This document shows positions 1 through 64,000 of a stretch of 64,000 nt of DNA, in pieces. Source of the DNA: Diphasiastrum complanatum (taxonomy: Eukaryota > Streptophyta > Lycopodiopsida > Lycopodiales > Lycopodiaceae); NCBI GenBank assembly GCA_029204225.1, contig CM055095.1:55021612-55085611 (forward strand). The letters run 5' to 3'. Both the position numbers and the translations under genes were made by a program. Under the pieces are notes generated by a model. The model was not told the origin of the DNA. It was given only the letters and a program-made list of their open reading frames with translations, and searched no databases. Each line of letters opens with the position of its first letter. Position 1 is the stretch's first letter.

Positions 1-116
1 TACTGAAATTGTAATAGATAAGATGTATTTCAGCTGCTAGTGTTATCACACACAATGATCAGCTGAAGTAATCACTTCAAGCATTGTACTCATTGTTGAT
101 ATTAATCAGAGTGCAA
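1..116 (+). repeat. tail of a 5' LTR of a Ty1/copia element
   Basis: This stretch matches the end of the LTR at about 1298-1413 almost base for base (both carry TTATCACACACAA and GATCAGCTGAAGTAAT). It is therefore read as the last part of the left LTR of the same element, with the rest lying outside the window. Homology stops near 116, about 140 bp before the primer-binding site, so either the LTR end is poorly preserved or a short insertion separates the two. Confidence 0.7.
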
Positions 117-255
117 TTTGTCTTACTGATGTTATTGGTCATTGCGCATTTGTTTGAATCCATCATTTGAACTATTTTGCTACTAATTGTGGTGTTTCTG
201 ATCCACGCATCTAGCTCGCTCCCAGCCTCCGCACAAACCCAACTGATTTTTGACA

Positions 256-267
256 TGGTATCAGAGC
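256..267 (+). other. primer-binding site, initiator tRNA-Met type
   Basis: TGGTATCAGAGC is the standard plant copia/gypsy minus-strand primer site complementary to the 3' end of initiator tRNA-Met. It lies between the LTR tail at the window start and the RNase H remnant, as expected for an LTR retrotransposon. Confidence 0.8.
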
Positions 268-397
268 GAGCATCCAAGTAATCTTCTTCTCATTGTGAAT
301 TATTAGTCTTGTTTCTATCAAGACAACAAACTAGCAAGCGTTCAAGCCAACAGTATTCCAAAATCGTTGTTACTACCAATGATCTTGCTCAGCCACA

Positions 398-820
398 ATG
401 GATCTATCAAACAATCAAGGCCCAATCTCTTGGAACAGCCGAAAGCATACCTCAATAGCATTATCATCAACTGAATTAGAATACATTGCTACCACGAATG
501 CTACTAAGGAGGCAATTTGGCTTAGGCACCTGCTAGTAGAAATCGACCTTGCACAGTTACATCCAACAAATATTTTTTGTGACAATCAAAGCACCATTGT
601 TGTCTCTCTCAATCTGAGATTTCATTCACAAAGCAAACATATCGAAATTAAGTATCATTATTTAAGAGAGAAAGTGCAAAGCAAGGAGGTATCATTAGTC
701 TACTGTAGGACATAATCAATGGCAGCAGATTACTTCACAAAGGCTCTATCAAAAGAGGACCATCTTAGATTCAGCGACATGCTAAATCTAAAAATCAAAA
801 CTTTTCAAGATCCACATTAA
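398..820 (+). pseudogene. Ty1/copia pol remnant: RNase H C-terminal part
   Basis: The frame reads ISWNSRKHTSIALSSTELEY near its start, a copia RNase H signature, and after an in-frame TAA at 713-715 continues with MAADYFTKAL, the usual end of copia pol, to a TAA at 818-820. Gag, protease, integrase and reverse transcriptase are missing: only about 130 bp separate the primer site from the RNase H part, so the interior was lost by deletion. The fragment cannot make an active enzyme. Assignment to copia is firm; the lineage is not resolved. Confidence 0.85.
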
Positions 821-827
821 GGGTAAG

Positions 828-1413
828 TGTTGGATTTCAATGCTCAGTCTCAAATCCATTTATTAATGAGCATCTTGAAAAGCCGTTCAAAAAATAGAGA
901 TTTTTTCGACCCTAGGTCGGGTCGGATCGGTTTAAATTTTTTTCGACCCTTCACTAAGTTATCAAGGCATGTTCGACTTTGAATCGGATCGGATCGGATC
1001 GGGTCTAATTTTTCTGACCCCGGAAAATTGGACTTCAGCATATTTTTTGACCCAATGTAAATTTTTCGATCCTTTGTATAAAATCCGACCCATTGCAAAT
1101 TTCAATATTGTCGCGGTCAGAAATCCGACCCAACGACTATGCATTGATAGTCTGCCTACATTGTACATGTATTTATAGTTACAAGGCGGTTGTGGTTAAT
1201 ATAGAAAATAAAATTCAATGCGAGTTAGTTGTAGATATTTTTAGTATATCTAATCCTAGAATCTTCATCAAAAAACTTCTTCTGATATACAATTATTATT
1301 GTACTTGTAATAGACAAGATATATTTCCATTGCCAGTGTTATCACACACAACGATCAGCTGAAGTAATTACTTCAAGCATTATACTCATTGTTAATATTA
1401 ATCATAGTGTCCA
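828..1413 (+). repeat. 3' LTR of the copia remnant
   Basis: A weak purine tract (AAGGGTAAG) precedes TGTTGGATTTC at 828, a typical copia LTR start, and the end TGTCCA at 1413 matches the left LTR tail. Inside lie several CGACCC/GGGTCG blocks and a (ATCGG)n run near 981-1001. The exact right end is inferred from where homology with positions 1-116 stops. Confidence 0.7.
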
Positions 1414-1502
1414 ACTCAATGCCTTTTGTTTTACCTTGTTGGGTTATGAATAAAGGTTTCAAAAGGTTTGGTCTTGCTTTGGCAAGAGGAGTTATGTGTC
1501 AT

Positions 1503-2109
<607 letters not shown>

Positions 2110-2522
2110 TGTAGCGTAGCCTCCCGCATCACAATTCTAGCATTGCATATGGTTGTTTCATAAAGCACTGGCAATTGACCGTTGTCCTTCGTCGCTCAGA
2201 ATGGAAGATGTGTGGATACACTACATCTATCCATAGATATGTTGGCAAGCCATCGCTTGCCAAAAGCCATTACACTATTTGTTTGCTTACCACTCTATGT
2301 AGCACGGCCTACTGCATCGCGATTCTAGCATTGAATATGGTTGTTTGCTTACATTAAGCACTAGCAATTGATCATTGTCCATTGGTTCTCAGGATGGAAG
2401 AAGTGTGGATACACTACATCTACAAATATGTTGGCAAGCCATCGCTGGCCAGAAGACATCTTTGGCAAGCCATCACTGGCCAGTAGCCATTACACCATTT
2501 GTTTGCATACCACTCTATGATG
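2110..2522 (+). repeat. diverged tandem duplication, about 190-bp unit
   Basis: Two head-to-tail copies, about 2110-2298 and 2299-2522, share GATTCTAGCATTG-like, GTGTGGATACACTACATCTA and TTGGCAAGCCATCGCT blocks in the same order. The second copy contains a further internal duplication of about 29 bp (TGGCAAGCCATC...TGGCCAG twice). Many substitutions separate the copies, so the event is old. No coding content is evident. Confidence 0.8.
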
Positions 2523-2759
2523 CACACACTTTGTTTGAATTCTTATACCATCATGTATATCTGAGCACGCTGCCTTCACAGCATTGAATTCATACACCAC
2601 TTTGCATAAGATTCGACTTGATGAATCAATGTGATGGGATACTTCATCGTTGTCCAACAATGAGACACCATGGTTTTTGCTTATATTTTGTCCAACGATG
2701 AGCCTCATATTGTTTCTTAAAGGAATGAAAGTTTTTATCATGAAGAGCACTCAAAAAGT

Positions 2760-3442
2760 GTAAAGATCAAGGTGAGAAGCAAACCAATCTAAGTCTCGAT
2801 GAAGATGGTGTTGATGAACAACTTTCCAATGATGCTTTTGTTATGTCATCATTCTTGTTGGCTAATCATGGAGATATTGATCCTTGTGGATTGATAGTGG
2901 AGATACATCATATATGACATTTCATGAGGAGTATTATTCATCATTAATGCCATTTAAAGGTGACAAGAAGGTGATCTACACGGCCAATGATGGTGAGTGT
3001 GCAATCAAAGGTATTGGTACAATTGCTATTTCCCTCTCTACTAATAGGAATGTGAATTTGAAGGATGTCTTGTTCATTCCATATATCACTAAGAACCTTC
3101 TCAGTTTGAGTCAAATTCTTGACAAGGAATGACATTGTTGATGATACTTTGGATGTTGATGGTGAAGAGTCTTCTTTAAGTAAAAAGCCAAGGAGGACAT
3201 CAAGGCAAAGACAACAACCTTTAAGGCTCACATATGATGGTATGCAACTGGAAGTTACTCATTTTGCATTTCTCACATATTTTGGTAAATCTTCTTGTGT
3301 AGAGGATGCTATGCAAGTTGATGTTGGTTTTTATGGAATGGATGCAACTAATGGATCTGGAAAAAAAAATTGTTCAATGGCTTTGATGGTCAAGTGGAAG
3401 ATCAAGAGGTTGATCTCAAAGGGCTTCAACAACACAAATTGA
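2760..3442 (+). pseudogene. Ty1/copia remnant: protease joined to IN-RT linker
   Basis: From 2884 the frame reads WIDSGDTSYMTFHEEYYSS and later LKDVLFIPYITKNLLSLSQ, matching the copia aspartic protease and its C-terminal flank. The active motif is DSGD rather than DSGA. The preceding frame (about 2760-2880) is out of phase. Past 3119 another frame reads KKPRRTSRQRQQPLRL, resembling the linker between integrase and reverse transcriptase, so integrase is deleted. It is a broken, internally deleted copy. Confidence 0.75.
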
Positions 3443-4207
3443 AAGGTGGCAATTTGAGCTAGTCAAGAGCATCAAGGGGAAGTCAAGTGGCAAAGATATG
3501 TTGGATCTTTTTTGCAGGTTATTGAAGAGTAAAGTAAGGTCAAGGAAGCAGCAAGAAAGCTTTGTTCAAGTTTTAGTTTACTTGTTCTATCAAAAATCAC
3601 ATTCTACACACTAGAAATCAAGATATCTTGAGAAATACACATGAGATGGACATAGAATCAAAAGAAATGAATTCTCCACATAAAACGAGAATACAATGAT
3701 ACTTTCTCCACATTGGTACTTGTTACATCCATGTCCACTATGTGGGATTCGAAATAATTCCTAACATGGATAGCCGGTTACTCCAGTGTATAAGGTTATT
3801 AGTTATGTCTCGTCATTTCGGGCTTGGTCAGTAATGTAATTAATAATCTTATGAGGGCCCAGACCTATAATTGGACATAGGAGCACTTGCATGGTGTTCG
3901 ACTGCTATAATGCAATAATAGGAGGTCAATAGCTTATGTTTGGATTGCATGGGATCCTAAGGAGAATATTGCCTCCTCAATGGAAATTATATTTACTATG
4001 GAAATTCGCCCATCTACCTATTGGGTTTTCTAATCCATGAAGCCAAGATCCCCTCCTCTCTTGCATTCATTCACCATGGCTTCGGGGTGAAGTGGTTAGG
4101 GTATTGACTAGCCATTTTTTAGTTGGTTGGGTGGTTTTGCTCCACATGTGTCCTTTTGGTTGCATGCAACAAGATCTAGTCAGATCTTCACTTGGTGATT
4201 CTTACAG
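3443..4207. other. no gene recognised; possible decayed LTR sequence
   Basis: No coding frame is supportable. TGTTGGATC near 3499 and CCTAACA near 3765 could be ends of a copia LTR, but there is no second copy to confirm this. Confidence 0.3.
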
Positions 4208-4219
4208 TGGTATTAGAGC
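4208..4219 (+). other. primer-binding site-like sequence (initiator tRNA-Met)
   Basis: TGGTATTAGAGC differs by one base from the standard TGGTATCAGAGC primer site. It suggests that a decayed LTR lies just upstream. No matching gag or pol follows. Confidence 0.5.
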
Positions 4220-6300
4220 AAGGCTTTGCATCAAGCAGAAGGTGGAGTTGTTTTTTTATGTCTTTTTGGTATTTCCTCCTTGTTTTTTACTTCCAGGTGG
4301 TGGAATTGACCTCCAAGTAAGTGGCTTCTCTGATTTTGGTTTGCTTTCAGTCTAATGATCATTATTATGGAGATTTTCCATAGAAAATGATGGAAAATTA
4401 TAGATTTTTGACAGTTTTTTTGCAGTTTTTGAGCTAGTATTCCATGTTTTGGCTTGAAAATGAAAGTTTTTTAGAATAGTACTTGATGTTTCCAAGTCAT
4501 TATGATTGATTCTAATGATTGCATACCATGGTTATGGTCAAAGACAATGCTTTTTCGTCAGAATCTAGTGATTTTGGGCTAGAAATGGGCTATATGAACA
4601 TGATTGATTGAAATCAAAACTTGTAGTGCTTGCATGTTATTGATTTATAGGGATTTGGGTCTGAGTGCACTTAGTTGTGGATTTGATCCACAAAAATGGT
4701 CAAAAAGGTCAAAATTTGGTCAAAAAACATGGTTTCTTTTTTAATGGTTTTTGGACTAATTTTGGGGATTTTCATAAAATTCTTGGCCAATACTTTGCAT
4801 GCACATTTTCAGAGGTGTAACGATGTTGTCCTAAGGCTTTCATGAAGTTTGGTAAGGATTGGACACCGTTAAGAGTCTCAAAAAGTAAAGAATAGTGTAT
4901 TTTTTAAGTTTTTTTGAGCTTGAATAACTCTCAAATGGTGGTCTGAACCTGTTGTATCTTTTAAAAGCTGGAACGTATGATGTATTTCCTCTTATTTGAG
5001 CCATCATGCATCCAATTTGGTTGTGGGAGGCTTAGCCACCATTGTGTTGAAGTTTTGCATGTTGAAGGAGTCCATAAATGCAATTTTTGCATGATCTGAG
5101 CTTATGATTGCTTGATGGACCTGATAGAAGCCTCCATGCCTCTCTAATGAGCCTTAGAAGAGTGCTTGTAACCTCTGATTGGATGCTTATTTGGCTGGAT
5201 AGAGTTTTTTAATGAAACCACCTTGGAAAAGAGTGCCCTCCTACCTGAATTTTGATCATTTACAAATCACATGTGTGAAGCCTAGTTGAAGGGTGACATG
5301 CCAGGTGTCTTTTAGACCTATCTCCCTTTGTTTTGTGCTTTACAGCGACCAAATCGGTATCCTGTAGCAAAAGTTAGGGCCGTCGGAAGTTTGGCAATTT
5401 TTAGGCTAAAATTGCGAATTTTTTGAAATGTTCTAATTGCATGCATGCATGGGAAAATGTACAGTGATTTTCTAGGGTTTAAAATGTTTGGATGAACCTA
5501 TATGCATGTTTAGTTGCATGATACAGTGTGGTACAGTAGGTTGATCAAAGTAATTTCATGCTTGAATACAGTTTTACAAAAAGCTTGTCGAAAAGCAAAT
5601 TTTGTAGTTACTACGCAATTTACGTAAAAAAAATTTGATTTTTTAGAAATCACTACATGTCATGTCTGATCTATGCCGGATGTTTTGGAATCTTTTCAAA
5701 ATGAGATGGAAACTGTGAAATTGCTAAGTCGATGCTTTAGATCGATTTTCACAGTTTTGGTCCATATCGAACAGAATTTGAAAATCCTAGTTACGTAAAG
5801 TTTTGAAAGAACCATGGATGTTTTGGATTTGTTCAAATTTGTTGGTTATCAATTAAACATAATCTGCTTATAAAGTGAATGATCTTACTAAATTGAGATC
5901 AGTCAGTTTTATAAGGTCATGGTACCTTTCACTTTTGGTTGAAAATTTTGGAATCTGTCAATTAATGGGAGCATTTCTGGTTTTATGTGATCAATAAAGA
6001 CCAAGAATAACGCAAATATTGTTGGAACGGTTTTTATGCCGATGTATGGGCATATTTGCTAGTAGTTGAGTGCGACACTTGACTAATGAACAATCAAAAT
6101 TGTTTGGATGACCAGTAGATAAAAATAGTACTAATTCCAAATTGGTCCTTTTCCTAGCCAAATTTGGGTCTTTCAGCCTGAACCACATTTGGGAAGGGAG
6201 ATGAAGCCTGAGGGGTAGAGATTGGTTGACCAAGTGATCCAACTATTTTAAATTTACTTTCAATTTCTGAAGTATAAATGGGTAGCAAGTGAGTATGCAA
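4220..6300. other. no gene recognised
   Basis: AT-rich sequence of about 2 kb with no long frame resembling a known protein, no RNA gene and no repeat pair that I can detect. It may be decayed retrotransposon leader, but nothing in it shows that directly. Confidence 0.4.
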
Positions 6301-6922
6301 TTGGGAATGTAGCTTTAGAAAACTGCCTCTGAGAATTTGGATTTCTTTTTCCAGTGTTGTAGAGTTTCGAGAAATCGAGGATTCTAAGGGAAAAGATATT
6401 GGTAGTCTGATAATCCATCTATGGAACGATCTCTATTTTGCAATTGGATTTGGATCAAATTCCAAGAATTTGCAAGTGAAAGCAGATGGAATGTGTTCCA
6501 TACAAGATTCAATAATTTGGATTCTTTTTGAGGCATTATAGAGTGATGTTGTCAAATTCATCTCTTAATCCATTAAGGATCACTCAAGAAGCTCTCTATG
6601 AAGATCTTTCACTTTCATAGCAAAATTTGAGGCACTCTCATCACACTTTTGGTAGCTTTGAAAGATTTAATTTCTTAGAGTGAGCAACCTAGATGTGTTC
6701 TTTGCCTCGTAAATGGAATTTAGTGTGTCCCAAGCCTCCTTGGCCGAGGTACATGAGTAATCTCCCTCAACAATTTATTTGACACATTCATTTTGATGAC
6801 ATGTATCCATCACATCTTGGAGTACCAAAATTGACTCCATCCTCACCTTCCAAATGGCATAACTAGAGGTGGCCAATCTTTCACCTTGCTCCAATAGTAT
6901 GGAACCCATGGAAGCCATCTTC
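6300..6922 (-). pseudogene. Ty1/copia gag remnant (UBN2-type)
   Basis: Read on the minus strand from the ATG near 6920, the sequence gives SSYAIWKVRMESILVLQDVM, then AKEAWDTLNSIYEAKNTSRL and, after frame changes, FAMKVKDLHRE. These are hallmarks of the copia gag capsid-like (UBN2) domain. Several stops and at least one frameshift make it non-functional. The young gypsy element at 7126-12888 inserted about 200 bp upstream of its start codon, in the presumed leader of this older copia element. Confidence 0.8.
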
Positions 6923-7120
6923 TCTAGAGAAATTGAATTGTAATGGACCCATAAACAAAAAGTGGTGTTTCTTATCTCTCAAAAAGGATCAAATAATGGT
7001 GTCCAACCAAATCCAATTCGAGATATTGAAATCACTTTGTGAGACCATCCACGAGCTTCAAGACACTTGAAAACACTCAAGGACTCTTGAAACTATCCAA
7101 ACACATTTATTTGAGTAAAA

Positions 7121-7125
7121 CTATG
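7121..7125. other. target-site duplication, left copy (CTATG)
   Basis: CTATG immediately precedes the 5' LTR and is repeated immediately after the 3' LTR at 12889-12893, the 5-bp duplication expected from LTR-retrotransposon integration. Confidence 0.95.
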
Positions 7126-8043
7126 TGTTGTAAAGCTGACTCAGGTGCACCCAACATGCCCTGTAAGACTCTAAGGGGTGACACTCCCTAAAGTCCCAGA
7201 GCAAGTTAGAACGTCAAGGACTGAGCCTCCGACCTGTGGTGAGCCAATCAAGTAGTCACAAGTCATGAGCTAGCTCTGGAGCTCGAGTCATGGCCTAGTC
7301 AGGAAGCAAGTTGATTCTGCCACCGGAACGGCACCCGGGACCCATGTCCGGGAGCCAGACTGATTCTGCCAGGCTTGCCAGGCTTAATCAGCAAAATAAA
7401 AATTAAGTCCCAAAAAACGTGCTTTACCAGAAAGCACTATGTTTCAGAACAGAGGGGGTGCGCCGAATCACAGCAGAACTATAGGGGGAGTCCGGCAGAC
7501 AGAAACTTGGGCAGCTCAACCAGCGCCAGGAATCCAGTCGCCAGGTCTCAGCTCCCTCTACCAGCACGAGCCAGGCACAATGCCCAGCACGTGTTGGTGG
7601 CCCCGAGACCGGTCAGTCTATGTATGAATGTAACCTCTTCCAAATCTAATAAAGTTGATCCTTGGGGATGATTACCATTTCGGTTTCGCCTCCGGGACTG
7701 GTCCAAGTGGAAGGGCCCTTACTACAACCTTTTTGCGTCGCTGGCGCCTAAGGGTCCCTGTCATCGACATGGGGCTTGCCGCTATGCCAATTGGTCAGTT
7801 TGGCGACCACTATGCCTTGGGTTTCATGTGTGGCTTGTCTTTGCCTTTGGTTACCTTTTGGGGACAGATTCTGAGTTGGCTTTCGGGTTGGTTGGGATTC
7901 CAGTTTTCTTAAGTCTGAATGGTTAAGCTTGTTACGATTCTGAGTTGGCTTTTACGTAAGTGCATGATGGATGAATGTTAGACTTAAGCGCGTGTTGGGG
8001 AAACCGCTCAAGTCCCAGCGCCCTTTGAGGCGCCGGCGCAACA
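7126..8043 (+). repeat. 5' LTR
   Basis: It runs from TGTTGTAAAG to GGCGCAACA. An AATAAAG-type signal (CTAATAAAGTTGATCC, near 7648) probably marks the polyadenylation region. Its sequence equals the LTR at 11971-12888 except for about ten substitutions, mostly transitions. Confidence 0.95.
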
Positions 8044-8045
8044 TG

Positions 8046-8057
8046 TGGTATCAGAGC
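8046..8057 (+). other. primer-binding site, initiator tRNA-Met
   Basis: TGGTATCAGAGC starts two bases after the 5' LTR end, a canonical position and sequence. Confidence 0.95.
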
Positions 8058-8130
8058 CGACTAGCCGGTCAGCTACGCAAGTCTCACAGGGATGGCCACG
8101 TTTTTGGGATTTGTCAGGACAACCGTTGCG

Positions 8131-8525
8131 CAAGGTGCTGCCCACAGTGTAAGCACGGGTGCGTCCACGGTCGGGGTGGTCGGCAGAACGGGGGACTTGA
8201 TGAGTCAAAGTGCTGCCCTCGAGGTGTAAGCACGGTCAGTTCTCGCGGTTCGGGCCTGGCGCTGTCTGCACGTAGGACGGATGAGGCAAAGTGCTGCCTA
8301 GGTAGGTGAAAGCACGGTCTGTACCTTGTGGGGTGCGGGGCGACATATTCGAACTGTACGGGTTAACCATTGATACAGAGATGCTGCTCGAATTCGGGTG
8401 TAAAGCACGGGTGGTTAGCTGCCAGTGCGGGATAGTTGCCGATCGTTTAGCTATAAGGGCTATCGACCAAAAAGTGGTGGGGCGTGACTGAGGCAATGTG
8501 CTGCTTAATGGTGAAAGCACGGATG
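8131..8525 (+). repeat. leader array of five GTGCT...AGCAC hairpins
   Basis: Five units with a 5-bp inverted repeat (one imperfect) and similar inner sequence (GCC...GGTG) lie at 8135-8156, 8210-8233, 8291-8315, 8381-8408 and 8498-8520. The common form is GTGCTGCC-N-GGTGWAAGCACGG. Start-to-start spacing grows from 75 to 117 bp. Stems and the AAGCACGG tail are conserved while the spacers are unrelated, which suggests selection on RNA or DNA structure. The same array occurs at 35474-35858 (minus, five units) and 36229-36457 (plus, three units). Confidence 0.85.
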
Positions 8526-8758
8526 GTTGGATGGATGTTTCCCCGTGGGCTAATTCTGTGATAGATTTGTGTGGGCGCGGCTAGGCAAAGATCCTACGTC
8601 CGGTCTCAAGGGGAATGTGACTTGAGAGGGATCCTCTGTTTAGCTTTGGTTGGTATGTTCGTTTGTGGTGTGCTTGCCTGGACCTGAATTATCCCTGACT
8701 ACTTCTTTTGATCCAGGTGATCTGATCTAGTTGGGAGTTGTGAGAGGAGCTTACATTT

Positions 8759-9016
8759 ATGAGTGGACGACGCACAAGTATGGAAAGGAACTTCCATGGG
8801 GCAACCCCCAAGATTGGTTCAAGATTGTTATTCTTATCAGGAAAGATCGCGGGGAGGAAGTCAGATTTCATGATTGACTCCGGATCTTCACATAACTATA
8901 TCTCAAGGAGCGTAGTGGAACAATTCAGCTTGCCGACCAGGAACAGAGCCAACTTCACGAGCACCCTACAGAATGTCACAAGAAGAGTTGACGGAACTGA
9001 AACGACAACTTGGTGA
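8759..9016 (+). pseudogene. truncated gypsy aspartic protease
   Basis: The frame contains [20 protein letters not shown], the D-S-G active site and flap-side start of a retropepsin-like protease. The C-terminal half is absent: near residue 70 the sequence runs out of protease homology and overlaps, in another frame, the start of the RT frame at 8973. The upstream gag, which should precede it, is not present between the hairpin leader and this frame. A deletion joining protease directly to RT explains the arrangement. Confidence 0.75.
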
Positions 9017-11729
9017 ATTGATAGACAAAGGTTTTATTAGACCTAGCGCTTCACCTTTTGGAGCCCCAGTGTTGTTCGTGGAAAAGGCAGACAAAACTCT
9101 TCGAATGTGTGTGGATTATCGCATGCTTAACAAGAGTACCATCAAGAACAAGTACCCCATGCCTAGAATTGATGACCTATTCGACCAACTCAAACATGCC
9201 AAATACTTTAGCCGAATAGATCTCAGATCTGGATATCATCAAATTCGAATAGCTAAAGGTGATGAGCACAAAACGGCGTTTCGAACGCGGTACGGAAGTC
9301 ACGAGTTCCTAGTGATGCCATTCGGTCTAACAAACACACCAGCCACTTTTTGCACGTTGATGAACAATATATTTCAAGACTGCCTGGATGAATTTGTCAT
9401 TGTGTACATTGATGACATATTAGTATTTAGCCGGAACCTTAAAGATCACATTCAACATTTAAGGACAGTTCTCCAACGACTGAGGAGGAACTGCTTGTTC
9501 GCGAAAAGAGAGAAATGTGAGTTTGTGGTGGAGGAAGTTGACTTCCTTGGACATGTTATAGGCCACGGACGGATTCGAATGGATCCTAAGAAGATCAAGG
9601 CTATCTTGGATTGGCTAGCACCTAAAACTGTTCATGGCATCAAATCCTTTGTGGGCTTATGTAACTTTTACAGGAGATTCATTGAGGCATTTAGCAAAAT
9701 TGTGGCACCACTGTTGGAGCAGACCAAGACTCATCTGAAGATGACATGGACACCGGAATGTGAAGCAGCGTTCCAGGAACTAAAACGACGGATCACTCAA
9801 GAACCCATCCTTGCCTTACCGGACTTTAGCAAACCTTTTGAAATACATACAAATGCGTCGAACTTTGCTATTGGGGCCGTGCTGATGCAAGACGGAAAAC
9901 CTGTTGCATATTTTTCAAAGAAATTGAGTGACGTAGAGCGACGATGGCCAACTCATGAAAAAGAAATGGTCGCAGTAGTCCAAGCAGTGGAGCATTGGAG
10001 ACATTATGTGGCAGGAAAACCCTTTAAGGCGTTCACTGATAATGTATCACTCAAGTACTTCTCATCCCAAGGTATGCTCACGCCAAAGCAAATGCGATGG
10101 CAAAACTTTCTCTCAAAATTCAATATAGACATTTTACACACGGCGGGAAAGAACAATGTGGTGGCGGACGCACTAAGTAGACAAGAACACTTGATGGCAA
10201 CAGTGACAACTCAGGTGACTGACCTACTCCAAGAAATCAGAGAGAATTATGGTGTAGATGCGTTGGCGAAGGACTTAATGATCGAATTCCAGCTGGGAAA
10301 GCCTCATAAACATTTCACTTGGAAAGATCAAATGGTTGTTTATAAACAACGCAGAGTATATGTCCCAGACAACATCAACCTGAGGAAGAAAGTCTTGCGA
10401 GAACATCATGACGTACTAGCCGCCGGGCATCCAGGGGTGAATCGCATGTATGAACTTCTCAAAAGAGGCTTCTATTGGCCAAGTATGTGGGCAGACGTTG
10501 AATCTTATGTACAAACATGCCCGACATGTCAACAAGTGAAGGTGGAACCGCTAGCTCCGGCTGGACTACTCCAACCATTACCGGTACCAGCATACCCATG
10601 GGATTCGGTGAGCATGGATTTTATTGTTCAACTACCACGGTGCCAAGGATTCGACTCAATTTATGTGGTGGTTGACCGCTTTTCAAAGCAAGTTCATCTA
10701 GTACCAACTAAAAGTTCAGTGACAGCTGAAGAAGTGGCAAGGTTATTTTTCAAATGTGTTTTCAAATACCACGGCCTGCCTAGAACGATTATTTCTGACC
10801 GAGACACCAAGTTCGTCGGAAAGTTTTGGACTTGTCTATTTCGCCTCGTGGGAACCGGATTGAATTTCAGTACTGCATATCATCCTCAGACAGATGGGCA
10901 AACGGAGCGAGTCAATCGACAGATTGAACAATATTTACGAAATTATGTCGCTTGGGACCAATCCGATTGGGTCAACTACTTGGATATTCTCGAGTTTGCA
11001 CATAACAACCAAGTGAACAGATCTACTGGAAGGGCACCCTTCGAGATAAGCAATGGTCGGCTACCGATTGTTCCAAGCTCTTTTCTTACAGGCGTGCAGG
11101 AAACACCAGTACCCACTGTGGAGGAATTCATCAATGAGTGGCACACAAAGCTGACCGAGGTGAAGGCGTTTTTAGAGCAGTCACAAAGGAGTATGGCAGC
11201 TGACGTAAACCCACATCGACGAGAACTGGAATTTGAGGAAGGTGATCAAGTATGGCTGAACACAAAGAACATTGCGCTACCAAAAGGTTTTTCTCATAAG
11301 TTTGCTCGACCTTATGCGGGACCATATTATGTCACCAAGAAGATCAACCCAGTGGCTTATCGATTAGCGTTGCCATCCAGCTTGGATATACACAATGTGT
11401 TTCATATCTCATTACTCAAACGGTACAAACCAGATGAGCGATTTGATCGGCAACACGAACTCCGTCACCCACCAACGACACTTGATGATACGAAGAGGCA
11501 GCTTGTACCAGAACAAATATTGACACATAGAAAGCGAACTGGCGTTCAACGTGAATATCTAGTGAAGTGGCTACGGGCTCCACTTATTGAGGCTTCTTGG
11601 GAGTACGAAGACAAACTTAAGGAGGGAGCCCCTGAAGTACTAGCAGATTATCTGCAGAAGAACCAACGCAATAGCCGTTTTCCCAGATCGGCACACAAAG
11701 CACTACCTGGCGGCATGCCTCTTACATAA
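8973..11729 (+). CDS. Ty3/gypsy pol: RT, RNase H, integrase, chromodomain
   Basis: This open frame of 918 codons encodes reverse transcriptase (residues about 1-200, active-site YIDD at 145-148), RNase H (about 270-390), the integrase HHCC zinc site (about 470-520), the integrase core with its D-D-E acidic residues ([25 protein letters not shown]) and a C-terminal chromodomain (LVKWL...ASWEYEDKL, about 855-905). The enzymes copy element RNA into DNA and insert it, and a chromodomain directs integration to modified histones in this clade (chromoviruses). No stop or frameshift is seen, unusual in this window and consistent with the young LTRs. The first Met lies inside the RT N-terminus; the natural polyprotein start is lost with gag. 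Confidence 0.93.
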
Positions 11730-11960
11730 ACATTCATGGCCATTCTGAAGTTCAAGGAACTTTCCGGTATTTTTCTTAAGTTTGCCAATAAATCACTTGC
11801 AGCTTTACACAGGTTTTACGTAAGTGAACTTTATCTACACTTTTCCTGTGCTACTGCCAATGTATTCTGTAATTCAAAGTTGCTAAGGCCGGTGAATTAA
11901 GCTCGTGCCATACGTCCTAGGTCTAGTTTGGCCCTGATGAGGACATCAGCTTTTTCAAAC

Positions 11961-11970
11961 GAGGGGAGGA
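11961..11970 (+). other. polypurine tract
   Basis: GAGGGGAGGA abuts the 3' LTR and is the expected plus-strand primer. Confidence 0.9.
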
Positions 11971-12888
11971 TGTTGTAAAGCTGACTCAGGTGCACCCAAC
12001 GTGCCCTGTAAGACTCTAAGGGGTGACACTCCCTAAAGTCCCAGAGCAAGTTAGAACGTCAAGGACTGAGCCTCCGACCTGTGGTGAGCCAGTCAAGTAG
12101 TCACAAGTCATGAGCTAGCTCTGGAGCTCGAGTCATGGCCTAGTCAGGAAGCAAGTTGATTCTGCCACCGGAACGGCTCCCGGGACCCATGTCCGGGAGC
12201 CTGACTGATTCTGCCAGGCTTGCCAGGCTTAATCAGCAAAATAAAAACTAAGTCCCAAAAAGCGTGCTTTACCAGAAAGCACTATGTTTCAGAACAGAGG
12301 GGGTGCGCCGAATCACAGCAGAACTATAGGGGGAGTCCGGCAGACAGAAACTTGGGCAGCTCAACCAGCGCCAGGAATCCAGTCGCCAGGTCTCAGCTCC
12401 CTCTACCAGCACGAGCCAGGCACAATGCCCAGCACGTGTTGGTGGCCCCGAGACCGGTCAGTCTATGTATGAATGTAACCTCTTCCAAATCTAATAAAGT
12501 TGATCCTTGGGGATGATTACCATTTCGGTTTCGCCTCCGGGACTGGTCCAAGTGGAAGGACCCTTACTACAACCTTTTTGCGTCGCTGGCGCCTAAGGGT
12601 CCCTGTCATCGACATGGGGCTTGCCGCTATGCCAATTGGTCAGTTTGGCGACCACTATGCCTTGGGTTTCATGTGTGGCTTGTCTTTGCCTTTGGTTACC
12701 TTTTGGGGACGGATTCTGAGTTGGCTTTCGGGTTGGTTGGGATTCCAGTTTTCTTAAGTCTGAATGGTTAAGCTTGTTACGATTCTGAGTTGGCTTTTAC
12801 GTAAGTGCATAATGGATGAATGTTAGACTTAAGCGCGTGTTGGGGAAACTGCTCAAGTCCCAGCGCCCTTTGAGGCGCCGGCGCAACA
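11971..12888 (+). repeat. 3' LTR
   Basis: It is the same length as the 5' LTR (918 bp) with about ten substitutions and no indel, and it is followed by the CTATG duplication at 12889-12893. Confidence 0.95.
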
Positions 12889-12893
12889 CTATG

Positions 12894-13672
12894 TGGCTAT
12901 GGCAACAAAATCACACCTAATTCGACCCTAGACAAAATTGACAATGTAGAATCATGGATTTTTGATGATCTAAGCTAGTTGTGAGCCTCTCTTGGTATGT
13001 CCAACCAGGTTGGCTGCCCTACTCACCTTTTTTTGAATGCCTATAACTTTTTCAAACACATCAATTTGACTTGAAATCAATTTCATCACAAACTAGACTT
13101 CACTAGCTTTCAACAAGCCATCAAGTAGTATATTTGTTTCTACCTTGGAGAAACACCAACCATTCTGTTGGATTTATTCCTCTACTCTCCTAAATTCATG
13201 TTAATTTAGTTCCATTCATATTGTTCTAGTTTTACACACGACTTGTCAGAGTTGGCCGACTTATCGGGGAGTTCGACTTGTCAACTCAACCGACTATCGA
13301 CGACCGACTATTGACGAGGACCGTCAAACGACTATCCCGACTTTATTGATTTTTTATTTTATTTAGAGACATGGCACTAAGTTTCTACACTTTAATTTGA
13401 TTTTAGTCTATGCTGAGCATAACTTTTCCTTTGCAAACAAATGCTTTTCTCTCCAATTCAAATTTTTGTTCTTGCTTTTTTGTAATGGTTTTCTTTTGTG
13501 TCTATGTTGAGCATGGCTTGATTTTGATTAAAATAACAATTTTGTAGTTCAAATAAAAATTTTAAAATTGAACTCATTTTATCCACCAATGATTGGAAAA
13601 CTTGTAATTCCTCAACGTTTCTAACATGTTCAGCATAAATCATCTCTTAAAATTCTTTATATTCTCTTTAAC
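12894..13672. other. no gene recognised
   Basis: Flank of the young gypsy element and probably the leader or LTR of the older minus-strand copia element (gag at 6300-6922). TGTTGGATTTATTCC at about 13164 resembles a copia LTR edge, without a second copy for proof. GTCGAC/CGAC-rich words occur near 13240-13340. Confidence 0.35.
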
Positions 13673-14340
13673 AGACTAATGAGGATAGAAAAAGTGTACA
13701 ACTTCTTGAACAATTCAGGACCCATCAGCAAAAGGCCAAGGCAAAAAAGAGACAAAGGGAGCTTCAACAGATTGGAGAGGTAATTTTTGAGGAAGATCCA
13801 AAGGAAACCTACATTCCCAAGTCTGTTGATGATCAACCTTGCCGCCACTATACCATTCAATAAGGCGATGCAAAGATGATATCAAAATTTGTTAAAAGAA
13901 GGCCTTATACTCTTGCATCGCAGATATTCCTTATGGCTTCAAACTTCAAAGGTCTCTGAATGGATGAGACACCTTTATACGAAGACAAAAAAAAGTCGTT
14001 GTCGGATTTTTGGAGGTCACTACTGCTCCGCTTTGGAGAATAGTGATATTTCACACAAGTTGGGGTTCGCAGGGCAATGCCGGTATCGAAAATGGCATTT
14101 GGTAAGTAGGAAGTTGGTGCTCTTACTTTTGTTTATTTTTTTTTCAATTAAAATTCTCTCTCTGTTATTTACTATTGTTCCATGTTTGCAGGTGCTCACA
14201 TTTGTAATAGAATTGAGTATATTAGCATTGGCTATTTCTCAACTGATGGAAAAAGGTCTATGCTCCACCACAACACTGTTGGGTGCACAGATTTTTCTAA
14301 TCATTTCGACTTCCCAGCAGTGACAAAAAAAAAAATGTAA
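13673..14340 (+). pseudogene. exon-like fragments of an unidentified gene, with a 90-bp intron
   Basis: After an acceptor-like TTTAACAG the sequence is open from 13673 (RTHQQKAKAKKRQRELQQIG, a basic helical stretch) to a stop near 13862. Further protein-like stretches follow (SKFVKRRPYTLASQIFLMAS). A clear intron GTAAGT...TTTGCAG lies at 14102-14191. Joining its flanks gives a continuous reading (AFGAHICNRIEYISIGYF across and after the junction) that stays open to the TAA at 14338-14340. Stops and frame changes upstream show decay. I do not recognise the family. A transposed or decayed host gene is likeliest. Confidence 0.5.
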
Positions 14341-14426
14341 CGAACAACTTGTGGCTTGTTCGTATCAAAAGCCACAATAGCTTGTAAATAGATTAATAGA
14401 GATGTTTTAGACTGGGTTTTAGATCT

Positions 14427-14560
14427 TTTTAGCGGTAGTGGCACCACCAGTGCATGTGCTATCCAAAAAAGCAGACTCTTTTTAGTGGTAGTGGCAGACT
14501 CTTTTTAGCAGTACTGGCACCACCAGTGCATGTTCTATCCAAAAAAGTAGACATGTTGCG
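14427..14560 (+). repeat. short direct duplication
   Basis: A block of CTTTTTAGC, GTAGTGGCACCACCAGTGCATG and CTATCCAAAAAAG occurs twice, about 84 bp apart, with a partial third CTTTTTAG unit between. It lies between the two exon-like fragments. Confidence 0.7.
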
Positions 14561-14613
14561 GCAGTAAAGTTAGATTCTAATTTAGTGAATCATAAAAATG
14601 AGATTGACAAGAC

Positions 14614-14870
14614 TAGTAGTTTTGCCAGACGAATTCCATGAGGTGGGTAAGGTGGGACCAGATGAAGAAAGTGTAGTTTTACTTTACAAAGAGCCTCAAC
14701 CACCTACCTGCCAATGGAATTGTAGGCGATGAGGTGAACTTGCGGAGGTTGTAGAGCAAGAGTACACCATTCTCACAGAGGTTGTTACTCTGGATGCTCA
14801 TGTTGTCCCCTCCTCGATTGTTCAAGAAGTTGCTGAAGATGATCCAAATGACTTAGTGGAGAACTTTTAA
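14614..14870 (+). pseudogene. possible downstream exon of the unidentified gene
   Basis: The frame reads VVLPDEFHEVGKVGPDEESV and, after one TGA, continues acidic and protein-like (TEVVTLDAHVVPSSIVQEVA) to a TAA at 14868-14870. Its amino-acid composition resembles real coding sequence more than chance AT-rich frames do. Connection with the fragment ending at 14340 is inferred only from proximity and strand. Confidence 0.35.
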
Positions 14871-15515
14871 TTCTATCAAATAGCAATTATGAAATTAAGT
14901 TGTATTTATATTTTTGATTGTCTTAAAAGTGAAATTTGTTTATGTTGTGGATTGCAATTATTTTTTCTTTCAAAATAAATTGAAGGATGTTTGTTAATAC
15001 TTGAGTTTGGAGTTTTATTTAAAGTTTATGCTGTACAATATCATTTACAAATGTTAAGTAAAATACAAAACAAGCTTTCAAATAAATATTGAAATCTTTC
15101 AAGTTGTATGTTTTTGAAAAAATTCTAATTGAATATTGTAAAAAAAAATTTAATTTACATATTTCAGCAATTATTCTTCACCGCTTAAAATTCCAAGAAT
15201 TTCATTTCTTATAATTTTTCATGATTTTAATCCACAATTTTTTAGAGTACTTGCCCTAAATCTAAAAGATTTGCAAAATGCAACATTCAAAAAATACAAA
15301 GTTTATTTTGAAATCTAAGATTTATAATTAGCATGGATCTTGAAAAAATCATAAAAGCTTTTTATATACGGGTCTTTTCGCCATTTGCCATTTTAAAAAA
15401 AATTCGCGTTATAACAATATTATGATATAGTGCTCTCAAGTCGATGGACCCTCCATACTTGATTTCTTTTGTCTTTTTTCAACCTCATCCCCTCTAGTGC
15501 TTCCTGAGATCTTAA
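14871..15515. other. AT-rich, no gene recognised
   Basis: Very AT-rich sequence with no supportable frame or repeat. Confidence 0.5.
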
Positions 15516-15705
15516 TCATGGCTTCTCTTTATTAAAACTTGAACTAGGGCTCAAAGATTTCCCAAAGAAGAAGACTCTAGGCCCAATTGGTGTCTCCCCT
15601 AAGTTTTTCCTTACTTTAGAAACATCCTTAAATTCTATATCTTGGCTCTTGTCAACTATGATGTTTTTTGAGTTCCCTTTTTTCTTTGTTTCTAAAGGCG
15701 TTGAT

Positions 15706-15835
15706 AAACTCATTCTAGAAAGCCTTTCACCATTGACCCTTGATGACTTCCTACCCTTGACCATGCTTAATACCATTTAAACTCATTCTAGAAGGCCTTT
15801 CACCATTGACCCTTGATGACTTCCTACCCTTGACC
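15706..15835 (+). repeat. 57-bp direct duplication
   Basis: The block from AAACTCATTCTAGAA to CTACCCTTGACC occurs at 15706-15762 and again at 15779-15835 with about one change, so the duplication is recent. A minus-strand frame of 86 codons at 15516-15776 overlaps the first copy. Its product matches nothing I recognise. Confidence 0.9.
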
Positions 15836-17404
15836 TAATACTCGTAGCTAAAGTCTTGGCCCGAAGCATGTTGCTTCTCTATTCCACTCCCACGTCTCCA
15901 ATGCCCACCATGGCTTCTTCATAATTATGGGCCATTCTATTTTTTATGACATCCTCAACAATGAGACTCTTGTTGAATCTTCCTTACATTTTGGTCCACC
16001 CTTTGACTTGGCTTTAGAGCTCTTGAGTTTTCTCATTGACACTTTAGCTCTCTCTGTCAGAATTTTGATATGCAACGGCCTCCTTGCATGTGTGCCATAT
16101 CTTGCTATTTGGTTAATCTTCTCTACTAATGTAATAAGGCTTTATCAATTGGGGATGGCCCCCTTACGATAGTTGAGTCCCATAACTAGGGTGGAGCTAA
16201 ACACATGTTGGAGTTGTGGGGCAGAGGTAGGCACATGAGGACTACACACCCAGCCCTTCAGTACCCTATATGTGTAGGGTGAGTAGATTGTCCTTGGAAT
16301 GTGTTAACATGATGCTAGTTTGAGGCTTCCAAGAGCCTTTGGCAAAAGGCATCAATCTCAATCTCAATCTCAATCCCAAAACTATACTTGGCTCTCCTTT
16401 TATACATTATATAAAGTGTTCATGATGAATTAGTCTCGCCACTTTAAAATATGCCAAGAAAAAGATTTAGCATGCTAAAAAAGTCGTGAGGGATTGTTGT
16501 GTCATAAACTCCTATAAAAAAAAAAAAAAAGGGAGAAAGAGACAAACTAAGCACAACTAGAAAGTGATAAACAAGAAATGGGCCCAATGTATGCATCTTT
16601 GTTGCTTCCAAGAAAAAAAAGGACAAGAAAGTTACTTCAATGCTTCAAGCTTCAAGCAAAAATAGAAGGACAATGAATTTGGAAACTTTTTCTGTCTATG
16701 CCAAGAAACTTTATTGCTTAAAAAAAGGACAATACAATCAATGCAGATTTTGGTTGTCTCTACACTGTCATTGCCATGAAAAAGTTGCTTTCAAGCAAAA
16801 AGTACAAAGGGACAAGAAAGTTGGAGAGTTGGGTAGTCTCTCTTGTGCCTATGTCCTAAACTTTCATTGCTCCTGAGGATTGCTTAGGCCATCAGATGTT
16901 TTGGTTTAACTATTTCCATCAGAGTGGATATCAAGGATAAAGCATCTTAGTGGCTATGATGTGACAATATTCTGCACTTCAAGCTGGGCTGTGCTTCATT
17001 GTAGTTCGAGTGCTTAGTTTTTGGTGAAAAATCTCATATAACAATGTAAGCAATGGAATTTGAAAAGCTTGGCAACTATACATGCTCAAATGAGCATCAA
17101 CAATGGAGCTGACAGTGATCATTCTGTTCTAAGAACTGCATAATAACCAGAAAATCATGTAGAACAAGCTTAGTAGTGTATATATACAGCTCCTTTGCAC
17201 GAATAGTTACTGATTGCAGCTATGTCGGCAAAGTCTTCTATAGGAAATCTTCAAAATGCAGCGACTTGAGTTTGATATATGAGCTAAATGCAGCTAAATT
17301 ATATATGTTCAGTATGCTCAATTTTGTATTTTTCAAGTTAAAATTCGTGGTGGATCGTAATCAGAAACGGTTCACTCCAACACTTTTTTCAAGCTAGCAC
17401 TAGA
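15836..17404. other. no gene recognised; downstream flank of PHT1
   Basis: This is the 3' side of the phosphate transporter. Only short chance frames, a poly-A tract near 16510 and a small (CAATCT)n run near 16351-16375 are seen. Confidence 0.45.
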
Positions 17405-17421
17405 GGATATTCAGAATATGC
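17405..17421. promoter_or_regulatory. two P1BS-like sites at the PHT1 3' end
   Basis: GGATATTC (17405-17412) and GAATATGC (17414-17421) both fit GNATATNC, the palindromic binding site of PHR1-type phosphate-starvation factors. They lie at and just beyond the stop codon. A role at this position is not established and they may be chance matches. Confidence 0.35.
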
Positions 17422-19058
17422 TACGCAGTAAGAACAGGTGGTCTTGAGCTTATGTTTTTATCATCTGCAGTAACCTCTCCGGACAATGCCTCGAGGGATT
17501 TACCCTTCGTCTCTGGAATCAGAAAAGTAAAAGCGAATCCAAGGGCATTAGAAACACCCAGACAGATGAGAGAGTTCTTGAGGCCGATGCCAGTGGGATA
17601 GCCCGGATCCGTCTGTGATTTCTTTGTGCTCTCAGATGCGTACAAGAATCCGAATGATCCGATGATGGCTCCTGCCTTGCCTGATGCTGCAGCGATTCCA
17701 TGGCATGTTGAACGCAGCCTAGCAGGGAACAGCTCTGCGGGAATGATGAAGGTGGTGCTGTTCGGACCAAAGTTTGCAAAGAAGAAGGTAAGAGCATATA
17801 GTATAATAAAGCTCAAGCGATGTCCATGGCAGTACTTATCACTGTTGGGAGGGGGACATTTGTTGTGCCCTCTCCAGTGGTAGTAGGGGATAGCCAAACT
17901 AAACATAAAGACCGTCATGAAGAAGAATCCCATGAGCTGAATGATGAACCTTCCTATGATGTCTACCAATGCCACAGTGAACCAATAGCCTGGGACTGTG
18001 GAAAACAATGCGATCAGTGACTGAGCCCTGGCGATCCTGTAAACCTCTTCCAGAGCGCTCATCTTGCTTGCGTTAGGCAGCCATCCGACTTGTGTAAACA
18101 CGTCTTTCTGAAACAAATTTTGGCTGTAGAAAGCGATGTCGAGCAGAAACCAGGTGCTTGCACAACCGAAAAGCTGCAGGCCATGCCTCTTCGTAAACTG
18201 CCTTGACCACAAACCGAAATCGTCTCCCGCAGTCTGCGGGTCGAGTGTCGCCTGCTCGGGATCGAAATCTACCGCTAGGACTCTGGACATGTCAGCTGCT
18301 GCCTGCTTAGCATCCTTTACAATCAATGCTGTATATCGAGCTGTTTCTGGCATCTTCATCCGCCAGTAGAACGTGAGAGCTGCTGGGAATGCTCCAAACA
18401 TGAATATGATTCGCCATACAAAATCAGCCTGAGGTGGAGTAGAAAGGATGTGATCTACAGCAAAAGTAGGCCGTTTGTAGGCATGTTTAAATGCTGAAGA
18501 AACTATAATGGCGACGGCACCGCCTGTCAGAATTCCGATGCCTTGCATGGCGAAGACCGCAGCTATGAAAGCTCCTCGAGTCCTTGTGTTGGAATATTCA
18601 GACATAATTGTTGCGGAGAGGGGATAGTCACCCCCGATTCCAAATCCAAGCCAGAAACGGAAGAAACAGAGAGTGGCCATCACAGATTTGGCAGTGCTAC
18701 CTAATGAAAGACCTGAACCTAAAGAGCAGATGATCATCAGCAACAAAGTGAGTCCATACACTTTCTTCCGGCCCAGTTTGTCTCCTAACCAGCCAAAAAA
18801 CAACTGCCCTACAAGAGTTCCGCATAAAGCAACGCCGGTGACTGCAGCGTTGACGTTAGCTGGTAAGAAACCAGGCTTTCCAGTGGATGGATCGTAATAG
18901 TAGAGCCTTCCGAGGAGCTTTGTGACCGTGGATATGCAAAAAAGGTCATAAGCATCCGTGAAGAAGCCCATCCCGGCTATGATTATGGCTGTAAAGTGAT
19001 ACAATTGAGTTTTGGCTTTATCCAAAGCCGATAGCACTTCAAGTTGATTCCTCGCCAT
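17421..19058 (-). CDS. PHT1: high-affinity inorganic phosphate transporter, PHT1 family
   Basis: The 545-aa product is a plasma-membrane Pi:H+ symporter of the major facilitator superfamily that takes up phosphate. Visible hallmarks are the MFS loop [14 protein letters not shown] (residues 89-102) and the PHT1 signature [13 protein letters not shown] (142-154), with about twelve hydrophobic segments split by a long central loop (about 215-300). Also present are [11 protein letters not shown] in the second half, [17 protein letters not shown] late, and ETKGKSLE near the C-terminus. Length and architecture match plant PHT1 (about 520-550 aa). The coding part is uninterrupted, as usual for many PHT1 genes, and the ATG at 19058 lies two bases past a splice acceptor. 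It is the only intact host gene in the window. The individual PHT1 member cannot be assigned. Confidence 0.97.
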
Positions 19059-19285
19059 TGCTGTATGAAAAATCAGTCACGATCTGGACGTTGTGCTAGC
19101 TGCTTGGAATCCTATATTACGATCACGTTCATCAATGATGAGTTATCAAATACTGTGAATCGAATAGAAAAATAGATGCTCAACAATACCATCTAGGAAC
19201 CAAAATAGATGAGTGCGACAAGGCAGTGACATATTGCGAGCCCGTAATGAATAATTATGTGAAAGCACATAGTAATACTACGCAA

Positions 19286-19293
19286 GTATATGC
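19286..19293. promoter_or_regulatory. P1BS site in PHT1 intron (1)
   Basis: GTATATGC fits GNATATNC, the PHR1-type phosphate-starvation element. It sits in ACTACGCAAGTATATGCAAT, repeated at 19415-19434. Confidence 0.5.
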
Positions 19294-19423
19294 AATATTC
19301 CTGAGATAGATGACATTCTATTATTTGTTTAGTACTCAGATGAATTGATTACATAATCCATGATCTGCCTTCGGTATTGAAACTGATGGAATTCACTAGT
19401 GCTGCCTGATTGTAACTACGCAA

Positions 19424-19431
19424 GTATATGC
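19424..19431. promoter_or_regulatory. P1BS site in PHT1 intron (2)
   Basis: Second GTATATGC, created by the local duplication within the intron. Confidence 0.5.
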
Positions 19432-19770
19432 AATATGCCTCAGTGAATCAGTGATTGAAACTGTTCGAATTGATCACTAGTGCTACCTGATTGTAGTTTG
19501 GACGTATATTACATCACATCTTATCCAAAGCCGGTCAAAGCTTAAGCACCGAGCAGCTTCATATCAAAAACTTAATAATTCTATATGAACATGAAGGTGA
19601 ACAAGGCTGAATGAGAGCTGTTTTGAGCATACGAAAATATTGAAACGAGAGTCAAGAGCGTTGACACTTACCTAGCACACAGGATCTGTTGCCTGCCAGC
19701 TACGACACCTAACATTAATGCTGAGCCGAGATAAGATCAGCTACTCCTTCAACCTCCTGCTCACAGTGCC

Positions 19771-19780
19771 CCTTTTTATG
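19771..19780 (-). promoter_or_regulatory. TATA-like element of PHT1
   Basis: On the minus strand CATAAAAAGG lies about 100 bp upstream of the predicted splice donor, leaving room for a transcription start near 19745 and a first non-coding exon of about 70 bp. Confidence 0.5.
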
Positions 19781-19944
19781 CACATGCTAAGACCACGATC
19801 ACCTCAAAAAATAATAATAATCACTACCCACTTATCAATGCAATACTAAGATTAACCTTTTTTGCACGATCCAGCAAGCAAGCTGGATCAGTCTGATCTG
19901 ATCCAGATAGAACTCAAGGAAGCCGCGGATCAAAGGATCATGCT

Positions 19945-19952
19945 GTATATCC
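19945..19952. promoter_or_regulatory. P1BS site upstream of PHT1
   Basis: GTATATCC fits GNATATNC and lies about 170 bp upstream of the TATA-like element, a normal position for the PHR1-binding site that drives phosphate-starvation induction. Confidence 0.6.
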
Positions 19953-21281
19953 ATGGAATCTACGGCAGGACTGATGCATAGAGCTATTGTTGACTCCTAC
20001 ACCATCGCGGCAGCTCATTGAGAGCGACAACTTCGTTCACACACCAATTCCTGGAGGACCCACATCCATGATCATCTATTTGGGCGGTGGAGGTACTTCC
20101 AATGCCCTTGAAATCAATTTTTAAATTTGTAAATTTTTACAAAAGTAAATGTTGACGACTCACAAACGTAATCTGTGGGGCAAACCTACATCAAAAAGTT
20201 TCGGTTTACTTTTGTGTTCTAGTGGGGCCTAGTGCTTGCGTTAGTGAGGCCATACCAAGTGGCAAATACAAAAGCATGAGGTTGCATTGAAGTGGCTACA
20301 TATCCTAGGGCGACACTCTTCCAGGGCAGAAGGGCCTCTAAGCAGGACCTTTCCCCCCCTCCCAATTTGTCAAATATTTTTAGAAACTTGAGATGCACAT
20401 TTGCCTATTCTTGCACCACATAATCTGCCTTAAATGCTATTCTATTCATTATTTTTGAATTTAAAATATTATCCTCCCTCCACAAAGTTTACCCATCATA
20501 GGAATGTAACTTTTGCCCAAGAAGGCCTCCGCCCCAAGGTGGGAGCTCTTGGCAAAATGCTCCAAGGAGGTGTCTTTCCCTATTGTAACTTCCTAGGTAG
20601 TCCCATCTAGGTAGTCCATCTTAGTCGGGCCATAGAAGTCAACATCTAAAAATCTATAAGCTTTTTGCTAGTTTTGACTCATATGAGCTAAGGTTTTCCC
20701 CTCTACATAACTAGCTAAGGCTTTCCCCCTATACATAAATCATAAATTCATAGGCCTTGCTTGTGGGAGATGGTTTTTACTCATATGAAAGTCCACATCA
20801 AAACATTCATACGGCCATAGTCAAAATTGTAACCAATTTCATGAATGGTTATAAGTTAGAAAATGATGCCCAATTCATCTAAGTTGAGTTACATTTGTTA
20901 TTAAATTTATGCTCAACCTTTATAAAGAGAAAAGATCTTTTTTAGAGCCTTTGCTATTCTTTAGGATAAATACATTAGGAGGCTAAATTGGATGCCAACG
21001 TGGGCAAGGTACATGTCCACATGGGGTAAGGTACATGTCGTGGAAATCTCACTTATCTTATGTGAGTGACGGAACATTGGGCCCACATCCAACTTGACGA
21101 CATATCACATTATTTATATTCAAATTGAGGCCACAACTCTTGATTTGGATACATAATATTGAAGACATTGCTCTTAATTCTAGCAAGTTGCACATGCATG
21201 AGAACCTTGCACTAATATTGATTGATTGATTGATTGATTTATTATTATTTTACTATTTTGTGTTGGGTGGGGCGATACTGG

Positions 21282-21318
<37 letters not shown>

Positions 21319-22664
21319 CGCACCTGCACGCACGCTAAGCCCACCATAAAAAATGCACTTACCCCCCAAACCATTCTAACACATCACTTGAGTGCAAGAA
21401 AATTCACTAGTAGTTGTGCAACATCTCCCTCGAGTCTTGACTCCAACATTCACTTACTGCACACACCAGTCAAGTCAAAGTCCACACATAACTCATGACT
21501 AGTATTGATATCGTTATTTGGAGAGGCATGACTATGAGTATTGACCATACTCTCTAGGTAATAGTGTTATTTACATAAATTTAGACCTCTTTCTCACAAC
21601 CATTTGAGAAATCATTGGCTCCAATATGGCCTTTTTACATGTCACTTTATTTTTAAGCTTTTGGCTTCCATATGAACCAATAAGAATTCTTTGCAATACC
21701 CTCACAATGAGCTCAACATAACAAAAATTTGAATCAAAACTTATGGCACCTTTTTTATTTATCATCGAGCATGCTGCAAGCATTTTGTTCATTAGTTGGT
21801 TTTGTGCATGGAAATCCAAATTTCCCAAGAGAACTCATCTAAATTGGTTGAACCGTTTGAGGACTATGGATAAATCAATCTATTATAATTAATACGAACG
21901 AGCTTCCATAGTGCTTAAAAGACAAGCCAAGGCCTTGTAAGTTGATAACATGTCAAGTTTTTGTTTAAATTTCAATACAATAAAATTTTGGCAATATAAA
22001 ATACAAAAATAAAAATTTTCTTGCTCACAATTATGCCTGTATCATATTCGGTGATTAACCATTCTATGTACAATATATCTATGATTGTTAAAATCATACT
22101 GTATCTTTTTAACCATAGCTTTGACTGATGTGACTATGGTATTGACACCCATTGAGCTGCAATCAAAAAATTACAAGCACTCAAAATTTATCATTTCTAG
22201 AAGCTGTCGATTGGTTTGACCAAGTCAAATCTCAAACCAATCAACTGTGATCGAAAGTGATATCAGATGTGGACTGAAAAACTTTGACTGCCTGTAACTT
22301 TGATTGATGATATTTTTTTAATCTCAACTTGGAATTAGGTCATACAAGGTGTCATTGAAAAGCTCCCATCAAGGGCTTTCTAATGACAAGATAGTTGTCT
22401 TAATTGGAGCTACAATTCGAAAGTTACAATGATTTTTTTTACTGATATGCATATTATACTATAGACAAGATAGCTTATTTGTAGGCTAGTCCCCAAAAAA
22501 ATCACTTTGGAGGAGCTATGTTATGTAGATTTCAAATTTGAGTGTCTTGATTGGGCCATGTGTTTTGATTGCATACCACAAGTGGAAGCGAAAGGCAGGC
22601 AAATCAACAGCGGAAGGGAGGCACAGATAGCTCTGGAGGGTAAGGACAAAGATGGAAGACCTAG
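19953..22664. other. no gene recognised
   Basis: About 2.7 kb of AT-rich intergenic sequence. It holds a (TTGA)n run at about 21217-21240 and the TG/CG tract listed separately, but no supportable gene or transposon feature. Confidence 0.45.
21283..21321 (+). repeat. (TG)n(CG)n alternating tract
   Basis: About 14 TG units pass directly into about five CG units, a purine-pyrimidine alternation of the type that can adopt Z-DNA. Confidence 0.95.
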
Positions 22665-22972
22665 GTGCGCTTCCCAAGTGAACTCCTTTTGTTGATCAAC
22701 TCGAACCCTCCTTTCTCTACCAGGAGCTTGCATATTGTGCCCCTTTCTGACAGGAATGTGTTTATTTCTCCTTTCATTAGTGCTCCTAATAACTTGTCTC
22801 TCAATCCTAGAGGACTTCTCCCTATCCCTCTTACCGTCAATCCTTCTTTAAGTTTTGCAGAGGTCCCCAAAGACAAACTTGCCGCTTCTTCTCCCCTTTC
22901 CCCTGAGGATAAATGGTCCATTTTGAAGAAAGTTAATGTCACTAAGGAAACTAGCAAGTCCCCTGTCGGTTC
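22665..22972 (+). other. open protein-like segment, unidentified
   Basis: A plus-strand frame is open from 22665 (FISPFISAPNNLSLNPRGLL; EDKWSILKKVNVTKETSKSP) and ends where antisense homology to element A begins near 22973. It may be a fragment of a host or LINE gene truncated at this junction. I recognise no family, and it may be non-coding. Confidence 0.25.
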
Positions 22973-24813
22973 ATGGGGGCAAGCCGTTGGGATGCTTCAG
23001 CTTGAAGCTCCCGCACCTTTGTGGAGGCCTCAGTCAACACTTTGGAGAGGCTTTGAATATATTTGTTTAGGCCCTCCTCCTTCTGCTGTAGCTTGGCAAT
23101 CTCCTGGTGCCTTGCTTGTTCGTGTTGCTGAGCCAGAATCAGCTCTTGGTGCAGCTTGGTGAGGTCTGCTCGTAGCTGTGTATTACTCGTTGCCAGCTGT
23201 AGTACCCTGCTTTTCAGAATAGCTTTGGTCGCTACCGCATCCAGGATGTATTTTCCTAGAGTTTGGTATGCCATCGTTAGATCCGTGGGAGCAGCTGGTA
23301 CACTGGCACTGGCAAGGGCTTGTGTTGTATCGGCCCCGACAACTTGTGGAATTCCGTCGTCATTGTCTTCAATCATGTTTTCATTTGTCCTTATGCCATC
23401 TGGGGCGGTAGGGTCAGTCCGATCTGGTGATGTTACAAAAAATTGTTTGTACAAATGCGTCATCAGGCAACGGTTGGCTGCCCTCGGCAACCTTTGTTGG
23501 CGAAGCGGGTGGGGTGTGAGAAACAACTATGGATACATGGGTGAGGACGGTTTGTCCGAACGAGAGGATGGGAGGAATAGTGGGGAACTGAAGGGTGGTG
23601 TGGAGTATGGAAGAAGATGAGGATGGAGCAGAAAGTGTTTGGCGTGGGGGTGAAAAATTGATAACTTGCATCCATGCCAGAGTGTCGGGGGACAGTGGCG
23701 AATCAGAAGGATTGAATGTGAGAGGAGCAACGGTGGTGGCAGGAGTGATGGAGGATGCGATGGTGATGGATGGAGCAGTGGACACTAGCAGAGAAATAGG
23801 AGTGGTATCAATATAAGAAATGGGGATGGAGACAGAAACAGATGTGGATGGAACAGGAAGAGAGGTAGCGGCAACAGAAATTGGAGTGGGGGGTTGCACA
23901 GAAGAAGAAGTGGCGGTGGTTGATGGAGTGATAGTGTGGCAGTGGAGACACGTCTTTGGATAACAGGTGGAGATGTGGATGTAGAGGCAGTGCCACGCAT
24001 TCGTTTGTTGGTCGTTGTGTTAATGACTGCAGGTTGGGAGGAGGTCGATGCTTGAAATGGTGGGTAAAGGTTAGTATGTGACACAAGGGTAGACAAGAGG
24101 GATGAGTGTTGGAAACCGTGCACTTTTGTCTCGAGAAGTGCGCAGACAAAGTTACACAACAAGAGGCCTGCTGCTATGCGCTCACGGTTGTTGGGTTTGA
24201 TGGAGTTTGTTTGTTCTCGAATAAGGAAGCTATGCCAGTCGTATGGCACAATGGAGGGGTTAGGGAATTCTAGAAAGGATTCCACTATCTGACTCAGCAG
24301 CGTAGACAGGATTCTGTCCTTGCAAAATATTGAAATAACCAGAAAGTTATTCAACAGATGCGTAGCCGTCTGAATGACGGGTCCCGTGATAGCTTCTATC
24401 AGGTAGCCATTGTTAGTCTAGATGGGAATTTTTGGTGTGGTTTGGGTGAGGGATGGTTTGATCAGAGCCTTGGCGTGGCGATGGAAAATGGGTTGACGAT
24501 CACCGAACATAATGCCAATGGTGGCCATCGAGTCGGCATTAATCCTGACCTTGTACATGGTACCTTGGTACAGGAAGTGGAAATGAGCCTTGTCCTCATC
24601 CCAGGTGGTGTAAGCGTGAAGGGCGAGGCCCATGTTAATCTTAGAATGGAAGAGCGCCGAGTAAAAACCCATTGCTTCAAGGAGTGGGCTGGCTGTCTGC
24701 AGCCATGGTTGGATCAGAGTGTCAGAGGGTAGAGGCCAAATCTGCATGGCCTCGGGGATGTCACGCTGGATCACATGTTTGGCGCCAAAGTCTTCAGAGG
24801 ATGAGGAGGCGAT
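22973..24813 (-). pseudogene. element A accessory frame (post-pol), truncated
   Basis: On the minus strand the start region reads IQRDIPEAMQIWPLPSDTLI, aligned with B from 42794, but the start codon itself is ATC in A (24813-24811). The N-terminal globular part ends at a TAG (24420-24418) where B has CAG. The central helical part (VVPYDW-like region, reading IVPYDWHSFLIRE) lies at 24354-23950. A frameshift leads into a Ser/Thr/Pro-rich region (23899-23414), and another into a coiled-coil part (LHQELILAQQHEQARHQEIA) ending at 22973. The conserved C-terminal domain seen in B and C is missing. It is not similar to gag, pol or known enzymes. Athila-type elements carry an env-like frame here, but I see no clear signal peptide or membrane anchor. 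Confidence 0.7.
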
Positions 24814-25180
24814 GTTAGCAATGTTGATTAGTGGTCGAAAAAGTAGAAAAAACGGTGGAAAATGGAAAAAGATGTGGAAACAATAGAAAACTGAGAATAA
24901 TGAGTGTTGGAGGACAATGATTGTAGTTCAGAGCGCAGATCAGTGTTTAATATGAGCAGATTACAGTTGGTAGGAAGTTTGGTTGAAAACATAAAACCTG
25001 GTATTTTCAGTGGAAATTTTGGCAGAGGTTCGCTAGCAAAGGTGACAAATGACTCGAATTCAGCCCTTATATAGCGGAATTTAAAGTGCGTATTAGGTGA
25101 AAATTCACTATCCCTTGTTCAGTTCCACCCAAATTTCGGCAGGCACCTTCTTCACAAAATTCTAAGACCTCAAAGAAGTC

Positions 25181-25475
25181 TGTGAGAGTTCAGAAGGTGA
25201 TTTGACTGCTATGCGAAGGTTCTGCGAGGGTTCAGGCTGTCTGTGAGGGTTCACTCTCGCAGGAAGTGATCTCTCGCACAACTTGTTCTTGTGATTGGAT
25301 TTTCAAGACCAAACCATGTAGGCAGGCTAATTTTACTGCTCTGATTCCATTTAGGCACCTTGCGAGAGTTGGTAAGATGATCTTGATGCTCTGCGAGGGT
25401 TCTAAAAATTTTGCTTCTGGGAACTCTCGCATATACTAAAAAATGATTATACCTCCATCAGGAACTCTTGCAGAG
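25181..25475 (-). repeat. 14-bp motif array between pol and accessory frame of A
   Basis: About ten copies of TGCGAGRGTTC or its reverse complement GAACYCTCGCA lie here, for example at 25181-25191, 25211-25222, 25223-25233, 25242-25252, 25253-25263, 25361-25370, 25392-25402, 25421-25431 and 25462-25475. They occur in both orientations with irregular spacing. B has the corresponding array at 42197-42421. Confidence 0.85.
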
Positions 25476-25898
25476 ATTTTCATGGATGCATCTAGGTTAG
25501 ATCTGGTGACTGTCCAATTTTCAAGAGCTATCTCCCAGGGGATCTCAAAAAATCATGAAAAGAGTGCTCTTCAGAGTGTTTTTTGACAAGATCTCGAGAT
25601 TTTCTGATTTTTAAATTTTATAAACTGGTCATCAGCTTCATCCAGGCTTAATCTGACTGTTGGTAGTGCTCTGGAAGTTCTGATGGATTCTTGGCAGTAG
25701 ATCCATTAGTCAATCTGATGATATGCTTCCTTTTACCCTATCAAGATCTGAATTCTGATGGATTTTTCTGATCTTGCCAGATCTGGCTGAATCTTGATGG
25801 ATTTAGCTTGATTTGGCTTGATCTCCTTAGATCTAGCGGTGATGGCTGAGCAGATTAGCTTTTTTTTAACGTGCCACCCCCAATCTGGATCTGTCTCA

Positions 25899-28573
25899 CT
25901 ATGGTGGCCAGTACTTGTGCAATCGGCTACCGTTGATGGGTGTGTCGAATGGCGTCCCATCTAGCTTTTCTAAGTCCACGGTCCCATGATTAAGAATTTC
26001 CTTGATCCTATAAGGACCTTCGCCCGTGAATTTCAACTTCTCCTTGATCTCCTTGTTTTAACTTGTTTTATACATCAGGATCAAATCTCCTGAACGAAGA
26101 TCCTTCTTTTGTAATCTGCGATCATGCCAAGCTTTGCGTCTTTCCTTTTCAGCTACCAGTGCATGCACAGCTAGTAAGCGTGTTTCACAGAGTTTATGCA
26201 GAGCTTCGTGGAGTAGCTGTAGAGATTTGGACTCATTAAGACGTTGTGTGGTGGCAATCCTTAATGAAGGAACTAAAAACTCTACTAGCATCACACCATC
26301 CTGGCCATATACCAATTGAAAGGGTGTTTGATCAGTGCTCCCTTTATATGTTGTCTTGAATGCCCACAATGCAGCATGCAACTTGTGTTTCCAATCTGAT
26401 CTGCTAGCTTCAACTATTTTCGTGAGCACAGGATCTTATTGGACGATTATGCTTGCCCATTACCACGAGGATAATAAGACGTACTGGTTCTGTGGGTCAT
26501 GAAGAATTCCTCCAACAGGACCTTGATGGTCTCGTTGATAAAATGGCTTCCAGAATCACTGACTAGTTCCACCGGGCATCCGAAGCGCACAATGATATTT
26601 TCATAAAGGAACTTGGCAGTGGTCCTAGCATCAGCTACTCTTACTGCCTTGGCTTCGACCCATTTGGTGAGGTAGTCTGTGGCTACGATTATGTATTGAG
26701 CCTGGGAACTCCTTGCTGCAGGGTGAATTGGACCAATATAATCCAATCCCCATTTTTCGAACAGTGCTTGGGCTAAGACTGAGTGCAGTAGATCATAGTT
26801 CAATCTCGTTGGTCTCCTTGCCCTTTGGCACACATCGCACTTTTTCAAGTATTCCTTCGTGTCTTTATGAATCGTTGGCCACCAACATCCTGATTGTAGG
26901 ATCTTGCGAACTGTAATGTCAAATGCAAAATGACCTCCACCCATGCCTTCATGTGAAAGCGAAATGATCTGGGTGGTCTCATGAGGAAGAATACACCGCC
27001 GAAGAATTCCGTCTGGACCTCTTCGGTACAACTGGCCGACAATCAACTGATAAGGTCTAGCCTTCAAGATCAATTTCTGTTGTTCCGCCTTTGGTAGTGA
27101 TTTGTCTGGTTGGCCCCGCATTAGATATTCAAGAATGTCGGCAGCCCATTCTGGTACTGTATCCACGTAAAATAAGGCAGCATATGCCAGCTCATCGTCG
27201 AGTTGGGTTGCAATCTCCTTTCCCTTGATTTGTGACACATGATCTGCCATGTAGTGTTGTTTTCCCTTGCGAACTACTATCCGAAAATCAAATTCCAACA
27301 ACAAAATGAGCCATCTAGTGATTCTCCCGGTGTTGCAAGTTTTATTAACAAGATATAACAAGGGTTGATGGTCCGTATAAAAAGCAAAAAGTGTCGCCAT
27401 CAAATAGTGTCGAGACTTCTTAACCGCATAGATCATTGCCAATGTTTCCCGCTCTGTGGTTGAATAATTCATTTCGGCATCACTAAGCTGTCGGCTTGCA
27501 AATCGGATTGGAAAATACTTTTTGTGTTCACCTGGCTGGGTTAAGACTGCTCCAACTGCATACTTTGATGCGTCCGTATGCACGTGGAACTCAATGGACC
27601 AATTGGGTGGTCGTAAGATTGGTGCTGAGACCAATGCATTCTTAATCTACTGGAAAGCCTTTAGAGCTTTCTCATTCCAATGTGGATCCGTTGTGAGCTT
27701 GTAAATTGGTCTGGCTAACTCCGCGAAATCAAGAATGAAGATCCTATAATAGTTAGCATGACCCATGAAAATGTAGACCTCGCGGATCATCCCCGGTGGT
27801 GGTAGATCAATAATGATCCTGATGTTTGATAGATTTGTGGCGATCCCGTGTCTTGACACTATATGGCTGAGTATCAAGCCATGTGTCACCCAGAGTTGAC
27901 ATTTTTCTGGATTCAGGGAGATCTGGTATTCGCAGCATTTTCGTAGCACCTTCTCCAAATTGGATAAGTGTTCTGAATCTTGTCCATGCATGCATGGATT
28001 GTCCAAGAAAATTTTCAGAAATTTTTGCAAATAATCATTGAATGCTGTCTGCATGACTCGTTGGAAAGTGCTTGGGACATTGCAAAGTCCGAATGGCATT
28101 ACTTTATAGGCATAAGTTCCTCATTCCGTGGCGAATGTTGTCTTGTGCTAGTCCTGGGGGGCTATTTTCACCTAGTTGTAGCCGCTGAAGCCGTCTAGAA
28201 AACTGTAGGCTTCGTCGCCAGCTACTCTATCAAGGACACTTTCCGTAAATGGTAAAGTAAAATGGTCCTTTTTGGTGATTGCATTAAGCGCCTTCAGATT
28301 CACACAGATCCGCATTTTGCCATTCTTCTTGGGTACTATAACTATCGGCGATACCCATTTCATGTGCTCGATTTCATAAATGAAATCTGCATCCATAAGC
28401 TTCTGCAACTCTTGCTTGATCAGTTCTGTATAATTCGGGTTGCAGCGGTAGTAACGGCTTACCTTGGGGACTGCTCCGTCCACCAAAGGTATGGTGTGTT
28501 GGACTATTGTTGGTGGAATGCCCTTTAGATCAGTATAGCTCCAGGCAAAACAACCTTTATATTCCACCAACAA
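25899..28573 (-). pseudogene. element A pol: RT, RNase H, integrase
   Basis: On the minus strand: RT N-terminus (CFAWSYTDLKGIPPTIVQHT; MRICVNLKALN) from 28573, RT palm (MPFGLCNVPSTFQRVMQ) from 28099, RNase H (FHVHTDASKYAVGAVLTQPG; FYTDHQPLLYL) from 27634, integrase zinc site and core (DVCQRARRPTR; KWGLDYIGP; VSDSGSHFINETI) to 26447, and the integrase C-terminus (KLKFTGEGPYRIKEILNHGT...HKYWPP) to the TAG at 25901-25899. Stops at 28174 and 28150 and a TGA near 28120 interrupt the RT, and there are frame changes near 27640 and 26440. The catalytic position in the RT palm reads FLDN rather than YxDD. The family resembles Athila/Tat (non-chromodomain) gypsy polymerases. Confidence 0.88.
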
Positions 28574-28799
28574 GGATCGTAGTCTCTTGAACTACATGGG
28601 TGTTAACTACTCTCCCACATGAACTATCCTTTCTTCTTCTCTTGGTTCCGCAAGATTCATCGGCAATGTTCACGCAGGTCTCTCGAAGACTTGTTCCACT
28701 GGTGCCTGACTTTGATCAGGTTCTTGTTGGGCTTGCGGCATCATGATTACCACGTCGTCCAATGTATAATTCTTGAAAGTATCAGGCATCTCGTGAACT

Positions 28800-31243
28800 G
28801 GAGCTCATCGAAATTCCTCTTTCAGCATATTGATCTTGGTCTGACTGGTCATTTTTTTATTTTCTGTCATCTGTGTAGAAGATGACGTTGTATCCGAGTC
28901 CAACTTGATTGACTTCAAGGAATCCAACACCTTCTTTTTGCTCCTTTTTGTCATTTTGGTGGGTTTATCCTTGTTGTCTTTCTTCAGGGCTACTGTGACA
29001 TTCGCCTCATGGTTGCGAATATCAACGTCTACTGTAGCTATTGCCTCTTCGGGTAGGTCACTCCATCGGATCACCTGGTTGTAGCGTTACTTCAACTAAT
29101 TCTTCTTATTCGCAGGTGCCTTGGGTGGTTCGATCCTTGAGACTTTCGCTTGTGGTGCAATCTGCAGTAGTTCTCCGAGTGGTAAACTAAGATGGCTTGA
29201 TAGCAAGAGTGTGAGCCTTTCAGTGCGTGGTATGTGAAAAGGTGGTTCATGTTGCTGCAACCGATCATTCTGATCAGTGCGCAGTGGTGAGCCTGTTTGT
29301 CGTTTCCGTTCGACACCGACTAGAGGTTCTTTGGGATTGTTTCGTTCTTGCTATTTTTACTCCTCTTGTGTTTTTTGTACCCAGTGTCTTATTTTCTGGT
29401 ACTGTCTTCTCTCTTCCCTCACATTTGGATATGGCGCTGAAGTTGAGGGCTGGTCGTTAGTGATTGATGGTGGTGGTGAGGGAGCTACTTCCTTCCTCTT
29501 CTGTGCTCACGTAACAGCTAACACATGAGCGTGGTCTTGTCGACCTTTCGATGGCATCCCTGCTGGAACTACTGGTTGCTGTATGCCAATTAGGTAAAGA
29601 GGTGCACTGGTTCCAGGTCTAAATGGACAATTCTTGAAACAGTTTCCATAATCTCAATCCCGACAGGAGGTTGTATATTGTCCCTTGTAGGGACATTCTG
29701 CAATTCTGTGTCCCTCGTCGCATCCGTAGCAGCCGTAATTTCTTCCACCTTGACCTTGAGTTTGAACTGCATAGGCCGAAACATATTCATTTATGGTAGG
29801 ATCCATAAAGGGTTCATCTGGTCCGGACTGCTGCTGCTCAGGTTGAGGTGGCATTTGCATTTCTTGTTCCGCTGTTGTCAGGTTTACATGGGCCACTTGT
29901 TGATTGGCTGGCCCTGGTGGAGCAGGTAAGGCCATGCGTTGTGGTTGATTGGGTGCGCCGTATCTAGGTATTGCGTTAGATGCCCCTTGATGATATGGAT
30001 AAGAAGTCTGATAAGGACTTATCTTCTATTGAACAGCTCTGGGGTTAAACGGGCAAAATGTTGTATTATAGATGACATAATCTATGTGTCAGTCTCAGAT
30101 TTTGCTTTAGGACTGGACACTCATTTGTTGTATGGTTTTGCGTGCATACTGAACACCATACAATTTCCCATCGAGGATACTGCAGCTGGTTTGGTTCCGG
30201 TTGATGTGGAGTTACTGCTACAGTTTCTTGTAAGGCCTTCAATTTCTGGTCAAACTGCACCGTAAGTTGTTCCATCTGCTGTTTGTGTAAAATTGTTATT
30301 TGCTCCAACAGCAGTTCTGTGGATAGAGTGGATGTATTTGATGATTATGATGCGATCGAGGGAGTAGGAGTGTGGGTGGAAGGATATTCGTCGTCAGATC
30401 CCTCATCCTCTTCCCTGATGGCATCTTCCATAGCTTCTTGCAGGGTAGCATACGGCTCCCGTCGTTTCAGTTCTCTTCTGATGCTTCGTGGTAATACGGC
30501 TAGGAACCGCATGATCACCACATGATCGGGATTCAGGACTGCACTGCACTCAGATCGTAGGTGTTTGACCCGTTCAATATAGTCCCAGACCCTTTCTCGT
30601 TTTCCCATCTTGACTTTGCTCAGCAGGAGAAACGGGTCTTCCAGGAACTTCCTTGGCTTAAAGCGCGTAATGAGAGCCGCTTTAACCGCTTCCCAAGTGG
30701 ATTTCTCTTCCTCTGACAGGATAAAAAACCAATCATGAGCCATTGCAAGTAAGGACATAGGGAATAACATCAGCTTCTCTGCAGGTGTCTGTTCGTCGTA
30801 TATTTTACAAGCTTGTTCGTAGATCTAGAGGAATCGGATGGGATCTGATGATCCATCGTATTTTGGTATCTCCATCCGTGGTGCTCTTCGAACTATATGC
30901 AAGGGTGCGACAGGTCCGGGTTGGCCCATTGGATCCATTGGTGCTGGTTTCGGTTCAGCCTCTTGTTGCATAACTGCTAATCTGGGAAGGTGTGGTGTCT
31001 GATTTGCTATCCTACACGTTATTGATTGTCCCGATCTCAGATTCATCCGATGGTGGGTTCCAAAGTGATTGGATCTTGCTTATACAGTAGGATGCAGTCT
31101 GGATCTTCAAGAATCTGATCGATCTGATCAGCTGGAATGAATTTTAGGCCTTTTACGGTGGTTTTTCCTTGATAACGTTTTACTCCTTGCACTGATTGAC
31201 CTGAGATTTTGACAGTAGCTGGATCTGATGCAGATCTTTCCAC
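28800..31243 (-). pseudogene. element A gag with zinc knuckles and linker to pol
   Basis: On the minus strand: an N-terminal frame from 31243, a segment reading MEIPKYDGSSDPIRFL that ends at a TAG (30827-30825) where C has CAG, then the capsid-like retrotransposon gag domain (ALITRFKPRKFLEDPFLLLS; VWDYIERVKHLRSECSAVL) at 30770-30345. Two zinc knuckles of C-x2-C-x3-H-x4-C form follow (CSVCTQNHTTNEC near 30155; CYGCDEGHRIAEC near 29731). A lysine-rich linker at 29074-28805 leads to pol. No protease D-S/T-G motif is found. The open blocks are separated by stops and frame changes. Confidence 0.8.
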
Positions 31244-31249
31244 TGATCT

Positions 31250-32045
31250 GGTCTACGAGGGTTATCTTGTGCAAGGGTTGGCTGTGCGAGGATTTTTTAG
31301 CTATTTTTGCAGGTAAAAAACTTGATATCTTTTAGATCTTTGGGAAGTAACTATTGCAAGCTTCATAGTAGCTGGATCTAGGTCGGATCTCACTATAGAA
31401 TTCTCTACGAGAGTTAACTCTCGCAAGAAGTGAAAATTTCACTGTCTGCGAGAGTTCAAAATCACTTTTTGTGCTTGATCTTCACCAGATCTTCATACTA
31501 ACTCTCGCAGGCTTCATCACAGATGTAATTTGACATTCTGAATCGATTGAGAGGGTCTGCGAGAATTTTAAGTGGAAGGATTTGCTGGATCTTCACTTTT
31601 TAGTAATTTTTTAGCACTTAAATCCAATTTTCTGCTCATGGGAATCAAATCAACTCTCTCAAGCTCTTATGTGTCTTGGTCTCACTGAGATGGAACTTTA
31701 GAATCCTCTACGAGAGTTCTTGACCACTGGAACTGAAAATCTCACTGTCTGCGAGGGTTCAGTGGTACTTTCCCATCTTTTTTTTCACTGGGAACTCTCG
31801 CACAGGCACTTAATCATCAAACTAACTCTCACAAGTTTCTCTGTGTCCTGGTCTCACTAAGATGGAACTTCGGAGGGCTCTGCGAGAGTTCTTATGAAGA
31901 TTTGGTTTTTTTCAAGGGTTTTTTGAGTTTTTTTATGATTTTTCTCTTATTTCTACAATCTGCTTAGGACTAAGTCTCGCAGGCTTCTATGCAGGTCTGT
32001 GACAGTACCTTGGAGCTGCTGCCAGTCATGCAAGGGTTAATTTCC
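31250..32045 (-). repeat. 14-bp motif array in the leader of A
   Basis: About a dozen copies of the same motif as at 25181-25475 (GAACYCTCGCA/TGCGAGRGTTC) lie between the primer site and gag, for example near 31408-31427 (two facing copies), 31444, 31499, 31556, 31697, 31749, 31791, 31823, 31878 and 31974. Both orientations occur and spacing is irregular. Confidence 0.85.
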
Positions 32046-32330
32046 ACTAATTATGGAGATATAAGAATCTGATGAGGTTTTTGGCTCTTTTTCCCTCCAA
32101 AATGCAGATTGGTGTGTTTCTTGAGTTTTTTGGAAGATTGGTTTGGGTTTCAAGCCCTTTGAGGTTGTTTAGGGCCTCCTCTACCCACTCACACCTCCTC
32201 CGCTAGCTGTGAACAGTCCAAATACAGAAAAATACAGAAAACTAATTCTAAACTCCCAAAAATCTACCTAAACTACTCTAAAAAGCAGGAAAATAGCTAA
32301 AATGCAACTAAACTAGTTAGTGAAAATCTA

Positions 32331-32348
32331 TCCCTGGCAACGGCGCCA
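32331..32348 (-). other. primer-binding site of A, tRNA-Asp type
   Basis: The minus strand reads TGGCGCCGTTGCCAGGGA, matching 17 of 18 bases of the complement of the plant tRNA-Asp 3' end. This primer is used by Athila-type elements. Confidence 0.9.
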
Positions 32349-32349
32349 C

Positions 32350-33152
32350 TGTGGGGTCGAAGGTCTCTCATAGTATAGCCCTTCTGCCTATCAACAAAGG
32401 TCAGATCACTGGATAGGTGTCTAACTATGCATAGATGCTACTTTTTGTTAATTTCCTACTTTCTCCCTTAACTCTACTCACCACTATACTACTCATCTTT
32501 AACTCTACTCCTCTACACCTACATTCATCATAGTTTTGGTTGAAGAGAAGGAATGGAGAACAAGAGATTGAGAAGGGAAGAGAAAGAGAGAGATAGAGAG
32601 TGAGGGTGGAGGTTAGCTCAAATGCTCCTTATGCTTGCTAATGGAAAAACATTCACTATGGCAAACAATAAACATGGAAATAGAAAGCAATGGAAAACAC
32701 AATCAAGAGAAATAGCAAATGAGGATGCTTCTCTTTAAAAAATGGTAGAGTTTCCTCCTTCTCATTTAGCATGGAAATAGTGTACAAATGGTGCCTTTTT
32801 ATAAAATGGGAAAGGCCCTTGCCCCTCAATCTTATTGGCTAATATTCACAATGATCCTATCCATTCATCTTGGACCCAACTTGATCCAAGGGTCCACAAA
32901 AAGTACATTAGAAAATCACAAGATTCATGTGAGTCCCAATTTGGACCCAACTCTAAAAAGTGATCTCTAAGTTTAAAAATGGCATTAGGCCTCTAGTTTT
33001 ATTTTAATTACAAGGCCCAAGTCAAGTTTATTTTATTTACAACTTCAATTGCGTGCTCATTGGGCCATGGGCTTATACACGTAGGATGCCATGCCCTCAC
33101 AACACATTTTATTGTAGGATTTTATTTATTTACACTTTGTTGGAAATACCTC
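32350..33152 (-). repeat. 5' LTR of element A
   Basis: This sequence is found inverted at 45966-46738 (LTR of B). Shared blocks include GGTATTYCCAACAAAGTG at the LTR start, CAATCTTATTGGCTAATATT, TTTTATAAAATGG and the end AGACCTTCGA. TTTTATAAAA near 32795-32805 may be the core promoter. Confidence 0.85.
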
Positions 33153-33295
33153 AGACGTCAAAGACAGCCATCGTCTGATCAAAAACTGAGGAGTCATAGA
33201 CGTCCCTGTTTTGATCAGAGTGAGTATACAAGCACGATCAGACAACAATGAAAGTGCTTTTAAACACAACAAGCATTCATCTACGTTTTTTAGCG

Positions 33296-34730
33296 CAGGT
33301 ATCCCAAAGGGACCCAGGAACCACGACTTAGCTTTCCAGCCTTCAACTCTTGCCATCCAAATCGACTTGACATACACGCAGCCAACTCGCCAACAACGAT
33401 CAGACTTAACCAACTTGAAGTTCCGAAACCAACATTGAGATCCAACCTGGTGCCATGCCAGATCGGGGGTCCCGATGTGGGTGACTTCCCTCCAAGCAAG
33501 CCGCCCGACATACATCAAACTTAACCAACTCGAAGCTTCGTTACAATTGAGTAACATCCATTCCAAGCAAGCGGTCTGACTTACATCAAACTTAACCAAC
33601 TGACACGAGTGCTGGAAGCCAACCTGGCACCACGCCAGACTGGACAACCATAAACAGATAACTTCCACCCAAGCAAGCCATCCAACTCAGCCGACAGGTT
33701 AGAGCTCGTTCCCCAAGTGCTTAACCCATTCACGTTCATGCAAGGAAGACTCAGAATCACAAGCCGCATTAGATATGAAGACAACCAATTCCTAGACCAT
33801 AGCATACCGCTAGTGCCACGGACCGAATGGTCCCGACGACATACCGCTGGCATCCTGGGATACGACCCTTACTATGTGCCAGATCAAAAAGTTTGAACCG
33901 GGCTTACAACTGGCGCTTTTACCGAACACTGAAACCCAGAAGGTAATCAGAGTCAATTTGAGAAAAATCCCATTTTATTAATAAATCTGAGAAGGTTACA
34001 TTTCAAGTGTGTGATCCACCCTAGTCTTCGGGGCGCTCGCATGCCAAGGCGGGCGCCAGGACAACATTCCAGCAAGGGAGGCTGAGACTTAGTTGGCTCC
34101 AGATTTGATCAGTTCCAGATAGGTATCAGGCCTCCCTGAGCCAAAGGATTTATCGTTTGATTGCCCACTTTATGGTCCACTCCATGCCTTGATGCTTTTG
34201 CACCTTGATTTCTCTCCTTGTCCCAGCCTGATCTTGATACTTTTCCTTTTTGGCTCTTTAAGGTAGGAAAAGATTGAGTACTCCGCAATGCACCTCTCAC
34301 TTAGTTTGAAATAGCTGTCTTTGAATCAGTCCAAATGTAACCATTGACCTCGTGGAGAGCCAAGGAGTCGCACCACTTTGATCCGCATCCAAACTATCTC
34401 TTCGCATTTTTTTGAAGTACCATGTTCATCGCGCAAAACTTGACTTTCACAATTCCATCACTGGTCAGTTGCCTTTCAATACAAACTATCCCATAGCGTT
34501 CGTTCGAAGTACCAAATCTTTCGTGCAAGACTCAACTTTCACAGTTCTTTCGTTGATCAGCTGCTTTACACATGACACAAGTCAGCATACTCATTATGTC
34601 TCCTCATCATTGCTGGTCCAGAGAAAGCCTATAACAAGCTTTCCTTTCCTCAACAAAAAACTTGTCAACTTATTAGGTCCAAAGTTTGCCAGTCTCCTTG
34701 TATGAGTATGGCTAGGTCACCTTGAATTTG
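33296..34730 (-). repeat. probable 3' LTR of a non-coding gypsy derivative (element E)
   Basis: The block at 33297-33367 (GCAGGTATCCCAAAGGGA...CTCTTGCCATCCAAAT) recurs at 35952-36026, directly beside a primer site, so it is an LTR end. TTAATAAATCTGAGAAGGTTACATTT near 33973 resembles, on the minus strand, the polyadenylation region of the 7126-8043 LTR. The LTR start is uncertain; a G-rich tract on the minus strand (ACGGGGGCAAATTC, near 34730) is a candidate polypurine tract. Confidence 0.5.
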
Positions 34731-35473
34731 CCCCCGTTTTGATCAACTTTCATTCAAAATTTGCCCCAAGAGAGAGGTTTGTGTGATAGTCCCTTCCACT
34801 TATAAAATCAACCAGACTTAGAGTAGAGATCTCAGACAAAAAGTCTTTCCAACACTTTGCTTCCCATCCGCTAGGATTATGGCTTGATCCAACTTGTTGC
34901 CAATCTCTAAAGAGGATCCTAGTCTTTTCCCCTTTGAGGAAAAACCCAACTGATACTGGATATTACCCCTGCTCAGTGAGTTTCAGTTTCGAAGGCGGCC
35001 ATCCCAAATGAAGACCAACTGCTCCATAGAAGATCTCCCTTGACATTGCTCTTTCCAACTTTTAACTTCCTGCTTGCGTCTGCCGGCGTCGTCGCAAATG
35101 AAACTAACCAAAGAAACAGGCTAGCCATCCATCCTTTGCAAACATCCAGTTGTTTTGTTGCCGTTCACATGCGAGTACTTGAACTGCGAATCCGCCCCAC
35201 AGATTCTGTAGTCCTCTTTGTTTGATGGTGTCAGCCAGGTTCCTTCTCAAGCCATCAGCTCCTTGTATCACAAGAAATCATGCAAACCAGTCAAAGCACG
35301 AATACTAATACTCACCACGAATACATACAAGCAAGACACTCAGGCAAGTGTACTAACAGGTAACAAAGACAAGGTCCCTCTTTGAGATAGTCCTGCCAAA
35401 GGACCTTTGCCTGGCCGTGCCCATACAGATCGATCATAGAATCAACTCGTAAAGAACACCCATCCAACTATTC

Positions 35474-35858
35474 GTGCTTTCACCATTAAGTAGCACATTG
35501 CCTCATTCACGCCCCACCAAATCTGGTCAATATCCCTTATAACTAAACGATCGGCAGCTATCCCGCATTGGCAACTAACCACCCGTGCTTTACACCCAAA
35601 TTCGAGCAGCATCTCTGTATCAATGGTTAACCAGTATAGTTCGAATATGTCGCCCCACACCCCAAAAGGCACAGACCGTGCTTTCACCTACCTAGCCAGC
35701 ACTTTGCCTCATCTGTCGTACATGCAGACAACGCCAGGCCCGAACCGCGGGAACTGACCGTGCTTACACCTCGAGGGCAGCACTTTGACTCATCAAGTCT
35801 CCCGTTCTGCCGACCACCCCAACCGTGGATGCACCCGTGCTTACACTATGGGCAGCAC
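35474..35858 (-). repeat. hairpin array of element E, five units
   Basis: Units lie at 35837-35858, 35760-35783, 35678-35702, 35585-35611 and 35474-35496, in the same order and spacing as at 8135-8520. The last has one G-to-A change in its inner region, with the outer stem kept. Confidence 0.85.
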
Positions 35859-35934
35859 CTTGCACAACAATTGTCTTGATGAACTCCAAACAGTGGCCAT
35901 TTCCATGAGATCCGCATAGCTAACCAGCCAGTCG

Positions 35935-35946
35935 GCTCTGATACCA
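35935..35946 (-). other. primer-binding site of element E
   Basis: On the minus strand TGGTATCAGAGC follows the LTR end GCGATACA with the same TG spacer as in the 7126 element. Confidence 0.9.
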
Positions 35947-35948
35947 CA

Positions 35949-36027
35949 TGTATCGCAGGTATCCCAAAGGGAGCCGGGAACCACGACTTAGCTTCCTAGC
36001 CTTCAACTCTTGCCATCCAAATGTGAG
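35949..36027 (-). repeat. truncated 5' LTR of element E
   Basis: About 75 bp match the LTR end at 33297-33367. Homology stops at 36027, where GC-rich sequence containing TGGCGCCGG-like words begins. Confidence 0.75.
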
Positions 36028-36199
36028 CTCTTTGGACTTCGCTAGAATCGATCAAAGATTTTCAGCCATAGGAACTTGGCGCCGGCTGGATTCCGGTCAT
36101 AGTGGCGTCGGGAGCAGCAAGGCACTGCTGGCGCCGGGGACAATGCTGGTGCCGGTGGCACCGGAAGTAAAGCTTGTAAAGGTCGCTTTACAACATGTT

Positions 36200-36945
36200 G
36201 TCTGCACATGTAGGATAGATGAGGCAAAGTGCTGCTTAGGTAGGTGAAAGCACGGACTGTGTCTTGTGGGGTGCGGGGTGACATATTCAAACTGTACGGG
36301 TTAACCATTGATACAGAGATGCTGCTCGAATTCGGATGTAAAGCATGGGTGGTTAGCTGCCGGTGCGGGATAGTTGTCGATCGTTTAGTTATAAGGGCTA
36401 TCGACCAGATTTGGTGGGGCGTGACTGAGGCAATGTGCTGCTTAATGGTGAAAGCACAGACAGTTGGAGGGGCATTCTTTGTGGGCTGATTCTGTGATCG
36501 ATCTGTATGGGCGCGGCCAGGCAAAGGTCCTTTGGCAGGACTATCTCAAAGGGGGACCTTGTCTTTGTTACCTATTTTGAAAACATGCATGAGTGTCTTG
36601 CTTGTATGTATTCGTGATGAGTCTTAGTACTCGTGCTTTGTCTGGCTTGCATGATTGCTGGTGATACAAGGAGCTGATGGCTCGAGAAGGAACCTTTCTT
36701 TTGAAGGCTGATACCATCAAACAAAGAGGACTACAGAATCTGTGGGGCGGATTCACAGTTCAAGTACTAGCACGTGAATGGCAACGAAACGACTCGATGT
36801 TTGCAAAGGATGGATGGCTAGCCTGTTACTTGGGTTAGTTTCATTTGCGACAATGCCCACCAGACGCAAGCAGGAAGTCAAAAGTTGGAAAGGGCAATTT
36901 GAGAGGAGATCTTCTATGGAGCAGTTGGTCTTCATTTGGGATGGC
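36200..36945 (+). mobile_element. second, inverted copy of the element E leader
   Basis: This segment is the inverse of about 34995-35735. It carries the last three hairpins (36229-36253, 36319-36346, 36435-36457) and the same non-coding sequence out to CTTCATTTGGGATGGC. The two arms face each other across about 465 bp, forming a large imperfect palindrome. The fourth hairpin has lost its stem match (AGCAT for AGCAC). Its right end meets the LTR region of element D. Confidence 0.85.
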
Positions 36946-36971
36946 TACTATAAAGTCCTCACAATAGGATT

Positions 36972-37437
36972 CTAGTCTAAGCATACCATACAAAGCAACA
37001 ACATATGGGAACCGATGGATGTTAAACCAACCCAACCAAACCTAGATCGTACAGATCTAGCCCCAAGCTATGGATCAATCAGAGTCATGGAAAGAGGAGT
37101 CACACCAGCAGCATGTAGCTACTCATCACAAATCAAGCATACACTAGTAAGAGCCCAACATGTATACTTATACCCTCCAAGGCTCATGCACCACTGGTAG
37201 TGCACTGTGACACCTCACTGGACACCTCTGCAGCCTATTTGGGCCATGTCATCCAGTTCCCTAATGACTCACTGATAGACCCATACCAACTCCACCACCA
37301 TGTGTTTAGGCCTACAACCATTAATTATGACCATGTACACATAAGGGTCCCAATTCTCTTATAGTCCCAATTAACTTACGGGTTGTTGGTCTACCGGTCC
37401 CTAGTGTGGACACGCTACCCGAGACCAGTCATGGGCA
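36972..37437 (-). repeat. probable 3' LTR of element D
   Basis: On the minus strand a polypurine tract (AATAAGGGGGGGAGAA, about 37446-37462) is followed by TGCCCATGACTGG, a plausible LTR start at 37437. No second LTR is in the window, so the ends are estimates. Confidence 0.5.
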
Positions 37438-37499
37438 TGAAATTCTCCCCCCCCTTATTCAAGTTCTATCCTTAGAACTTAAAACTGGGAAAGTTTCTC

Positions 37500-40287
37500 C
37501 TTAAGCTTCCTTCCTATTCCCAGGAATCGTCATCGTTTGTACATCCCCTCCATCAAACCAGATGCTTGATAACTATATGATTCCTCAATCGTTTAATTCT
37601 TGTATCCAAGATCTTTTTTGGTTCAAGACGAGATACACCCGATGATTCATCCAACAGGTCCAATTGATCTCCAGATCCAAGATGCTCTCCTTCACGTAGA
37701 CTCTTTTTGAGACAACTAACATGAAATACGGGATGCACTTGCGATCCATCCGAGAGTTCCAATTGGTAAGCTAAGGATCCGATCTTTTTCAAGATCTTAA
37801 ACAGTCTTCTATATCTAGGAGACAAGTTATAATGCTTGCTTGTACGCATTACACTGAAATTCTTCGGGATTCTCAAATATACCCAATCTCCCACTTGGAA
37901 GTCTCTCGGTGATCTTTTCAGATTTGCATAATGTCTGTCCCTATCATGGGCACTCTGGACATTTTCACGTGCAATCCGTAGCATTTTCTGCATATCATGT
38001 AGGAAATCCACTACTTTTTGAAACTTGATCGTCCGAGTCTCAACCGTGATGGGTGACCTAGGCTCAAAACCGTACATAAGCATGAACAGGCTATAGCTGG
38101 TAGCCGAATGCTTACTACTATTACAGGCAAACTCGATCAATGGAAGGTACTTTTCCCAATCAGATTGTCATCTGGAAACATATGCTCGAAGCATTTGTTC
38201 CATCGTCTGATTTGTTCTTTCTGTCTGTCCATTCGTCTTAGGATGATCAGAAGAACCCAAGCTCAGTGTCGTCTCTAGTTTAGCGAATACGGCCGACCAA
38301 AAGTGACCAGTGAACTTCGGATTGTGATCGCTCACAATATCACTTGGTAATCCGTAAAGCCTAAACAGACGCTCTACAAATATCTGAGCTAAATCAAAAG
38401 CCTTCGCGGTGGTCTTTATCGAGATAGACGTAGCCAATTTAGTAAGACGGTCGACCACAACCCAAATTGCATCATGCTGTTTATTCGTTCGTGATAGCCC
38501 AACCACAAAATCCATGGAAATACTATCCCATCTTTTATCAAGGATATCCAATGGATGCAACAAACCACCAGCCTTATGGCATTCAGCTTTATTCAACTGG
38601 CATTGGTCACACTTGACCACATAAGATTCTACAAAGACTTGAGTTTTGGTCACTAAAAATCCCTTCGTACCAAATCCAATGTACGATGTATGTCGGGATG
38701 TCCCGCGCATGGTGAGTTATGACATTCATAAATAATTTTATTCTTAACAACATTCACATCAGGCACACAAACCTTCTCTTTCCTGAACAATAGTCCATTA
38801 CGGATAGAGAAGTCATCAGTACCCTTTATATCCTTCCCCCCAAACTGATCACCATGAACATCAGTCCTGCTTGATGAAACTGCTAGAACCCTATTCGAGA
38901 TTGGTCCAAAATGCGGGTCTTTCTCATAAAGACCTCTCAGGGAGAGATAAAAGTCCGTATTGATCTTAGTGAAAGAAAGTTCGTTCACTTCACCAATTCG
39001 ACTAAGTGCATCAGTCACCTGATTAGATGAGCCCCTGATATACTGCACTTCAAAGTCAAATTCTTGCATGAGTTCTGCCCATTTGGCCTTACGACCTCGC
39101 AAATCATTTTGATTACAAAAATATTTTAAAGGTTGATGATCCATATTAACCACAAATTTATTACCGTACAGGTAATGCCTCCATGATTTCAAAGCATGGA
39201 TCACCGCAAAAGGCTCTTTTTCTTGAGTGGTACTTGACCTGTGCATCGGTTAGTTTCTTACTCTCAAAGGCAACGGGCTGACCCTCCTGTAAGAGAACAG
39301 CTCCAATAGCCGTATCACTCACGTCAATGTTAATGACGAATGGCAAATCTGGATCCGCTATCCTCAAAACTGGAGTTGAGGCAATTAGAAGCTTGAGTTT
39401 GCAAAAACTCTCATCTAATTTCTCATTCCATCTAATAGGAGGACTTGGCCTACTTTTGCGGCTTTTCACTCCTTTCAACATATTGTTGAGAGGTGCAACA
39501 ATCTTCGAGTACTCCTCTGCAAATCTACGGAAAAACACAGTGGAACCTAAGAATGACTTAAGTTCACGCACCGTTTTAGGCTTGGCCAATCCAGTACCAT
39601 CTTCAACTTTCCTTCGTCAATCTTGATCCCAAATGAGGTAATCTTATGACCTAGGTAAAGAAGTTTTTTCTTGAAGAATTCGCACTTTGATTCTTTTGCA
39701 TAAGGCTTCACTTGTCTTAGGATACGTAAGACAGTACAGAGATGCTTAGCATGCTCTTTGAGTGTTCTGCTATAGATCAGAATATCGTCCAAAAACACTA
39801 CTACGAACTTCCCCAAATACGGACGAAATAGATCATTCATCATTTGCTGGAAAGTAGCTGGAGCATTCGTCAAACAAAAGGGCAATACAAGAAACTCGTA
39901 GTGGCCAAACCTGGTTCTAAAATTGGTTTTAGATACATCTTTCAGATGTATACTAATTTGATGGTATCCCGTACGCAAATCAATTTTCGTGAAATATTTA
40001 GGTCCATTCAATCGATCTATGAGATCGTCCATCTTGGGCAACGGATATTTATTTTTAAATGTTAGTTTGTTCAAACCCTTGTAATCTACACATAGCCGAA
40101 AACTCCCATCTTTCTTACTCTTAAGAAGGACAGGTGCTCCCCATGAAGATTTACTTGGTCTTATGTGTCCCATCCTGAGATACTCCTCGATCTGCCTAGC
40201 CACTTCCTCCTCTTCCTTCTGACTAAACTGATATGGTTGTCTAAAGATAGGATGACTATCGGACAAAAGATCTATCTTATGATCCAC
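37500..40287 (-). pseudogene. element D pol: RT, RNase H, integrase, chromodomain trace
   Basis: On the minus strand: RT ([29 protein letters not shown], with Phe replacing Tyr of YxDD) at 40287-39547, RNase H (39589-38653), integrase zinc site and core (CDQCQLNKAECHKAGGLLHP; SISMDFVVGLSRT; SDHPKTNGQTERTNQ) at 38710-38168 and integrase C-terminus (LSPRYRRLFKILKKIGSLAY; VHPVFHVSCLKKSL) at 38140-37553. After an in-frame TGA, W-R-G-C...DDSWE suggests a chromodomain. Stops and frameshifts at about 39560, 39200, 38690 and 38160 inactivate it. It is a chromovirus-type Ty3/gypsy polymerase, of a different lineage from the 7126 element. Confidence 0.88.
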
Positions 40288-40510
40288 CGACCGAACGGGT
40301 GGTAGTCCATAAGGTAGTTCTTCGGAAAAACTTCACTAAACTCTTGTTTTAAATCTTGCAAAAGCTGTTGTTCCTTATGCGAATTTCCGATGTTAAAGCA
40401 TGAAAACACATTCACATCCTCAACATCAAAATGCATACGAGATTTCAAAAGCAAGTGAAAGAGTTCATACTCAGAATCATGACGTTTCTCAATTAATTCA
40501 GCCGAGAAAA

Positions 40511-41610
40511 TCATCGGCGATGGAAGTACATTGGTCTCTCCAAAAATAGAGACAATCTGATCAAACTTATCTTTAAATACCATACAATGATTTTAAAATC
40601 TATCTCTAAAGAGTCTGACTTGCCAAAAAACCATTCATAGCCCAAAATTACATCAGTCCGGTCTAGATTCATGACATGGAAATCCAACGGCTCAACATAG
40701 TCCTGCATCCGAAGCTCTAAGTTCGAGACTTTGACATCCCAAATCTCAGTGTCCGGCCCTGAGGCAAGACGGACCACGTAACAAGCGTAAGAAGCAGTTT
40801 TTTGACAAACTGGAAGCAGAAGCATACCAACAGTCAAAGAAAAAGAAGAATAAGAAGAAATTGGTGGTGCACGCTTTTTCGTGATGCAACAACTGTACTA
40901 TCATAGGCTTTCGCCACACAGATAGCATTCTCTAGTGAGTTAAGGATATTTCGTCTGCATTCATTTTGATGGTCAGCTGGCAGTCTGGCAATAAATTGCC
41001 ACTTTGCTAACTTACGATCAAATAGCGGCACCTTGGCCAAAGAGTCCAAGAACTCTTGGACATAACTGTCCAGTTTTCGGGTGCCCATTTTGCAGATGAT
41101 AAAACAAATATACAGCTCAGAATCGTCTATCGTGACAAAAGCTTTCCGAAGTTCCGTCAGGAATCCAACCCAAGTCACCATTTTTGTGAAAAGTTCCCTC
41201 CACCAAAAAGAGGCTTTGCCTTCCAGAAACAATAGAACCGATGATATTTGTTTATCTTCTAGGACGTTGTGCAAGCTAAAATACCTTGTCCAGCGATTTA
41301 TCTAGTCTTCAACAACTTCTGGATGTTTAAACTTTTTATCGCCAAAAAATAATTCCGGTTGGTAGCTCAAGTTGTTAGAGTTAATAGTTTGCAGTTGATT
41401 AAATAGATTTTGCATTTGTTTATCCCGTTGTTTATTGCTCTGATGAAGTTCTAAAACTGCCTTGCCTAAGGTTTGCAACAGTTTTTCTGAGTCTAGGGTG
41501 TCATCACTGCCGGGTGAGGCCGGTTGAATCTCCGTATTTCCCCCATCACTTCCTGGTGATGCCGGGTGAATCTCGGTAGCACCCCCCTCCAAAATTTCAT
41601 CAGTATCCAT
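40511..41610 (-). pseudogene. element D gag and protease remnants
   Basis: On the minus strand: an N-terminal gag frame with a repeated acidic segment (EIHPASPGSDGG, EIQPASPGSDDT) at 41610-41302, the capsid-like domain (LFLEGKASFWWRELFTKMVT; LDSYVQEFLDSLAKVPLFDR) at 41274-40834, and the C-terminal half of a retroviral-type protease (LDRTDVILGYEWFFGKSDSL) at 40837-40511. Zinc knuckle and protease active site are absent, so a deletion lies near 40830-40870. Confidence 0.8.
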
Positions 41611-41924
41611 TTGCTTGCCAACTGAAAATTAAAAAATAATTTCATTCAATTAACACAATCATTACGGGTATAATAGTTACTGAACCAAGCAATGTCTACA
41701 AAAAACCAATTTACAGACCGTACGTGCTTTTATTTTCAAATTATATCAATGAATCTGCAAATGGATTGTTACACAATAAAAATCGGAATTTAAATCAATG
41801 CACTGAAAATCCTATAACAACTCTTAGCTCATATAACATCTGCAAAATTAAAATATCAGTTCTTAGAAATTGAAAAACCCACTACGAGAAATAAATCCAC
41901 AAATTAAAAAGAACTCCAAATTCT
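41611..41924. other. element D leader, no gene
   Basis: AT-rich sequence between D gag and the left break of element B. No tRNA primer site was found, so D is truncated here or its primer site is decayed. Confidence 0.4.
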
Positions 41925-42196
41925 GATAGGGTAAAAAAAGAAGCAGATCATCAGATTGACTGATGGATCTACTACCAAGAACCCATCAGAACTTCCAGAG
42001 CACTACCAACAGTCAGATCAAGCCTGGATGAAGCTGATTACTAGTTTACAAAAGTTAAAAATCAAAAAATCTCGAGATCTCGTCAAAAAACACTCTGAAA
42101 GAGCACTTTTTTCATGATTTTTTGAGATCCCCTGGGAGATTGCTCTTGAAAATTGGACAGTCACCAGATCTGACCTAGATGCATCCATGAAAATCT

Positions 42197-42421
42197 CTGT
42201 GAGAGTTTCTAATGGAGTTATAATCATTTTTTAGTGTATGCGAGAGTTCCCAGAAGCAGAATTTTTAGAACCCTCGCAGAGCATCAAGATCATCTTACCA
42301 ACAATCACAAGAACAAGTTGTGTGAGAGATCACTTCCTGCGAGAATGAACCCTCACATACAGCCTGATTCCGTGCAGAACCTTCGCATAGCAGTCAAATC
42401 ACCTTCTAAACTCTCGTAGAC
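42197..42421 (+). repeat. 14-bp motif array of element B
   Basis: Copies include 42239-42250 (TGCGAGAGTTCC), 42268-42282 (GAACCCTCGCAGAGC), 42338-42360 (two adjoining, opposite orientation), 42377-42390 (GAACCTTCGCATAG) and 42408-42421. The array corresponds to 25181-25475 in A and lies upstream of the accessory frame. Confidence 0.85.
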
Positions 42422-42793
42422 TTCCCTGAGGTCTTAGAATTTTGTGAAGAAGGTGCCTGTCAAAATTTGGGTGGAACTGAACAAGAGAAAGTGAGTTTCA
42501 ACTAAGACGCACTCTAAATTCCACTATATAAGGGCTGAATTCGAGTCATTTGTCACCTTTGCTAGTGAAGCTCTACCAAAGTTTTCACTGAAAATACCAA
42601 GTTTTATGTTCTCAACCAAACTTCCTACCAGTTGTCATCTGCTCATATTAAACACTGATCTACGCTCTGAACTACAATCATTGTCCTCCAACACTCATTA
42701 TTCTCAATTTTCTACTGTTTCCACATCTTTTTTCATTTTCCACCGTTTTTTCTACTTTTCCAACTTTTTCGACCACTAATCATCATTGCTAAC

Positions 42794-45700
42794 ATGGCCT
42801 CCTCATCCTCTGAAGACTCTGGCGCCAAACAGGTGATCCAGCGTGACATCCCGGAGGCCATGCAGATTTGGCCTCTACCCTCTGACACTCTGATCCAACC
42901 ATGGATGCAAACAGTCGGCCCACTCCTTGAAGCAATGGATTTTTACTCGGCGCTCTTCCATTCTAAGATTAACATGGGCCTCGCCCTTCACGCTTACGCC
43001 ACCTGGGATGAGGACAAGGCTCGTTTCCACTTCTTGTACCAAGGTACCACGTACAAGGCCAGAATTAACGCCGACTCAATGGTCATTGTTGGCATTATGT
43101 CCGATGATCATCAACCATCTCCCATCGCCACGCCAAGGCTCTAATCAAACCATTCGTCACCCAAACCACACCAGAAATCCCCATCCAGACTAACAATGGT
43201 TACCTGATAGAAGCTATCACGGAACCCGTCATTCAGGTGGCTGCGCATCTGTTGAATAACTTTCTAATTATTTCAATATTTTGCAAGGACAGAATTCAGT
43301 CTACGCTGCTGAGTCAGATAGTGGAATCCTTTCTGGAATTCCCTAACCCCTCCGTTGTGCCATACGACTGGCATAGCTTTCTTATTCGAGAACTAACAAA
43401 CTCCATCAAACCCAACAACCGTGAGCGCATCACAGCAGGCCTCCTGTTGTGTAACTTTGCCTGCGCACTTCTCGAGGCTAAAGTGCGCGGTTTCCAATGC
43501 TCATCCCTCTTGTCTACCCTTGTGCCACATACTAACCTTTACCCACCATCTCAAGCATCTACCTCCTCCCAACCTGTAGTCATTAACACAACGGCCAGCA
43601 AACGAATGCGTGGCACTGCCTCTATATCCACATCTCCACCTGTTACCCGAAGACGTGTCTCCACTGCCACAGTAGCCACTCCATCAACCACCGCCACTTC
43701 TTCTTCTGTGCAACCCCCCACTCCAATTTCTGTTGCCGCTACCTCTCTTCCTATTCCATCCACATCTATTTCTGTCTCCATCCTCGTTTCTTCTGTTGAT
43801 ACCACTCCTACTTCTCTTCCAGTGTCCACTACTCCATCCATCACCATCGCATCCTCCATCACTCCTGCCACCACCATTGCTCCTCTCACATTCAATCCTT
43901 CTGATTCGCAACTATCCCCCGACACTCTGGCATGGATGCAAGTTATCAAGTTTTCACCCCCACGCCAGACACTTTCTGCTCCATCCTCACCTTCTTCCAT
44001 ACTCCACACCACCCTTCAGTTCCCCACTGTTCCTCCCATCCTCTCATTCAGACAAACCGTCCTCACCCCTGTATTCACAGTTGTTTCTCACACCCCACCC
44101 GCTTCGCCAACAAAGGTTGCCAAGGGCAGCCAACCGTTTTCTGATGACGCATTTGTACATACAATTTTTGTAGCATCACCAGATCGGACTGACCCTACCA
44201 CCCCAGATGACATCAGGACAAATGAAAACCTGATCGAAGACAATGACGACGAAATTCCACAAGTTGTCGGAGCCGATACAACACAAGCCCTTGCCAGTGC
44301 CAGTGTACCAGCTGCTCCCACGGATCTAATGACTGCATACCAAACTCTAGGAAAATACATCTTGGATGCGGTAGCGGCCAAAACTATTCTGGAAAGCAGG
44401 GTACTATAGTTGGCAACGAGTAATACACAACTACGAACAGACCTCACCAAGCTGCACCAAGAGCTGATTCTGACTCAGCAACACGAACAAGCAGGGCACC
44501 AGGAGATTGCCAAGCTACAGCAGAAGGAGGAGGGCCTAAACAAATATATTCAAAGCCTCTCCAAAGCATTGACGGAGGCCTCCACAAAGGTGCGGGAGCT
44601 TCAAGTTGAAGCATCCCAACGGCTTGCCCCCATCGAGGCGCAACTTACACTTTTGGAAGCAGAGAACATGCGCTTGGGGACGGAGGGCAAAGCCTTACAA
44701 GATGAAAAGCTCGTCTAGTTAGCTCAATCTGCACCGGACACAAGGCCGCTTTCTCAATCAGAGATGAATCTTCTACGGCGTCAGGTGTAGATTTATAGCC
44801 AAACCCTCAACAGCTACCAGGCGGAGTTCAATAAGTATCAAGCAAGCGCAACGCAAGAGCTCGCCCAGGCCAAGCAAGCCCTCAAGGCGTGCCAAAAATA
44901 CATGGAAACGAAGGCCCAGCCCACCCCCGTGGTAATCCCACCGCCACCTAATTTTGACGCTGCACATGCTAGTCCCAACCAAGATCAGAGCCAGCAGGCA
45001 GCATGGGAATTTCAACCAGATCAAGCGTCCAAAGGCCAAGACCAAGGGCAGACAGATGCAGCCGTTGAGACGCGAGACTAGAGCCAAGGCGCAATCACCA
45101 GCCAGGGCCAAACAACATCATCCAGAGGCTCGCGTACGATATCTGTCAGCCAGGCCTTTCGAAGACCGAAGTCCGTGGAGGAGAATATCAATGAATTTAT
45201 ATCCAAATATCCCACGAGTCATCAAGAGACAGTTGACAAATATCATTCTCAGCTCAGACCATCAAGGAAAAAGAACTGCAAGCCTTACCCACCCTCCAAC
45301 TACAACCGGAGTGGCGACAACAATTATTTGAGAGAGACCCTACATCCATCAGGGCTTACGTGACGAGTCCGCAACAGTTACGACTGAACGCGAATTTCCT
45401 GCCATGTCCAAGAAGATCCAAATGGGCGGAATGCGGCACTCCTCTAGACCAGATCACACTGCACAATTTCAACTAGCCAATCATCAAATCTGAATATGGG
45501 TGGACAACAGATGTAGACGCCAGAAGGGCTCTCTCCGCATTCGCCAATCGCTACATCAGTTGCCCCGATCCCACAGTCCGCGCGGTAGCCACTTACGTCC
45601 GGGACTTAGAATATTTAATGGGCATTGAAAAAAATGGGATGATTTTCTCCCCTCCATATTTTTTGATCCAAATAAGGCTCTCGCTTCCAACAAAGTCGAA

Positions 45701-45918
45701 GACCAGCTGCTAGTCGCTCGCGTATATTACCGGGCTGCATTCCTTGGAGATCCCTGGACGAAACGATTCCAAGCATGGGTGGATCAGGAATGGCTGACAG
45801 GAGTCCACAAGTCCTTTCACATGCCAAAGGACTCGAAGAAACTGGACCGTCTCAACTTCATGGAAGACGTTACGGGCTATCTCATCCACCAGAGGCGGTC
45901 CAAGAGAACGCTATACTA
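42794..45918 (+). pseudogene. element B accessory frame, nearly full length (about 1040 codons)
   Basis: It starts at ATG 42794 (MASSSSEDSGAKQ). Regions in order: N-terminal globular (to about 43140), central helical (VVPYDWHSFLIRE; 43237-43520), Ser/Thr/Pro-rich (43560-44150), coiled coil (LHQELILTQQHEQAGHQEIA; 44350-44700), Gln-rich linker, and a C-terminal domain (45130-45918) ending RRSKRTLY before TAA. The C-terminal domain matches C (VSPQQLRL / VSPRQLRV; FDPNKALAS / FDPNKPMAS; LNFMEDV / LDFMEKV). Breaks: a frameshift near 43113, TAG at 44407, 44716, 44788, 45079 and 45474, and frame changes near 45300 and 45640. The function is unknown. It has no recognisable gag, pol or dUTPase motif. 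Confidence 0.75.
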
Positions 45919-45965
45919 AACCGGCAGAGTGCCGAGGGACCGACACTACTTCAAGCCGTGGGTCC

Positions 45966-46738
45966 TGTTGGGGGTATTCCCAACAAAGTGTAAATAAATA
46001 AAATCATCCAATAAAATGTGTTGCGAGGGCATGACATCCTGCATGTATAAGCCCATGGCTCAATGAGCACGCAATTGAAGTTGTAAATAAAATAAACTCG
46101 ACTTGGGCCTTGTAATTAAAATAAAACTAGAGGCCCAATGTCATTTTTGGACTTAGAGATCACTTTTTAGAGTTGGGTCCAAATTGGGACTCACATGAAT
46201 CTTATGATTTCTAATATACTTTTTGTGGACCCTTGGATCAAGTTGGGTCCAAGATGAATGGATAGGATCATTGTGAATATTAGCCAATAAGATTGAGGGG
46301 CAAGGGCCTTTTCCATTTTATAAAAAGGCACCATTTGTACACTATTTCCATGCTTAATGAGAAGGAGGAAACTCTATTATTTTTGGAAGAGAAGCATCCT
46401 CATTTGCTATTCACTACTTGCTATTGCTCTTGATTGTGTTTTCCATTGCTTTCTATTTCCATGTTTATTGTTTGCCATAGGTGATGTTTTTCCATTAGCA
46501 AGCATAAGGAGCATTTGAGCTAACCTCCACCCTCACTCTCTATATCTCTCTTCTCTTCAACAAAAACTATGATGAATGTAGGTGTAGAGGAGTAGAGTTA
46601 AAGAGTAGTATAGTGGTGAGTAGAGTTAAGGGAGAAAGTAGGAAATTAACTAAATGTAGCATCTATGCATAGTTAGACACCTATCCAGTGATCTGACCTT
46701 TGTTGACAGGCGGAAGGACTATACTACGAGAGACCTTC
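45966..46738 (+). repeat. 3' LTR of element B
   Basis: It starts at TTGGGGGTATTCCCAACA, directly after the accessory stop and a short spacer. It matches the LTR of A in inverse orientation to AGACCTTCGA, where it breaks off. TTTTATAAAAAGG near 46317 may be its TATA box. Confidence 0.85.
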
Positions 46739-46923
46739 GAAATATTTTTTTAGATCCAAAATGACATGAGATAGCTACAAAACTTTGGTTCTTCATTATC
46801 AATTGTGTGGAGAGCTACACATATTTATGGAGATTGAGGTAGCTCGAGGTAGAACCATATCTATCCATTCCAAAATGACATCTAGAGTCTATGTGACATT
46901 TGTCACTTGTCATGCATGAAATT
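46739..46923. other. unassigned junction between elements B and C
   Basis: About 185 bp with no match to the LTRs of B or C and no coding content. Confidence 0.4.
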
Positions 46924-47422
46924 TTGAATAAAAAGAGAGGCAAGACTGGACCAATAGGATTCAGAGGCCAGGGTCCTCTTCTTTACTATAAAAAGAGACC
47001 AACTCGAGTTGTTCCTCATGTTCATTTTCTCATTTCAATAAAGCAGATTGGTTCTCTTTAGACATGGATTGATGAATGTCCTTGCTCTGCCTCTCCTTTC
47101 TTTGGATTTTGCTAATTGTTGGATCTGATCATTATTGGAATTGTTATTTCTTATATTTTTTGTGAGAGAAAAAGGGAGAGAGATAAGAGTAACTTTCTAT
47201 CATTGTTGTGGATTTAGGATTAATGGAAGTAGGATTAATGGATGTAGTGTTAATTCTTAGTGTTAATGGATGTTAGTGTTAGATCCTCCATTCATGTTGA
47301 AATCTGAACTATACTATCGCTCTCATGGGAACGAACCTCCGCGTGACAACTAACTCCGTCTCTTTGATGCTAGATTGACTAGATCTTGGATTCAGGTTAG
47401 GCAAGGAAAGAAACCCACTACA
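46924..47422 (+). repeat. 5' LTR of element C (left part missing)
   Basis: It matches 55813-56334 and ends in AAACCCACTACA. About 238 bp of the LTR start are absent. Confidence 0.9.
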
Positions 47423-47426
47423 ATAT

Positions 47427-47444
47427 TGGCGCCGTTGCCGGGGA
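47427..47444 (+). other. primer-binding site of C, tRNA-Asp
   Basis: TGGCGCCGTTGCCGGGGA is the exact complement of the plant tRNA-Asp 3' end (18 of 18), four bases after the LTR. Confidence 0.95.
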
Positions 47445-47761
47445 GCTACGCCAATTTTTCAGTTTGCATCATGTTTGATTGATGGTTAGCTTGCATTAGG
47501 CATCTTGTCGTGGCATGAATAGTGTTAAATCTGCATTTTAGGGTTAGTTTGGGATTGATTTTGCTTGATTAGAGTGGATTTTCTTGTTTGAAATCTAATC
47601 TGATTATTAACAAGGGAAAGCTATTCAGATCACCAATCTTAAGATCCATTTGGATCTGAGATATCAGAGAAAATAACAAAAATCGGTCAAATCTGTCAAA
47701 TTTGGTCAAAAAGAGGCAAAAAGCGTCATCAGAGCTCAGAACTTTTTACCCTCTTTCATGA

Positions 47762-48405
47762 AACCTTCGTCGAGTCACAAACACCTTTGGTTTTGTTTAC
47801 AGAACCTTCAGTTTGAAGGGCGAAGATTAATTTCCAGCAGATTTCTAGAAACATCAGAAAAACCACCAAAAATCACCAAAAATTATCAAAACCCTAAAAA
47901 ATACAGAAAAAGAACCTTCGCCCGATTCACTGTGCTTAGATGTGATTCAGATCTATCTACTGCCAGATCGACGAAAAATAATACCAAAAATAGAAAGAGT
48001 TTCAGAGGATCAGTTGTCATATTGTCATATTTTTGCCAAAAAAGTCACTTTTTTGCAAAATTACCAGTATTATTCTTGATCCTTCTCCAGAACCTTCGCC
48101 GAGTTTCCAGAATATTCTATTTGTAGAAAAATACTATTTTTGAGTTCGGCGAAGATTCTTCTTGATCAAATCACAAAAAATCTTGATTTTTACCCTCGCT
48201 AGATTACAGAAACTATATTTTCTTGTGTCAGAAACCTTCGTCCAGTTTTTCATAGTTTTATTTGTGTCAGATCTTCCATCTGAGAAGTTGGCAAAGGTTA
48301 TTTCCCAAGAAATTGCCAAAAAAGTGTTCAGAGATTTTTTTTTTCTCCAAAATAGCACTGTTGGATCTTTGCCGAGCCAACCTTCGCCTAGAGAACCTTT
48401 GCCAG
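47762..48405 (+). repeat. 14-bp motif array in the leader of C
   Basis: Copies of GAACCTTCGCCGAG or its reverse complement lie at 47762-47774, 47802-47811, 47912-47925, 48090-48103 (exact), 48145-48158 (reverse), 48231-48245, 48367-48376, 48377-48391 and 48393-48405, among others. The motif is the C-family version of that in A and B (GAACCCTCGCAGAG). Confidence 0.85.
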
Positions 48406-48679
48406 TCCTATTTTTAGTTTCTGATTTTCCAGATCAAGTCTTTATAAAAAATTGGATCAAATATGATATATTCTGAATTGGATTATGAGAGATTTATCAT
48501 TTTTGAGAAGTATCGATTGATCGAATTTCGAAAAGTTTTTCATCATATAGAATCAGATTATTGAAAAGTGGAATAGAGCTAGCAGATCAAATCTGAGATA
48601 GTTTTTTGAGAAAATCTATATCCAATCTCATTATCGATTTGATCTAAATTTGTAAAGATAGCTACCCTTGGAGGTGCTC

Positions 48680-50469
48680 CACAGGAGGTCAATCCAATTA
48701 TTGTTAGAAGAGCACCCCGATCTACCCAAATATAATAGATTAACAGATCCAATTAGATTTCTTCAGATCTATGCTGAATCCTGTGAGGTCTATGGTGAGA
48801 TTTATCCTCAAGATAAACTTAAGTTGTTTCCTATGGCCTTAATAGGCGCAGCACAAGATTGGCATTATAACCAAGATGAAACTGAGCGTACAGATTGGGA
48901 GGTTGTTAAACGAGCCCTTATCACACGGTTCAAACCGCGGAAGCTTATGGAAGATCCTTTCCTACTTTTAAGTAAAATTAAAATGGGAAAGAGGGAAATG
49001 GTTTGAGATTACATTGAAAGGGTGAAACGTCTTAGATCTGAATGCGAACTTGAGCTGATTAATGAAAATGCCATGATTATGTGATTTTTGTCAGGTCTAT
49101 CTAAACGGATCAGACGTGAGCTGAAACGCCATAATGAGTACACACTTTTGTAAATGCTATGGACGATGCAATTCGGGAGGAGGATGAAGATTCAGGTGAT
49201 GAGCCGAATGTCAGTATATTGCCTTATACAGCAGGGCAGACTACTACAACATCCACAACTATTGCATCATTGAATGCCAATGCTACTGCAGAAATGATGC
49301 TCAATGAGTTCGAGAAACTTGGGAAGACCCAACAGAAACAGATGGAAAAGTTGCAGTTGCAATTTGATGAGAAGATCGAAGCATTGGAAAATTTCCACGG
49401 AGAAGCGAACAAGGAACCTGAGAAATTTGCAAAGACTTTTTCTACCAGGGAAAATATATGGTGTTCTATTTGTACATGAAATCACACAGCGATCGAGTGT
49501 CCTCAATTGAAAAAATGAATGAAAATCAGTGTTTGCCATCTGTGTAATTCACCTGACCATGAGACTGTTTTTTGCAACTTCAACCTTCGGATAATTCAGC
49601 AACGGTATGTCCAGATGGGATATCGAGATCCATAGTATGGATGAAATCCAGCAGCAAGACTACGACAATCTACTTTTGGATACCCGGAACGTCTAGCTTT
49701 GCCTGCCCCACCAAAACACTCCGCTCCTCCTGCCAATTTGATGGAACCAGAACCTTACGGAAGTGTTGAGCAATGGAGCTATGATAATGATTAGGAAGGT
49801 GGATCTTCAGAACAATATGCCATTTATGCTGCCGCTCAACAACAAGCCTCGAGAAATTGGGCCAGAGCATCACTTGGATGCTTTGCATGTGGAGAAAATC
49901 ACAAAGTTGCAGAATGCCCAAATAAAGAAAAATTTGTACCATTCTGTCATGATTGTGGATATGGGCATTGCTATAAAGACTGTCCAGCAAGACCGAAGCC
50001 ACCACCAGCTACAGCACCTGTAAATTTGATAACAATCAAGCAAGAATTAGTAGCTCAGAATAAACCAAGTGCACCCTTGATGATGGTCACCAAGGCGCAA
50101 AAGTTAGCTCAAGAAGAACCAGTAGTGGATCCAGTACCTGCTGATTCTATACCATTACATCTGCAAGAAGAAGAGGAACTTGAAGCTGCTAAAGTAACAA
50201 CTGAAGTTCGGTCTTCACCATTGCAGCCTCCAAGAAATTTACGTATGAATATGAATGATCAATTACATCATCACGAAGAACCCTTCAAGATGACTGAACC
50301 GGAAGCACCGCATACAGAGTTACTCATGAATATTGTGTCTAGCAAGATCAATATTTCATTGGGAGAGTTCCTAAAGTTGGTGCCAAAAGCAAAAGAAGTC
50401 TTAGCGCAAAAGTTAGCTCAAGAAGAACCAAAAGTCCATCAGGAGCCATTTTTTTTGTGCTGGATTTGA
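48680..50469 (+). pseudogene. element C gag with zinc knuckles
   Basis: The capsid-like domain reads ALITRFKPRKLMEDPFLLLS (48668-49006), is interrupted by TGA near 49003 and 49081, and continues through IREEDEDSGDE. Zinc knuckles of C-x2-C-x3-H-x4-C type follow: a damaged one near 49460-49550, then CFACGENHKVAEC and CHDCGYGHCYKDC at about 49879-49974. A Gln/Glu-rich linker (50026-50469) leads toward protease. It aligns with A gag across the domain. Confidence 0.85.
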
Positions 50470-52920
50470 AGAATCTAACGATGTACTCCATGTTGGAGTC
50501 GCTTGGAAAAGTGAACAAAAGAATATCACTCTACCGATACAACATAGACAATTTTCTAAAGAAGCAGCCGTGATAGATGGCGGTTCAAGAGTTAACCTGA
50601 TTCTACAAAGCTATGTACAAAATGGGCCTTACAAAGATTAAGCCTGTTACTTTCGCTATTAAGCTAGCTGATCAAACGATAGTTTGTCCATGAGGAATGG
50701 TGGAAGATATACTTGTCAGGATTGCACGAGTTCTATTAGGATGTCCATGGTCACGAGTTCTATTAAGTATCAAGATTGCTTTGCATGGACTTATCAAGAT
50801 TTGAAGGGTATATCGGCATCAGTGATTGAACATACCATACCTTTAGTAGCTGATGCAGTACCAAGGGTTACAAAGTTCTATCGATGTAATCCTAATGTGG
50901 CAGATCTGATAAAGAAAGAACTTCAGAGATTGCTTGACGCCGATTTCATTTATGAGATCAAGCATACAGAATGGATTTCACCGATTGTGTGAATCTCAAA
51001 GCATTGAATAAAGTGACACGGAAGGATCACTTTCCGTTACCTTTTACTGAAAGCATTTTGGATCGCCTTGCTGGAGCGAAAGCTTATAGTTTCCTGGATG
51101 GATTTAGTGGTTACAACCAGGTTAAGATTGCACCTGTCGATCGCCACAAAACTGCTTTTGCAACAGAATGGGACACCTATGCTTACAAAGTAATGCCGTT
51201 TGGACTCTGTAATGCACCAAGTTCATTCCAAAGAGTAATGCAATTTGTCTTTAAAAATTATCTGCAGAAATTTCTTGAAATTTACTTGGACGACTTGGGA
51301 GTTCATAGTACAGATACAGACCACTTGGATCGATTGGAGAAAGTATTTGAAAGATGCCGCAAATATCAGATTTCTCTAAATCCAGAAAAATGCCAGATAT
51401 GGGTTTCGCATGGAGTTGTGCTTGGACATGTGATATCAAGACATGGTATTGCCACCGATTATTCTAAGATCAAAGTTATGTGGAATTGCCACCGCCAGCA
51501 ACAATTTGAGGAGTTTATGTGTTTATGGGTCATGCGAACTACTATCGAATTTTTATTATCTTCTTTGCGAATTTAGCACAAACTATATACAAACTAACTA
51601 TTATTTCTATTTGGACAATAGAGGCGTTAGAAGCCTCTGAAAAGTTAAAAAAAACATTATCTTCAGCACCAATACTGCGTTCTTCAGATTGGAAATTAGA
51701 GTTTCATGTTCATACGAATGTCTCAAAATACACCATTGGATCAGTTTTGACGCAGCCAGGTGACTATAAGAAGGATTATCCTATACAATTTGCAAGCAGA
51801 GTTACAGAAATAGAGAAGAATTATTCAATAACAGGATGTAAAGCGCTAGCCATGATTTTTTCTGTTTGAAAATTTCATCACTACCTCATGGAAACGCATT
51901 TTGCATTTATACGAATCATCAACCGTTACTTTACTTGGTAAATAAGATGTGTAATACTAGACGTATTGCAAGATGGTTATTATTTGACTTTCGAATTGTG
52001 GTCAGAAAGGGGAACAACATTATCTAGCCGATCACGTTTCGCGAATTGAATCCGCACCAGTTAATACTGAAGTGGATGATGAACTGCCAGATGCTGCATT
52101 GTTGTATGTTGAAGCGGTACCTGAGTGGGCAGCAGATATTGTTGAGTACCTGATGCTATAAAAGTATAGAAAAGACAATTGATTCATAAGGCTCAACCTT
52201 ACCAATTAATTACAGGGCAATTGTATCGTCGTGGATTAGATAATATTTTACGAAGATGTGTTTTATCGCATGAAGTACCAGATTTAATCATGTTTTCACA
52301 TGACGGCATGGGTGGAGGACACCTCTATACCGATATTACTGTTCGCAAACTTTTACAATCTGGATGTTGGTGGCCTACGCTTCATAAGGACACAAAAAAT
52401 TTTATTCAGACATGTGATGTCTGCCAGCGAGCATGACGGCCTACTCGATAGAATTATGAACCCTTACATCCGGTTTTATTGCAAGCACCGTTTGAAAAAT
52501 GGGGACTGGATTATGTTGGTCCTATTCATCCTGCTGCTCAAGGATCTCAGGCCCGATACATTATCATCGCAACTGATTATATGACCAAGTGGGTTGAAGC
52601 CAAAGCTGTCAAAGTGGCTGATGCGAAATCTACGGCCAAGTTTCTGTATGAAAATATTATAATCAGATTTGGATGTCTGATCAAAATTGTCAGTGATCGG
52701 GGTACACACTTTGTTAATCAAACAATAAAGTGTTTACTGGAAGATTTTTTTTGTTATACACAGATTACGTACTCCCTATTATCCCAGAGGAAATGGCCAA
52801 GCTGAATCTTCCAATAAGATTCTCTGCACCATTATGACAAAGACAGTTGAAGCGAGTCGATCTGATTGGGAACATAAACTGTATGCAGCATTATGGGCAT
52901 TCAGAACCACGCAGTAATTC
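50470..52920 (+). pseudogene. element C protease trace, RT, RNase H and integrase
   Basis: A protease-like AVIDGGSRVNLI (about 50565-50600) has D-G-G in place of D-S/T-G. RT begins near 50770 (CFAWTYQDLKGISASVIEHT), loses a few residues near 50990, and continues with YSFLDGFSGYNQ, MPFGLCNAPSSFQ and catalytic YLDD (about 51280). RNase H follows (FHVHTNVSKYTIGSVLTQPG), then integrase zinc site (CDVCQRA) and core (KWGLDYVGPIHP; VSDRGTHFVNQTI), ending near 52918 in EASRSDWEHKLYAALWAFRT. There are several stops and frame changes. No chromodomain follows. Confidence 0.88.
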
Positions 52921-53238
52921 TTGAGCACTTGGATGGAAAACGATTTGATACTCTGAATGACAACCGATTACGCAAGTTTTGACATCCTGCTCCGCCAATT
53001 CAGAGAGCCTAATCTCAATATATTTTTTAATTTTATTTGTTTTTCAGTTTTTTGTTTTTCAGTATTTAATTTGCTGATTTTTTTGGAAAAAGACACTTAC
53101 AAAGGAAAAAAAAAAAAAAAAAGACTGATGAGCAAAAGTCAGGAAGTCATCAGCATAAGAAAAATGAAGCATAGTATTTTTGATGGACAATGTCTTAGAA
53201 AATCACTGTTTTGGACAGATTTGGCCAATACAGTATCA

Positions 53239-53530
53239 GAAACCTTCGTTGAGCTCTCAGACTGTACATCCACCCTTGATTTATCTAAATTGAGGTGGGC
53301 GAAGGTTCTTGACAAGAGAAAATTCAATTTTTGAGTTAGACGAAGTGATATGCCATTTTGGGAACCTTTGCCGACCTGCTAGATGATCTTATAATGTCAA
53401 AATTAGGTTGTCCATAGGTTCAGATTATGAAAAAATGCATTTATGACAGTACCTGGGCGAAGGTTCATCCTTCACCAACCCTGAAAAACGTTCGCCTGAT
53501 AGGTTCAGATCCCTAGAAACCTTCGTCGAG
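53239..53530 (+). repeat. 14-bp motif array between pol and accessory frame of C
   Basis: Copies lie at 53239-53253, 53297-53308 (reverse), 53362-53374, 53455-53466 (reverse), 53489-53500 (partial) and 53516-53530. The position corresponds to the arrays of A (25181-25475) and B (42197-42421). Confidence 0.8.
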
Positions 53531-53773
53531 ATTTTTATAGCCTATTTTTACAGTACTGCACATGCCTGCAAATTTTTGTTCAGAACTGATCAGCCAAACT
53601 ACTATTCAATGTAATGGACCCACCAAATTCACCTATAAGTTGGCTGAATTCGATTCATTCCTCACTTGTGCTAGCGAAGCTCTTGTGAATTTTTCTTGCG
53701 ACCAAAGCCTTCCAAATTTCCTGCATTGCCTTCTAATACACTTTCATGCGTTTATAATTCCTTTCTGATCATC

Positions 53774-55524
53774 ATGTCTTCTACCGATACTTCTCAGTCT
53801 CCGCGCTATACTATCCATTGTGATGTCCCATCTGCAACGGACATCATGATTCTTCTTAGCACAAGCATGGTCACTCAGTGGATGACCCTTGCGGAGCCTC
53901 TACTCACTGCAATGGGTATTCATGAAAGAGCCTTTTTGGGTCGTATCAATATGGATTTCATCACTCTTGCCTTCAGTACGTGGAAGGAAGAGAAATCCAA
54001 ATTCTATATCACTTTCTAGGGAGCCACACACAAAGTGCGCATCACTGAGGCTGCACTTGCAGCTACAGGAATATCATCTGGTACGCAGGCTTCACCAAAT
54101 CACAAGCACGCCAAAAAGGCCATCAAGCCATTTATTTAGCTCACTAATGATCTACACTGGACTAATGATGGCTACAACAAGCTGATCGCTTGGAAACCTA
54201 CATCAGCTCCCTGCAAAACGCCCTGACAACCGCACATGATCAGGTAGATAAGATAGTGCAAGATGCCAAGCAACAGGTGCAGCTGCTGAAGGGGCAGTTA
54301 CAGATAGCCAAACAAGATCGCACACGGCTTCAAGGTGAATTGGATGCGACCACCCTTGAGCGTGATGCCTATCTGCAAACACAAATACCTGATCATCCGG
54401 TCACATCGACGGATATTGCGTATTTATTCAAGAAAGTGGAAACATACAAAGTGGCCCTTCAGACATTCCAAGGCCGCTTTGATAGGTTCAAAGGAGCAGC
54501 TTCAACCGAGTTGGCAAAGGCAAAAGAGACCATCACCGCCTATGAAAAAGCAGTCGCTCAAGTGTTGGAAGCCGGACCACAAATCCCCATCCCAGTCATG
54601 CCACAATTCTCCCCTCTGCGCCAAGAAGCTGTACCAATGGATACAGAGATTGATTCGAGCATGGACCAGGGGAGAGCTCCAGATCTAGCAGATCAACCGC
54701 CAACCATACCGGCAGTACAAACAAGTCCATCCTCATCAAGGACAAGACATCTATTCAAAAGGCCCATCAGCATTGAGGACCAGATCCAGACCTCCTTAAA
54801 GCAACATCCGCATGAGTTCTCGCGTGGTGGATGGGTTTTGAAATTTAAGACCTCCGAGATCGAGGCCGGCAAAGAATTGGATGAAATATCTGCACTGGGC
54901 GAGCAGCCGGCATGGAGAATCATGGTTTTTGAGAAAACTACAGAATCAATTAGGAGTTACGTCGTCAGCCCTCGCCAGTTGCGGGTAGATCCTTATTATC
55001 TGCCAATGCCGCGAAGACATAAATGGAAAGATTTGGGATTGGCTATGGACAAAATCACCATCCATACGCCCAATTGGCCAATCATTCATCAGCCTTACAA
55101 CTGGAACATTTCAGTGGACTTTCACCATGCCTTACAAGCATATCAGAGAGAGTATGTCCACTCTCCGGATCCAACGGTGCGACAATCGGCAATGTTTTCT
55201 AAAAATCTAACTCTGTTGGCGTCAGTGGCAACCAAATGGGACGATTGCCTTTCTACCCTGGCATTCGATCCAAATAAGCCGATGGCCTCAAAGCAAATCA
55301 AAGATCAGCTGCTGATTGCTCGACTGTATTTCCGCGCAGCTATGATGGGAGGCTCTTGGGAATCCCGCTTCACCTCATGGAAAAATTCCAAGTGGATTGC
55401 CGAAGCCCACCGTTGTTTCCTGCCACACAACTTGGATTTTAATATTGCACGCCTTGACTTTATGGAGAAGGTGCAGTATCATTTAATTAAGATTCGGCGC
55501 AAAGCCAATAAAAGTCTCCAATAA
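53774..55524 (+). pseudogene. element C accessory frame, C-terminal 444 codons open
   Basis: From ATG 53774 the N-terminal region (AFLGRINMDFITLAFSTWKE) aligns with B but meets TAG at 54017 (Gln in A and B) and 54137. The central helical and Ser/Thr-rich parts present in A and B are absent. From 54190 to 55524 the frame is open: coiled coil (residues about 1-125), Pro-rich linker, then the conserved C-terminal domain (PISIEDQIQ, VSPRQLRVDPYYLPMPRRHK, FDPNKPMASKQIKDQLLIAR, ending RRKANKSLQ). The persistence of a long open frame beside a broken pol is notable. The function is unknown. Distant resemblance to Athila env-like frames rests on position alone. Confidence 0.75.
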
Positions 55525-55560
55525 CTGCATATTGCAGGTGTCGTGGGACCGCTACCAGTT

Positions 55561-55574
55561 TTGTTGGGGGATAC
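55561..55574 (+). other. polypurine tract of element C
   Basis: TTGTTGGGGGATAC directly precedes the 3' LTR start. A similar TTGGGGGTAT occurs before the LTR body of B. Confidence 0.75.
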
Positions 55575-56334
55575 TGTTGGAGGGTTTGCGGATCCCAAAG
55601 CAATCCTAACCCTATTTAATAAGTGAGAGGGATTTGGCACCCTGCGTGTGTAAGTCCAACTCAATGATCACATAGTTATTTGATTGATTAGTTAAAAGTT
55701 AATGAAGGACTTTAGGCCTTTTTGCGGGACTTTTAATGTCGTAGGGCCTAAATGTCAAGTTAGTGAATAAATTTGGGTTTCCCTCCAATTTTGATGGTTC
55801 CCAAACTTTTTTAAATCTGAATAAAAAGAGAGGCGAGACTGGACCAATAGGATTCAGAGGCCAGGGTCCTTTTCTCTACTATGAAAAGAGATCAACTCGA
55901 GTTGTTCCTCATGTTCATTTTCTCATTTCAATAAAGCAGATTGGTTCTCTTTAGAAATGGATTGATGAATGTCCTTGCTCTTCCTCTCTTCTCCTCCATT
56001 TCTCATGCTTTCTTTGAACTTTGCTAATTGTTGGATCTGATCATTATTGGGATTGCTATTTCTTATGCTTTTTGTGAGAGAAAGAGAGAGAGAGAGAAGA
56101 GTAAGTTTCTATCATTGTTGTGGATTTAGGATTAATGGAAGTAGAGTTAATGGATGTAGTGTTAATGCTTAGTGTTAATGGATGTTAGTGTTAGATCCTC
56201 CATTCATGTTGAAATCTGAACTATACTATCGCTCTCATGGGAACGAACCTCCGCGTGACAACTAACTCCGTCTCTTTTATGCTAGATTGACTAGATCTTG
56301 GATTCAGGTTAGGCAAGGAAAGAAACCCACTACA
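55575..56334 (+). repeat. 3' LTR of element C
   Basis: It runs from TGTTGGAGGG to CCACTACA (760 bp). Its last 520 bp match the 5' LTR remnant at 46924-47422, with a few substitutions and an extra CT-rich insertion near 55985. Confidence 0.9.
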
Positions 56335-56990
56335 GGGCATAGTACTTGTAAAGCTTCCATCAGGAGAAGTCAAAGTCATTAAGAACGTCTCATATGTACC
56401 AGGACTTGCTAAAACTCTTCTTACAATAGGAGCTATCACTCAACAAAATATAAAAGTAGAATTTGATGCTACTTCTTGTCTTGTGTTGGATTTTAGTGAT
56501 AATATGAAGGTTGTGGCCAAAGGCACTTCTATCCCTAGTTAGCATGCTTATACAACAAAAGGAAGTGATATGGATAGGTTGTGGCATGAGAGGTAAAGTA
56601 TGAAGGTGTTGAACTAGCACCATATGGTGAAGGGTCTTTCAGTCATTAAGCCAAGCTCTTCAGTATGCGAGGCTTGTGCTATGGGAAAGCAGCAAAGACA
56701 AAAGTTTCCCAAGGAAAGCACCACCAGGGCAGCAGATATACTTGATTTGGTGCATTCAGATTTGTGGGGGCCAACCCAAACCAGGTCTGCAAGGGGGGCA
56801 TATTATTTTATGACCTTTACTGATGACTTCTCACACAAGATTTGGATTTATTTCTTGAAGCAAAAATCTGAAGCATTCAAGTACTTCTGCATTTCAAAGC
56901 TTTGGTAGAAGAGCATTCAGGAAATAAGATAAAGATGCTCAGGTCAGACGGGGGTGGAGAGTATATCCACACTAGATTTATTTCAAAATG
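56335..56990 (+). pseudogene. Ty1/copia fragment: pre-integrase and integrase start
   Basis: The sequence reads VSYVPGLAKTLLTIGAI (protease flank), the zinc-binding pre-integrase (SSVCEACAMGKQQRQKFPKE) and the integrase core start (LDLVHSDLWGPTQTRSARGA; DDFSHKIWIYFLKQKSEAF), and breaks off after SDGGGEYIHTRF. Stops and frame changes are present. It begins directly at the end of the LTR of element C, which suggests that C inserted into this older copia element. Confidence 0.85.
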
Positions 56991-57009
56991 CACACAAAAG
57001 TGTGCATTT
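56986..57009. repeat. perfect 10-bp inverted repeat at the copia break
   Basis: AAATGCACAC-AAAA-GTGTGCATTT forms a perfect hairpin at the point where copia homology ends. It may be the end of a small inserted element. Confidence 0.6.
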
Positions 57010-57980
57010 CAAGCACTTATTTAAAAAATCATATCTCATAAACTATGATAAATCACATCAAATCCTTTCACATGTCTATTATTCATATAAACATTTATCG
57101 ATTAAAAAATTTGAGACCTCCATTTTGAGTAACTTATATGTAAGATATGATGTGTCAAACACGTGGGGGTACTGATGAAACTTCGATATTTTCATATATG
57201 GGACTACATTGTTGTGAATTTTACATTCAATGTTTAGCCTGTCTACTCTTAAAAATCCTATATGATTATAGAAACATGCCTATTAAAAAAATTTGAATTT
57301 GTGAGATCTAGAGAGATAGATACGTGCATTTAAAGTTACCCTTTTAAGTGCTGATAAAAATCACCAAAATTGGAAATGTCATACATGAGTGTGTAATACC
57401 ATGATTTTGACAATATGTTTTTGGTTTGTCTACTTTAAAAAGTAATTTATGTCCATAGAAACGTGTCTCTCAAATTTTTTTCAATTTGGAGTTATGTAGA
57501 GATAGATATGTGCATCTAAAGCTACCTATGTCAAGTGCTGAAAAGTATTGTAAAATTATTGAAGGGTGCTAGAAATTTTTAGCTCTTTTGGAGGTGCTTT
57601 TTATAACCCTTTGTTTCGATGTATACTTTCAAAAATCCATTTAGAATGCTTCTATTTATAATTTGATTGGTTCAGATTCAAAGCAGTTGCAACTCATATG
57701 CTCATGTTTCTTTGACGAAGATCACCTCCCATGTTTCATTTCTTGTTATGGATGTTTTGTTAGCATATTGTACCAGTACTAGTCTACTGGGCGAAGAGTA
57801 TTGGGTGAAAAGGGGATAGATCGTAGAATGGAACATTGAAGTTTGAACTGGAACGATATTGAAATAGGTTGTACAACGTAGTAATTGGTTGGAAACATAT
57901 TGAAATCGGTTGTATAAGGTAGTATCAGGTCGTATTGCATATTTTGAGGAGAAAAAAAAAATGTAGAGGTTCAAATCGGC
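57010..57980. other. no gene recognised
   Basis: AT-rich sequence. Two loosely similar segments (GATAGATAYGTGCATYTAAAG near 57314 and 57500) indicate an old internal duplication. Confidence 0.45.
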
Positions 57981-57984
57981 CGAT

Positions 57985-58850
57985 TCGAACTTGTCTAGCC
58001 GATTCGAATCGGCCCTCAAAACATTGAATAAAAGGTATCTTTTTTGAGTAAGTCGTGGAGAGGGGCTTGTGGAGGTGGAGAGCCAGACTAAGAAACATAT
58101 GGATCTTGTGAACATCAATAGGAGTGCACCAAGCAAAAACAAATTTATTTTTACTAGGAGCAAGACAAACATGGCCATTGGTTACAAGAAAGGTTAGAAA
58201 CTCTTTTTCAATAGCAACAAACGAGCATTTGGACCATTTGGCATAGAGTTGTTGACCAACAAGGAAATGAAAGACAACGCTTAAATGAGAAATATGCTTG
58301 GACATAGTAATGTTGTCAACAAGGATGTCATCAAAATAGAGAAGTACATAGAGGCCAAGAAGGGAGCACATGATATTAATTATGACATTTTGAAAGATAG
58401 GTGGGTGATTAGTGACACCAAAGTTCGGACTTCATAAAAGTCAAGGTGAGTATGAAAAGTATTCTTATATTCATTTGTAGGATGCATAAAGGTCAAGGTG
58501 AGTACGAAAAATATTCTTATATTCATTTGTAGGATGCATACAAATATGATGGTATCCAAAACGGAGATGAATTTTGGAAATAATTTTGGCTTTACCAAGG
58601 TGGTAAAAAAAGTCATCTATATGAGGAATATGTATTGATTATGAATAGTAAGCTTATTTAGAGCACAATAATGAATAAAAGACACTTGAAACCATCTTTT
58701 GTGAACAAGTAGAGCGTTGGATTTCATCACACTCAAATGTAGACATTCAACAGGGAGTGCAAGGAGGGGAAGCACCATGGAGAAAGTCCATTTGCTAGTG
58801 ACGCCATGCAAAGGTGCCAGTGTGTTAGGCTCATAAAAACATGTTGAAAC
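57985..58850 (-). pseudogene. decayed Ty3/gypsy reverse transcriptase
   Basis: On the minus strand, fragments in different frames give ALNKLTIHNQYIF, SKIHLRFGYHHICMH, FGVTNHPPIFQ and YFDDILVDN, followed by HISHLSVVFHFLVGQQLYAK. These match successive RT motifs, including a YFDD catalytic site. Frameshifts separate them. A tandem duplication of about 50 bp (58438-58540) interrupts the palm region. Confidence 0.75.
58438..58540 (+). repeat. 50-bp tandem duplication inside the RT remnant
   Basis: The block GTCAAGGTGAGTAYGAAAA...TTGTAGGATGCATA is present twice in direct succession, with about three differences. Confidence 0.9.
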
Positions 58851-58992
58851 TGAGTAACAGTACGTAGATTTGAAGCATCTTGAACCACATGAACACATAT
58901 GATTGCCACCCCATTGAGCCTTTGGCAGGTTCCGCACGAAGTTTTCAAACACAAGCTACTAGTCCTACTGAGTGTTAATGCAACTCATCGGA

Positions 58993-59134
<142 letters not shown>

Positions 59135-59589
59135 GCAAGCCAAATTCATACCTCACAATATTTTTGGAATGAACCATGAAAGATTTTACCAGTAAATAAC
59201 AAACTAGAGTCTACGTGTGCTCTGCGGCCTACCTATAAGTATAAACTAATAAGATAGTACCGAGATGCCCAATATAATGGCCCAAGCAGGCGATGCTAAG
59301 TTTGTTTGTTTCTACTTGAAGATGGATCTGATAGGATGTATGCTCAAATAATCATGTAGGAAAATGCACTACGTTTCATCATATATTCAAGCTTTGTGAG
59401 GCTGCAATATTACAAAGATATGTATGTTGTGTGGACTACTCAGATTGGTGTGAAAATGGATAAGGCATTACTGACAGCCCAAGATAGTTGCGTAGGCATT
59501 GCTATGATTGTTACTTTGCTTATTGTTAAGCTTAATGAATTGCTGCGCTATTCTGATTTATTTATAGAGAGTTGATAGCACTTGCTTAT

Positions 59590-60090
59590 TCAACATGGTA
59601 GCTTTCTCCCTATGTTGCAGGTTTTGATGACTAGGTAGAGCAAAGGTTGATGATCAGTGTAGAATGCAAAATGAGTTGCCATAAGATAATGGCGAAACTT
59701 CTTGACTACAAATATCATTGCCAAGGCTTCTCGCTCAGTCATTGAATAGTTGATTTCAGCATCGTTGAGTTGGTGGCTGACGAAGCGAATAAGAAAGTCT
59801 TTCTTGTACTCGCTTGGCTGGGTCAAAATTGCTCCTATAGCATACTTTGATGCGTCGGTATGCACATGAAACTCGATTGTCCAATTGGGAGGCCGTAAGA
59901 TTGGTGCAGATATAAGTGCTTCCTTCAGCTTTTGGAAAACTTGTAGGGCTTCCTCCGTCCAATGTGGATCAATTGTCAACTTGTAGATAGGACGTGCCAA
60001 ATCTGCAAAGAATAGAATGAAGATTCGGTATTAATTGGCATGCCCCATAAACATAAACTCCACGAATCGTTCCAGGGGGTGGAACACATT
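59590..60090 (-). pseudogene. Athila/Tat-like RNase H fragment
   Basis: On the minus strand the frame reads ARPIYKLTIDPHWTEEALQV, FHVHTDASKYAIGAILTQP and FAFYTDHQPLLYLV, closely matching the RNase H of A and C. It extends a little upstream through the end of RT (PPPGTIR). It is cut at both ends, an isolated piece of a fourth element of the same clade. Confidence 0.85.
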
Positions 60091-60244
60091 TGAATCTGGC
60101 GGGCAGGCGTTACTAGTCTCTATGTTCTAAAAAGAAATGTGATTTCCGGGCAGCGTGAGCTGCCCGGTCACGCTCGAGCAGGGCAGTGTGAGGTGCCCAG
60201 GAATATTTTTTTAAATTGTTTTTTTAATGAATGAATATAGCGCG

Positions 60245-60458
<214 letters not shown>

Positions 60459-60512
60459 GCTGCTTTGGTGGGTGTGGACGAACGATCGATTTAGAGCAAG
60501 AGAGAGAGAATC

Positions 60513-60636
60513 ATGTCGGATGATGATCATCATTTCGAGTCCAAAGCTGACGCTGGTACTTCTAAAACCTTCTCGCAGCAGGCTGGCACTATTCGCAAGA
60601 ACGCTTACGTCGTCATCAAGTAGAGGCCTTGCAAGG
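60513..60636 (+). pseudogene. eIF5A: eIF5A exon 1 with premature stop
   Basis: From ATG 60513 the frame reads MSDDDHHFESKADAGTSKTF and then QQAGTIRKN, the N-terminus of plant translation elongation factor eIF5A, which helps ribosomes through difficult peptide bonds after hypusination. After IK a TAG (60621-60623) stands where Gly or Asn is usual. RPCK follows, then GTTTTA, the place of the normal intron 1 donor (here a weak one). The next exon with the hypusine loop is not in the window; a copia element begins within about 1.5 kb. It is too short to be seen as a long frame. Retention of the exon-intron boundary means it is a genomic copy and not a processed one. It could be a broken gene, or a real gene carrying a sequence error. 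Confidence 0.8.
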
Positions 60637-60828
60637 TTTTACTTCCATTTTGTGTTTGCTCTTTCTTTCTTCTGAAGCCCGTGAACTCTTTTTCATTGAT
60701 TTCATTGTGTTTTGTGGTAACAATGGAGATCTTCTTCACCTTCATCTGCTCTCGCTCTACCTCTTTCTCTCGATCAACGCTTACGATCTGAAGAAATATT
60801 TTGTTTCTAATGCCAAAGCCTTACTAGG
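60637..60828 (+). other. eIF5A intron 1-like sequence
   Basis: Pyrimidine-rich sequence following the exon boundary, with no coding homology. It ends where the pentanucleotide runs begin. Confidence 0.4.
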
Positions 60829-61985
60829 CGACACGACACGACACGACTCGACACGACACGACACGAAATCAGTCGTGCTCCTCAACTAACCAAGAAGATC
60901 AGCAAAGTACAATGGAGTACACATATTTGATCAAATGTCATGACATCAGCAGAAGTAATCTAGATCGTGGCTAATTTGCCACTCTTGTAATTTGAGATTA
61001 GTTGTAGATGTTTAATCCTTCTAATCTGTAAGTTACAAGATGCGACACGAAATTGTTCGCAAACTATATACTTTCTGATTGATGCATAAGTAAGTAAATA
61101 AGAAGAAGACACGAAAATATTCAGAATACAGTCCACCTGTGAGCGAGACAATTTTGAGAGAATCAGTAGATCCAAAGGTTTGCTAGTAAGCGAGACACAT
61201 TTTTCGTGAGAGAACTGTATTTTTCTCACGCCAATGCACTACGTGGATATGTCATGCAATGCTGCTAAAATTCAAGAAGATCGATAGGTAATATTGTAGT
61301 TGTTATGCACAAATTATTTTGTATGATCTCAAATGAATTTTTGTCTGATATTATTCGTGTGTCTGATTCACTTGCTCATTCAATTCCACACATTGGTTTG
61401 ATTTCGTTGAATGCTACATTAATCTGTTAACATAGATCAGTAGTGTCTGTCTACTCTCTGAAGGATTGTAGGAATGATACAGTTGGTAGTGATCAACAAT
61501 CATATCTGAATTCCTGACGAACTGATTTCATTCGCGAACATTTTCGCTTCGCTTCGCTTCGCTTCGTGTTTCGCTTCGCAATCACTTGACTATAAGCATA
61601 AATCAATTTCAGAGGCTCACTTAGATTTTGTTTCATTTCGTCATGTTTTGTCTCGTCTCGTCTCGTCTTGTCTCATTACAGAGCTTGATTGATATCATCA
61701 CAAATTATTTTGCTTCGTTTCGTTTCGTTTTGCGATCTCTATACTTCCAACATGGATCGTCAAAGCTTGTTTAAGTTTCGCTTCACTTCGTTTCATTTTT
61801 CGTTTAGAATTCATCTCGTTTCGTTTGGTTGTGTTACAGAGCTTGCTGGATCCAACACAAATTATTCTCGAACAAAAATAATTCAGGTTTGAGAAAGTTT
61901 CGGAAATCGTTCAAGATTTTGTTTTATTAGTTTGTCAACAGAGTTCTGGCTAGAATTTGCATTATCTGAGTGCAATTTTTGGCAT
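60829..61985 (+). repeat. probable copia LTR region with CG-containing pentanucleotide runs
   Basis: Separate short runs of (CGACA)n (60830-60865), (TTCGC)n (61543-61580), (GTCTC)n (61650-61676) and (TTCGT)n (61712-61730 and weaker to 61830) lie upstream of a copia primer site. Their position suggests an LTR, but no second LTR is in the window and the left border is not defined. Confidence 0.5.
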
Positions 61986-61988
61986 CAG

Positions 61989-62000
61989 TGGTATAAGAGC
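61989..62000 (+). other. primer-binding site-like sequence (initiator tRNA-Met)
   Basis: TGGTATAAGAGC matches the standard primer site at 11 of 12 bases and lies about 80 bp upstream of the copia gag start. Confidence 0.75.
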
Positions 62001-62079
62001 CTACCTTGTCATAGTCTGACATGGCCAAAAAGCTATCAGATCCAGGAGGCTAAGCATTCAAACGATCAACCATCAACAA

Positions 62080-63060
62080 ATGAACATGAACTTAGAAGCA
62101 ATGGCTTCAATCAGCAGCATAAAATCCAAGATCTGTACAGTTTTAGATTTGTTAGGATCTAACTTCCTTGCATGGAAAGTTAAGACCTCGCTGGTATTAA
62201 AGGGTGAAGGATTATTCCCCTGGGTTGATGGCACAGAGGAGATGCCTACAATGACAGGCAAAGAGCTACGCGAATGGAAGGAGAAAAATGACAAGGCAGT
62301 ATCCTTGCTATCATCATCCATCGAGGATAGCCTCACGCTTGACCTGGTTACACTCTCCAAGGCAAAGGAGATGTGGGATACACTACTCACAAGATTTCAG
62401 ACGAAATCACGTGGTCAGATAATGATGCTTGAAGATCAGCTGACGAACCTGCAGTGGGATGGTAAAGACCTCACTTCTTTTGTTAGAAAGATGAAGGATC
62501 TTTTCCTATCACTACACAATTTCGGAGCAGAAAATACAGTGTCAACAGAGAAGTAGTTCACTTATCTGTTGAGAGCCTTACCTAGATCTTTCCAGACAAG
62601 CAGAACTCTGCTTGCAAAGGATCCTACAATGACCCTCGAAAAGGCAATTGTCGATATTTGAGAGGAAGTCGAGGCTAGAGAGCACCTTGATCACAAGGAT
62701 GGTTTTGACCAAGCCCTCTACAACAACAAGGAAAAAACAAAAAAATAATCCAAGCCTAAGAGGGAGTCGAATCAAAGGCAGGATCGTGATCAACAAGTAG
62801 AAGGAAGCAACAAAGACAAATGGAAGAGCAAAGGGAGGTCGAAACAGCAAGGTGGAGACAAGAAGACCTGCGTGAGGTGCAGATGCAAAGGGCATACAGT
62901 CGATTCGTGCTGGCTCAATCCGAAGATCGAGTGTATCCACTGCCACAAGAAGGGTCATGCAGCCATGGATTGCCATCTGAACTCAATAAACAAATCAGCA
63001 CAAAGCAGACATGAGAATGATAATAGTTCGTCCTATGTCGAGGAGCCAGAGATCTCTTAA
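62080..63060 (+). pseudogene. Ty1/copia gag with two zinc knuckles
   Basis: The frame begins MNMNLEAMASISSIKSKI and contains the UBN2-type capsid domain (LLGSNFLAWKVKTSLVLKGE; AKEMWDTLLTRFQTKSRGQI; MKDLFLSLHNFG), a basic linker and two classical C-x2-C-x4-H-x4-C knuckles (CVRCRCKGHTVDSC and CIHCHKKGHAAMDC, about 62871-62972). In-frame stops at 62554 (TAG), 62659 (TGA) and 62746 (TAA) inactivate it. No protease or later pol is visible before the window end, so the element is truncated. Confidence 0.88.
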
Positions 63061-64000
63061 GTGCGCGCCATTCAAACCATGCCACGTTTCACAACACTTA
63101 ATCCTCATACTCGGTCAATAGCCCCAGGCCCTTTGGTTACTTCTAAGGGGCTTGACATTTCACCTTGGTGCAGGGTCGCCATTAGCTGGTTGAACAGGTT
63201 TGCAGGTTCTCTCCTTCTCTTCCGCATCTATTATAATTAAAATTTTAGTGTTCTCAGGTCGCTCAAGCTGCTCGGGACCCTTTTTCTTGAAATTTTTTTT
63301 CATGTTTTGTTTTTCGAACAGCAGTCACGCTGTCCCACGGGCAGCCTGAACCTGCCCTGCCAAAAAAAAAAAAAAAACTTCTCATTTTTCAAATTTTTAA
63401 CTCTCCGCTTTGCCCACCCGACAAAACCCTACTCTGCCTGCCCAAAGCGCCTACCCATCCGCACACTTGCGGGCTCACATCGCTAGAAGGTGATGTAAGT
63501 ATTAAACTAACTAATAAATTTTTAATATAAATATTTTTTTCTCTTATTTAATTTCGTTTTTAAAGCCTCGTTGATAATGAAGTACACTACAAAAACTAAT
63601 AAATAAATACTTATATAGATTTCGATTTTAAGGATTTAATGATAATGAAGTACACTATATAAATCAATAATCAAAAAGAAAAAGAAAAGTAACTATAAAA
63701 AATTATTAAGTCTTGTCACCATGAATGTGATTAATCTTATAAAATGAGATCCATCCTTCCACCCAAAGGATTATAAAATATTTCTTTTTGAGAAATTAAA
63801 TTGTTTCATTGCATTGTGAATGAAAGCCTATGAGATACATAAAGATCTCTTGATAAAGAGTGATCTAAGATAGATTTCTAGCTTTTAAAAAAGCTTCTAA
63901 TCTCTGCCCAATAAATCCTAGTTCAATTTGGATGATGGTATAATAGATCTACTACAAATATCCTAGCAAATCACTCCTCCAAGAAATTGATTGTAGTTCA
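63061..64000. other. no gene recognised
   Basis: GC-richer words near 63320-63360 (GTCACGCTGTCCC, GGGCAGCC, CTGCCCTGCC) resemble in inverse orientation the block at 60150-60210 (GGGCAGCGTGAGCTGCCC). The rest is AT-rich and empty. Confidence 0.4.

Follow-up and report, generated by a model that had tools for sequence, protein, structure and literature searches.

VANDAL elements are DNA transposons that carry family-specific short motifs in non-coding DNA, the copies of which diverge together, and for which an encoded anti-silencing partner protein, VANC, has been shown; the VANC21 motifs stand in one orientation as tandem repeats (cited passages of PMC5735166 and PMC10398659). Sireviruses, which are Ty1/copia LTR retrotransposons of plants, contain many copies of one short motif near a promoter and upstream of an extra 3' gene, with diverged flanks, and 77 of 79 linker copies of their motif boxes lie upstream of ENV; this motif is a palindrome, in most cases with a CGG-CCG core, and is abundant in the LTRs (cited passages of Bousios et al. 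2010, PMC2829016). In the insulator of Drosophila gypsy, one motif is repeated as an array in the leader and is recognized by a host protein, Su(Hw); the passages cited from PMC2374998 do not mention a further array ahead of an internal promoter. In foamy viruses, which are animal retroviruses, an accessory gene lies behind its own internal promoter, and Tas is a DNA-binding transactivator that acts on both the LTR and the internal promoter; the cited part of PMC4929722 mentions no array grammar. Finally, Retand is a plant gypsy element whose region from pol to the 3' LTR contains extra genes and repeats, namely antisense TRP28 ORFs and tandem repeats, for which a regulatory DNA binder has been suggested (cited part of PMC11963269).

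The 64-kb stretch of Diphasiastrum complanatum analysed here (the window) contains elements, A, B and C, that are comparable in part with these systems. LTRs flank gag and pol, with reverse transcriptase (RT), RNase H and integrase in this order, as in Ty3/gypsy LTR retrotransposons; the LTRs and the reverse transcriptase separate the elements from VANDAL-type DNA transposons. In Pfam searches, the gag and pol region of A (26061..30824, minus strand) matched gag (Retrotrans_gag), RNase H, H2C2 and integrase (rve), and that of C (48662..52900, plus strand) matched RVT_1; the two pol regions are alignable, with 65% DNA identity. The 5' LTR of A lies at 32357..33150 (minus strand) and the 3' LTR of B at 45973..46740 (plus strand). 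Element C has a pair of LTRs (46925..47422 and 55818..56334, plus strand), the 3' copy of which is 92% identical to the 5' copy, and its 5' LTR has a CCAAT...TATA stretch in common with the A LTR. An accessory gene with an interrupted frame is present in A (22973..24813, minus strand; N-terminal domain, S/T/P-rich linker and coiled-coil-like part, the C-terminal domain not being found), in B (42794..45916, plus strand; all parts) and in C (53774..55521, plus strand; N-terminal piece, coiled-coil-like part and C-terminal domain). Unlike the antisense ORFs of Retand, this gene is in sense and has no Pfam match.

The motif arrays occupy two non-coding regions, the leader between the LTR and gag and the spacer between pol and the accessory gene. 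On the minus strand, the A leader array (31250..32045) has 16 core sites at up to one mismatch, 9 of them exact, and the A spacer array (25178..25475) has 10, of which 5 are exact. On the plus strand, the C leader array (47761..48405) has 10 such sites (5 exact) and the C spacer array (53240..53530) has 6 (4 exact); a seventh C-spacer core site, at 52970, is outside the array and is probably due to chance. The B spacer array lies at 42195..42421 (plus strand). An earlier note on this DNA had placed arrays in the leader and the spacer of all three elements. Five array regions are indeed present; however, B is cut off ahead of its leader and is 93% identical to A across the spacer and the accessory gene, so that the window supplies four independent arrays.

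These arrays are confirmed as real, and they are stronger than first stated. When 9-mers were counted de novo, independently of the word given in the earlier note, pieces of AACYYTCGC(A/C) headed the list in all five regions. The exact core AACYYTCGY occurs 27 times in the window, each time within the five regions (4,565 bp) and never in the other 59,435 bp, and GAACCYTCGCMGAG has 39 matches in the window at up to three mismatches and 20 at up to two, all 20 inside the five arrays. In the A spacer, a position weight matrix (PWM) built from the A leader alone found 10 sites, against a mean of 0.72 and a maximum of 3 in dinucleotide shuffles; in the C spacer, one built from the C leader alone found 7 (shuffle mean 0.55, maximum 3). 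The density of the motif in the spacers is thus far above that in shuffled sequence and in coding parts, contrary to the first of the two refuting outcomes named in the earlier note. Across the genome there are 3123 copies of the 14-mer and 22 of its reversed control, and all 39 motif-centred loci examined match the leader or the spacer of these elements; other genomic copies therefore carry the arrays, contrary to the second of those outcomes. Chance origin is ruled out by the de novo enrichment, the shuffles and the genome-wide control.

The motif had been described as 14 bp long. The motif stands, but its conserved core is 9-11 bp and asymmetric, and information falls to 0-0.6 bit beyond about 11 bp. 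Unlike the RM boxes of Sireviruses, this asymmetric motif is not enriched in the LTRs: four of the five array PWMs had no match across the four LTRs, and the A-spacer PWM had one, in the 5' LTR of C. With the sites masked, the A and C spacers are strongly similar only in a TATA block of 59 bp, which scores 58 where shuffles reach at most 22; this bears out the statement that the motif is kept while its surroundings change. A few marginal or A-rich matches were seen elsewhere between the two spacers (score 25-36, shuffle maxima 21-27). Site columns evolve more slowly than inter-site columns in the C spacer (0.108 vs 0.210, p 9e-5) but not in the A spacer (0.128 vs 0.133, p 0.46), and the difference between C-spacer site columns and flanks is not significant (0.108 vs 0.133, p 0.12).

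A heat-shock element has the form GAAnnTTC. We rejected this reading of the C word because, in the PWM information, letters that the element would allow to vary rank with the most constrained ones, and its first G is only weakly defined.

The spacing of the sites is not irregular, as had been supposed, but follows a strict grammar. Convergent pairs, searched for at 44-74 bp, number 7755 in the genome against 100 in the control; among the 50 distinct places listed first, the distance is exactly 58 bp in 42 and 54-64 bp in the rest. Same-strand pairs, searched for at 24-54 bp, number 5489 and 5344 against 177 and 181, and all 100 among those listed are 30, 31, 40, 41, 42 or 51 bp apart; the best-fitting period of these distances is 10.5 bp (R 0.96). 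The places listed for both kinds of pair are the first ones on one contig, and many go back to a small number of ancestors as copies. The window itself was excluded from one of the spacing counts over other genomic copies. Over the four window arrays, 51 same-type distances coincide, compared with 15.1 +/- 3.8 when sites were moved by up to 12 bp, and 51 was reached in 0 of 2000 runs. A convergent pair 58 bp apart, start to start, forms a 67-bp module, such as 31824..31890 in the A leader (minus strand; others begin at 31652 and 31972), 48233..48299 in the C leader (plus strand; others, making three pairs, begin at 47762 and 48091) and 53241..53307 in the C spacer (plus strand). The sequence examined contains 43 modules in ten classes, four of which are single modules; for each class, inner identity to the leading member of any other class stays below 58%. 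One locus, L002, which overlaps L003, was left out of one of the spacing counts, of the counts of module classes and TATA distances and of the position-10 sums given below. Because these arrays stand in both orientations at fixed, phased distances and belong to LTR elements, they differ from those of VANDAL and VANC, although the motif is non-coding in both.

The grammar bears on how the arrays arose and at what level they act. Slippage, template switching or gene conversion could have spread or homogenized a short word neutrally, and the A leader does contain local duplications (31392-31458 and 31695-31761, 79%; 31644-31721 and 31816-31893, 81%); however, the flanks of leader and spacer sites are unalignable, spacing is retained where identity of the DNA between sites has dropped to 42-54%, and the A and C spacers differ by 2 length changes where within-family rates predict 9-16 indels. 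Spread by microhomology, one of the alternatives raised earlier, fails to explain the fixed helical spacing, and we consider neutral spread very improbable. Another of those alternatives, an RNA signal in which convergent sites would form hairpins in genomic RNA for packaging, export or translation, draws on the complementarity of sense and antisense sites and on the dyad symmetry at the centre of some modules. Partners at 58 bp are nevertheless no more complementary than non-partners (8.90 vs 8.81 of 12; 30 vs 128 pairs), 10.5-bp same-strand phasing has no RNA rationale, and no arm covariation was seen in the small set of families examined, so that this reading is disfavoured and, in our judgement, scarcely credible. 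Since sites occur in both orientations and lack partner-specific complementarity, a function at the DNA level is favoured, and the spacing grammar suggests that proteins assemble on the DNA.

Such an assembly might serve not transcription but integration, chromatin targeting or nucleosome positioning, as a nucleoprotein platform of the element. The fixed 58-bp modules would suit this role, as would two successive module pairs of the A leader, which recur at 148 and 151 bp. The sites are, however, internal and away from the element ends, and the spacer array keeps a fixed distance upstream of the TATA block; we regard a platform of this kind as unlikely. The block lies at 25023..25082 in A (minus strand), 42524..42583 in B and 53625..53684 in C (both plus strand), ahead of the accessory gene and directly downstream of the spacer array. 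In 11 of the 12 blocks found, a spacer site stands about 115 bp ahead of it; copies of A, B and C have sites at -115 and, where kept, at -146, and the next convergent or divergent sites differ in position by 9-10 bp when A is compared with C. The block is a putative internal promoter of the accessory gene, which would correspond to the arrangement in foamy viruses. An open frame also passes through the block, for which a possible coding meaning was weighed by eye only.

The leader and the spacer of one family carry the same motif variant, with C and A at positions 5 and 10 in A and T and C in C. At position 10, all 26 A sites have A and 14 of the 17 C sites have C, leader and spacer alike; among exact sites in other copies, 72 of 75 of the A type have A there and 71 of 83 of the C type have C, these sums leaving out two loci of other families (L020 and L030). 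The earlier note had suggested that variants might follow clades of the accessory C-terminal domain. They do so to the extent that C and two further types, D and F, mostly have C at position 10 and A/B types have A, and that, over 31-36 aa, the C-terminus of D (55%) and F (61-64%) is closer to that of C than to that of B (40-44%); the C-terminal domain of C is 42-45% identical to that of B. This co-variation amounts in essence to a single split in evolution.

A host DNA-binding protein, or two paralogues, might instead read the arrays as an enhancer, insulator or silencer. Helical phasing suits any DNA-binding protein, and the leader placement fits the gypsy insulator, with its 12 Su(Hw) sites in the 5' untranslated region (PMC2374998, in the part cited), although, when the two words are compared, the one found here differs from the consensus of Su(Hw). 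The accessory protein, moreover, has no recognizable DNA-binding domain: its pieces gave only weak Pfam matches under the cut-off, a PDB search with the N-terminal profile returned one match, at E 0.72, and that with the C-terminal profile none, and the C protein had no homologue at E 0.001 among 5.8 billion proteins, a set that includes plant retroelement proteins. Two AlphaFold2 models were unusable (pLDDT 42.7 and 41.9). On the other side, two nearly exclusive variants, concerted in leader and spacer, would require two host specificities, and the window has no exact cores outside these spacers. A host factor is a strong rival as binder, and a possibility that we take seriously while doubting it somewhat.

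VANC proteins are linked to DUF1985, to which the accessory pieces had no match in Pfam. The proposed VANDAL-like self-recognition survives in its family-specific non-coding motif and concerted variants, but not as a close parallel to VANC, given both orientations and the fixed geometry; the encoded partner, shown for VANDAL, is hypothesized here. We think it quite possible, if slightly short of an even chance, that the arrays are helix-phased, protein-binding cis-regulatory DNA of a Ty3/gypsy group, with the elements' own accessory protein as the likeliest binder. Counting against this reading are the LTRs, which lack the motif, the site columns of the A spacers, which evolve at about the rate of the DNA between them, the single split behind the co-variation, and an accessory protein in which no DNA-binding domain was detected. 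A sequence-specific protein would bind the asymmetric site of about 11 bp, with same-strand sites on one helix face at steps of about three, four and five turns (31, 41 and 51 bp) and convergent pairs held 58 bp apart, so that the bound proteins would form an assembly of fixed geometry. About 115-450 bp upstream of the TATA block, the spacer assembly would control the internal promoter of the accessory gene, and the leader assembly would act downstream of the LTR promoter, on genomic RNA. The candidate binder, with its N-terminal domain, coiled-coil-like part and basic C-terminal domain (pI 9.5 in C), may switch on its own promoter and LTR, or keep them unsilenced, in its own family only; Tas-like action on both promoters is hypothesized by analogy. 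The complete circuit, in which the accessory protein assembles on the arrays at both the leader and an internal promoter and its specificity has split in step between families, each of which would activate or un-silence itself alone, is a more tentative proposal.

If this self-recognition reading holds, self-directed control by an encoded sequence-specific protein, known from VANDAL DNA transposons, would extend to LTR retrotransposons and would come with a geometric code that can be read. This one genome contains thousands of sites and of site pairs, so that binding, specificity switching and escape from silencing could be tested with one protein and a few fragments, and the spacing code provides a means of finding such arrays where flanks have diverged past alignment. 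In the stretches adjoining four further leader arrays (L020, L022, L025 and L030), the probes used gave no pol match, so that these loci are unusable as complete extra families; an accessory C-terminus match was found beside L020 only. Three other stretches were examined for further families: L048 and L049 have no spacer array with a TATA block, and L050 carries both.

Besides many retroelements, the window (C4:55021612-55085611 of a 1.74-Gb assembly) contains, as plant nuclear DNA, one sugar/phosphate-type transporter gene (Sugar_tr match), which we take to be PHT1-like. Element A, on the minus strand, consists of an LTR (33150-32357), leader, gag, pol, spacer and a truncated accessory gene; element B (plus strand) is cut off at about 41924, and element C (plus strand) has two LTRs that are 92% alike. 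The spacer and accessory gene of A show 93% identity to those of B, and the two elements were therefore counted once. Among 120 relatives listed for the RNase H-integrase part of A, those with a name come from the fern Adiantum, the liverworts Riccia and Marchantia, Taxus, several flowering plants and entries that carry the label PITA.

When 9-mers were counted without using the 14-bp word of the earlier note, pieces of AACYYTCGC(A/C) ranked first in each of the five spacer regions (leaders of A and C, pol-to-accessory spacers of A, B and C), and the motif information is limited to about 11 bp. All 27 exact matches to the core AACYYTCGY in the 64 kb fall inside these regions. The four independent arrays, those of A and C, hold 43 sites with at most one mismatch, 23 of them exact, and a change of CG to CA or TG accounts for 9 of the 20 imperfect sites. 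A PWM derived from one array of an element recovers that element's second array. Matches per kb number 9-15 where array and PWM belong to one family, 1.7-5.4 where they belong to different families and 0-2.2 outside the arrays, and the four LTRs contain no match with four of the five PWMs and one match with the A-spacer PWM.

Genome-wide, the 14-mer has 1515+1608 matches (control, 14+8). Each of the 39 motif-centred loci examined (L001-L020 and L022-L040, where L002 and L003 are one element) matches leader or spacer sequence from an element in the window; they are no random sample, because all lie on contig C1 and nine were picked for variant words; L011, L020, L022 and L030 match only over about 60-200 bp. 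In L022, L025 and L030 the spacing of the leader array is conserved, but the adjoining stretch examined gave no match to pol or to the accessory gene; these are possibly non-autonomous or decayed elements. The element covered by L020 and L021 (C1:7894470-7907399) has gag and the C-terminus of an accessory protein (55% to C), with no pol match in the stretch examined.

The spacing of the sites, which the earlier note called irregular, is recurrent. With S for a sense core, A for an antisense core and start-to-start distances in bp, the A leader reads S58A90S58A31A42S41S58A93S59A52S32A9S121S15S16S and the C leader S58A93S178S58A42S42S58A88S15S; the A spacer is A41A29S31S93A17A9S19S11S31S, and the C spacer is S58A64S94A30S31S in the window and S58A42A29S31S111A30S31S in copy L009. 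Same-type distances coincide 51 times among the four window arrays, against 15.1 +/- 3.8 times when the sites are jittered (0/2000). The 49 loci hold 115 convergent pairs no more than 130 bp apart; 36 of these pairs are at exactly 58 bp, whereas an even distribution would place 0.94 at each bp. Genome-wide, convergent pairs number 7755 (control, 100), with distances among 50 distinct places listed of 58 (42 places), 59 (4), 56 (2), 64 (1) and 54 bp (1), and same-strand pairs number 5489+5344 (control, 177+181). The 100 same-strand pairs listed have distances of 31 (40 pairs), 30 (26), 41 (23), 42 (5), 51 (4) and 40 bp (2), with none at the other 25 allowed distances, and the best period is 10.5 bp. 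Same-strand steps of 15, 11 and 19 bp, below the search range, are also present; 15 bp is no whole number of helix turns. As related copies are among the pairs counted, the figures characterise the elements and should not be taken as independent trials.

As a measure of independence, 43 modules of 67 bp in the sequence examined, each a convergent pair 58 bp apart, fall into ten classes, four of which have a single module. As a preliminary observation, some modules have a dyad-symmetric centre: the central five pairs are complementary in 22/50 cases (13.2 expected, p 0.0035) and intermediate pairs in 75/190 (50.1 expected). Letters related to a second word, CAGATC/GATCTG, sit at the centre of some modules, and this word is enriched in the five spacers (19 against 4.0 expected; 24950-32340, 41924-42680 and 47430-53700). 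In the A leader (31180-32340), two pairs of successive modules recur at intervals of 148 and 151 bp, close to the length of a nucleosome.

The motif variant differs between families. Position 5 is C in 25/26 A sites and T in 16/17 C sites, and position 10 is A in 26/26 A sites and not A in 16/17 C sites; leader and spacer agree within one element (Fisher p 0.38-1), whereas A and C differ (p 2e-7 to 6e-4). In other genomic copies (sums omitting L002, L020 and L030), position 10 is A in 72/75 exact A-type sites (2 T, 1 G) and C in 71/83 exact C-type sites (8 T, 3 A, 1 G). The L025 leader has yet another combination in 6/6 exact sites, with T at position 5 and A at position 10. Position 10 is C in 4/5 exact sites both of the L020 leader (gag 61% aa to A) and of the L030 leader, and in 4/4 sites, one exact, preceding the TATA block of L050, from a more distant family.

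When the A and C spacers are aligned in the register that the sites set, the DNA between the sites is 42-54% identical, which indicates that their arrays are homologous but old. Scaling the within-family rate of 0.037-0.062 indels per substitution (260 bp and a Jukes-Cantor A-C distance of 0.95 assumed) predicts 9-16 indels, against two length changes seen, one of 10 bp; the Poisson probability of three or fewer is roughly 0.02 to 0.00015. Column conservation counts against selection on the geometry: site columns in C are conserved relative to inter-site columns (0.108 vs 0.210, p 9e-5) and not significantly so relative to flanks (0.108 vs 0.133, p 0.12), and in A they are not conserved relative to inter-site columns (0.128 vs 0.133, p 0.46).

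With sites masked, the sole strong similarity between the A and C spacers is a 59-bp TATA block directly before the accessory gene. A site lies 114-116 bp before the TATA in 11 of the 12 blocks found, -146S is common to A and C copies where kept, and a close antisense-sense pair is at -186/-176 in A copies and -176/-166 in C copies. Four sites further upstream are offset by 9 bp (A: -296, -327, -356, -397; C: -287, -318, -347, -388). In L050, the last site is at -63, and its spacing is S142A30S30S; C copies have S31S111A30S31S, in which the first two steps likewise sum to 142 (31+111). A CCAAT...TATA stretch is common to the A and C LTRs. Together, the TATA block, the site positions and this stretch suggest that each element probably has two promoters with adjoining arrays, one array downstream of the LTR promoter and the other upstream of the internal promoter. 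Judged by eye, the TATA block (25023-25082, 42524-42583, 53625-53684) is crossed by an open frame in which A/C differences are often on third positions, and it might be partly coding.

The asymmetric site in both orientations, the fixed helical face and the convergent module of 58 bp favour the view that proteins would assemble on the DNA of the arrays. RNA pairing is disfavoured, as 58-bp partners match at 8.90 of 12 positions and non-partners at 8.81. That the variant changes in concert within a family favours a reader specific to that family, which would most simply be the accessory product, as the earlier note had proposed. The systems that come nearest as working models are foamy virus Tas, with an LTR and an internal promoter (PMC4929722), and VANC (PMC5735166, PMC10398659); if the reader is a host protein, the nearest is Su(Hw), which acts on gypsy (PMC2374998). 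Plant retrotransposon motif arrays are already known from Sirevirus boxes (PMC2829016); no report of phased arrays in gypsy leaders and spacers was found in a search mostly of titles and abstract openings, with few subscription journals.

The accessory protein comprises an N-terminal domain (about 250 aa), a linker rich in S, T and P, a part that resembles a coiled coil, and a C-terminal domain (B vs C 42-45%; pI 9.5 in C), and its frame is interrupted in all three window copies. Neither a Pfam family nor a close PDB structure was found for it, AlphaFold2 models gave no usable fold, and for the C protein no homologue was found among 5.8 billion proteins at E 0.001.

Elsewhere in the window, direct repeats at 7126-8043 and 11971-12888, which are 98.9% identical, flank an open gypsy pol of the chromodomain type (918 aa, 8973-11729) with RT, RNase H, integrase and Chromo; this is probably a young element (7126-12888). 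Long runs of short repeats at 1506-1683, 58995-59131 and 60248-60456 are perfect matches to one another, in part as inverted copies.
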